From Aphrocallistes beatrix (lineage: Eukaryota > Porifera > Hexactinellida > Sceptrulophora > Aphrocallistidae): a DNA stretch of 64,000 bases. The position numbers and the translations under genes were made by a program. The number at the start of each line of letters is the position of its first letter. Positions within the stretch are counted from its first letter, which is position 1. The notes below the pieces were generated by a model, which was not told the origin of the DNA, did no database searches, and was given only the letters and a program-made list of their open reading frames with translations. The stretch spans positions 4,464,001-4,528,000 of the forward strand of contig OY725495.1 in the NCBI GenBank assembly GCA_963281255.1, written 5' to 3'. Positions 1-64,000 of the stretch are shown here, piece after piece.

Positions 1-424
1 CCGTTACTTTCATATCCTGGTAGCGAGGGACTACTAGTAGTTCTTCTTCGATAATTTCTCCCAGACCTAGGATCAGTTGTTCCACGTGTCCCGAGTCTCT
101 CTGAAACTTCAGACGTGTCTCTGGTTGATGGAGTCGCACCTCTGCTAGTTTGTCTTCTAACTCTTTCAAGATTCTTTCTTGAGTTTCTTTGAGGAAGTTC
201 TCTTTCAGGTTTCGTTCTGTGTCTACTTTCAACGCTAGTAGCTGTTGCTCGCTCTGTTCATTTCTCTTCAGTTTCTCTCTCTTTTCTTCTTTCTTCTCAT
301 TCGCTTCAGCGATGAGTGCTCTTCTTCTGTAGTTAACACAGGCAACTATTCTATCGAAGAATTGGTTTATTTCTTCTTCGATGGAGTTTATAGGCTGTGC
401 TGGTTCTGGGAATTGTGTAGCCAT
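1..424 (-). CDS. coiled-coil protein, N-terminal part, NHL/TRIM-like coil (partial)
   Basis: The minus strand is open without a stop from an ATG at 424-422 to the window edge, giving 141 codons. The protein begins MATQFPEPAQPINSIEEEI and then has a long charged helix rich in Glu, Lys, Arg, Gln and Leu with heptad-like leucines. It contains the pattern NLKENFLKETQERILKELE. The layout (short N-terminus, FFDRI, a basic patch YRRRALI, then a long coil) resembles the coil region of invertebrate NHL-repeat or TRIM2-like proteins. No NHL repeats are visible because the gene leaves the window. The family is a guess; that it codes for protein is likely from the uninterrupted frame and ATG start. Its 5' end faces the TOM6-like gene, so the two are divergently transcribed. 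Confidence 0.6.
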   Translation of the reverse strand, partial: MATQFPEPAQPINSIEEEINQFFDRIVACVNYRRRALIAEANEKKEEKREKLKRNEQSEQQLLALKVDTERNLKENFLKETQERILKELEDKLAEVRLHQPETRLKFQRDSGHVEQLILGLGEIIEEELLVVPRYQDMKVT

Positions 425-1475
425 TATGGTTACTGTTAGGAATAGATTTATGAATTGTTTCAAAAATGAAAAGTTCAGAAAAGGTTTCTAGTATTGAAAT
501 ATTTGCTTAGTAATAAAGCTTTTATACTTGTTATAACAATAATTTAGTATTGTAGACTCAGACGATCAAGTGTGTAGATAAAGTACAGAGTTGTAATACA
601 TAAGATGTAATCAGTTCTTACACTTGTACCACATGTATCACTGCATTATGTGAACTTGACCAATTCTGTCAAGTATTCTGATCAGATGATTTGGTTTATG
701 CTGACTAGAAATAGGTTGAGTTTAGCTAGAAAGGTTGAGTCACATTCTGCTAACGCAAACAAAATACTGAAATATTGTCTAATTGGATTTAAAGTTCAGA
801 GATCTTCCCGAGAGTAGAATTTGTGGAAATGCGTCAGTAGCTCCACTGCTTATGTAGACGTTAGTTCTCCTAAGAGATCAGAATTCCTTTTACTCTATGG
901 ACATTAGAGGAAGAAAGTTGTTTTGTTTGTGGAATGAATAAGATGTGTCGTTTAGAGTTGTTTCTTGGGCTAATTATAGAACAAAGTAGAATCTTGGGTT
1001 TTGCTGAATATTTTAAAAACGAACCAGTAGGAACTTTTAACTCACTTCGAAAAAGAATTTTTGTCTCTTCTCATTTTTGATCATTTGTCTTATTTCACAG
1101 TTTTGATAATTATTCCATTCTTTTAACGATAACAATGAAAAAGGCTGAATTCTGTTAATTGGTTAACCGCCGTCAATGTCGGTTAACAGTTAAGGAAATT
1201 TTAGATCGGTCAACCTGTATTTTCTAAATATTTTCACTGATTTCATTGTTTTTCGAAGGAGATTCAATAATGTTACATCCAAACATTTATAAATGTAATA
1301 GATTACCTATTTTCTTACCACATAGTATATTTCGAGACCACTGAAAATTATCAATTTTTTTTTCAGGCTGATGCTTATTCCAGCAATCCATATTTCAACC
1401 AATTAACATTGACATCGGTTAACCAACCAATCCTGATCCGTATTCATTCCCAATTCTAGTAGTTACTTAGCTGGA
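425..1475. other. divergent intergenic region
   Basis: This 1.05-kb AT-rich stretch lies between the start codons of two divergent genes and probably holds both promoters. A pyrimidine tract ending in CAG at about 1358-1366 could be the acceptor of a 5' untranslated exon leading to the ATG at 1476. I see no other coding signal. Confidence 0.35.
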
Positions 1476-1667
1476 ATGTCTCCCTCACCGATAGGAGGTA
1501 GCAAGCTAGGAGATTTCCTCAAGAACCTCAAAGCCTTTGCGATAACTTGGTACACAGAAACGAATCAGAGAAATCTGTTGCTATTTATAGGATCCGTGGT
1601 GTTAATAGAGATATTGTATCCAGCTATCTTGGAGTCTGTCACTACAGCGCCTCAACCCATCCTGTGA
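1476..1667 (+). CDS. TOM6-like small outer mitochondrial membrane protein
   Basis: This is a 63-residue ORF starting at an ATG in the context GGAATGTCT. It has a polar N-terminus, a Gly-Asp-aromatic-Leu motif (GDFLK, residues 12-16), an aromatic/Ala stretch, RNLLLFIG (residues 32-39), one hydrophobic segment at about 33-54, and a C-terminus APQPIL. Animal TOM6 (TOMM6), a stabilising subunit of the mitochondrial protein-import pore, has the same size and order: GDWL near the start, an RNL motif entering one membrane helix, and a C-terminal APQP. The match rests on short motifs recalled for the family, so the name is tentative. The neighbouring mitoguardin gene is also an outer mitochondrial membrane protein, which may be coincidence. 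The alternative is an unrelated small membrane protein. Confidence 0.45.
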   Translation: MSPSPIGGSKLGDFLKNLKAFAITWYTETNQRNLLLFIGSVVLIEILYPAILESVTTAPQPIL

Positions 1668-1823
1668 CACTTCTCACCTTGCACGTAGCGACAGAATATT
1701 CACACTTACGAATTGAAAAATTTAGATTAGTTTTGTAGTTTTATCAGAAGCAATGAATTCATTTTTTGTTTATTTGACTTTATCTCTTCAGTTAATTAAT
1801 TTAAAATACAATCCAAATTAGAC

Positions 1824-1987
1824 TAGCGGTTTTCAACCTTTTTGGGCTGTGTGCCCCTATAGCAATTTTGCTATATTCTGAGGACCTCCTCCTAGTAACT
1901 GTAACACAAAATTTCGAATCCTGTGGACCCCCTGATATCTTCTGTTGACCACTAAGGGGTCCATGGATCCTAAGTTGGGAACCACTG
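1824..1987. mobile_element. hAT-type MITE
   Basis: The 164-bp element starts TAGCGGTTTTCAACC and ends GGTTGGGAACCACTG-like (GTTGGGAACCACTG). These are imperfect terminal inverted repeats of the hAT type (CAGTGGTTCCCAAC). It is flanked by an 8-bp duplication, AATTAGAC at 1816-1823 and CATTAGAC at 1988-1995, with 7 of 8 matching. It is too short to encode a transposase. Confidence 0.75.
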
Positions 1988-2305
1988 CATTAGACCAAAG
2001 AGGGAATTCTAAACTCACTTTACTTCGACGAACATTTACCTGTAACACAGTTAATGCTATTTCAGATAGATCTTCCTGTTATGTACATGTATTAGTAAGA
2101 TTGCTATTGATCGATGTCCTCGAAATGTAGATTATGTCCATCAGTACCCCAGACACTGATTCTAGTTTCAGATGTACCCTGGACCTTGGCACTAGATTTA
2201 TTCTCGCCTTAGTGGCATAAGTCCAAGGGTCAGGAATGTGGTGAGACCATGCCATGGCACACAGCCAATCAAATAACCCGCTCAGCCATTCAATTCCGAA
2301 TAGAC

Positions 2306-2706
2306 GGGCATGCCTAATTTCCGGGACGGGACGGAACCATCAGGTACCTAATTTCCGGGACGGGACGAGTCAAGATGCCTAATCTCCGGGACGGGACAGA
2401 AAAGGTACCTAATTTCCGGGACGGGACGGGTTAAGATGCCTAATTTCCGGGACGGGACAGAAAAGGTACCTAATTTCCGGGACGGGACGGGTTAAGATGC
2501 CTAATTTCCAGGACGGGACGGGTTAAGATGCCTAATTTCCAGGACGGGACGAGTCAAGATACCTAATTTCCGGGACGGGACGGGTTAAGATGCCTAATTT
2601 CCAGGACGGGACGGGTTAAGATGCCTAATTTCCAGGACGGGACGAGTCAAGATACCTAATTTCCGGGATGGAATCCCGTCCCGTCCCGTCCCGGAAATTA
2701 GCCATG
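2306..2706. repeat. minisatellite inside a foldback element
   Basis: About a dozen copies of a unit of roughly 30 bp share the core CCTAATTTCCGGGACGGGAC, followed by variable linkers (GGGTTAAGATG, GAGTCAAGATA or AGAAAAGGTA). The last unit is inverted (CCGTCCCGGAAATTAG), so the array ends form an inverted repeat. An 11-bp direct repeat TCCGAATAGAC flanks it at 2295-2305 and 2707-2717, like a target-site duplication. It is GC-rich against an AT-rich background. Confidence 0.8.
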
Positions 2707-2927
2707 TCCGAATAGACCGAATAGCCACTCGTGTAACGAGCAGTTCATTGGGAGATTATACTAGAGATAATTCATAATGTTTATGCACATACTTTGTTTT
2801 ATTAATTACTAGAGAACGTGATCTATTTCTATGGATTAATTATTCTTACCTAGCTACACGTGTAGACAGTAGTTATGTATGGAGAATAGTTCTTGGATTA
2901 ATCTGTTTCAATTCTAAACTTAAACCG

Positions 2928-5900
2928 ATGTCATCAACCGAACTATCAACCACTTGGATCAAAATCCTGGACAGTTCTAAATTTAGTTTGTTCCTCCTAT
3001 TCGGAACATCTGGTGTTTGTATTCTTCTCGGAATTGGATACTATTTTAAGACCAAAAAGTCTAAATCGAAATCAATTCAACTTCGTCCTGGGTCCAGCCA
3101 ACTCGTCCGCTCTGGGATTTGGCGCTCAATTCATTTTGGGTCTGTCACTCATACGCCAGCTGTGGACACCTCTAGCTTAACACCTGATCAGCTGTTCGAG
3201 AACGGAGTCGTGTCCTTCCAGCAAGGAGTGAACTCGTGGAGAGCTTGCTGTGAGATGTTGAACAACCACATGAGTGAACCTGGTATGATACACTGGTCAC
3301 ATTCTGTATTACAGTCGACTCCGCTTAATTAATAGGGTCACTGGTTAATCGGGTCAACCGCTTAATGGCAGAACCGGAATAGTTCTCACACATAGAAGCT
3401 AATACAAAATATTTTCGGTTAATAATGTTCTCCGCTTAATCGGGGCAAAATGTCCTCTGACCGATGTGACCATATTAAGCGGAGTCGACTGTATTTTAAT
3501 ATACGTACACAGGCGTGAGTTAGCCAAATTAGTGAGGCTAGATCCACCAATCAAATTGAGGTATCCTCAGCTAGAGGGTAGGATGTAGTTATTTTTAGAA
3601 TAATTTAGTGCGTATTGAATTATATTATTGCGGCCGTTAACGGAAAATTCGTCGCGGAAACTTTATGTCTTGATTTTTAGCCGTTATTGACGAAATCATC
3701 CTAAAATGGAAGTACAGTGGATGTCGGTTATAGTCTTACTTATGCATTAATACGATTGCGACGAATTTTCCACAATTCATTGCGACAGTACAAAGTACAG
3801 TCGAAACCGTTTTTTCTCACTCCGGTTTATCCTTACTTATCGTTTTTTCTTACTATTTCAGAATCTTAATTATGTAAAAAATTCCAAATCTATATTAATT
3901 TCCATCGTTTTTTTCTTACTGTTTGAACCTGTAAAGAAATGGTAAGAAAAAACCGGTTTCGACTGTATTAATTAAATTACGTTGGCTTTAAGATTATCGC
4001 TAGACTGATGGAGAGGCATTGGGTCATTGGTCCTACTTTTTTTGGAAAAATAGTTAAGCCTATTGTCAGAAGGAATCCTGAATTATTGACTAGAGAATGA
4101 AGTTCATAGTACACATGGATTGAGATGTAATATATTCTGTACGTGACTAGAGAATATGACTAAACTTGAAAAACAGAGGTTAGAATCGAGAGTTGTATGC
4201 CATGATCCAACTTCAATAGATACGTAGCTAATTAGTGACAAATACTGTACCATTTTGTCTAAATTAGAAGAAATTACAAATTATGGGATGTGCAAGCTTA
4301 CTTTTTTCTTGTTTATAAAACGCTTGGTCTCGAATGTCACCAATTTTGTCTGTGTTTGAGGACAGAAATTATACGAATAACGAATAACTTTATCCTAATC
4401 CTTCCAAAAATATCTAAAAGTATCTAGTAAGCATCCAATCCCTCCCCTCCTTCATATCCCCAACAACGGTAGAGGTCATAAAGAATTCTCCCCGACAGTA
4501 AATTAGCTACGAACGGCTCTTCCATTTCAGGGAATCTACAGTAGAACTTAGGATAAGACGTATCCCTCCGGGAAGCGGAAAAAAGTACTAACCGAGTTGA
4601 TATTACATAGGAATCTATATAATTAATTAATTTTGGTTCAGAGAAATTAGTACGTACTACTTATCCCGAGTACTCAGCCGAAATACGTTTTATCCCGAGT
4701 ACGTACTAACCGAGTTCTACTGTATTACACTCTGAATGGGACAGCTATTATATTCAATGAATTATCTAGGAGCGCGAGACGTTCCTTTAGGCGTATTATT
4801 TTAAGTGTTGAGGAGTGTAAAAATCCAGAAAAATACCAAATTTACCCAACATTATAATGTTATTTATCAATTTAGACGTATGAAAATTTAGAAATTTTAG
4901 ATTAAGGAGCTTATCTCTGGAATACCTTGATCGTAGTTGAGGTAGATTTGAATGGGTTTACACAGGTTTTTTTTAAGGGCGATCGTGGTGTAAAAATTAC
5001 ACCACGAATTTTGGGAGTTACACCACGATTTGGGTCGGCCGCTGCAGCGTTGGCAATATCTGGTTAATATTTTTTCGGTGGTTACACCGTGATTAAGCTG
5101 AGTTACACCAAGGTCTCAACCTTAAAAAAACCCCCTGGATTTACAGATTAATATTTTAGATTCAGAAGTTTTGGAAGAAGATTCAGACCGTTTCGATTCT
5201 CATTCCAGTGGAGCGGCTAGTTCCATCCCAGTGTCTCCTCACTCCAGCCTGAACCAGAGAAGGTTGAGAGCTCTCCTCCTCCAATCAGAAGTCCTGAATC
5301 AGCTCATAGAGAGTGTTAAGTACACAAGGAATGTTGGGAATGTATTCAGTGAGAGATTAGACAGCGAGGATATGCAGCAGTTGGAGGACAATAGGGTGAG
5401 TGATGAGTTTAACCCGGATGACTTGGGTTTTTTCTATTTATAGTAAATACCCCGAATTTTTATGGCTTCCCCGCCCAAAATGGCTTAAACCGGAAATGAC
5501 GCGACACAATCCAGGGGCAATGGAGGGATATTATTAATTAAACAAGAACGCTCAATTACCGCCTTTTTTTCGTGCTCAAAAACCCCCGGAGTACAAAAGT
5601 TTAAAGCGCCGTATCGGTTGAAAAACAGTCGCATTTGGAGAGATAAACGATTTCTAATCTCATTACTAATCACTAAGAGTATTCATAAATACAACTAGCC
5701 ATAACAAATGGTTTACCTTAAAATGTTCGCATCTTATCTAACCCCGGGGCTTATTCAGAGAAAGACGGTATAATGAATCCGTTATGATTTTCTGATAGGA
5801 GGGAGGGGGGGGGCAACCAACGTCGAACTTGGGTTGTAAGTTCCTGTTGGAATAGGTGCCCAGTTTATGAACTTCTGTGTTTCAAATTGGATGTGCCATA

Positions 5901-8900
5901 ATTTTGGAAACAAACCTGAAATGTCATTATTTCGGCTAATAAATTCCGTTATTTTGGCACACAAAATAGGGTTCACAATACGAATTATTTTAAAAAATAA
6001 TATTAGCGAAAAAGTACAATTTAAATGTTAGAATAATCTTAAACTCGTTTCAAATTTGCTTTTCTTTCAATAAAAGAGTCACTTTGAAACTAGATCCACT
6101 TTTGAAATAAACACAGGCTTTTTCTTCTAATCTTTCCTAGAAATTCAGGTTGATAAGTTACTTATTTCTGAAGGGAATTTTAGTTGTGTTTTCTCAAATA
6201 CTCGTGCTATGTCATCTCATGTCATTCAGTTAATTTTCTCTTTAAGTAGAACAACTGGACACCATGTATGTATCAACAAGGAAAAACTCGTTTAGATAAA
6301 TTTATTACTGAACAGCAATGCTTACTATGATTTATATTTGATATTGTGACAGCATTTGCAATCAAATACGTACTTTCAAACGACAATAATAATAGTTTCG
6401 TGGGAACTATTTCAGCCATAAGACAGAACTGAATTTTCTAGGTAATAGTTGTTGTAAGGCTTATTTTCTTGAGACTAAATAATCTTGTTAACTTTACTGT
6501 CACGAGTAATTATGCCATAGGTTGTTCATTATTGTGTGTCTTTGCCTGATTGTGTAGAAACTATATATAATAGACAAAATTATAAAATCTTACAGAAAAT
6601 TATCCCAGTTAACTGATTTTATCTAAAATATTCGGAAAAAAAAATCTTTTCTTCAAAATGGAGAGAGAATTACAAGTTATTTTTTTCCCTGGAAATGCAG
6701 TATACTATCTTCTCATTCCAATATGCTCCATCATGGCAGTCCTGGTAATATTTTGGAGCTTGTATTTGATCAAAAGGATCAAAATCAACAATCAGGAACG
6801 GTTAAATGCACTTGAAAAATCGAAATACGACAAATTGGGAAATTTCACACAATTAGCTGATTTTCACAAAGAAGAGGTCGTGAAGTTTTCGTTCCTCCTA
6901 GCTATCAACCTTATAGAATCAGTTGCCATGGTTATATATGCAGTTGGATCCCAATTAGCATTAGTTTTATCCAACAAATATAAACCTAATTTGGTTTTCC
7001 CTGATAATATTGAATTCGCGAATTGCACCAGGGATTATTTTCAACTGCAAGACTTACGTCCAATTTTGTCTACAATGTATCTGCCATTCAACTTATGCGT
7101 CGCATTCGGACAAGTAGGATGGTTAATGTCAATGTCTCTCTCTATATGTCTGCTGAAATACCTCCACAATGCCTATTATAATAGAGGAGGGAATTTAAAG
7201 TGGATTTTAAGATTGTTGCTGCTCACTTCACTTCTTTGTGTTCTTTTCATAATCTTCAGTTCAGTGAAACAACTGTTCATACTTCAAAGTATAATCGAAC
7301 CAATTATCCAGCTGACATTCCTCTGCTTTTTAATCCGGTATTTGCGTATTTACTATCGGACTTTGAAAAGAAGAACCATCGATTTGAAAATCCTTTGCAA
7401 ATCAGAAGAAACAATCTTAGCTTCCACCCGAATTGTCCGTCGATTTTCCATAATATCAACCTTGAATACGTTTGCCTTTACTTGTCTGTTCCTTGCAGAA
7501 TTTCTAACTCAGTACATCTACGTTATTGCTACTCTAATCGGATTCAGTTCTTGTTTCACTAAATACGCGTACGATAGAGTCCTCTATCAACCGCCACTAC
7601 ACAACCAACACCAAATAAAACAGCTCCAATACGCTAGGATGATGATTAATTCGATGGCGAATATACTATTAACCATTGGCTGCATTTGCATATTTTTCGA
7701 GTACGTTTTGATGTCGGTTCTCTCTTGCTGTTCAAACTTCTTGAGAGATTTGAAAATGAGATTTGGAATCGGGATCCATCCACAATACATTCAGCTTAGG
7801 CAACCACTATTGTGATTATATTTATTATCATAGAGGTGTGAAATTCTAATATTCCCTCCTGTCAGTATGTAGATTTAACTGCTGTGTGTGCTTTCATTCT
7901 TAATTTGAGATATTTTTTGTTTGAGTATTTTTATTCTATATAAGTTTGAGAATATTAAATTTAATTTGAAATTTATTGTCACGTTCTTTATTGTCATGTT
8001 GACACACTAAAATATCCAAATCTCTTTATACTGAATGTAGCGACCAATAGATACAAAAATATAAGCGCTTCGCTTGCTTTTTTTTATTTGGGTTGTTAAG
8101 ATCATGACAGTCTTTACTTAAGGAAAGGATTTTCCCTTTCAAGTCCAGACCCTCCAACCTAATACACTTCCCAACCAAAAGTTTTCGTATACCTCAAAAT
8201 TTTCCATCAAATAGTTGTAAAACTAATCTATCATGAAGTTTAATCTGTAACAAATACACTAATTTTTATTTTAAATTCGGTTTATTCACATTCAAATTAC
8301 GAACCTTATAAGCTCTCAACTCAATTGCTCTCCTTCAAATATAAGTATTTGAACATTTACTTCACTGTGCCACAAATTAATGCCACTATATATGATGGCG
8401 TTAGTGTCACGGGTTAAAATATTCAACTTTTAAATAGAGTAATTGAGTTGAAAGACTATAAAATGAGTAAATCGAGTGTGTAGAATATGAATTTTAATTT
8501 TTTAAGCCAATTTTAGTCAAACTGTTACTGATTTATTACTATTGACTCCAAAATTAGATACGATTTATACAATTGGTATGGGAAATATTGGGGTGTACGA
8601 ATACTTTGGTAGGACAGTGTACAATGAACTCCCTTCTGTATATTGTGTAGTAATTGAACTTGTTTCAGATACTTTCTTCTACTTTTAATCTTTCCTAGAA
8701 TTTCAAGTGGATTATGTAACTTATGACCTGAAAGGAATCTTAGAAGATGTTTACATTGTTTGTGAGTTTTTTCGAATCCTCGTGCTCTTTCAGTTAATTT
8801 CCCTTCGGTTTGCAGTGCAGACTCAATGGATGTATAATTTTATTACTGAACAACAATGCTAACATCCATTTATTTGTTTGTTTTTTAATAATGTGTTTGA

Positions 8901-10443
8901 AACCAATGCTTTCAAAACTAGTGAATTCTAGTTTTTGAAAATATATTGGAAAGCATTACAGAGAGCTTAAATGATTAGATCGCCTATTAAATTTCTCGCT
9001 AATCTAACAAATCTTACATCTTTAAAATTTCATTGAAACTCTATTTCAGTTTCATAAAGCTTACTTGAATTCTCAATGCATTAATTGTAAGGTTTATTGT
9101 CTTAACACAAATTTATTCTTTCTTCTGACATCATGGTGACGCGCTAAAATACCCAAATAAGGTCATTGTAGTGATCCATGGTTCTAAAAGACTGACGATT
9201 ACCAACTGAGGCATTTCTGTCAATTATGTCAAGGAAACTTATTCTGATTTTTATAATTAAAATTAAAATCGATATTGACATGAACAGTTTGAGAATAGGT
9301 ATCAATTTTGAGCCTAAATATGTGTCGCATGGCATTTTAGGTGGCACGCGACACAATTTAGTATGGGGTGAGCTCAGCTGTTCCAAGAAATAAATACATT
9401 TTTTCGACCTAAAATATCCGAATTTAGTTGTATTTTTCACGATCAACGAAGAAAGTTGAATTTTCTGAAAGGATGATTTTAATGTATTCTTCCAATAGAC
9501 CTCACTTTCCAGCCCAAGAATACCTCTTCCCTATGACACAGAGCCAGAGAGGGAATCTACCGTTTGTATGGATGACTCGTCTGATTCTTTCGAGTCCGCT
9601 ACTTTGCTTTCGGATTTAGAGGGATCCTCTATCAGATCTAGAAAATCTAACTTCTCTACCCCTCAAATCATCATCAGAACCAACAACTTGTACCATGAAG
9701 CGTTGAAGCTAGCTCTGCAGGGAGATATTTACGTCCGCCATATGCGTACTGAAATGCTGCGGTGCGATCATGACAACGATTTCACTGCCAAATTACACTG
9801 TGTTAGACTGGCGTTCGATTTTTTGATAAAATCTGAGGAAAATTGTACGTTTTTTGAGAATCAAACTCGACAATTGATGACGCGTTTTCTGACGAAAGCC
9901 AACAAGGATGGGGAAGCTTTTTCGCGTGAATTTACAGAAATTGTAAATTTTGTTAAAAATCCAGAAAACTATCCAATCACTGAAAGGGAGTTGAATGTTC
10001 GAAAATTGAATATTGTCGGATTTTGGGATGTAGCGATAGATTTCGCGCTATTGGACGCTTTTACTGACTTAGAAAACCTCCCTACACCTGTTACCATGGT
10101 AACACAAAACCGCTGGTTGACACCTAGCTTAAGAGAATCCGCTTTGGTTAGCGCTGTATGGGCCGTTATGCAGGGGAAGATAAAAATGCTGGAAAATAAG
10201 GACGGATTCATGTCGAGGTTCTATAAACTCGGCGAAACTTTCATGTTCACACTCGCCTGGGGGTTTCTAGGGACAGACGAAGAGTTGAAAGAGAGGTGTG
10301 GAGTGTTGAAAGAGGGAATTCTGTCCTACTTTCGTGATGTTTTCAATCTTAACATAGCAAATTACTCTGATGTTCACACCTTATCAGAAGATATTTTGAG
10401 ACTGGGGAGGTATAAACTCCAAGATCTGGAATCACATTTGTAA
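2928..10443 (+). CDS. MIGA: mitoguardin (MIGA/FAM73 family), three exons
   Basis: Predicted exons are 2928-3282, 5160-5395 and 9499-10443. All have GT-AG borders and compatible phases (1, 0), giving 511 residues. Mitoguardins are outer mitochondrial membrane proteins that promote fusion and, in vertebrate MIGA2, tether mitochondria to ER and lipid droplets and transfer lipid. The N-terminus has one membrane segment at residues 19-40 followed by KTKKSKSKS, then the family-typical LTPDQLFENGV. The large third exon aligns along the whole C-terminal MIGA domain: FTAKLHCVRLAFDFL, FWDVAIDFALLDAFTDLEN, a downstream NRWLTPS, DGFMSRFY, AWGFLGTDEEL and YFRDVFNLN. Residues 222-236 (DDSSDSFESATLLSD) resemble the acidic FFAT-like VAP-binding region of MIGA2; this is inference. 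The protein is somewhat shorter than the human proteins (about 590-630). Intron 1 holds three MITEs. Intron 2 holds a nested gene. Confidence 0.88.
3310..3493. mobile_element. MITE family 1 copy (CGACTCCGCTTAAT termini)
   Basis: The element has perfect terminal inverted repeats, TACAGTCGACTCCGCTTAAT at the left and its reverse complement at the right, with TA at both outer ends. The interior is non-coding. It lies at the start of mitoguardin intron 1. Four further copies occur at 23581, 49041, 53768 and 54931. Confidence 0.85.
3796..3967. mobile_element. MITE family 2 copy (CGAAACCG termini)
   Basis: The left end is TACAGTCGAAACCGTTTTTT and the right end is AACCGGTTTCGACTGTA, about 172 bp apart, with an internal run of GTTTTTTCTTAC-like blocks in both orientations. 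It has no coding capacity. It lies in mitoguardin intron 1. Confidence 0.75.
4537..4724. mobile_element. MITE family 3 copy (CGAGTTCTACTGTA termini)
   Basis: The ends are TACAGTAGAACTTAGG and AACCGAGTTCTACTGTA. The interior shares the blocks CGTACTAACCGAG and CCTCCGGGAAGCGG with copies at 16344 and 53496, here in the opposite orientation. It lies in mitoguardin intron 1. Confidence 0.75.
5425..5545. repeat. interspersed repeat R1
   Basis: A block beginning TTTTTTCTATTTATAGT and continuing through ATGGCTTCCCCGCCCAAAAT and AAACCGGAAATGACGC recurs at 22527, 33084 and 61597. All four copies share order and spacing. This one begins about 30 bp after the mitoguardin exon 2 donor. Termini and class are not clear. 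Confidence 0.7.
5560..5775. repeat. interspersed repeat R2
   Basis: About 215 bp from TTTTTTTCGTGCTCAAAA through GCATTTGGAGAGATAAACG, ATAAATACAACTAGCCATAA and a terminal GAAGACGG-like end is nearly identical to 53125-53335. It lies in mitoguardin intron 2. I see no coding capacity. Confidence 0.75.
6100..6345. repeat. left copy of direct repeat flanking the nested 7TM gene
   Basis: This stretch (TTCTTCTAATCTTTCCTAGA, later ATACTCGTGCTATGTCATC and TTTATTACTGAACAGCAATG) matches 8660-8872 in the same order with many substitutions. It is the upstream flank of the 7TM gene, and the matching block downstream marks a second, gene-less copy of the unit. Confidence 0.65.
6658..7815 (+). CDS. seven-transmembrane protein, family not recognised, nested in mitoguardin intron 2
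   Basis: This intronless 385-residue ORF begins at ATG in the context TTCAAAATGG. Hydrophobic segments lie near residues 15-39, 74-102, 139-170, 182-206, 211-233, 265-298 and 328-359, so seven membrane helices are likely. The loop between the second and third has an N-glycosylation site (NCT), two cysteines occur near the C-terminal helix, and the tail is short. I do not see DRY, NPxxY or other family-defining GPCR motifs, so a divergent chemoreceptor or orphan 7TM protein are both possible. A TATA-like ACTATATATAAT lies about 95 bp upstream and ATTAAA motifs about 140 bp downstream. It lies on the same strand inside the 4.1-kb mitoguardin intron. Confidence 0.75.
   Translation: MERELQVIFFPGNAVYYLLIPICSIMAVLVIFWSLYLIKRIKINNQERLNALEKSKYDKLGNFTQLADFHKEEVVKFSFLLAINLIESVAMVIYAVGSQLALVLSNKYKPNLVFPDNIEFANCTRDYFQLQDLRPILSTMYLPFNLCVAFGQVGWLMSMSLSICLLKYLHNAYYNRGGNLKWILRLLLLTSLLCVLFIIFSSVKQLFILQSIIEPIIQLTFLCFLIRYLRIYYRTLKRRTIDLKILCKSEETILASTRIVRRFSIISTLNTFAFTCLFLAEFLTQYIYVIATLIGFSSCFTKYAYDRVLYQPPLHNQHQIKQLQYARMMINSMANILLTIGCICIFFEYVLMSVLSCCSNFLRDLKMRFGIGIHPQYIQLRQPLL
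8640..9195. repeat. gene-less second copy of the 7TM unit
   Basis: The first part (8660-8872) matches the upstream flank of the 7TM gene (6100-6345). The last part (about 9088-9190: TGTAAGGTTTATTGTCTTAA, then GACGCGCTAAAATACCCAAA) matches the downstream flank at 7976-8050 (GACACACTAAAATATCCAAA). The 7TM reading frame that should lie between them is missing. This fits a tandem duplication whose second copy lost the gene, or the reverse. Confidence 0.55.
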
Positions 10444-11566
10444 TTTGTTGCTCTTTTGATTGCTTTTGTGTTTAAAATCAATGAAGTATTGTTCGCACTT
10501 TTTAATCAAAAATTGAAACTTTCCAAGCCAGTGAGAATAAATAAACTTAATACTTATATGGCGCTGACTCTGGAGATAATAATGCAGCGATTTCAGTGGA
10601 GATAGCTACACATTTCAGACCGATTTAGAGCATTTTGGGTAGGAGATTTGGTTCTCAGGTTGTTGAATGGGGCATTTACTTGCAGATGAGTGAAATTATC
10701 GCTCGAGTTAGTGACAATTATCGCTCAGCGCCTTAAAAATATTCTGTAAAACTATGCTAGCAAATAACAGCAGAAATTAGGATTGTGAAATAAGCAAAAT
10801 TTTAAACAACTCAATTAATGAGTCAATAGCATACATGCCAACTTGAGCCATGATAAATGAGGGACGCAGCGTTGAATTTGGCGGGACATAATAGTAAAGT
10901 ATTAACATAATGGGGAAATTTCTTTTAAAAGCTGAACACTCGTGAAAATTACCTCAATAGAAGAGTAAAAAAAGTGGGACGTCTCGCCAAAAACGGGACA
11001 AATTGCATGGTCAATGCCACTAATGACAAAATATGCGGTAGCTGAATATTGATACGGACTGTGGGCTGAAACGAGTTCCAACTAACAGAACCTTAGCTGA
11101 TGAATGGAACAGAGTGCACGAAGTTTCCCTCTTAATTAATTAACTTCGACTCAAATAATTGAATCCAAATTATAGAAATTATGGAACTGAGATTCTATGC
11201 TTATAAAATGATAGAAAAGAATTGACTAAGGACTAAAATGGAGAGAAATTGGCTGTAAATGTCTTTGATGAGAAGTTACTAGGGAGACACCCAATCAAAT
11301 CTCAGACCAAGGATAGAATATTTCAACATAATTAGCTAGACTTCATTCTATTTTTAGTAACAACCATTCCGATATTAGAACAAGTTTTTCAATCACTTTG
11401 AGTGATTTTATTATCTAATTTGCCCCCTGACTAATCAATTGAGTTCTAAATAAGCTAACTTTATGATAGTAAGTGAATCTATTTGAGAAAGTAGAGGAAA
11501 CTAATGAGTATATATATAAAAGCTATTGTAAGGAGCTTATAAGAATACGTCCCTCCTAAAAGAAAA
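10444..11566. other. intergenic region with repeat R3
   Basis: This holds the 3' ends of mitoguardin (plus) and H2A.Z (minus). At about 10835-11022 lies a copy of repeat R3: it starts ATACATGCCAACTTGAG and includes GGGACGTCTCGCCAAAAACG. Related copies are at 12385, 21755 and 51715. No further genes are visible. Confidence 0.6.
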
Positions 11567-11947
11567 TCATTTATGCTTCTTGCTGCCTTGGAACAGGCTC
11601 TTGTGAATATGTGGCATCACTCCACCACCAGCAATTGTCGCCTTGATGAGCGAATCCAGTTCCTCGTCTCCTCGGATGGCGAGCTGGAGGTGTCTGGGTG
11701 TGACTCGTTTCATCTTCAAATCTTTCGACGCGTTTCCGGCTAACTCCAGAACTTCGGCGGTCAGGTATTCGAGAATGGCGGCGGAATAAACCGCAGCGGT
11801 GGCCGCTACTCTTCTCCCTGTTGCGGAGTGTCTTTTCAAATGTCGGTGGACACGACCAACCGGAAATTGCAGGCCCGAACGGAGCGACTTGGAAATAGCT
11901 TTTGAGCGTTTCTTCCCTTCAGACTTGGAAACGGTTTTTGGAGGCAT
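11567..11947 (-). CDS. H2AZ: histone H2A.Z, intronless
   Basis: The 126-residue protein carries the full histone H2A fold: [55 protein letters not shown], and the acidic patch with [11 protein letters not shown]. The variant-specific end [17 protein letters not shown] identifies it as H2A.Z rather than canonical H2A, which has NVLLPKK here. H2A.Z replaces H2A in nucleosomes at promoters and is loaded independently of replication. No histone stem-loop follows the stop codon, which fits a replacement histone. The gene has no intron although animal H2A.Z genes usually do, so it may be a retrocopy. No frameshift or stop interrupts it. The N-terminus ([16 protein letters not shown]) is lysine-rich but unlike vertebrate H2A.Z. 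Confidence 0.93.
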
Positions 11948-13283
11948 AATACTATTACTTCGTATTAGGAATGGATAGAGGTGGATTGTAATTGAAGTTA
12001 CTATTTAGATTTTTAGTAAATAAGTCTATGGGTAAGTAATAAGTCAGTTTGGGTTCTTTTGAATTGGGAGAATTGGGATTATATATTACTTCCATTAGAC
12101 AATGAATCCCTACTCATCCGTGACAATATGATATAACAATAGGATTATATTTGCTATGTTAGAACTTGAATAGTTAGTAATGAAGCTCAGAGAAGTTAGA
12201 ATTCTTCTCGCGTGGAGTGTGAATAGTAATCAGTTCAGTCTCGACCATAAGAGAGCATAGTACATGATACCATTATAACTGACCGCAGTGTTACACAATG
12301 GAATGAGACAATGGAGAGAATCTTCACAAATTAGAGACACAGTTTGAATGCCAATCTTAGATATCCAGAATTGTAAATTCTTTTTGATACATGCCAACTT
12401 GAGCAATGGTAAAAGCAGGACGCAATAGAAAAGTATAAATTATGTTCCCTATTAGCAACTTCGCGTGCTAGCAATCTTATCGTAATCAAACCAGAGTTGC
12501 TAATAAGCGAATTGCACTGTACATTTAGTTACAAAAACAGGGCATAATAAAGAAATTTCATGTAAAAACGGGACTTTCGTAAAATTAGGTGAATAGAAAA
12601 GATTGAAAAAAGCTGACATTCTGCCAAAATGAGACTGTTAGCACGTATGCCTATTGTTTATTAACTTCTACAATTCTGAAAGCTTGTATCATATTTATCT
12701 AGTCAATAAAATTGATTCAATTTATGAGGTGGTTGAGGTGTTATAATTATTAATAAATGAATCCCAAAATAATGTTTATGAGGGGTACATTGCAAGATCA
12801 AAACTCAGATTTAGATTCATATTTAGCAATTGTTTTCTTTCATTTAACATCATACAAACATTCAGAAACAGATCAAAACAATATACAATACAGTAGAGCG
12901 TCATAAACATGAGAATTCAACCTCTATGAGAGAGAGTATTAGTCCACTATATACAAGTATAGCCAAGTAATTGTAAGACTCAGCTATTTAGTATGATAAT
13001 AAGCACAGTTGAAGTTCAGAACAGATCATTCCTATGAGTTAGTTCTTGTCCATGTAGAAATTTCAATCAATTGATTTCAAAAAACAGTTCTAGAAAAAAC
13101 AAATTAAGACTTTAATTTGTAGCTACAAGATATTATACGGCAGAATCTCATTTATACGAACATATATTTTATCCCCTAAGGAATAAAATATCTGTATTGA
13201 TCCAGATAATACGAATCAATTTCGACCGTCCCTTGTGTTCATATTAACAATGTTCTACTGTTTACTGATTCAGATTTACTGAC
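11948..13283. other. intergenic region with repeats
   Basis: The left part is the H2A.Z promoter (minus strand). About 12385-12655 is an R3 copy (ACATGCCAACTTGAG, then GACATTCTGCCAAAATGAGAC). About 13125-13262 resembles 14630-14778 (CATATATTTTATCCC, then AATTTCGACCGT), another short inserted repeat. No coding region is supported, except that TP1 could read through its exon 4 donor to a stop at 13239. Confidence 0.5.
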
Positions 13284-16170
13284 CTGAATCTTGCTCTCTT
13301 CCAATAATTCCAGCCAACATCTAAAAAAAACAAAAACGGAATGCTTCATAGCAGTTGACAGCTCCAAGCAAGCTTTCATCCAGGCGTACTGGGCGCGCCT
13401 AGAGGCGCGTATTTGATCCCATGAATCATAATTAGGCGTATGATTTTTGGAGGCTAGGCGCGAGGCATACGCCGAATTAGGCGCGTGCCATAAAACATAT
13501 ATAAAAATGCTATATAAAAATGAGTCTAGGCGCATAGAAAAATGGTGACGTCCATTTAGGCGTATGACCTTGGAAAGCTGGATGAAACCTTGGCTCCAAG
13601 TGTGTACCGACGAAATTTACGCACTTTCTTCGAAATTATTCTCCAACTTAGTAGTATGAGGAATTATTAAGAGCTATGCACCTAATCTAGAAAATTCACT
13701 GTTTTCTTAGTTTTTTGATTTGGTATTTGGATTCATTCGAAAAACAAAATTCTATTTAGACTCAGATTGATATGTACTGAATAATATACAAATTTATACA
13801 AATATAAAACCATCTTTGAAATCCGATAAAATTTTATATTTAGTTAAGACCTTGCATCTTCTGCAGACTCTGCCACGAAGTAATGAGATTTTCCTGAGAT
13901 TCTGATCACGAATCCGTTTTCTGGAGAGTAGTCTGGAGGAACAGCTGGTTTCCTGGGCTTCCAATCATCTTGATACCTCAACACTCCGTAGCAGCTGCCC
14001 ATCAGAAGAGTAGCCGCTACCTTCTTATCATAGTGCTTCACTTTCTCATAAATCTGAACTTCTCCTTCTCCCATAGCTACTAGACACTTCTCCCATTTCC
14101 CTGAAGCCCCATCAGCTGTAAGGTTGGACATAATTACATGCAATTTCATTATGGTCATAAGAGCAAATGTAACATTGCACATTTATTGAGAGAAAATAAC
14201 TGAAATATTCCCAACAATGGCGTGTTGCACAGTCAAATTACATTCAGATTGGTGCTTATTATTAAGAACCTGTAGCAACCTAGTGCTCTGGTGCCAAGTT
14301 GCAATTATCTTGAAAGTTAAACAATATGCGATGGGTATATAGAGATTGTGATGAAAACAGGAGAATATTTTTTTTTTGAAATTTTCGCTCCTCATACATT
14401 GTATATACCCCCTATAAATCAACACCCGAACTCCACTAAAAATCCTATTTTTGGAACTGTTTGCTACTCACTGTATTTGTGTGTCTGCAAGAATCCTAAT
14501 TTTAGATGCCTTCTTTTCATCTCTGGTAAATTTCCTGATTTGCTGAAACTAAATCTTCTAGCCACTTTTTCATATTTTCGTTCCTTCTTTTCCGTCCTTA
14601 CATCTTCCTAGAGGAGTATACAAACTGTACGAAACTTCAAATAATACGCACATATATTTTATCCCTACTGAGGAAAATCCATCACAACAATCTGTTAATT
14701 CAATCCGATTACTACGAAAGAATTTCGACCGTTCTCTGGCGTTTGTATAAAAGAGTTTATACTGTATTCCAAAAGAATTTACAACTGAAGGGAAATTATT
14801 CTTTAATCCCTAGCCTATGCGATAAATTATCGGAATGGCTAGGGTGAGGCAAACCCCAAAGTTCTGTTTTGATCTCAAATATAGGAATTTTTTTGCATAG
14901 CCTCGCTTTACTCATAAGATTATAACTATTGCCATAAACTTACCGGGCTTGCTTCTGTGAATTCTCGTGCAATTCTGTGTTCTGGAGTGTACTCAGGTTC
15001 TGATGAAGAAAGATATATTTCTGCGTCGAATTCCATGTGAGCTATTTTCATTTTCAGTAACTTCACTTCATTTACTAAACTCTCTACTTCTGTTTCCTTT
15101 TCCTGCATTTGATTTTCTAAACTTTCCACTTTTTTCGTTAAAGTTTCGTTTTCTTCTTCCTTTTTACGCATCTGTGTGTGCATAACGTTGATTCTATTCG
15201 AATAGTAGATTATAGTTTTCTCAAAGTGGCTTGACTCAAATTTCCTCTTGTGTTCTTCTAGCTCGCAACGCTTTACTGCTATTTCACATCCCATTTCCTT
15301 ATATGGACATGATACTAGCGTATTAGGACATTCTTTTTCAAGGTGTGACTCTATTTCCTTGCGGATGATACTTTTCAGACATTCGTTAGGACAGACTAAT
15401 GGGAATTCCAGACAGGATTTGTAGTGATTTTCTAAGGTCAATAACTGCATTGGAGTTCTGCAATATTTGCATCTGACCATTCGATGCTGGCATTCGTCTT
15501 TACGATGGTGTAAAATTATAGTTCTTTTCAACTTCATTCCACATTCATTGGGGCAATCAATTAAAGTGTTCGGACAATCCTTTTCAATGTGTGAGTTCAT
15601 TTCCTTGCGAAGAAAGGTTTCCTTACACTCGTTAGGACAGAGTAACGGTAACACAGGACAAGTGGTCAGATGAATTTCTACTTCTTTGTACTGCATTACG
15701 CCTTTGCAATGCATACAGTTAGCCACTCGATTCAGACACTCACTTTCGCAATGGTTCACCAGTTCAGATCTCTTCAGGATAACACCACACACATTTGAAC
15801 AGTTGACAATCAATTCACTACACTCATCTAAATGTGTGTCTATTTCTCGCATACTTCCCTTCCATATGCATCCTCTACCTGCTAAAGGGCACTTCGCCAT
15901 GAGCTCCTCTATTTCCTTTCTTGATTTTACCATCGACATTGACCTTCCATTTCCCACACACACCTCGCAAACGAGATTCTGTTCCTCGATTAAGCACGCT
16001 TTCCTCATTACTCCATTACATTTGGTGCAGATATACGATTTAGAATCGTCTCGACTTAATCTATCGGCCAAAAGATCTGGCTTGTATCCTCCATAAACGT
16101 CTTCTCTAGTTTTGACCAATAAAAGTGTTTGTTTGCAATCAATGGTGTTGTAAGTCTTCTCACTAGCCAT
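13284..16170 (-). CDS. TP1: half-RING, TRAF-type zinc-finger, coiled-coil, PH-domain protein
   Basis: Exons on the minus strand are 16170-14944, 14607-14472, 14115-13851 and 13320-13284 (phases 0, 1, 2, 0), giving 555 codons before an unresolved 3' end. Exon 1 (409 residues) has the cluster N-terminus, a half-RING (YICTKCNGVMRKAC then LVCEVC), eight TRAF-type zinc fingers beginning KCPLAGRGCIWKG and ending ACPYKEMGC-like (SCPYKEMGC), and a coiled coil. Exons 2-4 form a PH domain: HLKLGFL (first strand), KWEKCLVAMGEGEVQIYE, NGFVIRISGKSHYFVAES, and the C-terminal helix CWLELLEESK. Classical TRAFs are ubiquitin-ligase adaptors ending in a MATH domain; there is none here. It is the inverted partner of TP2. 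Exon 3 differs from TP2 at about four silent positions only. The finger at residues 209-236 has HHRKDEC where TP2 has DHCEDEC, so one ligand may be lost. Confidence 0.82.
13350..13605. mobile_element. inverted-repeat insertion in TP1 intron 3
   Basis: The left end GCTCCAAGCAAGCTTTCATC and the right end (reverse complement of CTGGATGAAACCTTGGCTCC) form imperfect inverted termini around a core rich in GGCGCG and AGGCGTATG. The TP2 intron at the same place is about 275 bp shorter and lacks it, so it inserted after the TP1/TP2 duplication. Confidence 0.6.
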
Positions 16171-16343
16171 TTGATAGTATCAACATATAATAATATTGGA
16201 AATCTATATGAACATATTCATGTATTTGCTATGTATATAAGCATCGTTAGTTTTAGTACTAGTGTCATATTACAGTCACGTCCTATAATTCCATTAATAT
16301 TATATCTGTGTATAAATTTCACAATTTTGATTATATAATTGTA

Positions 16344-16534
16344 TACAGTAGAACTCGGTTAGTACGTACTCGGGATGCAACGTACTTCGGCTTAGGACGT
16401 ACTCATTTCTATGAACCAGAATTCATTTATTATATAGATTCCTATGTAATCTTAAATCGGTTAGTACGTACTTACGGATAGTACGTACTTTTTCCGCTTC
16501 CCGGAGGGGTACGTACTAACCGAGTTCTACTGGT
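16344..16534. mobile_element. MITE family 3 copy between TP1 and TP2
   Basis: The ends are TACAGTAGAACTCGGTTAGT and CTAACCGAGTTCTACTGGTA. It shares blocks with the copies at 4537 and 53496. It lies in the 762-bp spacer between the divergent TP1 and TP2 start codons. Confidence 0.8.
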
Positions 16535-16637
16535 AATTTAAATAGGTATTTTGAGTAAAATCATCTTATTCATTTGAGAAGATATTCTGTAGGGCTCTAA
16601 ATAGTGATAATTTGTATCATTAAAACTTGAGCGCTAT

Positions 16638-16666
16638 TGTTATTATTATTATTATTATTATTATTT
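16638..16666. repeat. (TTA)n microsatellite
   Basis: About nine perfect copies of the trinucleotide TTA lie in the shared TP1/TP2 upstream region. Confidence 0.9.
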
Positions 16667-16932
16667 TATGCAACCGTTGAACAGCGATATATGTAAACAA
16701 AATTCTCAATTACAAATATCCAAGAACAAATACAACATTGAATATCTTTTTTTGTAAAATACTTCTCACTGATCGCTTAATAGGATTCTACCTATGTAAC
16801 AGTACCTTGACTTTCAAATGATAGAATAAAAAGATATGACAAATATGTAATATGAACTAACTAACTATACTTATGCGCACCAAATGCATGATATATGCTC
16901 AAAACTTCTTCAATATTAGTTTATACTATCAA

Positions 16933-19673
16933 ATGGCTAGTGAGAAGACTTACAATACCATTGACTGCAAACAAACACTTTTATTGGTCAAAACTAGAGA
17001 AGACCTGTATGGGGGATACAAGCCAGATCTATTGGCCGATAGATTAAGTCGAGACGATTCTAAATCGTATATCTGCACCAAATGTAATGGAGTAATGAGG
17101 AAAGCGTGCTTAATCGAGGAACAGAATCTCGTTTGCGAGGTGTGTGTGGGAAATGGAAGGTCTATGTCGATGGTGAAATCAAGAAAGGAAATAGAGGACC
17201 TCATGGCGAAGTGCCCTTTAGCAGGTAGAGGATGCATATGGAAGGGAAGTATGCGAGAAATAGACACACATTTAGATGAGTGTAGTGAATTGATTGTCAA
17301 CTGTTCAAATGTGTGTGGTGTTATCCTGAAGAGATCTGAACTGGTGAACCATTGCGAAAGTGAGTGTCTGAATCGAGTGGCTAACTGTATGCATTGCAAA
17401 GGCGTAATGCAGTACAAAGAAGTAGAAATTCATCTGACCACTTGTCCTGTGTTACCGTTACTCTGTCCTAACGAGTGTAAGGAAACCTTTCTTCGCAAGG
17501 AAATGAACTCACACATTGAAAAGGATTGTCCGAACACTTTAGTTGATTGCCCCAATGAATGCGGAATGAAGTTGAAACGAACTATAATTTCAGATCATTG
17601 CGAAGACGAATGCCAGCATCGAATGGTCAGATGCAAATATTGCAGAACTCCAATGCAGTTATTAACCTTAGAGAATCACTACAAATCCTGTCTGGAATTC
17701 CCATTAGTCTGTCCTAACGAATGTCTGAAAAGTATCATCCGCAAGGAAATAGAGTCACACCTTGAAAAAGAATGTCCTAATACGATAGTATCATGTCCAT
17801 ATAAGGAAATGGGATGTGAAGTAGCAGTAAAGCGTTCCGAGCTGAAAGAACACAAGAGGAAATTTGAGTCAAGCCACTTTGAGAAAACTATAATCTACTA
17901 TTCGAATAGAATCAACGTTATGCACACACGGATGCGTAAAAAGGAAAAAGAAAACGAAACACTAACGAAAAAAGTGGAAAGGTTAGAAAATCAAATGCAA
18001 GAGAAGGAAACAGAAGTAGAGAGTTTAGTAAATGAAGTGAAGTTACTGAAAATGAAAATAGCCAAGATGGAATTCGACGTAGAAACACCGCTTTCCTCAT
18101 CAGAACCTGAGTACACTCCAGAACACAGAATTGTACGAGAATTCTCAGGACCAAGCATGGTAAAATCTAAATATTTAAGATCTCATTAACTAATAATTGG
18201 GTCTGAGCATCGAAACATAATTCCACCTCTAGTTGCACATTCTTCTCAAAATATCAGGGATGAAAACTGGGTGTGCTTATTTTGACAATCACAACTTCGT
18301 GATTGAGATACCAGAATAGCAGCTAAAAAGATTATTTTACTCAATAAAACTTTAAAAGGAGACTTTTGTTTTTCAACCATAAAGTGTCACCAATTATTGC
18401 TCTCAATTGGCACAAACCAATGACCAATCAGAAAGTAATATAAAATCCACAGTCTCACAAAAATTAATAAGACGGTTGCTTTAACTCCTGAAAATGAATA
18501 TATCATTACAGTTCTTGTTTTAACTAACTATAATTTGATAAATTTGTGTGTAATTATCTCCCTTCTCTAGGGTGATGCGAGAGCAGAAAATAAGGAACGA
18601 AAACAGCGGAAAAAGACCGGAGTTTTCCCGTTCAACAAACAAGAAAAATTACCAGAAATGAAAAAAGGGCATCTGAAATTGGGATTCTTGCAGACACATA
18701 AATACAGTGAGTAACGAGCAGGTCTAAAAATAGAATCCATCGACCTAAAACGACAAATCTACAGGTCCTAGCGACAGGGGCGGTCACAGGAATTTTCCAA
18801 ACCCGGGGAGGCGGGGCCAAAGAAAAAAATCCGGGGGCTTTACTATGGTTTTGACTTAAGTGGTCGAATGAAATCCGGCACTGCATAATCAACTCGGGGC
18901 AAATGCTCCGGATACACCCCTAGGACCTCCCTGCATACCGATCCTACCGATAGAACCGATTTCAATTGCACAATTTCAATTATTTAATTTAACTATTTCT
19001 AACTTTATAGCTGATGGCGCTTCAGGGAAATGGGAGAAGTGTCTAGTAGCTATGGGAGAAGGAGAAGTTCAGATTTATGAGAAAGTGAAGCACTACGATA
19101 AGAAGGTAGCGGCTACTCTTCTGATGGGCAGCTGCTACGGAGTGTTGAGGTATCAAGATGATTGGAAGCCCAGGAAACCAGCTGTTCCTCCAGACTACTC
19201 TCCTGAAAACGGTTTCGTGATCAGAATCTCAGGAAAATCTCATTACTTCGTGGCAGAGTCTGCAGAAGATGCAAGGTGAATAGTCTTAATTAATTAACTA
19301 AATATAAAAACTCTCGTAATATTGATATGCACTCTCAAATTGGAAATACAATTGAATTTTATTTGTCGCTTAGGCTATGAAATCTATGAACAAAATATGA
19401 CTTCGGTTGTACATCTATTAACTTAGTATACTAAAATAATTCCGAATAAATCAATATAATTTTGTTTGTGCATCTACAAGTATACATATATACCCAGCGT
19501 TCTCAAAGAAATTGTGTGTTTTTTTTCTAGTGAGTGGCTGGAATTATTGGAGGAAAGCAAGATGAAGGTCAGTATCTAAATCTGTATATATATATAATGT
19601 ATTGAGTTAGTAGGTACAAATCCCATTATCACGTGCACTTATGTAGAACTGTATGGTCAAGCCAATCAGTTGA
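16933..19673 (+). CDS. TP2: half-RING, TRAF-type zinc-finger, coiled-coil, PH-domain protein
   Basis: Exons are 16933-18159, 18571-18706, 19011-19275, 19531-19567 and possibly 19647-19673 (phases 0, 1, 2, 0), giving about 563 residues. The start is the ATG at 16933, which matches TP1; the frame is open further upstream but the conserved protein begins MASEKTYNTIDCK. Exon 1 encodes the half-RING (CTKCNGVMRKAC, LVCEVC), eight TRAF-type fingers and a coil with LENQMQEKETEVESLVNEV. Exon 2 ends HLKLGFLQTHKY, the first PH strand. Exon 3 encodes the rest of the PH sandwich and exon 4 the helix EWLELLEESK. Exons 1 and 3 are nearly identical to TP1, but exon 2 differs at about half of its 45 residues. 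The last exon is weak: an alternative frame downstream (about 19649-19777) is also open, so the true 3' end is uncertain. Confidence 0.82.
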
Positions 19674-20108
19674 AATCCTTCTACGTAGACAAGAGGACAG
19701 CTCATGGAGACATTCTCATGGTTCTTAAGAAGCTCAAAGACTATACGTGTTATAATTATATATATCTGTTCCTTTAAATTACTTCACTATACTGCTACAT
19801 TCAAATTAATACTTCTATATATGTAAAATGCTTAATGTGTATAACTTTGTATTAAGATAGTATTGTATTAGTTTCTGAGTGTTTGTTTGAAGTTAATTAT
19901 GAGATTTATATCTTTCTTATTTTAATATTAAAGCTCCTACACAGTGGACATGTCTTATTATAACGTAGGTCACGAGCAAGTTTAATATAATATGGTTATA
20001 CTTAGATCTGAACCAATGATTGGAACTGTAACGTGATCAGTTACACATAACCATCACACTATATAGTCAGAAATTTCACTTTAAGATTTACACGCATTTA
20101 ACAGTGAG

Positions 20109-23100
20109 ATGGCTAGCGCAAAGAACTTCAATACAGCTGACTCTAAACTACCACTTCTATTGGTTCAAAATGAAAAAGGTGAATATAGAGGGTATCGACA
20201 GGAATTGTTATCAAGATTTTTGAACGAACTCGAATTTGAATTGTATATTTGCACTAAATGTAATGGAATCATGCGAAATGCTTGCCAGATCGGAGACGAT
20301 CAAATCCTAGTGTGTGAGGTATGTGTGAAAAAAGAGGAAAAAAGTCAACCGATGGGAACATCTAGAAAGAAAATTCCCAAATTAAGCGTGAAATGTCCGT
20401 TAGAAAGCAGAGGATGTGAATGGGAGGGAGATATCGAGAACATCGATGCACACATAGATGTTTGTAAAGAATTCATCGTCGAATGTTGGAATATGTGTGG
20501 AGTCATATTGAAGAGATCTGAAATGACGGATCATTGTGAAGAAGTGTGCTTAAACCGAACAGTTAAATGTACACATTGCAAGGAAGAAATGTTATACATG
20601 GAGATAGAAACTCATTTTACAGTTTGTCCTGAATTCCCATTACTCTGTCTTAACGAATGCATAAAGTCGATTATTCGAAAAGAAATGGACTCACATATCG
20701 AAAATGACTGTCCTAACACGATAGTATTATGTGCGAATGGATGTGGATCAAAATTCAAAAGGTCTAAACTTTTAATTCACTGTGAGAAAAATTGTCAGCA
20801 TCGAAAAGTCAACTGTACGCATTGCAAGGTTGTGTTGCAATACAAAGAAATAGACAGTCATCTCACTACTTGTCCTGAGTTACCGTTACTCTGTCCAAAC
20901 GAGTGCATGAAAACCTTCCCTCGCAAAGAAATGAACTCACACATTGAAAAGGATTGTCCTAACACACTAGTGCATTGTATGAATGGATGCGGATTGAAAA
21001 TGAAGCGAAGAATACTTTCAACTCACTGTGAATACGAATGTCAGCATCGAAAAGTCAGTTGTGAATATTGTAGAACTACACTGAAATACAAAGAATTAGA
21101 AAATCACTACAAGCACTGTCTAGAATTTCCACTATTCTGTCCTAACGAATGTCAAAGACGTTTAATTCGCAAAGAAATATGGGAACATGTTAAAACAGAC
21201 TGTCCTAATACGATTGTTGTATGCCCATATAAGGAAATGGGATGCGAAATGAAGATCAAACGATGCGAGGTGCGAGAACATCAGGAAATGTTTAACTCTA
21301 AACACCTCGATATGACTGTGTTGTATTACTCTGAGAGAGAGAAGAAGTTTACTTCACAGCTGAAAGATAAAGATGAAGAAATCTCATGTCTAACTGACCA
21401 ATTGGAGGCTAAGGGGCTAGAAATGGAGAAAGTGAAAGGAGATAATGAAACATTAAGTGACACATTATTCTCTATGGAAATGAAGATGTTCGATAATCAA
21501 CAAGAAAATGAACGATTAATCGATGTGATCAGATTTTATGAAAATGAAAATAAGGAAGCAAGTATTCTCAAACTAGAATATGGAACTGAACCGAAACTAT
21601 CAGATTTACTAAGTGAAATGAAGGTAGGATAAATTAATGATACAAGTAATTAATCCCGTATATTCGTGCATAGCTGTATACTATGATGTAGAGCTGTATA
21701 CTATGATGCATAGCTGTATACTATGATGCAGAGCCGACTGCCACTGCACTACAACGGCCTACATGTCAAACGTCCCGTTATTGGCGGGAATTTTTCACTT
21801 TTCTATTGAGCTAATTTTGACGAGTGTCCCGTTTTCGATGAAATTTCTCCATTATGTTCCGATTTTGGGGATTAATGTATAATCTTTTCTATTGAGTACC
21901 ACCATATCCAGCGAAATTCAACGTAGCGTCCCGCTTATTCATGACTCAAGTTGGCATGTATGAATGTCATAATTCAGTTTTATTGTTAGAGAGATGAACC
22001 CAAACCGAAACCAGAACCAAAAGCAAAAGAAAAGAAAAAGTCAATAACGGAAAGAGAATTAGAGATCTTTACAGAAAGCCTGAAAACAGGATTCTTAAAC
22101 AGATATAGTGAGTCTTAATAATTAGTTTTATAGGAGCTATGGTAGAGACTTTTTATAGATGTTTTAAAAAATCAAATCTCAATGAAAAAATTTATGCAAG
22201 TTTTAAAATAGTATTCCTTATAGCTTCAGGCATAGTATCTAGCGGCTGGAAGAGGAAATTAGTGACATTGGAAGACGAGACACTCCATTTCTACAACACA
22301 ACACAGGAATTCAGTCTTCCTATGAGCAGACTTAAAGGAGTCTCTACGCATGTAGATGATGAAAATCCCAGAAAGCCTGGAATGCCTCCAAATAGCTCTG
22401 TGGAAAACGGATTTGTGGTTACAATTGCAGGAGGAACACACTACTTCGTAGCAGACACGAGGGAAGAAGCAAAGTAAATATTTTAATGTTATGATGAATA
22501 AGCATTTAACCCTTGAAAGCTTTGGGATTTTTCTATTTATAGTAGTGACCCCAAACGTGTATGGCTTCCCCATTGAAAATTGCTTAAACCGGAAATGCCG
22601 CAACACATTCCTGTGGCAAGCGTGGGTTTTAAAATTAGAACAGTATTATTAAGTGATTTCTGGTTCACACCTGAATATGTTATATAATTTTTCTTCAAAT
22701 AAATCTATTTTTATTTACTGGTATCTAAAATTAGTATAGAATTTTACAATACAGTTATTTATAAATATTGTTTTATTTAGGGAATGGATGGAACTATTGA
22801 GAGAGATCAGCAAGAAGGTCAGTATTAATTAAAAGCAAAGTTGACTAATTCAAGAATTATCAATGAATTACTCAAAATTTGAAACTAAAATAATGAAAAA
22901 AATATTTTATATTTCGCTTAGGGACTGAGCAATGTTAGAGGTATATAACATGAACAACCTTTTAACCACTTTTGGGCATAGAATCTGCACTAATGTTTGA
23001 GATTTTGAATAATTCATAATTCTTAATCATCTTTCAATGAATTAGTCAACTTAGATTAAAACCATTAATCAATCTTAATTAGTTTTCAACTAATATCTTA

Positions 23101-23177
23101 TTTCTCATGTTTAGAATTATAAAGCAAAGTCCGTGAAAAGAGCCAGTGTGAAACAAAGACCTAGCGAATCAAGTTAG
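20109..23177 (+). CDS. TP3: TRAF-type zinc-finger/PH protein with eleven fingers
   Basis: Exons are 20109-21623, 21990-22107, 22224-22473, 22781-22817 and 23115-23177, all with GT-AG borders and phases 0, 1, 2, 0, giving 660 residues. Residues 1-45 are the conserved cluster N-terminus (MASAKNFNTADSK). The half-RING is YICTKCNGIMRNAC followed by LVCEVC. Eleven TRAF-type fingers follow, built as an eight-finger protein plus one extra three-finger block, then a coil (LTDQLEAKGLEMEKVKGD). Exon 2 is longer than in neighbours and starts with a Lys/Pro-rich linker (RDEPKPKPEPKAKEKKK). The PH domain spans LKTGFLNRY, GWKRKLVTLEDE, ENGFVVTIAGGTHYFVAD and EWMELLREISKK. The last exon encodes NYKAKSVKRASVKQRPSESS, a basic, serine-containing tail. 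Intron 1 carries an R3 element and intron 3 an R1 element. Confidence 0.87.
21755..21965. repeat. repeat R3 copy in TP3 intron 1
   Basis: In reverse orientation to the 10835 copy, it ends CAAGTTGGCATGTATGAA and contains GTCCCGTTATTGGCGGGAAT and GTGTCCCGTTTTCGATGAAA. It is the most complete copy in the window. Just upstream, at about 21665-21735, a short unit AGCTGTATACTATGATG(C/T)A is repeated three times in tandem. Confidence 0.7.
22527..22640. repeat. repeat R1 copy in TP3 intron 3
   Basis: The blocks TTTTTCTATTTATAGTAG, TATGGCTTCCCCATTGAAAA and AAACCGGAAATG are in the same order as in copies at 5425, 33084 and 61597. It lies 50 bp after the PH exon donor. Confidence 0.7.
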
Positions 23178-23497
23178 TTTCCATCTGATTCGATAAAATC
23201 CTATTCCCAATAACTTTAAATGAGATTAATTTAAAGTATTAATGGAAACTGGTCCAAATTTTAAATGGAATAAATTTCAGTAAGTGAAGTAAGCAAAGCA
23301 CCACTTAAATTATGGACAAATATTTATTGGCTATTAGAGTATGTAGTCATATAACGCAGTATTCCAATTTACTTAAATTAACTGGACTGAATATTGTAAT
23401 AAATCACTGATTCTATTCCACAGTTAATTCTCTATTTATAACAGTAAAAATAATTTTAATCGAGGCCTTAATAAATGTCTATGTTTTAGGCTTTTAG

Positions 23498-23561
23498 CAG
23501 CAACAGAACTCTCAATCCAAAGAGCCCTTGATTCTGTTATCTAACATCCTAGCAGAAGCAG
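23498..23561 (+). other. candidate alternative exon 6 of TP3
   Basis: A TTTTAG acceptor and an AG|GTGAG donor bound 64 bases that read in phase 0 as QQQNSQSKEPLILLSNILAE. Homologous segments follow TP4 (30414-30483), TP5 (41686-41743) and TP6 (46365-46434). Their lengths 70, 58 and 70 all leave the same remainder on division by three. Exon 4 ends in phase 0, so splicing 4 to 6 is possible and would skip exon 5. The TP6 copy has a stop in this frame. Confidence 0.35.
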
Positions 23562-23580
23562 GTGAGAAGCAGAATTCACA

Positions 23581-23771
23581 TACACTCGACTCCGCTTAAT
23601 AGGGTCACATCGGTCAGGGTATATTTTGACCCGATTAAGCGGAGAACCCTATTAACCGAAAATATTTTGTATTAGCTTCTATGTGTGAGAGCTATTCCAG
23701 TCCTGCCAAAAGTGACCGATTAAGCGGCTGACCCGATTAAACAGTGACCCTATTAAGCGGAGTCGACTGTA
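23581..23771. mobile_element. MITE family 1 copy
   Basis: The ends are TACACTCGACTCCGCTTAAT (one mismatch to the family end) and TTAAGCGGAGTCGACTGTA. The interior GTATTAGCTTCTATGTGTGA matches the copies at 3310 and 49041. Confidence 0.85.
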
Positions 23772-23814
23772 TATGCATATATTGCGGTTTAGGGGAATGT
23801 TTATCGGATTTTAA

Positions 23815-23911
23815 CTGTAGAATGCCCAGCATTTATATGGCTTCGGTGCCAGAGAAAATGGCTGGGAGATCTCGGGGACACCTGTGTCCCCAGTGGGCAT
23901 TCTACGATTAA
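23815..23911. mobile_element. short inverted-repeat insertion
   Basis: GTAGAATGCCCA at the left and TGGGCATTCTAC at the right are perfect 12-bp inverted repeats around about 70 bp. The homologous region downstream of TP4 (about 30515-30545) lacks this segment, which supports a recent small insertion. Confidence 0.55.
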
Positions 23912-24020
23912 GCCTCTGATTCTTACACTTTGATGAAATAAAATAGATTTAGTGATCATTATAATATATCTTGTAATAATCAAGAACCAGATTCTCCCAC
24001 AAAAGTAAAAATCAGAGGTG

Positions 24021-24583
24021 TACAGGGTGGCTCATAAGTTCTGATACAAGCTTCTTTAGGTATAAAATTTTTTATACTCAAACAATCTTAGTTATTATGG
24101 TCTTTAGAGATTGTAATTAGAATATACTCAATGGTTTTAGAAGACTTTTCGAGTGAAAGACCTGGAACTGTGTTTTGTATGGTGAGTTTTATGGGGGGAA
24201 ATGTGTCCTGGCACGCAGCAAAAATCGAGAATCAAGGTCACAGCTTCTGTAAAAAATGTCTTCATAATCGATGTTCTATGACGATTTAACACCAGATACC
24301 TTTCATTCACCATGGAAATATTTCATAAATTCATTGAATTCATTATCAGAAACGAGAGAAAGTTATTATTTAACGTGTTCAAATTAGGTATAATTTGCAA
24401 AATCACCCAAATGGCACTTTTTTTCACATCACCAAAAATCTGATCCAAATTGCTCTCAATATGTACTGATATAAACATCTTAATATTCTACACACAAAAA
24501 AGACCATAATAACTAAGATTGTCTGAGTATAAGAAATTTTATACCTAATGAAGCTTGTCACATAACTTATGAGCCACCCTGTA
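24021..24583. mobile_element. mariner-like foldback element
   Basis: TACAGGGTGGCTCATAAGTT at the left and AACTTATGAGCCACCCTGTA at the right are perfect inverses. The inverted similarity continues inward for about 100 bp (ACAATCTTAGTTATTATGG against its reverse complement). TA flanks and a CAGGGTG start are typical of Tc1/mariner-type elements. I see no transposase. A partial relative lies at 36135-36408. Confidence 0.85.
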
Positions 24584-24737
24584 AATCTAAACGATAGAGA
24601 TCCTCATACTAAGTTGAGTAAGAGTGGAACTGGTATCGATTTCGTAGACTTGCAGATATGCTTGACATCAGCTATTTAAAGCATTTCATATTGATAAAAC
24701 ATTCTGATTCATTTTGATCAAGTTATGTACTTCTTAG

Positions 24738-24829
24738 ATTCTGAAAAAGACAACGAAGAAATCAATATCATCGATATTATTATTATATATCCTGTATTTA
24801 TTTGTTTAATTCATTTCATGTTTAGATAA
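24738..24829 (+). other. candidate terminal exon 7 of TP3 with hydrophobic tail
   Basis: After a TTCTTAG acceptor, phase 1 gives DSEKDNEEIN followed by a hydrophobic stretch (IIDIIIIYPVFICLIHF) and a stop. Spliced from exon 6 this would give TP3 a C-terminal membrane segment, as TP10 has. Homologous sites downstream of TP4, TP5 and TP6 stop earlier, so the tail may be chance. Confidence 0.25.
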
Positions 24830-25084
24830 TTAATAGCAGAATTGCTATTAGAATATTTGAGAAAGTTATTCTATTCGTTATACTTGTATTAGTAAAAGGA
24901 TTCTTATTCCAACTTGACTTGAGTATTTCTACGAGTATAAAGTATCTAGTATAAGCAGTTTAAGCGTATGTAGCATGTCCTTCCAAGATGGTATGACCAT
25001 CCCTATACCAGACAATACTGGATATAAAAGTGTGTTGGTCATGTCTGTGATTGATATAAGCATCTAGTAGCCACCCAGGCTTTA

Positions 25085-25230
25085 TAACTTAATCAGTCCT
25101 GGCAATGTCAGTGAATATAATACTTATGGGTATATACACAAATACAAGTAATAATGAAATATAATCTTTTCTTCCTATAGATTGCATAGGTAAAATAAAT
25201 CGATATATACATGTAGCTACAATAGATATG
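25085..25230 (+). promoter_or_regulatory. conserved upstream block of TP4 (shared promoter candidate)
   Basis: A block with ATGTCAGTGAATATAATAC, GGGTATATACACAAA (TATA-like) and CTTCCTATAGATTGCATAGG recurs upstream of other copies: 31090-31175 (before the relic), about 33540-33640 (TP5), 42605-42690 (TP6) and 47315-47400 (TP7). It lies 20-170 bp before each start codon. It may be promoter plus 5' untranslated region; the TATAG could also be an acceptor of a leader exon. Confidence 0.4.
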
Positions 25231-25247
25231 ATTTGTACTATCTTGAT

Positions 25248-28200
25248 ATGGCTAGTGCGAAGACATACAATGAAGTTGATTGTAAGCAGCAGCTCCTATA
25301 TATCGAAATAGAGAAAGGTGAATATGGAGGTTATAGACAGGATTTATTAGCAAATAGTTTGAGTGAAGTGGAAATAGATTTTTACATCTGCACTAAGTGT
25401 AATGGACTATTGAGAAACGCCTGTATGGTTGGAATTGATCAGAGTCTAGCCTGTGAGACATGCGTGGTAGAAGGAGAAGCATTTCAGCCAATGGTTAAAT
25501 CAAGAAAGAAAATTCCTGAGTTAGGTGCAAAATGTCCGTTGTCGAGTAGAAAATGTGTGTGGAAGGGAATTATTGGTGAAGTTGAAGCACACTTAGATGA
25601 ATGCACTGAATTAGTTGTCAATTGTTTTAATAAATGCAGCGTTATTCTAAAGAGATCTGAACTGATGAATCATTGTGGAAACGAATGTCTAAATCGAAAG
25701 GTTAACTGTATGCATTGCAAGATCATATTCCAATACAAAGAAATAGACAATCATCTCACTACTTGTCCTGAGTTACCGTTACTCTGTATTAATGAGTGTA
25801 TGGAGACCTTTCTTCGCAAAGAAATGAACTCACACATTGAAAAGGATTGTCCCAACACGATAGTGAATTGTATGAATGGATGCGGATTGACAATGAAGCG
25901 AAGAAAAGTTTCAATTCACTGTGGAAACGAATGTCAGCATCGAAGAGTTAACTGTATGCATTGCAAGGTTGTAATGTTATACAAAGGAATAGACAATCAT
26001 TTCACTACTTGTCCTGAGTTACCGATACTCTGTCCTAACGAATGTATGGAAACTCTTCCTCGCAAAGAAATGAACTCACATATTGAAAAGGATTGTCCTA
26101 ACACGATCGTATCTTGTCCGAATAGTTGTGAAGTGATAATGAAACGAGTTAAACTTTTAACTCACTGTGAAAACGAATGTCTGCATCGAATTGTTAACTG
26201 TGAATATTGTGGGGCTACACTGTTACAAAAAGAATTAGAAAATCACTACAAATCCTGTCTAGAATTCCCATTATTCTGTCCTAACAAATGTCAAAGAAGT
26301 CTAAAGCGCAAAGAATTAGAGTCACACATCGAAGAAGAATGTCCTAATACATTCGTAGCATGTCCATATAAGGAAATGGGATGTGATGTATTAACCAAAC
26401 GATGCGAAATAAAGCAACATGAGAAACTTTTCGAATCCAATCACCTCGAAATAACTGTAATATATTATTCAGACAAAGTTAAAAGTATGGAGACTCTTTT
26501 CAAAGATAAAGACATGGAACTTGAGAATATGGAGACACTATTTAAAGGTAAGGAAAGGGAACTTAACAGTATGGAGACTCATTTCAAAGATAAGGAAAGG
26601 GAACTTGAGAATATGGAGACACTATTCAATGATAAGGGAAGGGAACTTGAGAATATGGAGACTCTATCCAAAGATAAGGACATGGAAATTGATATTTTAA
26701 CTAGCACGGTTAAAACTGTGGAGGCTCAAATGAGCGAAGAAGAAAGAATTAACGAACGATTAACTGAAGAAGTTATGACTTTAAAGAATTGGCTTCTAAC
26801 TGAGATAAAATCTAAGCTAATATATAAGAATTCCAGATTCAATGAAAAGCCTGAGATGTTTTCAAAGAGGAAACAATTCTTAGAGGTAAGACTTTGCTAA
26901 AATATAATAACTACCCTAAAAAATAATATCTTCAAAATAATTGCTTCCTCAAAAAGGAATAATGTGGTAAAATTAATCCAAACTTTTCAGGAGGAGAAGA
27001 GGTAGATAATCTGTATACTAGAGAAATGCTACTATCTTTTTAATGTGTAACACTTATTATTGGAGATACGCGTGCCTTATGTCCAGGGGTGTAGTGCAGA
27101 GGAACAGCGTTCCCTCACATATTTCCAAAGAGTGAGCGTGTTTAACATTTTCCTTGGCGGATCGGTACAGTTGCCTTATTCTTTCGCAATATTATGTACG
27201 AGCGGCGATCGCAAAACCTTTGTGACATTTATAGATATGTTCATGTCCTACTGACGTTTTGGTGTAAAATACATTTTACAGGCACTCCCCACTTTAATTT
27301 TGAGTACTATACCACTGCTTGTGAGGAGTGAAAGGAATGTAACGTTCGTTTTTCGTAAGTTTGTCTGCTTATTCCTGGAAAATTAGATCGAATTGCCTTA
27401 AATTCGAATCATATTTCTTTATATGTTGGAGATTTGCATCTAGGGGCAAATTTCTTAAATATTTACTCTTTTTCACAGGAGGAGTATTAGTTAATCAAAA
27501 TAATTTACAATACAGCTTCCTTTGTAAAATTGATTGATAGAAATTAAATCTAATGACCAATAGAAATTGGACCTAAACAAGCTATAGTCACTCTCTGAAC
27601 TTTTTATTGATTATAAATTCAATTCTACGAGTATTTCTTCATTTTTAACTTTTTCATTTTTCATTTTTATTTATTATTTAATTAGCACGAAGTTTTACCA
27701 GATAAAAGAAATGAGCATATGATAATTGGATTCTTACATAGATATGGTAAGTATTACATTTTCTTAGAATACCATTGAAATGAGTACATTAAAAATGTCG
27801 GTCGACAGACCGATAGTGCAACTCCATTAAAGGCATTATTCCTATTGCTCAATAAAGTTAAAGCCAACTGTAATATTAAATCCCCTTAATTTCAGCACAA
27901 ACAAACAAACAAAAAACAAAAAAACCATTGCGTTTTAATATATAAGATAGTACACAACACATACCTTGATTGTTGTTAAGGTTACTCGAAGTTGTTTGAG
28001 TTGTTCAAATATAATAATATTGTGAATTTTGTAGATTCAAATTAACATCACATTCTTGGATTAGTTAGCTATATAATTAAGCAAATTCCATTTATCATGA
28101 ACTAAATTTACTTCTCCAGTTCTGAATTCATGATTAACCATGGATAAATGACATTTTTGAATGGATAGTTAGAAAAGCAATCGACCGTTATTGAATATCC

Positions 28201-29310
28201 CCAGGCACTTGCAGCGATACTCTGCGGATGCACATTGTCCGCAAGCCACGAAGCGTGCTTGTTTTATATAAAATATTATTTTTTTGCATGAATTTCCTAG
28301 TTGGAGGCTTGTTAACGAAGGTATGGAAGAGAAATCTTGTAGCATTGGCAGATGGTGCAGTATACATCTATAATACAGTTCGGGATTATGGTAGAAGACC
28401 TGCATTAACTCTTTGGATGAGTGAATGTTACAGCGTGTGCACATATCAAAATGATAGATATCTTAATAAACCTGCAGATCCTCCATACAGTTCTGCAGAA
28501 AACGGATTTGTATTAAGAGTTGGCGGGAAAATAAACTTTTTTGTAGCAGAAACAATGGAAGAGGCGATGTAAATGTTTTAATGTTACTGTAATATACCTA
28601 TAGATTACAATAGCGATTAAAATTATCTGCACACATGAATGGTGTGTAGTATTCCCAAGAAGAATGACACACTTCTGAATATTTCACTTTGTCCATGACA
28701 TATTTCATAATAATAGAAGCTCTAATAAATATTACTTAGAAATACTAAATGATAATATTTTATAGAAAATTAAATTATTAACACATAAATTGAGTGATTT
28801 ATGATATAAAAAATTTAGATGTATGGAACTGTGTTCAAACCGTCTTTGGTATTGCTGACTTATGATAAATAACCAGTTCAGTTCATGGCACTCCATTGTA
28901 CTTCAGTTCTATAAAAAGTATATTCATGATCATATGGCACATGGTGATATATGCTGCCAGGTTGTAAATACTGCGAAATTCAGTACTTAGATTACATCTT
29001 TTTTTCGAACTAAGCACAATCAACTAAGCGAGTTTATGAAGAAATGTTTTATTTAGAGACTGGTTGATGCTACTGGGAGAGAGCATCGAAAAGGTTTGTA
29101 TTACATCGTCATATTTTATGAATCCAATTTTATATTTTATCAATAAATTTTAATTATTATATTATTTATTATGTTTAGCATTATAAAGAAAGGCCCGCCA
29201 AAAGAGCCAGTGCGGAACAAAAACCTAGTGAATCAAGTTCGTTACTGACTGATTTGTATCGTATTCCCAATACCTTAAATAGGATTAATTTTAAGTATAA
29301 ATGGAAATAA
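25248..29310 (+). CDS. TP4: TRAF-type zinc-finger/PH protein with eleven fingers and repeat coil
   Basis: Exons are 25248-26885, 27686-27746, 28301-28568, 29057-29093 and 29179-29310 (phases 0, 1, 2, 0), giving 711 residues. The start is the ATG in GATATGGCTAG; the open frame extends 15 bases upstream without an ATG. The half-RING spans residues 48-72 (CTKCNGLLRNAC, LACETC). Eleven TRAF-type fingers run from residue 96 (KCPLSSRKCVWKG) to about 400 (ACPYKEMGCDV). The coil from residue 414 has five tandem 14-residue repeats. The PH domain runs from MIIGFLHRY (exon 2) through WKRNLVALADGAVYIYN and NGFVLRVGGKINFFVAET to DWLMLLGESIEK (exon 4). The last exon encodes HYKERPAKRASAEQKPSESS plus 23 residues; an internal GT could end it earlier and join the downstream segment at 30414. 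Confidence 0.86.
26487..26696 (+). repeat. five 42-bp tandem repeats in the TP4 coil
   Basis: The protein repeat is METLFKDKDMELEN with small variations, repeated five times without frame change from residue 414. Fourteen residues equal two heptads, so repeat number changes coil length without breaking its register. Confidence 0.9.
27055..27320. repeat. interspersed repeat R4 in TP4 intron 1
   Basis: About 265 bp containing GCAATATTATGTACGAGCGG, TTTATAGATATGTTCATGTC and CACTCCCCACTTTAATTTTG appears inverted at 55320-55630. No coding potential is convincing. Confidence 0.7.
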
Positions 29311-29638
29311 GCTTTAGTTTAGTGACCCAATTTTTAAATGGAATAAATTTCATTCTATTTTGAAATAAGCAAAGTATCACTTAAAGTATGAACATACATT
29401 TTATTGGCTATCAGGACAGTAGCTGTTCCAGAGATTTTAATTAGGAAAGCAAACTTAAATTCGACTGTCTTAGAATAAGAAGACCAGTGTTAACGTCGGG
29501 GCGTAGTCAGGATTTTGGACCGTGGGGTCATAAGCAAGCGAAGCGAGCAAATGTGGGGACTTGACCCCCAGAACTTTTCAAATCTTAGATGCTGAAATAT
29601 CGATCTACAGCCTTACAGCCTTAATATCTACAAGCGCG

Positions 29639-30406
29639 CTTCGCTTGCTTGCGCTGCGCGGCTTGCGGACACTGTGTCCGCAGAGTCGCCCTGCGGGCGC
29701 CTGGAGTTACTCAATCTAAACTATCTTTGGATTTTTTTCCTTTATATATATATATTGTTAACAAAGGTCAACGAAAAATTTTTCATATGGATCCGAAAAT
29801 ATGATATTCGAAATCTACACCCCTGAAAACCCCATGTCAACCGTTGGAAGCTAGTTTCTAGCCTATTTTTGCAAGTTGTTTACTTTATGTATCTATTGTA
29901 AACAAAAGTAAACAAATAATTTATCATATCGATCTGAGAATATGATATTCGAAATCTACACCCCTAAAAACCCCATGTCAACCGTTGGAAGCTAATTTCT
30001 AGCATAATTTTCAAAATTCGTCAAATCGTGTGAAAATATGTATATAAAGGTGTGAAAATATACAAATAACCTTTTTAACTGCCATACACTATAATATATA
30101 ATTGAGACATTCACATAAGTTATTGCTTTGAAGTATTAATTACAATTACAGCCTACAATATTGTCGTATAATGATTTCTATTGTGAGAGTGAAGCCGTAC
30201 ATAGTATTGTATAGAAAAGGTGTGAAAAATTGTTTTCCATTTTTTTTTGCAGAGGTGTGAAAATTTCGCTTAGATCTTAGAACTTAATCGTAGATTCATC
30301 ATTTGACACCTACATGCCAATTTTCGTATCTCTACGACTTGCCAATTCTTCAATCAATTCGAACAAACAAACAAACAAAAAATCCTAGCATTTTAATATA
30401 TAAGAT
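29639..30406. mobile_element. GC-headed repeat R5, long copy
   Basis: The head is TACAAGCGCGCTTCGCTTGC followed by small GC hairpins (GCGGACACTGTGTCCGC and GAGTCGCCCTGCGGGCGCC). The tail is CTAGCATTTTAATATATAAG, after an ACAAACAAACAAAC run. Inside, a segment of about 135 bp is tandemly duplicated (about 29755-29885 and 29890-30020: GATATTCGAAATCTACACCC). Other copies are at 40267-41021 and 46053-46315, with ends at 27890, 31176 and 33200. The class is unclear. Confidence 0.7.
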
Positions 30407-30413
30407 GTTTTAG

Positions 30414-31175
30414 CAGAAACAGAGCTCCCAACCCAAAATGACCCACTTCTTAAATCTGATATCTAATATCCTAGCTGAAACAGGTGAGAAACAGAATTCA
30501 AATCTATAAATATATTGCGGTTTTGGGTAAAGTTGATCGAATTTCAAGCCTCACGAAATAAAATAAATAGAGTGAACATTTGAATATTGTAATAATCAAG
30601 AACCATATAGTTTCACAAAAGTAAAATCAGAGATGTAAATCTAAACGATAGAGATCGTCATACCAAGTTGAATGGAGTGTAACTGGTACAAATTTCACAG
30701 GCTTGCAGATATGTTTGACGTAATCTATTTAATTAAAGCATTCACTCTGATAAATCATTTTGAGCTGTTTTTATTTACTTCTTAGATTTTGAAAAAGACT
30801 GAAGAATCAATATCATCGTAATATTATTATATTTCCTGTATTTATCTGTTTAATCTCTTTCATGTTTAGATAATTAATATACAGAATTGCTATTATAATA
30901 TTTGATATCAAGTTTTTATTTTCTACTTGTTTATATTGCTAGAGATTTTTTTGTTCAACTTATTCTCAGTATTATATATTATACTAGTATACTTGGTACT
31001 GTCCTCTTATATCGAACAATACTGGACATGATGGCTATTGCTGTCTGGTATAAGCATTAGTATCCATCCATGCTCTATAACAGTCCTAGCTATGTCAGTG
31101 ATTGCAATACATACTTATGGGTATATACACAAATACAAGTAATAATGAAATCTAATATCTTCTTCCTATAGATTG
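30414..31175. other. spacer between TP4 and its truncated neighbour
   Basis: It holds the TP4 equivalent of exon 6 (30414-30483, QKQSSQPKMTHFLNLISNIL), an exon 7-like site at about 30787, and then a copy of the cluster upstream block ending at 31175, where an R5 head interrupts it. No intact gene is present. Confidence 0.4.
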
Positions 31176-31492
31176 TACAAGCGCGCTTGCGCTGCGCGGT
31201 TGGCGGACACTATGTGTCCGCCGGAGGCACCCTCCGGGCATCTCTAAATTCGTCTGGCCTACTGTTATAATCGAAATCGCACGTAAAATCACCAAATTTG
31301 TCAATTTTTGATGAGTAATGATGACGTCATAATACAGTGATGAGTCATCATTTTTTGATGATAGTTATACTATATTTGGATAATATTAATATATACACAT
31401 TTTATCAAAGTTTAGCCTTCTATCACTTTAAATGGCTGAGTTATGGTCGAAAAACTGAAATTTCTAATTATAAAAAAGGTGACAATGACGTC
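31176..31492. mobile_element. R5 head fragment replacing the start of a TP copy
   Basis: TACAAGCGCGCTTGCGCTGC and GTGTCCGCCGGAGGCACC mark an R5 head. It is joined on the left to TP upstream sequence and on the right to TP exon 1 sequence. The intervening promoter end and start codon region found in intact copies is missing. Confidence 0.6.
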
Positions 31493-31493
31493 T

Positions 31494-31553
31494 AATTGAA
31501 TATGGAGGTTATAGACAAGATTTATTAGCGAATAGTTTGAGTGAAGTCGATGT
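31494..31553 (+). pseudogene. relic of TP exon 1
   Basis: Sixty bases (starting AATATGGAGGTTATAGACAA) match codons 26-45 of TP exon 1, the YGGYRQDLLANSLSEV segment. They have no start codon and no following zinc-finger sequence. After GTCG the sequence changes to an AT-repeat region that resembles 51090-51300. Confidence 0.85.
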
Positions 31554-32417
31554 ATGTTTATCTATTTATCTATATATATATATATATATAATATGCATAT
31601 ATACATATATGTTTATCTATAGTAACTATTTCATTTGATGTTATGTAGCTAGGGCTCAGGTTATCAAGGTTATACCATTTGAAACCTGAATTCTAAATTG
31701 TTTAGTTTTGAATTTTTTATGCATTTATCTTATTTAACACTCTCAAAAGACTAATGAAAAATCTTCTCAAGAGGTTAGGGTGAGTGTATGAGTTTTAAAT
31801 TTGAGTTGTGTATGCACAATTACTAATATACTAGAACCTATTAATATAAACATCAGCAGGAAATGTTCGAAACTATTCAGTATTTTCCAGAATTCGTAAT
31901 AAGCGGATCTTCTGGTATGGTAACCCATTATGTACTTGTACTTTTAAGCTTCACCAACTCAAGATTATAGAAATACAGTCCTACTTATGAACAGTGGGGT
32001 TTTTCTTCGTCAACAATTATTTATTAGCCACGCCTTTTCAGTTTGATTGCTTCACATAAATCTCTAAATATCTAGTAACTTTTCAAATTTCAGGTAACCA
32101 ATCAACCAAGAGTATCCTCTTGTTATCCCAAAAACCGAGGCTATTCTTTTTCCTGCTGAATTGGATAGCCCTGGGTCTAACGAGGGTTGGTTGGTTCCTT
32201 TCCCATTAGGTGGTCCGCAAAGTGGTTTCAGATTCGTGAACCCACGTCTCATCACCAGTAACTAAAGTTTAATTACTGGTGATGAGACTTTAGTAAATGC
32301 CATCACACGTAGTAAATGCCATCACACGATTTAGTTAGATTACAAGTTGAGATGCTGAATGCATTCCATTTGTATCTATAGTATCAGGCGAACATACAAG
32401 TATAATATTTTCCGTAA
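31554..32417. other. non-coding stretch before the FKBP exon
   Basis: It starts with a (TA)n tract at about 31570-31592. The part to about 31800 resembles 51090-51300 (TTTATCTA, AGGGCTCAG, AAGGTTATA, CCATTTG). At 32266-32292 there is a short inverted repeat around AGTAACTAAAGTTTAATTACT, and ACGTAGTAAATGCCATCACA is repeated. I see no exon with an ATG that clearly joins the FKBP frame. Confidence 0.4.
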
Positions 32418-32480
32418 AATTATTTTATTCTGGGTAAATTTCAATTGATCTACCTTCTCGTTGCTAGACAGCAGGTTACT

Positions 32481-32807
32481 GTGGGCGTAGATGTGGAGCA
32501 CACCAAGAAAGGAGATGGCAAAACTTTCTCCAAGAAAGGCCAGACCTTGGAAATACACTACACCGGAACCCTGATTGACGGGAAGAAGTTCGATTCTTCA
32601 CGCGATAGAGGGAAGCCCTTCATAACCAAGATTGGAGTGGGGCACGTGATTAAAGGATGGGAAGTAGGGATTCCCCAAATATCTGTAGGTGGCAAAGCTA
32701 TCCTTACTATCAATCCGGAATACGGTTATGGGGCTAGTGGATTGCCGGGAACGATTCCACCAAACGCCACAATGATATTCGACGTGGAGCTGATCGCTAT
32801 CAAATAG
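32481..32807 (+). CDS. FKBP12-type peptidyl-prolyl isomerase exon, start codon missing
   Basis: The frame encodes a full-length FKBP12-like domain of 108 residues: [72 protein letters not shown] and [13 protein letters not shown]12 catalyses proline isomerisation, binds FK506/rapamycin and regulates calcium channels and TGF-beta type I receptors. Most active-site residues are recognisable, namely the Tyr of HYTG, the FDSS Asp, the VIKGW Trp and the Tyr of GYGA; the usual third Phe (KPFKF) reads KPFIT. The codon expected to be the initiator ATG is GTG, and no in-frame ATG precedes it before the stop at 32415. TCTCGTTGCTAGACAGCAG just upstream could be an acceptor, so an upstream exon may supply the start; otherwise this is a dead or non-initiating copy. 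It has no internal intron, unlike vertebrate genes. Confidence 0.8.
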
Positions 32808-33083
32808 AGCCACCATCTGTTAGACTGTGTGGGATAATCCTATATTTAGACTCGAATGTGTTCTAATTTTAGAGTAGTTGTGATTTATAATATCAACTCT
32901 ATCAATGTTTCAACACACATATTTTCCAGGACGATCGAGACAATGAACGTCTGGATATTCCTAACTGCCCCCTTGAAAATATATAAGGCTCCTTCATGGC
33001 TTATGTTGCCTTTCTTAATCCTTCCACCAGTATTTGAGGGGTTGATTTACTTGTATATATGTTCTTTGGATGCAATTGTAATT

Positions 33084-33195
33084 TTTCTATTTATAGTAGT
33101 AACCTCAAACTTATATGGCTTCCCCATTGAAAATGGTTTAAACCGGAAATGGCGCAACCAATTCCTATGGCAATGTTATCTACCTTTTAATTACT
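33084..33195. repeat. repeat R1 copy
   Basis: It begins TTTTTCTATTTATAGTAGTA and includes ATATGGCTTCCCCATTGAAA and AAACCGGAAATGGCGCAACC, like the copies at 5425, 22527 and 61597. It directly adjoins an inverted R5 end. Confidence 0.7.
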
Positions 33196-33199
33196 CATT

Positions 33200-33281
33200 G
33201 TGAGCCCAGGCACCCGAAGAGTGCTGGCGGACACAAAGTGTCCGCCAGCCGCGCAGCACAAGCAAGAGAAGCGCGCTTGTA
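33200..33281 (-). mobile_element. inverted R5 head
   Basis: The reverse complement begins TACAAGCGCGCTTCTCTTGC and includes the hairpin GGCGGACACTTTGTGTCCGCC. It is opposite in orientation to the R5 head at 31176, so the FKBP exon and the TP relic lie between inverted R5 ends about 2.1 kb apart. Confidence 0.65.
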
Positions 33282-33673
33282 CTACTAAATAAGCTAAGAA
33301 CTGACACGAATGTAACAAGATTGTCTAGAGTCAAATTGTGCCTCAAAGATTTAAATAGGGAGTGGAGTAGGGAGTTCTATGCTAGTATAGTCGGCGAACT
33401 AGGTATGGCGTGAAAATGAGTGTATATACATATGTAATAACCACAAAAAAACTCACTTTTAAAGTGCGAAATTCAGAATCTGCATATTGACATTATTGAC
33501 ATAAGCATCTAGTACCCAGGTTTATAACTCAATCAGTTCTAGCTACGTATGCTGGGAATATGATACTTATGGATACACAAAGAACAGTGAAATATAAGAT
33601 CTTCTTCCTATAGATTGTATAGGTAAATATATCTATATAATCTACAGTTAGATACGATTTGTAGTATTTTGAT

Positions 33674-36600
33674 ATGGCTAGTGCGAAGACATACAATGAA
33701 GTTGATTGTAAGCAGCAACTCCTATATATCGAAATAGAGAAAGGTGAATGTGGAGGTTATAGACAAGAATTATTAGCGAATAGTTTGAGTGAAGTGGAAA
33801 TAGACTTTTATATCTGCACTAAGTGTAATGGACTTTTGAGAAATGCCTGCCAAGTAGGAGTTGAACAGAATTTAACCTGTGAGATGTGTGTGGTAGAAGG
33901 AGAAACATCTCAACCAATGATTAAATCTAGAAAGAAAATCCCAGAGTTAGGTGCGAAATGTCCGTTGGTGAGTAGAGGATGTGTGTGGAAGGGAATTATT
34001 GGTGAAGTTGAAGCACACTTAGATGAATGTAATGAATTAGTTGTCAATTGTTTAAATAAATGCAGAGTTATTCTAAAGAGATCTGAATTGATGAATCATT
34101 GTGAAAACGAATGTCTAAATCGAAAAGTCAACTGCATTCATTGCAAGATCGTATTTCAATACAAAGAAATAGACAATCATTTCACTACTTGTCCTGAGTT
34201 ACCGTTACTCTGTCCTAACGAATGTATTGAAACTTTTCCTCGCAAAGAAATGAACTCACACATTGAAAAGGATTGTCCCAACACAATAGTGCTTTGTACG
34301 AATGAATGTGGATTGAAAATGAAACGAGGAAAACTTTCAATTCACTGTGAAAACGAATGCCAACATCGAATAATCAACTGTGAATATTGTGGAGCTACAC
34401 TGAAACACAAAGAATTAGAAAATCACTATAAATCCTGTCTAGAATTCCCATTAGTCTGTCCAAATGAATGTCAAAGAAGTTTATTGCGCAAAGAATTAGA
34501 GTCACACATCAAAGACGAATGCCCTAATACGTTTGTAGCATGTCCATATAAGGAAATGGGATGCGATGTATCAACCAAACGATCTGAAATAAAGCAACAT
34601 GAGAAACTTTTCGAATCCAATCACTTCAAAATAACTGTAATATATTATTCTGACAAAGTTAAGAGGATGGAAAATCTAGCAGAAGATAAAGAAAAAGAAA
34701 TTTATCTTTTGACTAGCAAGCTTGAAGTTGTGGAGCCTCAAATGAAAGAAAAAGAAAGAGATATTGAACAATTAACTGAAGAAATTAGGACTTTAAAGAA
34801 TTGGCTTCTAATTGAAATAAAATCCAAGCTAAAATATAAGAATACCAGATTCAATGACAACCTTGAGCTGTTTTCAGAGATAAATTATCGCGAACCAATG
34901 CAACCTGTATCAAAATGTCCACGGGATTTGAAATTTATAGAGGTAAGATTTCGTAGTAATTAGGGCAGTAAATAATCTTGAAATTTAGGTTCACGGTCAC
35001 ACTCTCGTTCCTAAAATTAAATAACTACTATAAATTAATTTCAAAACATTTGCTTCCTCAAGAAAATAGAATAATGCGAAGAGGTAGATAATTTGTATAC
35101 TAAGAGAAATGCTACTATATTTTAGTGTGTAAACCTATTTTTGGAGATGCTTTATGTCATGTGGCATTCGAATTTCCGTATATTCGTTTAGCCATCCTTG
35201 GAAATTGGATCACATTACACTAAACTTGTATCATATTCCCTTATATGGCAGATATTTGCACCTAAAGGTAAATCTCGTAAATTTTTACTCAGAAGACTCT
35301 AACAATACTTCTGCTTTATATCATTGACCAATAGGAATTAGACCTAACTCAATGAATAAAATTAGTCTCCCTGAACTTTTATTGATCATAAAGTTACTTC
35401 TACGAATATTTCTTCATTTCTAATAGATATTTTTATTTATTATTTCATTAGCCCGAAGTTTTACCAGAAAAAAGAGATGAACATCTGATGATTGGATTTT
35501 TACATAGATATACAAGAAGTAAGTAAAAATTATATTTTCTTAGAATGTCATTGAAGTGAATTCATAAAAATATCTAGGAAATCCGATATTTAACAATTTA
35601 TTAATAATTTCTTAAAAGTTTAGTTTAATATTGCGTATACTATTAGCCTAGACAAGATAGATCATAATTTTTGCAAAATTTCTGCTATATCAAATATATG
35701 AAATATTTATATATATTTCCTATTTCCTAGCTGTAGGCTTGTTATCGGAGGGATGGAATCGAAATCTTGTAGCATTGGCAGAAGGTGCAGTACACATCTA
35801 TAAAACTCGGAATTATGGCGAAAAACCTGCAGTAACTCTTCAGATGAGTGGATGTGACAGGGTCTGTACATATCAAGATGATAAATCTCCTAAGAAACCT
35901 GGAGTTCCTCTAAACTGTTCTGCAGAAAATGGATTTGTAGTCAGAATTACCGGCAAATTACACTATTTTGTAGCAGACACAATGGAAGAGTCAATGTAAA
36001 TGCTCTAAAGCTACTGTAATATACTTATAGATTAAAATAGTGATTTAGATTATCTGCACACATGAATCTGGTGTAGTATCCTCAAGAAGAGTCATACACG
36101 AATGGATATTATACTCTGTCTATGATATGTTTTATACAGGGTGGGGCATAAGTTCTGCCATAAGATTCATTAGGTATAAAATTTATTATACTAAAACAAT
36201 ATTAGCTATTATGGTCTTTAGAGATTGTAATTTCAATATTCTCAATGATTTTAAAAGATTTTTCGAGTCTAAGACCACTGGAACTATGTTATGTTGGCAA
36301 TTTTATAGATAAAATATGTGTCCTGTCACGCAGCGAAATTCGAGAATCAGGGCCACTGCTTCTGTAAATAATATCTCTATAATCGATGTTCTATGACGAT
36401 TTAATTTCCTCTATTAGCCATTGAGAACTCGCTTTTAACTCAAAATGAGAATTTTTCAAAAGGTGTGAAAATATGTATATAAACTTATGTAGTAACTCAT
36501 AACATTCACACACTATCAAAGTGCGAAATTCGGAATCCACATATTAAAATATCATATATTAGCCATTGAAAACTCGCTTTTAGCTTAAAATATTATTTTT

Positions 36601-39600
36601 TAAAAAGGTGTGAAAGGTGTGAAATATTAATATGTTAATAACTCATAAAATATTCATATTATGACTTTTAAAGCCCGAAAAACGGTCCTACATGGTGAAA
36701 TACCCTACATTGCTCGCCGAGATCTTACTTATATCTTTAAACAAAACTTTGCAGTGGAGGTGTTAAAACATGAATATAAACTTTTAAAAACCGGAAGTGA
36801 TGAGATTTTGCGAAAAAATGTTGACAGTGCACATTTACACCATAATGAGATCCTACATGCGAAATTTGGTAAAAATCGGACTGTTAGATTTCGCAGTAGC
36901 GCGCGTACGGACATACAGGTCAGAAATACCAAATGCGATTTATATTGTATTCAAATCGCTTTGGTATTGCTGACTTAAGTTAAATCACCAGCATAGTTCA
37001 TGGTACTCCATTGCACTTCAGTTCTATATCATAAGTATTATCTTTTACGGTGTGACATACATAGATATATGTTGCTAGGTTTTAAAAGCTGCGAAATTTA
37101 CTAAATTTGATTACATCTTTTTCAAACTAAGTACAATCAACTAAGTGAGTTTGTGAAGAAATGTTTTATTTAGAGACTGGTTGATGCTACTGGGAGAGTG
37201 CAAAGGAAAGGTTTGTATTGTATAGTCAACTATTTTATAAATCCCATATTTTATAATTTATCTATAAATTTTAACTTATTCCTTATTTATCATGTTTAGC
37301 ATTATAAAGAAAGAAAGCTGGAAGTTGTGGACGCTCAAATGAAGAAAAAAGAAGGAAGCATCGTACGATTAACTGAAGATGTTAGGGCTTTAAAGAATCA
37401 ACCTTCAACTGCAAGAAGGTCTACGGTACCATCTAAGTTTGCCAGACCCGATGAATCATTGTTTGATGACCCATTTCCAATCCATCTTGAATCAAAACCA
37501 ATTGTTAGAAAACATTTAGAGGTAAGATTTCGTATTAATTAGAGCATTAAGTGTTTCTGAAATTTGGAAATGCGAGCACGGTCCCACTCTTGTTCCTAAA
37601 ATAAACTCCTTTAAATATTATTTCCAAAATACTATTTACTTCTTCAAAAATGGAGAAATGCGCTAGGATTAGTTCAAAAATTCCAGGAGTGTAGATAAGT
37701 ACTAAGAAAAATGGTATCTTTTTAGTGCAAATCCTATTATATGTAGGAGATATTTTAAGGGCATAAACGGCGTATAAAGTTCATCTGCTCTTTCCTGGAA
37801 AATCTTTAAAACTCGAAATTCATATAATAAATGCGTTCAGGAACTATACCTAACTATAAACAAGTTATTTTAAAAACTCGATTAAACATTCGTAATTCAT
37901 AAATCAACATCCACGAATTCTCTTCATATATGAAAGTTATTAGTATTTATTATTAATTAGCCTGAACCGGAAGTTTTACCAGAAAAAAGAGATGAACATC
38001 TGAAGATTGGATTTGTACATAGATTTGGTAAGTACTAAGTCTAAATTAAATATATTTAGAGACACCTCCCGTACATTTCCACTACTCAAAGGACAAATTT
38101 TGTGTTCGTTTAGTGGAGTTCTTGCTTGAACATAAATCTGGATGAAAAGGTGTGAAGTACCTACGTAATTGTGGTGGCCGTGGGTTTTTGGTACCGGCTG
38201 GCCTGCGCGGAGCAGCGCCAGAGGGTTTCGTCCCATCTCAGGGATCATCAGGGGGTGACCCGCGACCCCTTATGAACCGTGATCCACCTTCGAGTGGGTC
38301 GCGGACCTTTTGTCCAGTCCAGGAGCTGACCTATGAGTCACTCCTGGACTCCGCCTGCGGCCTTCCAATGCCGCCGCTTTGGAGAGTCTACTGGAGTGGT
38401 GCCTCCAGTTCAGTATCTGATAAATCCAAAATTGAACAGCAAAAATAATAATTGATTTCTTAAGATATTGTCTTGTTTAATAATACGTAAATATTAACTC
38501 TGAAAAGATAGATCATAATTTTTGCAAAATATCTGTTGTAAATTTTATATAAAACACATATTTGTATAAATGTATAAATTGTATATATTTCCTAGTTGCA
38601 AGCTTGTTAACGATTAGATGGAAGAGAAATCTTTTAGCATTGACTGATGGTGCAGTACAAATCTTTAATACAGCTAAGGATTATGGTAAAAAACCCGCAG
38701 CAACTCTTCATATGAGTGGATGTGACGGCATAAAGAGATATCTAAATGATAGAGCTCCTAAGAAACCTGGAGTTCCTCCAAACAGTTCTGCAGAAAACGG
38801 ATTTGTCATAAAAGTTGCCGGAAAACCACACTATTTTGTAGCAGATACAGTAGAAGAGTCAGAGTAAATGTTTTAAAGTTACTGTAATGTAGATTAAAAT
38901 TCGATTTAAGTTATCTACACTTATGAATTTGGTGTGTAGTATTCCTGTAACGCACTATGGATATTGCACTCCGTTCATATTTTATAATGGGCCATAGCCT
39001 ACTATATATAAGGCCTAAGAGTAACTTAACCAGGGATGCGGTAGAAGATGGATGAAGAAATACATGAGCTGCCTTAAATCATTAACAAAGCACAATAGAG
39101 CTTAGGAATGCATTACCAGCATATATAAATATGGTGTCAAAGCACCCATATCCGTTGTTAAAATTTAGATTAGTCATCAAATGATTGCACAACAGGCTAT
39201 ATTTGGGTCAAATTTAGTGATTTTCAGAGGTCGTTTAAGGGCACTTCTAAGTGTTTTTATAATAAAGTTTTCCGCATAGAACTGAGAAGTGAATGTGTTA
39301 ATACGAAAAATTTGGAATTTTTTCATGGAATGTTCTTACATTCCAGTGTTGCTATGGAAACGTGTTTTGGTCAGTTGGGGCTATATCTTGAAAACAGCGA
39401 TAGCTAGACATTCACATTTAATCCCATTTGATAGCAAATAGGCTACTTCCTATTAAGCTATAATACAATTTCTATGTCTTAATTCAATAATTTACGAGTT
39501 ATTAGACAATTTATCATATTGGTCACATTTGGTAATTTGTCGAATATCTCGTAAACCATTGAATTTAGACACAGAATTTGTATTATAGCTTAATAGGAAG

Positions 39601-41380
39601 TAGCCTATTTGCTATCAAATGGGATTAAATTTGAATGTCTAGCTATCGCTGTTTTCAAGATATAGCCCCAACTGACCAAAACACGTTTCCATAGCAACAC
39701 TGGAATGTAAGAACATTCCATGAAAAAATTCCAAATTTTTCGTATTAATACATTCACTTCTCAGTTCTATGCGAAAAACTTTATTATAAAAACACTTAGA
39801 AGTGCCCTTAAACGACCTCTGAAAATCACTAAATTTGACCCAAATATAGCCTGTTGCGCGCAATCATTTGATGACTAATCTAAATTTTAACAACGGATAT
39901 GGGTGCTTTGAACCATATTTATATATGCTGGTAATACATTCCTAAGCTCTATTGTGCTTTGTTAATGATTTAAGGCAGCTCATGTATTTCTTCAACCATC
40001 TTCTACTGCATCCCTAGTGCCAAATTCGCAAGTTACTCTGAGGCCTTATTATAGTAGGCTATGAATGGGCTTATAAATATTACTTAAAATACTAATTATC
40101 ACATTTGAAAAATTAATTCTTTGCATATTAATTAACTAATTTATAATATAATTAGGATATAATTTTACATACTGAAACTGTTTTCAATTGCTTCTGGTAT
40201 TGATGACTTGTGATAAATCACCAGCTCAGTTATTGGTACTCCCTTGAACTTAGCTCTATATAAGTATACAAGCGCGCTTCGCTTGCTTGCGCTGCGCGGC
40301 TTGCAGGCACTGCGTATCCGCAGATTTACCCAGTGGGAGCTTGAGGATATTAGAGAAACAATACGTCGTTTTCTTGTTTTATACTAAGTACGCTGGATTG
40401 TCATTTGTCTACGGTTACATTTAATAAATCAGAACTGTAGCAGAAATTTTGTTTCGTGATAAATATAATTTACTTCGTATTAAGTCAACTAATCCTGAAT
40501 GTAAGCTCAATTTGAATACACAAAGTTCACATTGCTAAAGATTATTATACTTAAATAATCAATTCCAGTCAATGTCGTTAAAAGATATTTTATGATCGAA
40601 TTGATTGATCGTAGCATATAACACACTTTAATTGTTGTTAACAATCAAATTATAGACTCAAAATAGCAATATTCAATCATTTATATGAAATAGAATCGTG
40701 TGAATGGCATTATAAAAGGCTGATAATTGATTGGTTCACATAAACCAATGAATTTCAATCACAAATAGTTATTTGATTGTATGCATAAATCAATACTATT
40801 TTATTCCAATATATTTACATTATAAAATAATCGAATTTGATTGGTCAGCACATTTTGTCACCTATCTCGGCGAGGTGTGAACATTTCGCTTAGATCTTCG
40901 AACTTAATTCTAAATTCATCATTTGACACGTACATGCCAATTTTCGTATCTCTACGACTTGCCAATTCTTCAATCAATTCGGACAAACAAAACAAAAAAA
41001 TCCTAGCATTTTAATATATATGATTCTGTATCTTTCACGATCATATAACATACGGATAGTTAGGTTGTAAATATTATAAAATTCAGCATTTTGATTACAT
41101 CTTTTTTCAAAATAAGCACAATCAACCAAGAGAGTTAATGAAGAAATGTTTTATTTAGATCCTGGTTGAATATACTGGGAGAGAGCAAAGAAAAGGTTCG
41201 TATTATATAGTCAAATATTTTATGAATCCTAAATTTTATATTTTGTCTATAAATTTTAACTAATATCTTATTTATCATGTTTAGCATTATAAGGAAAAGC
41301 CAGTCAGAAGAGCTAGTGTGAAACCAAGACCAAGTGAATCAAGTTTGTTGCAGTCTAATTCGTTAATATCATATTCCTGA
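33674..41380 (+). CDS. TP5: TRAF-type zinc-finger protein with two PH domains
   Basis: Nine exons join in frame: 33674-34942, 35452-35518, 35731-35995, 37174-37210, 37300-37521, 37961-38027, 38596-38863, 41159-41195 and 41285-41380. Phases run 0,1,2,0,0,1,2,0, giving 775 residues. Exon 1 has the conserved N-terminus, half-RING (CTKCNGLLRNAC, LTCEMC), eight TRAF-type fingers and a coil. Exons 2-4 encode the first PH domain (LMIGFLHRY, GWNRNLVALAEGAVHIY, NGFVVRITGKLHYFVADT, DWLMLLGE). Exon 5 begins like the usual last exon (HYKERK) but continues as the coil end of another exon 1 (KLEVVDAQMKKKEG to KHLE) with its donor. Exons 6-8 encode a second PH domain (LKIGFVHRF, RWKRNLLALTDGAVQIF, NGFVIKVAGKPHYFVADT, SWLNILGESKEK) and exon 9 the basic tail. 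This looks like unequal recombination between two TP genes. Whether one transcript spans all nine exons is not proven. Confidence 0.75.
36135..36408. mobile_element. truncated mariner-like element in TP5 intron 3
   Basis: It begins TACAGGGTGGGGCATAAGTT and matches the left half of the element at 24021 through GTTCTATGACGATTTAA. The right terminal repeat is absent. Confidence 0.75.
38160..38447. repeat. GC-rich repeat R6 in TP5 intron 6
   Basis: About 285 bp with GGCTGGCCTGCGCGGAGCAG, GAACCGTGATCCACCTTCG and CAGTCCAGGAGCTGACCTAT is closely repeated at 46545-46795. Its base composition contrasts sharply with the AT-rich cluster, suggesting recent insertion. A reading frame through it is also partly open in the other copy, but nothing in it is recognisable. 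Confidence 0.75.
38985..40075. mobile_element. about 1.1-kb palindromic foldback element
   Basis: Two arms of about 500 bp (roughly 38985-39505 and 39550-40075) are near-perfect reverse complements around a short centre. Paired blocks include CTATATATAAGGCC-like ends, GCTGCCTTAAATCATTAACA with TGTTAATGATTTAAGGCAGC, and TTTGATAGCAAATAGGCTAC with GTAGCCTATTTGCTATCAAA. It lies in the large TP5 intron 7. No transposase frame is evident. Confidence 0.9.
40267..41021. mobile_element. R5 copy in TP5 intron 7
   Basis: It starts TACAAGCGCGCTTCGCTTGC and ends TCCTAGCATTTTAATATATA like the copy at 29639. The interior is largely different, so the family has conserved ends and variable middles. Confidence 0.65.
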
Positions 41381-42766
41381 CCTTAAAATAGGATTAATTT
41401 AAGTATGAGTAAGATAAGATTTAGTTTAGTGATTCAATTATTTACTAAATGGAATAAATTTCATTCTATTCTGAAGTAAGTGAACATTTCTTAAAGTATG
41501 GCCATACCAATTTTATTGGAAATCAGAGTGTATATATAGTTAAGTAACACAGTATACGTATTTCAAATCAAATTAACTGAACTGAATATTTGTAATTCTG
41601 TGGATTCTTTTCACAGCTAATTCTATATTTAACCGTAAATTTTTAAATTTTGATGGAGGATTTCATACTTGTAAGCATATTTTAGCAGAAACAGAAGAAC
41701 TCCCAACCGAACCTAGCACATATTTTCATCCTAACTGAAACAGGTGAGAAACAGAATTCAAATCTATAAATAGTCAGGATCGCTTATTTTGAACCACCAG
41801 GAGAACAAATAATCTGTTCTTAATAGAGTCAGTTCATACTTGTATTAAGCGAACCTGATTCAATACAAACCCTATCTAAAATTGAAATTGGGACCAGGAG
41901 GTTAGTTCATAATAAACGAATGTTCATATTAAGCGACTCTGACTGTACTGCAGTTTGGGGAAATGGCATATAATCTCAAGCCTCCGGTTAAAATAGAATT
42001 ATATTTTAACGAATTAAGATAGGGTGAACAGTTGAATATTGCAATAATCAAGAACTATAAACAAGTAGTTTCACAAAAGTAAAATCAGAGATGCAAGTCT
42101 AAACCATAGAGGTCCTCATATTAAGTTGAATAGAGTAAAACTGGTATAAATTTCGGAGACTAGTAGATGTATTTGAAATATTCTATCTCTAAAACGCATT
42201 TTATTAAGATAAATTCATTTTAAACTGTGTCTATTTACTTCATAGATTCTGAATTAGACAGCGAAGAATCAATATAATCATTATTATAATTGTTATTTTT
42301 TCTTGTATTTATCTGTTTAAATCTTTTTCATGTTTAGATAATTAATATGCAGAATTGCTATTAGAATATTTATGATAAAACTTTATATTTTTTATTTGTT
42401 TATATTGGTAAAGAGATTTTTATGTCCAACTCATTCTTAGTATTTTATACTATAGTAGTAACTTGGTGTGTGAATTGTGGTTTATTTATTTTAGCATACT
42501 TATACATGCAGTGGCGTATCATCTCCTTCCAAGGTGGTATGCCCATCCACATCGCAAACAATAATGAACATGAAAAGTGTCTCGGGGTTTATAACTCAAT
42601 TAGTACTAGCTATGTCAGTGAATATGATACTTATGGATACACAAAGAATAGTGAAATATAATCTCTTCCTTTTATAGACTGTACATATACTAGGAAAGAA
42701 TAAATCTCCCTATATATAGTATCTACACTTCGATACTATTGAATATACTATCCTGAATATATATAT
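41381..42766. other. TP5-TP6 spacer with exon-like remnants and MITE family 4
   Basis: It contains the exon 6-like segment 41686-41743 (QKQKNSQPNLAHIFILTET in phase 0), an exon 7-like site at about 42246 (DSELDSEESI then stop), a MITE at 41771-41947 (TAGTCAGGATCGCTTA with TAAGCGACTCTGACTGTA), and the conserved upstream block of TP6 from about 42600. Confidence 0.45.
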
Positions 42767-45700
42767 ATGGCTAGTAGTGCGAAGACATACAATGAAGTTG
42801 ATTGTAAGCAGCAACTCCTCTATATCGAAATAAAGAAGGGTGGATTTGGAGGTCATAGACAGGATTTGTTAGTAAATATTTTGAGTGAAGTGGAAATAGA
42901 TTTTTATATCTGCACTAAGTGTAATGGACTATTGAGAAACGCCTGCATAGTTGGAGCTGAACAGAATCTAGCCTGTGAGATGTGCGTGGTAGAAGGAGAA
43001 ACATCTCTGCCAATGATCAAATCAAGAAAGAAAATTCCAGAGTTAGGCGCGAAATGTCCGTTGGTGAGTAGAGGATGTGTGTGGAAGGGAATTATTGGTG
43101 AAGTTGATGCACACTTAGATGAATGTAATGAATTAGTTGTAAATTGTTCAAATAAATGCAGCGTTATTCTCAAGAGATCCGAACTGGCGAATCATTGTGA
43201 AAACGAATGTCTAAATCGAAAAGTTAACTGCATTCATTGCAAGATTGTATTCCAATACAAAGAAATAGACAATCATTTCACTACTTGTCCTGAGTTACCG
43301 TTACTCTGTCTTAACGAATGTATGGAAACTCTTCTTCGCAAAGAAATGAACTCACACATTGAAAAGGATTGTCCCAACACAATTGTGCTTTGTACGAATG
43401 GATGTGGATTGAAAATGAAACGAAGAAAGCTTTCAATTCACTGTGAAAACGAATGCCGACATCGAATAATCAACTGTGAATATTGTGGAGCTACCCTACG
43501 ACACAATGAAATGGAAAATCACTACAAACTCTGTCTAGAATTCACACTATTCTGTCCTAACGAATGTCAAAGAAGTTTATTGCGCAAAGAATTAGAGTCA
43601 CATATTAAAGAAGAATGTCCTAATACACTCGTAGCATGTCCATATAAGGAAATAGGATGTGATGTATCAACCAAACGATCTGAAATACAGCAACATGATA
43701 AACTTTTTGAATCCAATCACCTCAAAATAACTGTAATATATTATTCAGGCAAAGTTAAGAGTATGGAGACTCTTTTTAAAGATAAGGAAAATCTTTTGAC
43801 TAGCAAGGTTGAGACTGCGGAAGCTCAAATGAGAGAAAAAGAAAGAGATAACGAACAATTAAAGAGTCAACTTTTAAATTTAACTAAAATAAATTCAGAG
43901 CTGTTAGATGAGAATGCCACACTCAAAAAAAGATGGTCTGATGAACTATACCGAGAGACAAAACACGATGCCAAACCAATACAGCCTATATCTAAAACAA
44001 TTTGGGAGGTAAGAATTCGTATTACTAGTAATTATAGCATTAAGTGCTCTTGAAATTAGAAACACCCTCCAACTTCCGATCTCAGTTTCAAAAAGTAAGT
44101 GCGATCCAGCTCTTGTTCTTAAAAAAAGGAACTGTCCTTCAAATATTAAATATTACTCCTAATATAATAAAATATTACTCCTTCAAAAATGGAATAATGC
44201 GCTAAGATTAATTCAAAAGTTTCCAGGAGAGTAGATAGGAAGAAGTGAAAATGTGTACTTCTTTTTGGTGCAAATCCTATTATAGGAGATGCTTTAAGGG
44301 CATAAACGATGTGTAAAGTTCGTCAGCTCGTTCCTGGAAAATCTTCTACTCAGTGCATATAAACAGTTAATACACTATTAAACTTTCGTTAATCATAAAT
44401 TAAATCCACGAATTCTCTTCATATATGAAAGTTATTAGTATTTATTATTAATTAGCCTGAACCTGAAGTTTTACCAGAAATAAGAGATGAACATCTGAAG
44501 ATTGGATTTTTCCATAGATTTGGTAAGTACTAAGTATAAATTAAATAAGTTTAGAGACCAGGGACATCTCTCAGATATTTCCATTACTCAAAGGACAAAT
44601 TTTATTTTTTAACAGAGTTCTTGCTTTAATATTAATCTGGATAAAAAATTGTGAAGTACCGTGCGTATCTAATAAAACTAAATTTTAACAACAAATTATT
44701 ATTAATTCCCTGAAATAGTTTTTTGTTCAATAATATATATAAAATATTAACTCTTATAGATATATCATAATTTACTTGTTAAAATATATGTTGTAGCAAA
44801 TTTATAAAATTTTAATATTCGTATGCATTTCCTAGTTGTAGGCTTATTAGTGAAGGGATGGAAGAGAAATCTTGTAGCATTGGCTGATGGTGCAGTATAC
44901 ATCTATAATACAGCTCAGGATTATGGTAATATACCTGAAGTAACTCTTCAGATGAGTGGGTGTGAAGGCATGTGCACATATGCAGATGATAAGTTCCCTA
45001 ATAAACCTGGAGTTCCTCCGAACAGTTCTGCAGAAAACGGATTTGTCTTAAGATTTGCCGGAAAATTACATTATTTTATAGCAGACACAGTAAAAGAGGC
45101 AAAGTAAATGGTTTAAAATTACTATAATGTAGATTAAAATAGCGATTTAAATTATCTACACGCATTAATCTGGTATGTAGTATTTCCAAGAGGTGTGACG
45201 CACTATGGATTTTGCACTCCGTCCATATTTTATAATTCAATGTGAGCTTTAACAAAATATTACTTAAAAATATTAATTATTACATTTAATAAAAAAAATA
45301 ATTATTCACATATTAATTAAGTAATTTATGATATAATTATGATAGAATATGGAACTTTGTTCAAATCGCTTTTGGCCTTGCTGACTTATGAAAAATCACC
45401 AGCTCAGTAATTGGTACTCCATTGTGACTCATTTCTATATCAGTTCTATAAAATTATTCTGTATCTTTCACGATCATATGACACATGGAGATGTATGATA
45501 GGTTGTAAATACTATAAAATTCAGTATTTTGATTACATCTTTTTTCAAACTAAGCACATCAACCAAAAGAGTTAATGAAGAAATGTTTTATTTAGAGACT
45601 GGTTGAAGCTACTGAGAGACAGCAAAGTAAAGGTTTGTATCGCCTAGTCAACTATATGAATCCCAAATTTTATATTTTATCTATAAATTTTAACTAATAT

Positions 45701-45805
45701 CTTACTCATCTTGGTTAGCATTATAAGGAAAAGCCCGCCAGAAGAGCCAGTCTGATAGCAAGACCAAGTAAATCAGGTTTGTTGCTGTCTAATTCGATAA
45801 TATAA
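42767..45805 (+). CDS. TP6: TRAF-type zinc-finger/PH protein, eight fingers
   Basis: Exons are 42767-44008, 44456-44522, 44836-45103, 45596-45632 and 45719-45805 (phases 0, 1, 2, 0), giving 566 residues. The N-terminus is MASSAKTYNEVDCK, with one extra Ser. The half-RING is YICTKCNGLLRNAC with LACEMC. Eight TRAF-type fingers run from KCPLVSRGCVWKG to ACPYKEIGCDV. The coil includes METLFKDKENLLTSKVETAE. The PH domain has LKIGFFHRF, GWKRNLVALADGAVYIYN, NGFVLRFAGKLHYFIADT and DWLKLLRDSKVK. The last exon encodes HYKEKPARRASLIARPSKSG plus a short tail. It is closest in sequence to TP5 and TP4, including introns, so it is a recent duplicate. R5, R6 and exon 6/7-like remnants follow downstream. Confidence 0.87.
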
Positions 45806-47456
45806 TATTCCTTTCCTTAAAATAGGGTTAATTTTAAGTATGAGTGAAAACATGATTTAGTTTAGTCATTCAAATTTTTTAATAAATGAAATAAATTTCG
45901 TTCTATTCTGAAATAAACACTTCTTAAAGCCTAGCCATAAATTTTATTGGAAAATCATAGTGTATATATATACTCAAGTATGCACAATATTCTAATTCAC
46001 TTAAATAAACCGTACTGAATGTTTGCAATGAATTCTGTTCCACAATTAATTCTACAAGCGCGCTTCGATTGCTTGCGTTGCGCGGCTTTCGGACACTGCG
46101 TATCCGCAGAGTCGCCTTGCGGGTGCCTGGAGTTAATCAATCTAACCTATTTGGGGATTTTTTAGTTTATATAAATAAACAAAGGTTAACGAATAATTTC
46201 TTATATGGATCCGAAAATATAATATTCTAAATCTATACCGCTAAAACCCCCATTTCAACCGTTGGAGGCTAGTCTCTAGCCTTTGTAATTTGTTTACTTT
46301 ATGTATCTATAAGAGATTTAATAAATTTGTAAATTTGATCGACGCTTTAATATGTCTGTTTTAGCAGGAACAATGTTCCTAACCCAAAGTAGTACATATC
46401 ATGATTTCGATGTCTAACATCCTAGCTGAAACAGGTGAGAAACAATTCAAATTTATAAATATATTGCGATTTGGGGTAATATTGCATAGAATTTCAAGCC
46501 TCTGATTAAAATAGAATTACATTTTGGCGAAATAAAATAGACACCGTGGACCGTGGGTCCTTCTCTTGTGGATCTGCCGGCTGGCCTGCGCGGAGCAGCG
46601 CCAGAGGGGTTTCGTCCCATCTCAGGGACTCATCAGGCAGGTGACCCGCGGCCACTTATGAACCGTGATCCACCTTCGGGTGGGTCACGGACTTTTTGTC
46701 CAGTCCAGGAGCTGACCTGTGAGTCACTCCTGGACTCCACCTGCGGCCTTCCAAAGCCGCGAGTCTACTGGAGCGGTGCCTCCAATACACAGAGTGAACA
46801 TTCGAATATTGTAATAATCAAGAATCATGAAGTTTCACAAAAGTAAACTCAGAGATGCAAATCTAAATGATAGAGATCCTCATATCAAGTTGAATAGAGT
46901 GGAACTGATATAAATTTCGCAGGCTTGCAGATATCTATTTAATTAAAGCATTAACTATGATAAATCATTTTGAGCTGTTTTTATTTACTTCTTAGATTCT
47001 GAAAAAGAATGTGAAGAAACAATATCATTATTATTATATTTCCTGTATTTATCTGTTTAATCTCTTTCATGTTTAGATAATTAATATACAGAATTGCTAT
47101 TTGAATATTTGAAGTTTTTATTTTCCATTTGTTTATATTAAAGAGATTTTTATGTTCAACTAATTCTCAGTATTACATACTATAGCACTTGTACTTAGTA
47201 GTATACTTGGTACTGTCCTCCTATACCGAACAATACTGGATATAAAAGTGTGATGGCCATGGCTGTCTAATATAAGCATTCGTATCCATCCAGGCTCTAT
47301 AACAGTCCAGCTATGTCAGTGAATATAATACTTATGGGTACATACACAAATGCAAGTAATAAGGAAATCTAATATCTTCTTCCTATAGATTGCATAGGTA
47401 AAATAAATCTATATATATATATATCTACACTTAGAGACGATTTGTACTATCTTGAT
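45806..47456. other. TP6-TP7 spacer with R5, R6 and exon-like remnants
   Basis: A truncated R5 copy occupies about 46053-46315. An exon 6-like segment (46365-46434) has an in-frame stop. An R6 copy lies at 46545-46795. An exon 7-like site is near 46996. The conserved upstream block of TP7 runs from about 47315. No further gene is supported. Confidence 0.5.
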
Positions 47457-50400
47457 ATGGCTACTATTACAAAATCATACAATGAAATTGATTGTAAGCA
47501 GCAACTCCTATACATCGAAATAGAGAGAGGTAAATATGGAGGTTATAGACAGCATTTGTTAGCGAATGATTTGAATGAAGTCGCAATAGATTTTTACATC
47601 TGTACCAACTGTAATGGATTGTCTAGAAACGCCTGCATAGTTGGAGCTGATCAGAATCTAACCTGCGAGATGTGCGTGGTAGAAGGAGAAGCATTTCAAC
47701 CAATGGTTAAATCAAGAAAGAAAATCCCAGAGTTAGGTGCGAAGTGTCCGTTGGTGAGTAGAGGATGTGTGTGGAAGGGAATTATTGGTGAAGTTGAAGC
47801 ACACTTAGATGAATGTAATGAACTAATTGTAAATTGTTTAAATGAATGCAAATTTATTCTGAAGAGGTCTGAATTGGTGAATCATTGGGAAAACGAATGT
47901 CTAAATCGAAAAGTTAATTGTATTCATTGCAAAGTCGTAATCCCATACAAAGAAATAGAAAACCATCTCAATACTTGTCTTGAAATACCGTTACTCTGTC
48001 CTAACGAATGTATGGAAAACTTTCTTCGAAAAGAAATGAACTCGCACGTTGAAAAGGATTGTCCTAATACAATAGTGCATTGTAGAAATGAATGTGGATT
48101 GAAAATAAAACGAAGAAAACTTTCAATTCACTGTGAAAACGAATGCCAACATCGAATAGTCAGCTGTGAATATTGTGAAGCTACAATGCTACACAAAGAA
48201 TTGAAAAATCATTACAAAGTATGTCTAGAATTCTCTTTATTCTGTCCTAACGAATGTTTGAAAATTTTGATTCGCAAAGAATTAGAGTTACACTTTGAAA
48301 AATATTGTCCTAATGCGCTCATAGCATGCCCATATAAGGAAATGGGATGTAATACATTAACCAAACGTTGTGAAATACAGCAACACGAGAAACTTTTCGA
48401 ATCTTATCACTTCGAAATAACTGTAATATATTATTCAGATAAAAATAAGAGTATGGAGACTCTAGCAGAAGATAATGACATAATTGTTAAAGAGTTAACA
48501 GGGAAAATTTTAGATATGGAAATACAGTTTCAAAATAAGCAAAAGGAATTTGAGCTATTGTCTAGCAAAGTGAAAAATATGGAAGTTGAGATGAGAGAAA
48601 AAGACAAAGAAAACAAAAGATTAACTGAAGAAGTTGGAAATTTGAAGAGTCAACTTCTAATCAAAGAAATACTTAAACTACCTGAAGATGAAAGAATAAG
48701 TACAAGTATGAAAGAGTATCAACTTATAGAATCAGATGTTGAATCCATACATTATGTATCAAAAACAGAACCGAATGTTGAGCCTTTAGGAGTATATAAG
48801 GTAAGATTTCATATTTATTTTTAGGACAATGATGCATAAGTGAAATTAGTCTGGTGTAGCAAGGCAGTAGGAATCAGGTTTGAAACAGAGTTGGATTTGG
48901 TCGACTTTTGAGAACCCGACCCGAATCCGAACTTAAATCCAACCTGACTTGAACACAAATAAGTTCATGAACTGAAATCCAACAATATTTTATTTATGAC
49001 TGCATATCGGCTATTATATAGTGAATATACGTAGAGCAAATACAGTCGACTCCGCTTAATACGGCCACATCGATCAGAGAACATTTTACCTCAATTAAGT
49101 GGAGAACCCAATTAACCGAAAATATTTTGTATTAGCTTCTATGTGTGAGAGCTATTCCGGTCATGCCATAAGTGGCCCAATTAAACAGTGACCTTATTAA
49201 GCGGAGTCGATTTTATTAAAATGTTCTGTCTTTTTTGTGCATGGTAGCAGAGTATAGTAACTCCAGTTTTCATAATAGTGCTTTTAGGATAAAATTGATT
49301 AAAAGTGGTCCTTTGGGACTGAACCAATTTGTGCCATATAAACTTAGTGAGAAGATTTCTGCTTAATATTAAATATAATTAATTCCATTTTTCTGCAACA
49401 ACCGACATGGGAATAGGAAAATAAACTTAATATAGTTTGTCATAATAGTATATTCTATAATATTTTTTATAATTAAGCTCGGCTAAGAATATATTTGGTA
49501 CTACATTGCCATCGGAAGCTCATAAAAAGTGGTAAGACCATTGTCGTTATGCTAATCAAGAGTGGTAAGGTTCATCCACCTAACTCCTATAGGACAACAC
49601 AGTTATAAAAAGTGGTAAGACCATGGCCTTACCAGTCCCACCACTTCCTACGGCCATGAATATTTGATAATTGTTTAGATTAAGACAAAACCGGATTCAG
49701 AAGGAAATAAAACAGAGAAAATGCCAAAGAATAAAGAACCTGAAGTTCTACCAATCATGAAAAATGGACATCTAAAAATAGGATTTTTGAATAGATATGG
49801 TGAGGAAGCAGGACGATAGAAATAAACAAGAACTATTGTAATTACTCATATTACATACTCGTATGGAGTTAAAATACTATGTGTAATGTAGTATGTAGTT
49901 TCAATAGGTAGCACACACCTACAGTATAAAGGGATAAAATATATGTATATATAATAAAAATATATTTCTTGCAGTTGCAGGCTATTTTTGGACTGGGTGG
50001 TGGAGGAGTCTTGTAGCGATGGAAGATGGAGCGTACCACATCTACAACGCGGCTAAAGATTATGTCAAAAATCCTGCTTGCACTCTCGACATGAAGAAGT
50101 GCGATGCAGTGTATAAATATGGAGATTGTACAAGCAAAAATAAGCCAGCTGTTCCTCCAGTTTACTCTTCAGATAATGGATTTGTGGTCAGGGTTTCAGG
50201 AAAATTGAATTATTTCTTAGCAGACACTCTAAAAGATGCAATGTAAGTATTTTCCATTTTTCTTTATTTCCATTTCGCAAAAGGAATTTAAGTCTCATTG
50301 TATGTTAACTCTTTCAATAAGATTGAGAACTCTCTTTAAAAAAGTCATATAAAAATAATATCCTTAATATTCTAACAATACACATTTATTATAGTTAATA

Positions 50401-50862
50401 CTCCATTGAATTAATGTTATTTCACTAATCGAAGCAAATTCACAAATCCAAACGATCTTTTCTATCATTGATTCAGATTTGTTCGGATCAGCGAGCGTAG
50501 GCACCGAACCCGGGGGGCTGGGGAGGCTCGAACCTCCCCTGGATTCGAAGTTACTCCATACACGCAATACAAAATTTAGAGCTGAGCCCCCCTGGAACCC
50601 CGAAATAGTCCTTAGATTTCGAAAAGTTCGGCGAGTTCGGTGTACCGTAGTACTAATCTAGCAAGCACTGACCATTTTACTCGGATTTTTACCTATAACT
50701 CGTAAATTATTCATATTATATAGCTTTATTGGGAAAAAATCTCTTTACAAGAACATTTCAATTAATCTGTCAAAAGTAAGAGTGGGGGATCTAATTGTCT
50801 TTTTATTTTTTATCTTTCATTATAGGCAATGGATGGAATTATTGGAAAATATCAGGAAGAGA
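47457..50862 (+). CDS. TP7: TRAF-type zinc-finger/PH protein, eight fingers
   Basis: Exons are 47457-48800, 49679-49799, 49975-50242 and 50826-50862 (phases 0, 1, 2, 0). A stop-containing last exon was not found, so the 590 codons are a minimum. The start is ATG in GATATGGCTAC; the protein begins MATITKSYNEIDCK. The half-RING is YICTNCNGLSRNAC with LTCEMC. Eight TRAF-type fingers follow; the second has NHWENEC where relatives have NHCENEC, which removes one possible ligand. The coil is longer than in TP5. Exon 2 has an extra charged linker (IKTKPDSEGNKTEKM). The PH domain has LKIGFLNRY, GWWRSLVAMEDGAYHIYN, NGFVVRVSGKLNYFLADT and QWMELLENIRKR. Intron 1 carries a MITE family 1 copy and the local repeat AGTGGTAAGACCAT at 49520-49630. 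Confidence 0.83.
49041..49213. mobile_element. MITE family 1 copy in TP7 intron 1
   Basis: The left end TACAGTCGACTCCGCTTAAT is perfect. The right end AAGCGGAGTCGATTTTA is degraded. The interior matches the copies at 3310 and 23581. Confidence 0.8.
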
Positions 50863-52077
50863 GTGAGTAAATGTGAAATCTACCCGGACAAGAATATTTA
50901 ATAAACTGTTATTTCCCATTAAATTAGCACTAAAATGTGTATATTTCTGAAGGGATATGTTTCTAATCCTTAAAAGATCTTAGATTTAAGATCCTTCCTG
51001 AATTCAACGCATCTGAATTGCCTATTTTAGAATATTTAGTACAATTTGGATGGGAAATAGCACTATTAAGTTGAAATACTAATGTTCAAATATAGTATAT
51101 ATACATATACGTTTATCTACGTATAATAACTAGTTCATTAGATGTTAGACTATCTGTTAATTCAGGGCTCAGATTAAGAAGGTTATAACCATTTGGAACT
51201 TGTTTAAATTTTGAATGTTTTAAGTATTTATCTTATATAGCCTTCTCAAATGACTGAAGAAATGATTTCAAGTGAGTTAGGATGAGTTTTAACTAATTTC
51301 ATATGTTGATTCCTATACGATTTATAAGCATTTTCTGTATTTAATCGAATTTGTATCTTTATTAATACAACTTCATCAGTGTCTTAGGAACTGTGTTCTG
51401 GTCACGGAAACTTTGTCAATGGCTGTAGCACTGCTACGCCACCGACTGTAATGATACATTAATAAATTAATGTTTACTTTCTTATAGTTAGTAAGGATGC
51501 AAGATAGTAGAAAGGAAAGACAAATACTTTTGATGGATTAAGATTTTGATATTAATAAATATTAGTGTGTGAATTGTGATTTATTTATCTACTGGATTTG
51601 CTAAATAAACATTATACTTTTCAATAGCAGTCAATTTTATTTATGTGTAAAACGATGATTGTAAATAATATAAATGTGTTGATACCTAATCCGTACCTAA
51701 TCTAGATCCTCCTGACATTCGTGAAAATTAGCTCAATAGAATAGTGAAAAAAGCGGGACGTCCCGCCAAAAACGGAAAAGTTGCCATATATATATCAGTT
51801 CATTTACCCTCAGTAGTTATACATAAGAAGAACTTTAATAGATCCAGGTTGAGATAATGAATTAGCAACTCTGTGTGAATAAGATCCTAGACAAGTGAAA
51901 TACGATCAGTTCTTCCTATAGTAGAGCTATAACAAAATGTATCTTCAGCCAAACAATATTTAGAGCTATTAAAAATAATTAGGCGCTAGCGCCTATTGCA
52001 CTGGTGCTTGCGCCTAGTCATTTTAAATATATGTTATTTTAAGATATACCATTAACTCGCTAGTAATAATATCATGA
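50863..52077. other. TP7-TP8 spacer
   Basis: About 51090-51300 resembles 31560-31800. About 51715-51790 is an R3 fragment (GCGGGACGTCCCGCCAAAAA). At 51980-51997 a GC-rich palindrome AGGCGCTAGCGCCT lies about 90 bp before the TP8 start codon. No exon 5 for TP7 is recognisable. Confidence 0.45.
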
Positions 52078-55000
52078 ATGGCTTATGGGAAAACATATAA
52101 CACAGTTGATTGTAAGCAACAACTATTGTTGATTGAAGTGAAAGAGGGTAAGTATGGAGGATATAGACAAGACTTGTTAGTCAATAGTTTGATTGACGTT
52201 GAAACAGATTTTTATATTTGTACGAAATGCAATGGAGTAATGAGAAATGCTTGTCAAATCGGAGATGAACAGAATCCATTTTGTGAAATATGTGTAGAAG
52301 AGGGAAAACAGTCTCAGCCGATGGTTAAGTCGAGAGAAAATATATCCGGACTAAGGACAAAATGTCCCTTAACTAGCAGAGGATGTGAATGGGAAGGAAG
52401 TTTGGGAGAAATCGATTCGCATTTGGACGAGTGTCCCGAACTAATTGTAAACTGTTCAAATATGTGTGGAATAATCCTGAAAGAATTTGAACAAACAAAT
52501 CATTGTGAAAAAGAATGTTCGAATCGAATGGTCAGCTGTGGATATTGTGAAGCTACAATGCGACACAAAGAATTAGAAAATCACGACAAAGTTTGCCTAG
52601 AATCCCCAATAATCTGTCCTAACCAATGTCTGAAAAGTTTGGTTCGCAAAGAAATGGAGCTACACGTTGAGAAAGAATGCCCTAATACACTCATAGCATG
52701 TCCATATAAGGAAATGGGATGTGATGTATTAGCCAAACGATGTGAAGTAGAGCAACACGAGAAACTATCTGAATCAAGTCACCTCGAAATGACAGTCTCA
52801 TATTACTCTATTAAAGTGGAGAGAATGGAAGTAGAAATAGAAAATAAAGAGAAAGATAATGAAAAATTAGTTGGCGAGGTGGAAAATCTGATGAGACAGA
52901 TTGAGGTAAAAGAAGTACAGCGATTATTTGCTGAAGATAGGCCTAATAAAGGACAGAAATTTAAAAAGTCTTCCTACCCCATTTTACCATTCGAGTCTGA
53001 AACCGGATCACTAATAAGACCTCGATTAAAAGCCAATAAGGTATTTAAATACATTTTATTCTATTTTTAATGTTGTAATTCTCAAATTTTAAAAGCAGTT
53101 ACCGTCTTTCCATGAATAATCACCCCGGCGCTTTTTTTCGTGCTCAAAAGTCCCTGGAACTCAAAAGTTAAAGCGCTGTATCGGTCGAAAAAAGTCGCAT
53201 TTGGAGAGATAAACGATTTATAATCTCATTACTAATCACTAAGAGTATTCATAAATACAACTAGCCATAACAAATGGTTTACCTTAAATGTTCGCATATT
53301 ATCTAACCCCCGACGCTTATTCAAGGAAGACGGTTGATGTAATTTACAAATTTTATTTCTTAACAGCTTCTTCATAAGAGTAGACAAACTTTCAGTGGGG
53401 AGTTTTACCTTTTACCAGAAAAGAGAGAAGAACATTTGAAGATCGGATTTTTAGACAGACATAGTAAGTACAAGTATAATGTCAATTCTATTACGTACGG
53501 TAGAACTCGGTTGTACGTACTCGAGATAAGACGTAGTACTTCGGCTTAGGGTACGTACTAATTTCTCTGAACCAAAATTCATTTATTATATAGATTCCTA
53601 TGTGATACCAACTCTGCTAGTACGTACTGTTTTCTGATTCCCGGAGGGGTACATCTTATCCGAGTTCTAATGTATATTTTTGAGACCAAAATAGAACTGT
53701 TGGCATGTATGAGCATATATACAGACAGGATTAATCAAGCAGGCATATGCGTAGATTTTAACCAATGTACAGGGGACTCCGCTTAATCGAGACACTTTGG
53801 TCCCGAATATTTTGTCCCAATTAAGCGGAGTTCCCAATTAACCGATGAAATTTAGTATTAGCATCTATGTATAGGAACCATTTCGTTCCTGGAGACTTGT
53901 CCCAATTAAACGGTTGTCCCGATTAAGCGGAGTTGACTGTAGTTCTAAAATTTTCATAGGCTCCTATTTGGTAATTAAATGCATAGACTAGACACACGAA
54001 AATAATCAGAGGGATGTTTTAGAGGATTATCCCAGAAAGGCTCGACGAAATCCTGTCTACAGGTATACAATTTAACTTCTGCAATAAGGTTCCCATCAGT
54101 TTTTGAATATTTCTGCTAGTAATGATAGGTAACATTTCTATAGCTCCAGGCTCGAGTGGGTGGACAAGAACCTTAGTAGCATTGGCAGATGGTGCACTCC
54201 ACTTCTATAACACAGCTGAGGATTACGATGCAAAGCCTACAGACACTCTCCAGATCAGTGAGTGTGATGGAGTCCGCTCTTATGCAGATGATAAAATACC
54301 TAAGAAGCTTAAAGTTCCACTAAGCTCTGCTTCCCAAAACAGATTTGTGATCAGAATGAATACGAATTATTTCATTGCAGACACATTTGAAGAGGCAATG
54401 TGAGCATTTTGAAATTACTCTGTTATGAAATTTAAATTATACAGGATCCCTTGTTCTCGATCGGATTGCGGCGGAATCTCACTTACAAAGTCCGCTCCTT
54501 CGTTCGTCTGGGAAGCTTTGAGGTTTCGCTTGTGTTTGTAACTGGAATAGTCAGCTTATAATCATTATTTTATTTAGGGAATGGCTGGAACTTTTAGTGG
54601 AAAGCTGGTTAATGGTAAGCATTACACGGTAAATCTCAAAATTCTGTATTTTATATTTCATCTATATCTATAGCAATACAAGGAAAAACTCACTCAAATA
54701 CCGATACCAAGATCAGGTGAGTGATGGAGTCATGGTCCCAACACCTTGAAACTTGAAAGCAGAAATGTATTCTACGTAAATACCTCTAATTTCTAAATAA
54801 TTTTGTGACGTATTTTCAAGGGAGTAAGAATGAGTAATATTTCATTATTTTTAACGTTTAAATATACGAGCGTATGAGTCAAAAATTAACAGTTTTCGAA
54901 GATGAATGAAATAGTGCTATAATTGCCAAATACAGTTGACTCCGCTTAATCGGGACACTTTGGTCCCGGATATTTTGCCTCAATTAAGCGGAGTGAATTA

Positions 55001-55141
55001 GCCGATGAAATTTAGTATTAGCTTCTATGTATAGGAACCATTTCGTTTCTGGAGATTTGTCCCAATTAAACTGTGTCCCGATTAAGCGGAGTTGATTGTA
55101 TATATACTAACTTTTTATTTTATTTTTTAGCTTCAACATGA
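52078..55141 (+). CDS. TP8: short TRAF-type zinc-finger/PH protein, five fingers
   Basis: Predicted exons are 52078-53040, 53403-53463, 54144-54399, 54578-54614, 54674-54716 and 55131-55141 (phases 0, 1, 2, 0, 1), giving about 456 residues. The protein begins MAYGKTYNTVDCK. The half-RING is YICTKCNGVMRNAC with PFCEIC. Only five TRAF-type fingers remain, the minimal set, followed by a short coil (MEVEIENKEKDNEKLVGEVE). The PH domain has LKIGFLDRH, GWTRTLVALADGALHFY, NRFVIRMNTNYFIADT and EWLELLVESWLM. The tail is QYKEKLTQIPIPRSAST. Exon 2 is doubtful: the position expected for its acceptor (CAG at 53393-53395) puts the PH frame out of step, and only a shifted AG at 53401-53402 restores it. The donor after exon 1 (GTATTT) is weak too. 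The gene may be recently damaged. Intron 1 has R2; introns 2 and 5 have MITEs. Confidence 0.68.
53125..53335. repeat. repeat R2 copy in TP8 intron 1
   Basis: It is nearly identical to 5560-5775, with shared GCATTTGGAGAGATAAACG and ATAAATACAACTAGCCATAA. It sits directly upstream of the doubtful exon 2 acceptor. Confidence 0.75.
53496..53674. mobile_element. MITE family 3 copy in TP8 intron 2
   Basis: The ends are TACGGTAGAACTCGGTTGTA and ATCCGAGTTCTAATGTA, with shared interior GATTCCCGGAGGGGTAC. It starts about 30 bp after the exon 2 donor. Confidence 0.75.
53768..53941. mobile_element. MITE family 1 copy in TP8 intron 2
   Basis: The ends are TACAGGGGACTCCGCTTAAT and ATTAAGCGGAGTTGACTGTA. 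With the copy at 54931 it forms a subfamily sharing GATGAAATTTAGTATTAGC. Confidence 0.8.
54931..55100. mobile_element. MITE family 1 copy in TP8 intron 5
   Basis: The ends are TACAGTTGACTCCGCTTAAT and ATTAAGCGGAGTTGATTGTA. It lies about 30 bp before the predicted last TP8 exon. Confidence 0.8.
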
Positions 55142-55963
55142 GATGAAGATGGCAGATACAAGTAGCATTGAAATATACTTTTACATTAATTTTGTCGAAT
55201 CTATTTTGTTCTGAGTTTAATGGTTGTATTACTATTCATTAATCATATGATATGCTTTTCTATTGGAGCATCTTGCTGGAACTTAATAATTCGACAATAT
55301 CCCTCATTCACTGCCATCTTACGTCACTGCTTTAACAGACATTCCACAACAGTGATGTAGTGCTCAAAATTAAAGTGGGGGAGCGCCTGTAAAATAGTAT
55401 TTTACGCCAAAATGTTAGTAGGACAAAAACATATCTATAAATGTCACAAAAGGTTCTGCGATCGCCGCTCGTACATAATATTGCGAAAGAATAGGGCAAC
55501 TCAAGAAAACAGAGAAAATTTACAATCTTCAAAAAGATACTGTACCAATCCGTCAAGGGAAATGTTAAACGCGCTATCTCTTTGAAAATTAGCGAGGGAA
55601 CGCGGCTCCTCTCACTACACCCCTGTTCCCAGACTCTTTTGAGTCAAATATTCATTGCATTCCAAAATCCAGTAGTGTAAAAAACAACTGAGTCGATTCA
55701 CCAGAGAGAGTTTGGAAGGAAAATTGCCTGAGGATAGCCATGTTAAAATCTAGAATGAAAATCTCTGAACTTTGATAGTCAATTAATGGCATAATCAATG
55801 ATAATTAATGCACACATGGTTCCTATATCTAGGTGCCTACGTATATGATATAACTAAATGAGCTAATAACTGTAACAAGATAGTCTAGAGTCAAATTGTG
55901 CATTAAAATTTAAATAGGGAGAGTTCTCTAGGTATAATAACTACTTCAATCTTGTACTATGAA
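55142..55963. other. TP8-TP9 spacer with inverted R4
   Basis: About 55320-55630 is repeat R4 in the opposite orientation to 27055-27320 (CCGCTCGTACATAATATTGC, AAAATTAAAGTGGGGGAG). The remainder up to the TP9 start is AT-rich with no clear signal. TAGATAGTCTAGAGTCAAATTGTGC-like sequence before TP9 also occurs upstream of TP5 (about 33320-33350). Confidence 0.5.
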
Positions 55964-58900
55964 ATGGCGAGTGGAAAGGTACATAATGCATCTGACTGCA
56001 ATCAAAAACTGTTACTGATTCAATTTAAAAATGGGCAATACGGGGGCTACAAGCAGGATTTACTGCTGCATAAATTGAATGATCTTGAGCTTGACTTCTA
56101 CGTTTGCACGAAATGTAATGGAATTATGCGAAACGCTTGTTTGAATAGAGATGGACGCAATCTGGTTTGTGAGATGTGCGTTGATGACGGAGAAGAGTCG
56201 ATAGTACCGATGATTAAATCAAGAGATAAGATAGCCGAACTGAATGCTAATTGCCCTTTAGAGAAAAGAGGATGTGTTTGGAGGGGAAAACTAAAAGATA
56301 TTGATGATCACTTGAATGCGTGCCAAGAATTCGTTGTTGATTGTCTCTACTCATGTGGAGTTATGTTAAAACGATCTGAATTGAAGAATCATTGGTTGAA
56401 CGAGTGTCTACATCGAAAAGTCAATTGTACACACTGCGAGTTAGTGATGTTATACGAAAAACTTGAATTACACTTCACGATTTGTCCTGAATTCCCATTA
56501 CTCTGTTCTAACGATTGCAAGGAAACATTTCCTCGAAAAGAAATGACTTCACATATTGAAAATCAATGCCCTAACTCCAACGTGTATTGTAGGAATCATT
56601 GTGGATCGAAATTGAAGAAATTTCAATTATCAGATCACTGTGAAAATGAATGTCAACTTCGTAAGGTCAAATGTACACATTGCGAAGTCGTAATGAAGCA
56701 TAATGAGACGGAAAGTCATCTCAAAATTTGTCCGAACTTTCCATTACTCTGTCCTAACGAGTGCATGGGAACTTTTCTCCGCAAAGCAATGGCCACTCAC
56801 ATTGAAAAGAAGTGTCCCTACACAGTATTGGATTGTCCGAACGAATGTGGGTCGAAAATGAAGCGATCAAAGCTTTCAAATCACTGTGAAAACGAATGCC
56901 AGCATCGAGAAATCAAATGTAAATTTTGTGAAGTTTCAATGCGATACAAAGATCTAAAAACTCATCACAAAACCTGCCTACAATTCCCAGTAGTCTGCCC
57001 TTACGAATGTCTGAAAAGTCTGATTCGCAAAGAATTAGAGTCACACATAAAGAATGAATGCCCTAATACACTCGTAGTATGCCCATATAAGGAATTGGGA
57101 TGTGAAGTGTTATGCAAAAGGTGTGAACTACCAGAACACGAAAAGAAATACGAATCTAAACATCTCAAAATGAGAGTATTATATTATTCTGACAATAATA
57201 AAAAGATGGAGAAACAACTTCAAAATAAAGAGATGGAAATTGTAGAATTAAATGGAAAGGTAAAGGATTTAGAAAACTCAAAGGGCAATGCTGAAAAGGC
57301 CAATCAAGTCATGATATTAGAATTAAAGAAAAAGGACAAAGAAAACGAAAATCTGAAGGATGAAATAAAAAGTTTGTATCTGATAATAAAGTGTAAAGCC
57401 GAGGAAGTTGATTATTTAACTAAACAGATCAAACGTCGTGATGACTTACATATTTCCCCAGATCTTTCAGGAGCAAGAAAGGTAATGAATCCGGGTTAAA
57501 CACGGAGTAGTTCAAAGGAATTCAAATAACAGGGCCTTTTGTGCTCCAAATCTCTTTTTTGAAATGGTCTGCACGTGCGAATACCTATGCCACTCTTGTG
57601 TGTCATTAAAATTACAATGAACAATCATAGCTAGTTCACAAGTTATTCCTTGCAATAAACCAAGCATTTCAAGTGCAATCTTATGTCAAAAAACACTATA
57701 GTACTTAAATTATAAATAACACTGAAGCATTGTAACTCGATTACTGCAGTTACTTCACAATTCATAATTATTCTATTCTTAGAAAGACGATTCCAAATCG
57801 AAACTAGGTCCAAGGAAAGTAGGAAACACAAGAAAAGAACCTAAACCAGAAGTCTTACCAGTAAAGAGACTAAGAGATTTGAAAATTGGGTTCCTATACA
57901 GATATGGTGAGTACCAGTTGTCTAATGAGAAAAAATTCCACATTTCCAATCAAAGTTGTTTCTGACTAAATTCTGCCAGCGATTTACGTTGCCTAAGTTG
58001 CAAAATTCATTTTTTGATTGGTTCTTAAAATTTCATAGCTCAGAAATATATTAAAATGTGCGACAATGGAATTATGTATAGATGAGTTTGCATTTTGATC
58101 AGATACGTTAAGATTATTCTGATTATCACATTTTAGTTGTTGGAATATTCGAAAATCGATGGGAACGAAATCTGGTGTCTCTCACTCCTGGTGGTCTCTA
58201 CGGTTACAACACAGCTGATGACTACGTGAATACTGTGGTAGGAGATGTAATATGCTTCTTTACTCTCGGTGATAGAGTATCAACTTACAGAGATGATCAA
58301 ACTACGGAAAAGCCAAAGATACCTCCTGGCTGCTCAGAAGATGATGGATTTGTGGTGAAAACAGTTGGAGCGTCGAATTACTTTATTGCGGATACTATGG
58401 AAGATGCTAAGTGAGTTAAGCTAGTTAATACTGAGTATCGTCATCAAGCAACTTTGAAATGGCAACTAATTCTTGGATGAAAACCAACCCTGATTTTAGC
58501 AACAAAACAAAAAACACTTACGCGCCTGTATAATATTAAATTTATTAATTATTTATAATACTATAGGGAATGGAAAGAACTGCTATTTGTAATCAAAAAG
58601 AAAAAATACATGGTAAGTGAAAGATACTCAATTCATATATTGAGGAGTAATTGCTAAGACAATTATAACTATGTATATCATATAGTGCTCAAGTTTCCAA
58701 TCTTAACAGATATTTGATTTACATGACAGGTCAAGTCAACATGTTCAATCTATCCCTGCTCACTAAATAACTTACCAACAAACACTCTTTAAAGAGATTC
58801 TTATCCTAAAATAGTCCTTGTAAATGCTCATATATTATCTAGAATCAATATTAAAGTTCTATTTACAATTGCATTTGCATCTAAAATTCTCTGTATTATG

Positions 58901-58983
58901 CGTGTAACTTATACTTGATGTGTCGCTGAATATCAACTCATGTAAATGTACTTACTTATTTCTAGGTTCAATGGATCAAATAA
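55964..58983 (+). CDS. TP9: TRAF-type zinc-finger/PH protein with eleven fingers
   Basis: Exons are 55964-57481, 57783-57906, 58137-58410, 58567-58612 and 58966-58983 (phases 0, 1, 2, 0), giving 659 residues. The start is ATG in GAAATGGCGAG. The half-RING is YVCTKCNGIMRNAC with LVCEMC. Eleven TRAF-type fingers run from NCPLEKRGCVWRG to VCPYKELGCEV. The coil contains MEKQLQNKEMEIVELNGKVK. The PH domain is divergent: LKIGFLYRY, RWERNLVSLTPGGLYGYN, a loop extended by several residues (VVGDVICFFTLGD), DGFVVKTVGASNYFIADT and EWKELLFVIKKKKYM. The last exon adds only VQWIK. Exon 4 ends in phase 0 and the intact cassette at 60941-61895 starts in phase 0, so a longer transcript with two PH domains is also possible. 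TP10 lies on the opposite strand in that interval. Confidence 0.83.
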
Positions 58984-59112
58984 GGTGTTAATAACTTGAA
59001 TATTGTAAAAATTTGTCTAACAGCACAATTGCTATAAATAGAACACCAAAATTAGCAACTACAATTGAACCTAGTTTAGCATACTAGTAACAATACAACT
59101 TCTTATTAGGTA

Positions 59113-60405
59113 TTATTTAAAAATATACCACATTACCAAAAAGATGCATACAATATATAACGCAATATACAATATAGGAATTGGTTGGTCTCTCCTCTGC
59201 AATTCGGTTTCCAGATTGTGTACTCTATCAGTTAATCCTCTATTGTGGTTGAGCGTATCTTGCAATTGGATTTGTACATATTCCACTTGATAATCTAATT
59301 GTTGGATAAGTTGATCTTTATTTCCTAGTTCTATTGCCATATTTCTAATTCTCTCTGCCAACTGTATATTGTTCATATCATTATACTGCAGCTGTATTCC
59401 CATGTGTCTCAGTTGCTCAGTTAATTGTTCACAAATCTGTTCTTTATTCTGAATTTCTGTCCCCATAAACCTCACTGTCTCAGTTAATTCTTGGTTATTT
59501 TTGTCCTTATTCCGCATTTTAAATTCTATATCTTTGACTTGTGTGATCAATTCTTCATTGTCTTTCGCCTTATTCTGCATTTGTATTTCCAAATTTGTTT
59601 CTTTGACCGTTAAACGTTCGATTTTTTTCCCTTTATTTTGTACCTGGTTTTCCATTTTCTCTACTCTGTCAGTATAATACAACACAGTTATATCCAGGTG
59701 CTTAGATTCAAATGCTTTCTCGTGTTCATGTATTTCGTACCGTCTGCAAATTACCTCACAACCCATCTCCTTATAAAGACATGCTACTAGTGTATTGGGG
59801 CATTCTTTTTCAATGTGTGATTCTAGTTCTTTGCGAATCAAATTTCTCAGACATTCGTTAGGACAGACTAATGGGAATTCTAGACAGAGTTCGTAGTGAT
59901 TCTCAATGTATTTGTATGCTATCGCGATCTTACAATGTATGCAGTTAACTGTTCGATTCAGACATTCATTTTCGCAGTGATTCATCAATTCGTATCGTTT
60001 CAAGTTAACGCCACACAAATTTGAACAATTTACAACATATTCCATGCATTCATCTGAATGAATGTTGATTTCCCCTATATTCCCTTTCCAAACGCATCCT
60101 CTCCTTTCTAAAGGACATTTCACCCTTATGTTGGCTATCTTTGCTCTATATTTTAACATCGTTATAGTATTTCCCTCACCTTCGAGTATACAAGTCTCAC
60201 ACATCAAATTTTGTTCATCTCCGACTAAGCAAGCGTTCCGCATTATCCCATTACACTTAGTGCAAATATATGATTCAATTTCAATCTCATTTAAACTGTC
60301 AGCTAATAAATCCAGTTTATACCCTCCATACTTACCTTTCCCTATTTCAATTAACAAAAGTTGTTCTTTATTATCAATTGCGTTGTATGTCTTTCTCCCA
60401 GCCAT
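59113..60405 (-). CDS. TP10: TRAF-type zinc-finger protein with repeat coil and C-terminal membrane anchor
   Basis: This is a single-exon 430-residue frame from an ATG to a stop. It has the cluster N-terminus (MAGRKTYNAIDNK), half-RING (YICTKCNGIMRNAC, LMCETC), five TRAF-type fingers (KCPLERRGCVWKG to ACLYKEMGCEV) and a long coiled coil from about residue 245. The coil is made of roughly six 21-residue (three-heptad) repeats such as VRFMGTEIQNKEQICEQLTE. Instead of a PH cassette it ends in a hydrophobic segment, IPILYIALYIVCIFLVMWY, followed by two residues, the layout of a tail-anchored membrane protein. It is the only complete member without a PH domain and lies opposite to TP9. In finger 5, ACLYKEMGC has Leu for the usual Pro but keeps its cysteines. 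A damaged second copy of its 3' half is at 62540-63025. Confidence 0.87.
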   Translation of the reverse strand: MAGRKTYNAIDNKEQLLLIEIGKGKYGGYKLDLLADSLNEIEIESYICTKCNGIMRNACLVGDEQNLMCETCILEGEGNTITMLKYRAKIANIRVKCPLERRGCVWKGNIGEINIHSDECMEYVVNCSNLCGVNLKRYELMNHCENECLNRTVNCIHCKIAIAYKYIENHYELCLEFPLVCPNECLRNLIRKELESHIEKECPNTLVACLYKEMGCEVICRRYEIHEHEKAFESKHLDITVLYYTDRVEKMENQVQNKGKKIERLTVKETNLEIQMQNKAKDNEELITQVKDIEFKMRNKDKNNQELTETVRFMGTEIQNKEQICEQLTEQLRHMGIQLQYNDMNNIQLAERIRNMAIELGNKDQLIQQLDYQVEYVQIQLQDTLNHNRGLTDRVHNLETELQRRDQPIPILYIALYIVCIFLVMWYIFK

Positions 60406-60940
60406 TTGTGAATAATGATTTCAAGAGTATATTTTATATTGAGAATATCGTTTTAAGGAAGAGAATATTGTTATGAGTTTATATGCAGAACATATTGTAT
60501 TTCAGAATTAATGATCTACTATCTTGATTGTCTGATGCTTAACCGCCGCTATGTCTGCATAAACTTTCAAATGATAATATTACCATACCTGATAGCAGTG
60601 GCATAGATTCAAAATATATAGACAAAGGGCTATTTATTAATATATAGTGTATCGAATTGTCTGTGTCTCCCCCATAACAGTCCAGGGGCCTTATTCACTA
60701 AGAAAACTTAAGATTTGCTTAACTTTTGAATCTTCAAAATTAGAAGAGATTTTTAAAGAATTCAAATAGATTGCATACTTGATTAATTTTAAGTGGTACA
60801 ATTGAAACGATCTTACTTTTTTAATTTTTTTCGATCTGTACGATCTTATGCCAGACAAACACTATATGTACAATTATAAATAATGAAGCATAACTCGAAT
60901 TTTGCAGCTACTTCACAATTCATAATGATTCTATTCTTAG
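60406..60940. other. upstream region of TP10 and left flank of the spare PH cassette
   Basis: The left part should hold the TP10 promoter (minus strand). From about 60860 it matches the region before TP9 exon 2 (TTCACAATTCATAATGATTC). No exon 1 for the downstream PH cassette is present. Confidence 0.45.
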
Positions 60941-61895
60941 AAAGACGTGGTAAAGGAACATAAGCCAGAAGTCTTACCAGTTAAGAGACCAGAAGATTTG
61001 AAAATTGGGTTCCTATACAGATATGGTGAGTACCAGTTGTCCAACTAGACTGTATTTTTGATCAGAATTGATCTAAATTTTGATCAGAATCATAATATTT
61101 CAATAGAAATTCCACATTTCCAATAAAAGTTGTTTCTGACTAAATTCTACCAGCGATTTACGTTGCAATAAGCTGCAAAATTCTTTTTTTGAATAGCTCA
61201 GAAAGATATTAAAATGTGTGACAATGGAATTATGTATAGATGAGTTGGCATTTTGATCAGATACGTTAAGATTATTCTGATTATTACATTTTAGTTGTTG
61301 GAATATTCGAAAATCGATGGGAACGAAATCTGGTGTCTCTGACTCCTGGTGGTCTCTACAGTTACAACACAGCTGATGACTACGTGAATACTGTGGTAGG
61401 AGATGTAATATGCTTCTTTACTCTCGGTGATAAAGTATCAACTTACAGAGATGATCAAACTACGGAAAAGCCAAAGATACCTCCTGGATGCTCAGAAGAT
61501 AATGGATTTGTGGTGAAAACAGTTGGAGCGTCGAATTACTTTATTGCGGATACTATGGAAGATGCTAAGTGAGTTAACCTGCGCTTGGCTAAGTGATTTT
61601 TCTATTTATAGTCAGAGCCCAAACTTGTTTGGCTTCCCCGCCCAAAATGGCTTAAACAGGAAATGACGCTACAAAACACCTCGCCAAGCGCGGGTTTTAA
61701 GCTAGTTAATACTGAGCATCGTCATCAGCAACTGTGAAACGACAACTAATTCTTGGATGATAAGCCAACCCTGATTTTATCTACAAAATCAAAAATACTT
61801 GCGCCTGTACGTATAATATTAAATTTATTAATTATTTCTAATACTATAGAGAATGGAAAGAACTACTATTTGTAATCAAGAAGAAAAAATACATG
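60941..61895 (+). CDS. orphan PH cassette, duplicate of TP9 exons 2-4
   Basis: Exons 60941-61025, 61295-61568 and 61850-61895 have intact GT-AG borders and frame (phases 0, 1, 2, 0). They encode LKIGFLYRY, RWERNLVSLTPGGLYSYN, NGFVVKTVGASNYFIADT and EWKELLFVIKKKKYM. It is nearly identical to TP9 in the PH part; the linker in exon 2 is shorter (KDVVKEHKPEVLPV). No zinc-finger exon precedes it on this strand. It may be spliced from TP9 exon 4 to give a second PH domain, or be a remnant. The equivalent of TP9 exon 5 has lost its acceptor AG (TTTCTACG at about 62250), which fits use as an internal cassette or decay. Confidence 0.6.
61597..61700. repeat. repeat R1 copy
   Basis: TTTTTCTATTTATAGTCAG, TTTGGCTTCCCCGCCCAAAA and AAACAGGAAATGACGC mark it. 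It interrupts the intron of the orphan cassette; the TP9 intron lacks it, so it inserted after the duplication. Confidence 0.75.
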
Positions 61896-62539
61896 GTAAG
61901 TAAAAGATACTCAATTCATATATTGAGCTACGGAGTAATTGCTAATATAATTATAACTATGTATATCATATAGTGCTCAAGTTTCCAATCTTAACAGATA
62001 TTTGATTTACATGACAGGTCAAGTCAGCATATTCAATCTCTCCCCGCTCACCAAGTAACTTACCAACAAAAACTCTTCTTAAAGAAATTCTTTTCTTAAA
62101 ATAGTCCTTGTAAATTTTTTCATATATTATCTAGAATCAATATTAAAGTTCTATTACAATTGCGTTTACAATTCTTTGTGTTATGCAACTTATACTTGAT
62201 GTGTCGAAGAATATCAACACATACGAATACGTGCTTATTTATTTCTACGTTAAATGGATCAAATAAGGTGTTATTAACTTAAATATTTTATCCTTGAACT
62301 ACCAAAATCCATTTCGTATCACTACTTTACCAGATTCAGATAATCTGGATTGTTGTGAGTTGTAGTAACACACTAGTCATAGATTTACTTGTATTTCTAT
62401 TGTTCTAGTAAATACCTGTCCAAGTTCAATATACATAAAAAATAGAATACCAAGACCGCAACTACAGCTACTACAATTGAAACTACAATTGAACCAAGTT
62501 TAGTATGACAGTACAATTTTTTATTTGCTAGTATTTGAA

Positions 62540-63025
62540 AATGCAACCGATTACCAATAAGATAATCAAAAAATATTTAGTTCTTATCAAGTTCCTGGTC
62601 TCTCCTATGCAATTCGGTAGCCATAGTACTTACTCTATCAGTCAATGCTCCATTGTAGTTGAGCGTATCTTGCAATTGGTTTTGTACATGCCCACTTGAT
62701 GATCTATTTGTTGGATAATTTGATCTTTATTTTCTACTTCCTTTGCCATATTTCTCACTCTCTCTGCCAACTGTCTATTGTTCCTATCTGTATTCTGCAG
62801 CTGTATTCTCATTTGTCTCAGTTGCTCAGTTAATTGTTCACAAATCTGTTCTTTATTCTGAATTTCTGCCCCCATAAACCTCACCTTCTTAGTCAATTTT
62901 TGGTTATTTTTGTCCTTATTCCGCATTTAAATTTTAGATCTTTGACTTGGTTATTTAATTCTTCATTGTCTTTTGCCAATTGAATTTCCAAATTTGTTTC
63001 TTTGACCGTTAAGCATTCAATGTTT
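62540..63025 (-). pseudogene. truncated, frameshifted copy of TP10 coil region
   Basis: The minus strand matches TP10 from the coil (KETNLEI region near 63000) to near its C-terminus. The zinc-finger half is missing. The central stretch encodes KVRFMGAEIQNKEQICEQL. One base is missing relative to TP10 (TGTACATGCCCACTTGA here, TGTACATATTCCACTTGA in TP10), which shifts the frame before the membrane segment. Together with the orphan PH cassette it shows that a block covering TP9 exons 2-5 and the TP10 3' half was duplicated. Confidence 0.8.
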
Positions 63026-63371
63026 AGTGCCGTTCCTAGTATAGGGGATACATATGCCATGATATTTTCATAAAAGTGAAAAAGTGTTAAAAATTTTCAG
63101 AATTTTTCAGAATCCCCAATATTGATATGATATTTAAAACAAATACGCCTCTGATCGCCATTGACCATTTTAAGCTAAATTATTTCAAATTGTAAATATC
63201 CTGAATTTACACCCGAAATCTTAAAAAAAATATTTCAAAAAAAATATTTCAATGTAACCAGTAGTCTTTGGTTAAAAACTAAATTACGTTTTCATCCATA
63301 CACGTAGATAATTTGTGCTGAAAAATGGCATTTTGTGATTAGTTAGGATGTTTCTGTTGTGGCGTAATTAC
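63026..63371. other. AT-rich stretch next to the USP8-like exon
   Basis: This is the first part of the intron that follows the USP8-like exon on the minus strand. It contains poly-A runs at 63222-63247 and no recognisable coding signal. Confidence 0.4.
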
Positions 63372-64000
63372 CTGTGTTGTAGATACGTGGTAAGCTAGTC
63401 CCAATGCTATCGCTGATGGCGTAACTATCTTCTGGATCTAGAGCAGTGTCGGGCAGGTAATGAGTGTACTCCAGTTCTCGTGTCGGCCGGGAAGCGGTCA
63501 TAGTCGGAGGGGCACGCCTCGGTTTGAAGAAATTCTCCTTGGGCTTCAGAGGAGGGAATGTGACGTCATCACCAGTTGAAGGAGTAAAGACTGTTGATTG
63601 ACTCCAGTTGTGCAAGCTGGATAGTAGAGACTCCTGGCCTCGTAGCCTATTAAGTTCTGTCTTATGGGTTGGCACAGAAAGTAACTGTGCGTCTTCAAAA
63701 TCTTGCACTGCATTCAGTTTCTCTTCCGCTTCTCTCCTCTTAGCGTATCGCTTCTTTAGATTCTCTTTCAACACCTCTCCGCGAGAAATCGAGGTCATGA
63801 ACTTGTCCTTACTGATGAAGACAGAGAACTTCTTAGGAGTCTTAGAATAGTCGAGAGTTCTCTTCGCGCCTTCGATAGAGTTGAGGTAGCGCATGAAAAG
63901 CACGAACGATTTCTCTTCGTCGCCTTCGATCCAAAATTCCTCTGCCTTCGTGAAAGCTTTCTCCGCGACTTTGAGATGTTTCTCTGGATCCTCTCTCTTC
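63372..64000 (-). CDS. USP8-like deubiquitinase, dimerisation-region exon (partial)
   Basis: The minus strand is open from the window edge to a donor at 63372 (ACAACACAG|GTAATT), giving about 209 codons. It begins KREDPEKHLKVAEKAFTKAE and continues EGDEEKSFVLFMRYLNSIEG, the helical pattern of the USP8_dimer domain at the N-terminus of USP8 (also found in STAMBP/AMSH). It is followed by VLKENLKKRYAKRREAEEKL, as in the third helix of USP8. The rest (residues about 95-209) is low-complexity and Pro/Ser-rich with FPPLKPKENFFKPRRAPP. USP8 is an endosomal ubiquitin protease acting with ESCRT. The catalytic domain would lie outside or further downstream and is not seen here, so STAMBP-like or other dimer-domain proteins remain possible. 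The exon is relatively GC-rich and codon-regular compared with the TP cluster. Confidence 0.62.

Follow-up and report, generated by a model that had tools for sequence, protein, structure and literature searches.

The question that this locus raises is whether a family of animal genes may keep the front end of a TRAF protein and exchange the domain that follows it. TRAF proteins occupy a central place in TNF and Toll signalling; their layout comprises an N-terminal RING region, TRAF-type fingers, a coiled coil and a C-terminal recognition domain, and the MATH domain at the C-terminus is commonly regarded as their defining part. In the 64,000-nucleotide stretch of Aphrocallistes beatrix DNA analysed here (the window), ten ORFs with TRAF-type zinc fingers (g1–g10) lie between 13.3 and 60.4 kb. 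The presence of a TRAF-finger plus PH architecture among them is near certain; the function of the proteins is inferred. It is likely, with a probability of about 0.6, that these are real tandem-duplicated genes for non-catalytic TRAF-like scaffolds with exchangeable heads, in which the PH domain occupies the MATH position.

All ten predicted zinc-finger genes were found, each with at least one match to the zf-TRAF family (PF02176) over the cut-off in the genome search, and with scores of 70.9–158.8 bits (cut-off 27) in the five exons scanned singly (g1, g2, g3, g4 and g10). The original prediction assigned a PH domain to nine genes, and each of g1 to g9 is indeed followed on its own strand by a PH cassette, but the window holds eleven cassettes in total, the extra two being g5b (from 37961) and g11 (60941-61895). 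Gene g1 (13284..16170, minus strand) consists of a zinc-finger exon at 14944-16170 and PH exons at 14472-14607, 13851-14115 and 13284-13320; its four-exon frame is open over 555 aa. The plus strand carries g2 (16933..19567; exons 16933-18159, 18571-18706, 19011-19275 and 19531-19567), g3 (20109..23177; exons 20109-21623, 21990-22107, 22224-22473 and 22781-22817, probable exon 5 23115-23177) and g4 (25248..29310; exons 25248-26885, 27686-27746, 28301-28568 and 29057-29093, probable exon 5 29179-29310). Further along the same strand, g5 (33674..41380) has exons at 33674-34942, 35452-35518, 35731-35995, 37174-37210 and 37300-37521, followed by what appears to be its second cassette, g5b (37961-38027, 38596-38863 and 41159-41195, with a probable last exon at 41285-41380). 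Then come g6 (42767..45805; exons 42767-44008, 44456-44522, 44836-45103 and 45596-45632, probable exon 5 45719-45805), g7 (47457..50862; exons 47457-48800, 49679-49799, 49975-50242 and 50826-50862), g8 (52078..54724; exons 52078-53040, 53367-53463, 54144-54399 and 54578-54614, probable exon 5 54674-54724) and g9 (55964..58612; exons 55964-57481, 57783-57906, 58137-58410 and 58567-58612). A near copy of the g9 cassette, g11 (60941..61895, plus strand; PH exons 60941-61025, 61295-61568 and 61850-61895), lacks a zinc-finger exon of its own. The minus-strand g10 (59113..60405), apparently a single exon, encodes zinc fingers and a coiled coil and, as anticipated, exchanges the PH domain for a membrane anchor: PH is absent, and its C-terminus contains a 19-residue hydrophobic stretch with a mean hydropathy of 2.59, compared with 0.74-1.21 for the most hydrophobic stretch in each of the remaining 11 models.

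The front end of these proteins resembles TRAF in sequence and in predicted fold, and the number of fingers and the length of the coil differ between paralogues. A structure model of g6 exon 1 (pLDDT 84.3) matched 5vo0_D (E 1.8e-7) and 3hcs_A (E 2.0e-7), both TRAF6, and ranks 1-4 were all TRAF6 or TRAF5/TRAF6. As in TRAF1–TRAF6, the fingers follow an N-terminal RING region and precede a coiled coil and a C-terminal domain; unlike in those proteins, the sponge RING retains only Cys positions 1, 2, 5 and 6, the C-terminal domain is PH instead of TRAF-C/MATH, and the fingers are often more numerous. The half-RING C49xxC52...C70xxC73 is invariant across 26 aligned family members, in which the invariant cysteines are C49, C52, C60, C70 and C73; the alignment shows no complete two-zinc-site RING, since neither an invariant His nor a second Cys pair precedes C97, and RING families were absent from the Pfam matches of the five scanned exons (g1, g2, g3, g4 and g10). 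Ligase activity is unlikely, since only half of the RING remains. The coiled coil lies between the fingers and the C-terminal domain; it is a single helix in the model of g6 exon 1 (residues 315-397) and would make the proteins oligomers.

The predicted replacement of MATH by a PH domain behind the fingers and coil is borne out by Pfam and by fold. Among the eight cassettes scanned as spliced models (g2–g9, with the first of the two in g5), five exceeded the PH cut-off of 25.1 bits: g2 (31.6), g3 (42.6), the first cassette of g5 (31.1), g6 (28.9) and g8 (26.2); g4 fell barely below it (25.0), and g7 (15.2) and g9 (14.9) well under. Splicing raised the scores of g2, g3 and g4 from 16.4, 22.4 and 12.5 bits, respectively; exon 3 of g1 alone gave 18.6 bits. 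A profile of the 11 cassettes retrieved four different PDB sequences with E <= 0.01; these bear the names Myosin X and Slm1, and we take the chains to be PH constructs. The main PH exon (exon 3) folds as PH in an AlphaFold model (pLDDT 88.1) that lacks strand 1 and the C-terminal helix. Its Foldseek ranks 1-19 are all PH folds, 16 by title and three (3nsu_B, 2j59_M and 2j59_O) by our own assumption; the first is the DAPP1 PH domain complexed with an inositol phosphate, and PTB and FERM folds appear further down (ranks 20, 33 and 34). The best E is 8.6e-3 and no match reaches 0.001, a shortfall that the absence of strand 1 and of the C-terminal helix from the folded piece may explain. The tryptophan of that helix is invariant in all eleven cassettes. 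None of the 122 MATH_2 matches of the genome lies in the window. A derivation of the PH domain from MATH was considered and rejected, because the PH profile gave an hhalign probability of 0.15% and no alignment when compared with four MATH domains from this genome.

How fingers and PH domain are joined can be read from the exon structure. The PH domain was said to be split by introns of phases 1 and 2, which is correct for the two introns inside it, but the full series is longer: 0 (exon 1/2), 1 (2/3), 2 (3/4) and 0 (4/5). Behind the zinc-finger exon come three PH exons, and six of the eleven cassettes (g3, g4, g5, g5b, g6 and g8) have a probable fifth exon as well; the g3, g4, g5, g6 and g8 models that include it contain one terminal stop only. 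Exon 2 begins in every cassette at a phase-0 acceptor where the frame opens (in g8, one codon after the opening), and since the acceptor TAG is itself the in-frame stop in 10 of the 11, this exon is readable only after splicing. A phase-0 GT stands close to the end of the exon-1 ORF in all nine genes, in the form of a weak donor in g2 (GTAAAA), g8 (GTATTT) and g9 (GTAATG). In g5 a single joined frame runs through two PH copies to a terminal stop, with GT..AG junctions; exon 37300-37521 becomes a stretch resembling the exon-1 coil and carries a phase-0 donor, and g5b appears to be the second PH of this gene. Distances between exons 1 and between PH domains correlate across the nine genes (r = 0.79, a value reached in 0 of 5000 permutations), a congruence also expected if two neighbouring genes had been tandemly duplicated as one block.

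Such a block is the substance of one alternative, in which zinc-finger and PH genes are separate, co-duplicated neighbours and their union an artefact of manual splicing. The joint reading is drawn from genomic sequence, as is the splicing in vivo that we infer; the weak donors fit two genes as well, as do the g5b, g11 and C9:4.845 Mb cassettes, which have no zinc-finger exon directly upstream. The g7 pairs add a mismatch in dS, 1.10-1.39 for PH vs 0.31-0.50 for the front end. Nevertheless, exon 2 opens only at its acceptor in all eleven cassettes, in a phase that fits the GT donor of all nine zinc-finger exons, and the pairing recurs outside the window in four genes of L016/L017 and one of L018, so that separate genes seem very improbable. 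The g7 front end and PH domain do not share one simple history, given their different dS; the fingers may have undergone conversion, or the PH domain may have been replaced. It also appears quite unlikely that the cluster is decaying and has no function, as a C1 copy with a shifted frame in exon 1 and truncated copies in L013 and L015 could suggest. Some PH pairs have omega near 1, and such values could mean decay. However, open frames and splice sites over exons 1-4 are retained in 9/9 genes of the window, and the zinc-finger parts of g4/g5 are under purifying selection (omega 0.19, p 7.7e-6, and omega 0.25, p 2.6e-4). Among g4–g6, the two zinc-finger parts gave omega values of 0.19-0.50 vs 0.49-1.28 for PH exon 3, a contrast that speaks for a conserved platform with a changing head. 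The g7 pairs showed no such contrast between front end (0.28-0.44) and PH (0.30-0.34).

Within the preferred reading of exchangeable scaffolds, the PH head may bind protein or lipid. PH domains that bind phosphoinositides carry, as their usual basic signature, (K/R)-x-R in strand 2, and after the strand-2 tryptophan it was found in 0 of 17 PH copies; the membrane recruitment originally proposed for the sponge proteins is, with the signature missing throughout, not supported by the sequence. This absence favours a PTB- or FERM-F3-like protein binder, diversifying between paralogues and perhaps directed against microbial or host partners, an idea that we put forward tentatively. PTB and FERM folds in the exon-3 Foldseek list agree with it, as do the PH omega values of g4/g5 (1.28), g4/g6 (0.95), g4/g5b (2.16) and g5b/g6 (1.32), but the pair tested for omega above 1, g4/g5, did not reach significance (Fisher p 0.56), and the g7 and g1/g2 pairs indicate purifying selection on PH. 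Many lipid-binding PH domains also lack the canonical signature, and the close relative g10 has a hydrophobic anchor at the equivalent position, which favours a membrane role. That the PH head, like this anchor, places the scaffold on membranes via phosphoinositides would accord with the PH fold itself and with the inositol phosphate of the top DAPP1 match, but the signature missing in 17/17 copies leaves it rather doubtful.

The cluster of ten is not a family in itself. It belongs to a set of close relatives that number at least 50 and differ in their C-termini, with a PH domain, a membrane anchor, a ubiquitin protease or an unnamed domain as the tail. A relative on contig C17 (locus L027) shares the N-terminus and fingers and falls inside the family in a tree of 44 rows, but its tail is a ubiquitin protease domain (UCH, 151.2 bits). 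Fusions of this kind, present in close relatives on C17, lend indirect support to the proposed role in ubiquitin signalling as adaptors; with the half-RING, a part as ligases is improbable. The gene at C9:4.845 Mb has the same PH exons and phases behind an exon rich in Pro/Glu/Ala/Lys, and no zinc fingers were among the matches listed for it in the genome search. Exon shuffling is likely, because the same PH cassette sits in a gene without fingers; nine of 13 inner branches of the exon-3 tree are open, and transfer between this gene and the TRAF cluster may have run in either direction. For relatives on C14 and C7, the stretches fetched gave no PH (one chance-level row, E 0.85) and the ORF lists no joinable tail; they were scored as 'other' in the 44-row set. 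A divergent MATH as the C-terminal domain of the C9:4.05 Mb relatives was unsupported (hhalign 1.9%, no Pfam match in the four ORFs scanned).

Known proteins offer partial parallels. TRAF1 lacks the RING and TRAF7 ends in WD40; both illustrate that a TRAF front end tolerates the loss of the RING or another C-terminus, but neither is known to carry PH. A canonical TRAF-like gene of the same genome (contig C4, L010) shares zf-TRAF (74.2 bits) with the cluster, but the frame that encodes it also encodes TRAF/MATH (113 bits). The PH domains of DAPP1, Slm1, pleckstrin and Myosin X match the sponge PH in sequence or structure, although the latter lacks the phosphoinositide signature and is fused to TRAF fingers. 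No TRAF-finger plus PH protein was seen in the titles and abstract openings of the literature searched, a set largely outside subscription journals, or in passages of PMC10282587, PMC10280926 and PMC8242945; words starting with 'TRAF' numbered 0 in the main text of the two glass-sponge genome papers (PMC10282587 and PMC10280926).

The same assembly includes a mitochondrial genome with a putative atp9 ORF (contig C28, 17,996 bases). Its cox1 contains 14 TGA and no TGG codons, 42 ATA against 14 ATT, and 16 AGA, several of them at places that we take to be conserved serines. The part of PMC2267718 consulted describes AGR as serine, retained atp9, preferred ATA and nearly absent TGG in hexactinellid mtDNA. 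By these traits the genome looks like that of a glass sponge.

Taken together, the PH head was probably acquired as a three-exon cassette which, being bounded by phase-0 introns, can move between genes with the frame intact. The front end would serve as a conserved platform and the tail would decide the location or the partner of the oligomer. With half of the RING missing, the proteins would be expected to act as adaptor or competitor, in the manner of TRAF1, rather than as ligase, with a putative link to ubiquitin and probably a role in the response of the sponge to microbes. One could conceive, still speculatively, of a glass-sponge TRAF-finger chassis that lost its ligase function and, by swapping of C-terminal modules (PH, double PH, membrane anchor, ubiquitin protease and the unnamed domain) and tandem duplication, expanded into a large family whose members, as ubiquitin-signal scaffolds and erasers, would serve microbe discrimination in a syncytial animal. 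The locus presents a probable case of exon shuffling through a phase-matched cassette, both of whose contexts lie on a single contig. It also supplies a natural series of constructs for testing TRAF fingers that have neither MATH nor a working RING. If one lineage retains the fingers but repeatedly swaps the MATH part, it would show which half of TRAF is the platform.

Ten zinc-finger exons, identified as stop-to-stop open reading frames, lie within the window, and Pfam placed zf-TRAF over its cut-off at all ten places (70.9-158.8 bits in the five exons scanned alone). As the original prediction had held, nine of the genes (g1-g9) possess a same-strand downstream trio of exons jointly encoding a PH domain, while the tenth, g10, appears to be a one-exon gene with a hydrophobic tail. 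Joining the zinc-finger and coil exon (exon 1) to the PH exons 2-4 produced stop-free models for g1, g2, g3 and g5-g9, and in g4 the frame stays open up to the terminal stop when the exon-3 donor is that of its paralogues. The introns of phases 1 and 2 said to split the PH domain are both present, but they form part of a longer series of phases 0, 1 and 2 along exons 1-4, followed by a further phase-0 donor at the end of exon 4. The short exon 2, corresponding to strand 1 of the PH fold, was detected as a conserved island inside the introns, and in all 11 cassettes its frame is open no further upstream than the acceptor (one codon further in g8). A fifth exon with the common start [HNQ]YK occurs in six of the 11 window cassettes examined and was not found in g1, g2, g7, g9 and g11, the last being a PH cassette (60941-61895) without its own zinc-finger exon; models including it carry one stop, the terminal one, in g3, g4, g5, g6 and g8.

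The fifth exon of g5 (37300-37521) has the usual start, continues with sequence that by eye is similar to the coil with which exon 1 ends, and closes with a phase-0 GTAAGA donor. The next in-phase acceptor, at 37961, belongs to exon 2 of another PH cassette, g5b, and the model joined through the second exon 4 is stop-free over 744 residues (775 with the last exon), every junction being GT-AG. The simplest history of this double PH gene would be a deletion fusing g5 to a former neighbour. A copy (81%) of the g10 3' end, comprising coil and anchor, lies at 62481-62879 (-) and suggests, together with g11, a duplicated block begun inside intron 1 of g9. Between g4 and g5, at 31489-31638 (+), lies what is left of a zinc-finger exon 1 (GGYRQDLLANSLSEV). 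Other features of the window are a 400-aa hydrophobic-looking protein without Pfam match (6613-7812, +), Mitoguardin (9502-10440, +, 305 bits), histone H2A (11570-11998, -), an FKBP gene inside the cluster (32418-32804, +) and a dispersed repeat with similar short translations (ALRLLALRGW / ARLADT) at 29534-29826 and 31152-31364, which recurs in the stretches L020 and L030 from elsewhere in the genome.

At the Pfam PH cut-off of 25.1 bits, five of eight joined-exon models passed (g3 42.6, g2 31.6, g5 31.1, g6 28.9, g8 26.2), whereas g4 (25.0), g7 (15.2) and g9 (14.9) fell below. Lone PH exons were under the cut-off (g1 18.6, g2 16.4, g3 22.4, g4 12.5 bits), and none of the 117 matches listed in a six-frame genome search with PF00169 lay at the window PH loci, so that unspliced annotation could miss these cassettes. 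With the g6 PH as sole query, six PDB sequences were retrieved at E <= 1 (Myosin X, four of pleckstrin, PLEKHA5), and the 11-cassette profile, at E <= 0.01, retrieved four, from Myosin X and Slm1. Structure prediction agreed with the proposed fold: the AlphaFold model of PH exon 3 with 17 copies reached a pLDDT of 88.1, and its Foldseek matches 1-19 are all PH folds (16 are so titled, and the other three we take to be such), none of the matches reaching E under 0.001. The strand-2 (K/R)-x-R signature, read at the invariant tryptophan column, is absent from all 17 PH copies, g3 being nearest with K-R-K. Recruitment to membranes through the PH domain, as originally proposed, thus finds no basic signature on which to rest; lipid binding by these heads is possible but unsupported, and we rank a protein-binding head slightly above it.

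At the front end, the two top structural matches of the g6 exon-1 model (pLDDT 84.3) were TRAF6 fragments, and the RING of the family keeps one zinc site among 26 aligned members. The E2 contact of TRAF6 involves a hydrophobic residue located between cysteines 1 and 2, whereas 90% or more of the aligned members have Lys at that place, which counts against E2 binding.

Distances of the N-terminus and PH exon 3 were correlated across the nine genes (r 0.79, 0 of 5000 permutations as high), also without g1 (r 0.76, 9 of 5000). Pairwise omega values, which rest on small counts, were for g4/g5, g4/g6 and g5/g6, respectively, 0.19, 0.50 and 0.23 in the N-terminus, 0.25, 0.33 and 0.23 in the last fingers, and 1.28, 0.95 and 0.49 in the PH domain, with PH exon values for further pairs of 2.16 (g4/g5b), 1.32 (g5b/g6), 0.83 (g5/g5b), 0.37 (g7 against m18, a further PH exon copy) and 0.45 (g9/g11); the three g7 pairs lacked contrast (PH 0.30, 0.33 and 0.34; N-terminus 0.28-0.32; last fingers 0.29-0.44). 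Omega was significantly above 1 in none of the pairs tested (those among g4-g7, and g1/g2), and between g1 and g2 the PH domain shows zero amino-acid changes. In the pairs of g7 (47457-50862) with g4-g6, dS reached 1.10-1.39 in the PH domain, two- to fourfold the 0.31-0.50 of the front end; the two parts of g7 thus have different histories, which hints at gene conversion or an exchange of the cassette.

A family search with g4 residues 1-119, in which the best 150 of 323 candidates were scored, gave at least 50 rows at 117 bits or more, the next of those scored standing at 92.3 bits. A PH exon lies downstream in 14 of the 50: nine of these are window genes, four lie at C9:4.56-4.57 Mb and one at C1:12.15 Mb. 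The PH search returned 17 rows, made up of 11 in the window, the five just named elsewhere, and one more at C9:4.845 Mb. The last is the same kind of PH cassette in another gene (L019:2867-6482, C9:4.843-4.846 Mb), with phases 0, 1, 2 and the phase-0 donor after exon 4; its upstream exon is Pro/Glu/Ala/Lys-rich with a phase-0 donor, and no zinc-finger exon was near it among the matches listed in the genome zf-TRAF and family searches. In a tree of 44 front ends, taking in those of the window and 20 fetched stretches, the PH label must change 7 times, and well supported branches force at least three of these changes, though the label 'other' includes genes of undefined tail and some changes may be apparent only. 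The dispersed copy at C1:12.15 Mb (L018:2666-4294) has an exon 1 that seemingly shifts frame in the last finger.

Relatives with other tails also occur. Two at C17 have UCH matches (151.2 bits, and a 22.7-bit fragment below the cut-off of 23.9); at C17:3.648-3.668 Mb (L026; L027:2110-4761, -) TRAF fingers are joined to a UCH ubiquitin protease domain whose Cys box looks intact, surrounded by several more USP-like ORFs, and in the copy at L026:8168-9562 Asp takes the presumed place of the catalytic Cys. Relatives at C9:4.05 Mb share another C-terminal domain, about 120 residues long, for which 11 matches reached E <= 0.01 and six of these fell below 1e-12; it had no Pfam match in the four ORFs scanned (L022-L025, C9:4.04-4.08 Mb). 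Ordinary TRAF-like genes are present too, with 122 MATH_2 matches genome-wide, 114 over the cut-off, one being in frame with zf-TRAF in the stretch L010. More distant relatives form another large cluster (G000:C9:4.16-4.43 Mb), which accounts for many of the 100 rows scoring 54.6-92.3 bits; a few of its members have weak MATH matches. At C7:0.29 Mb, a single ORF near TRAF-finger relatives (L028:1-1785, -) combines a ubiquitin-conjugating E2 (100.2 bits) with a U-box (56.7 bits), perhaps an all-in-one E2-E3. The mitochondrial contig contains atp9, uses TGA as its Trp codon, is rich in ATA codons and has AGA at positions of serine; these traits are described for hexactinellid mitochondria (PMC2267718) and point to a glass sponge as the host.

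In the demosponge Halichondria panicea, genes annotated as TRAF2, TRAF5 and TRAF6 are reported to respond to lipopolysaccharide (PMC8242945), which makes an immune role of the window family plausible. Most likely, the TRAF-finger/PH proteins would assemble into oligomeric scaffolds whose fingers hold partners and whose head sets their location or target. We give a probability of roughly 60%, slightly lowered because of the g7 result, to the explanation that these genes encode tandemly duplicated TRAF-like scaffolds, with a half-RING, TRAF fingers, a coiled coil and a PH-fold head in place of MATH. No description of this architecture was found in the excerpts of the literature searched, and we know of no family with such a layout. 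The combination of TRAF fingers and PH represents known domains shuffled within one lineage.
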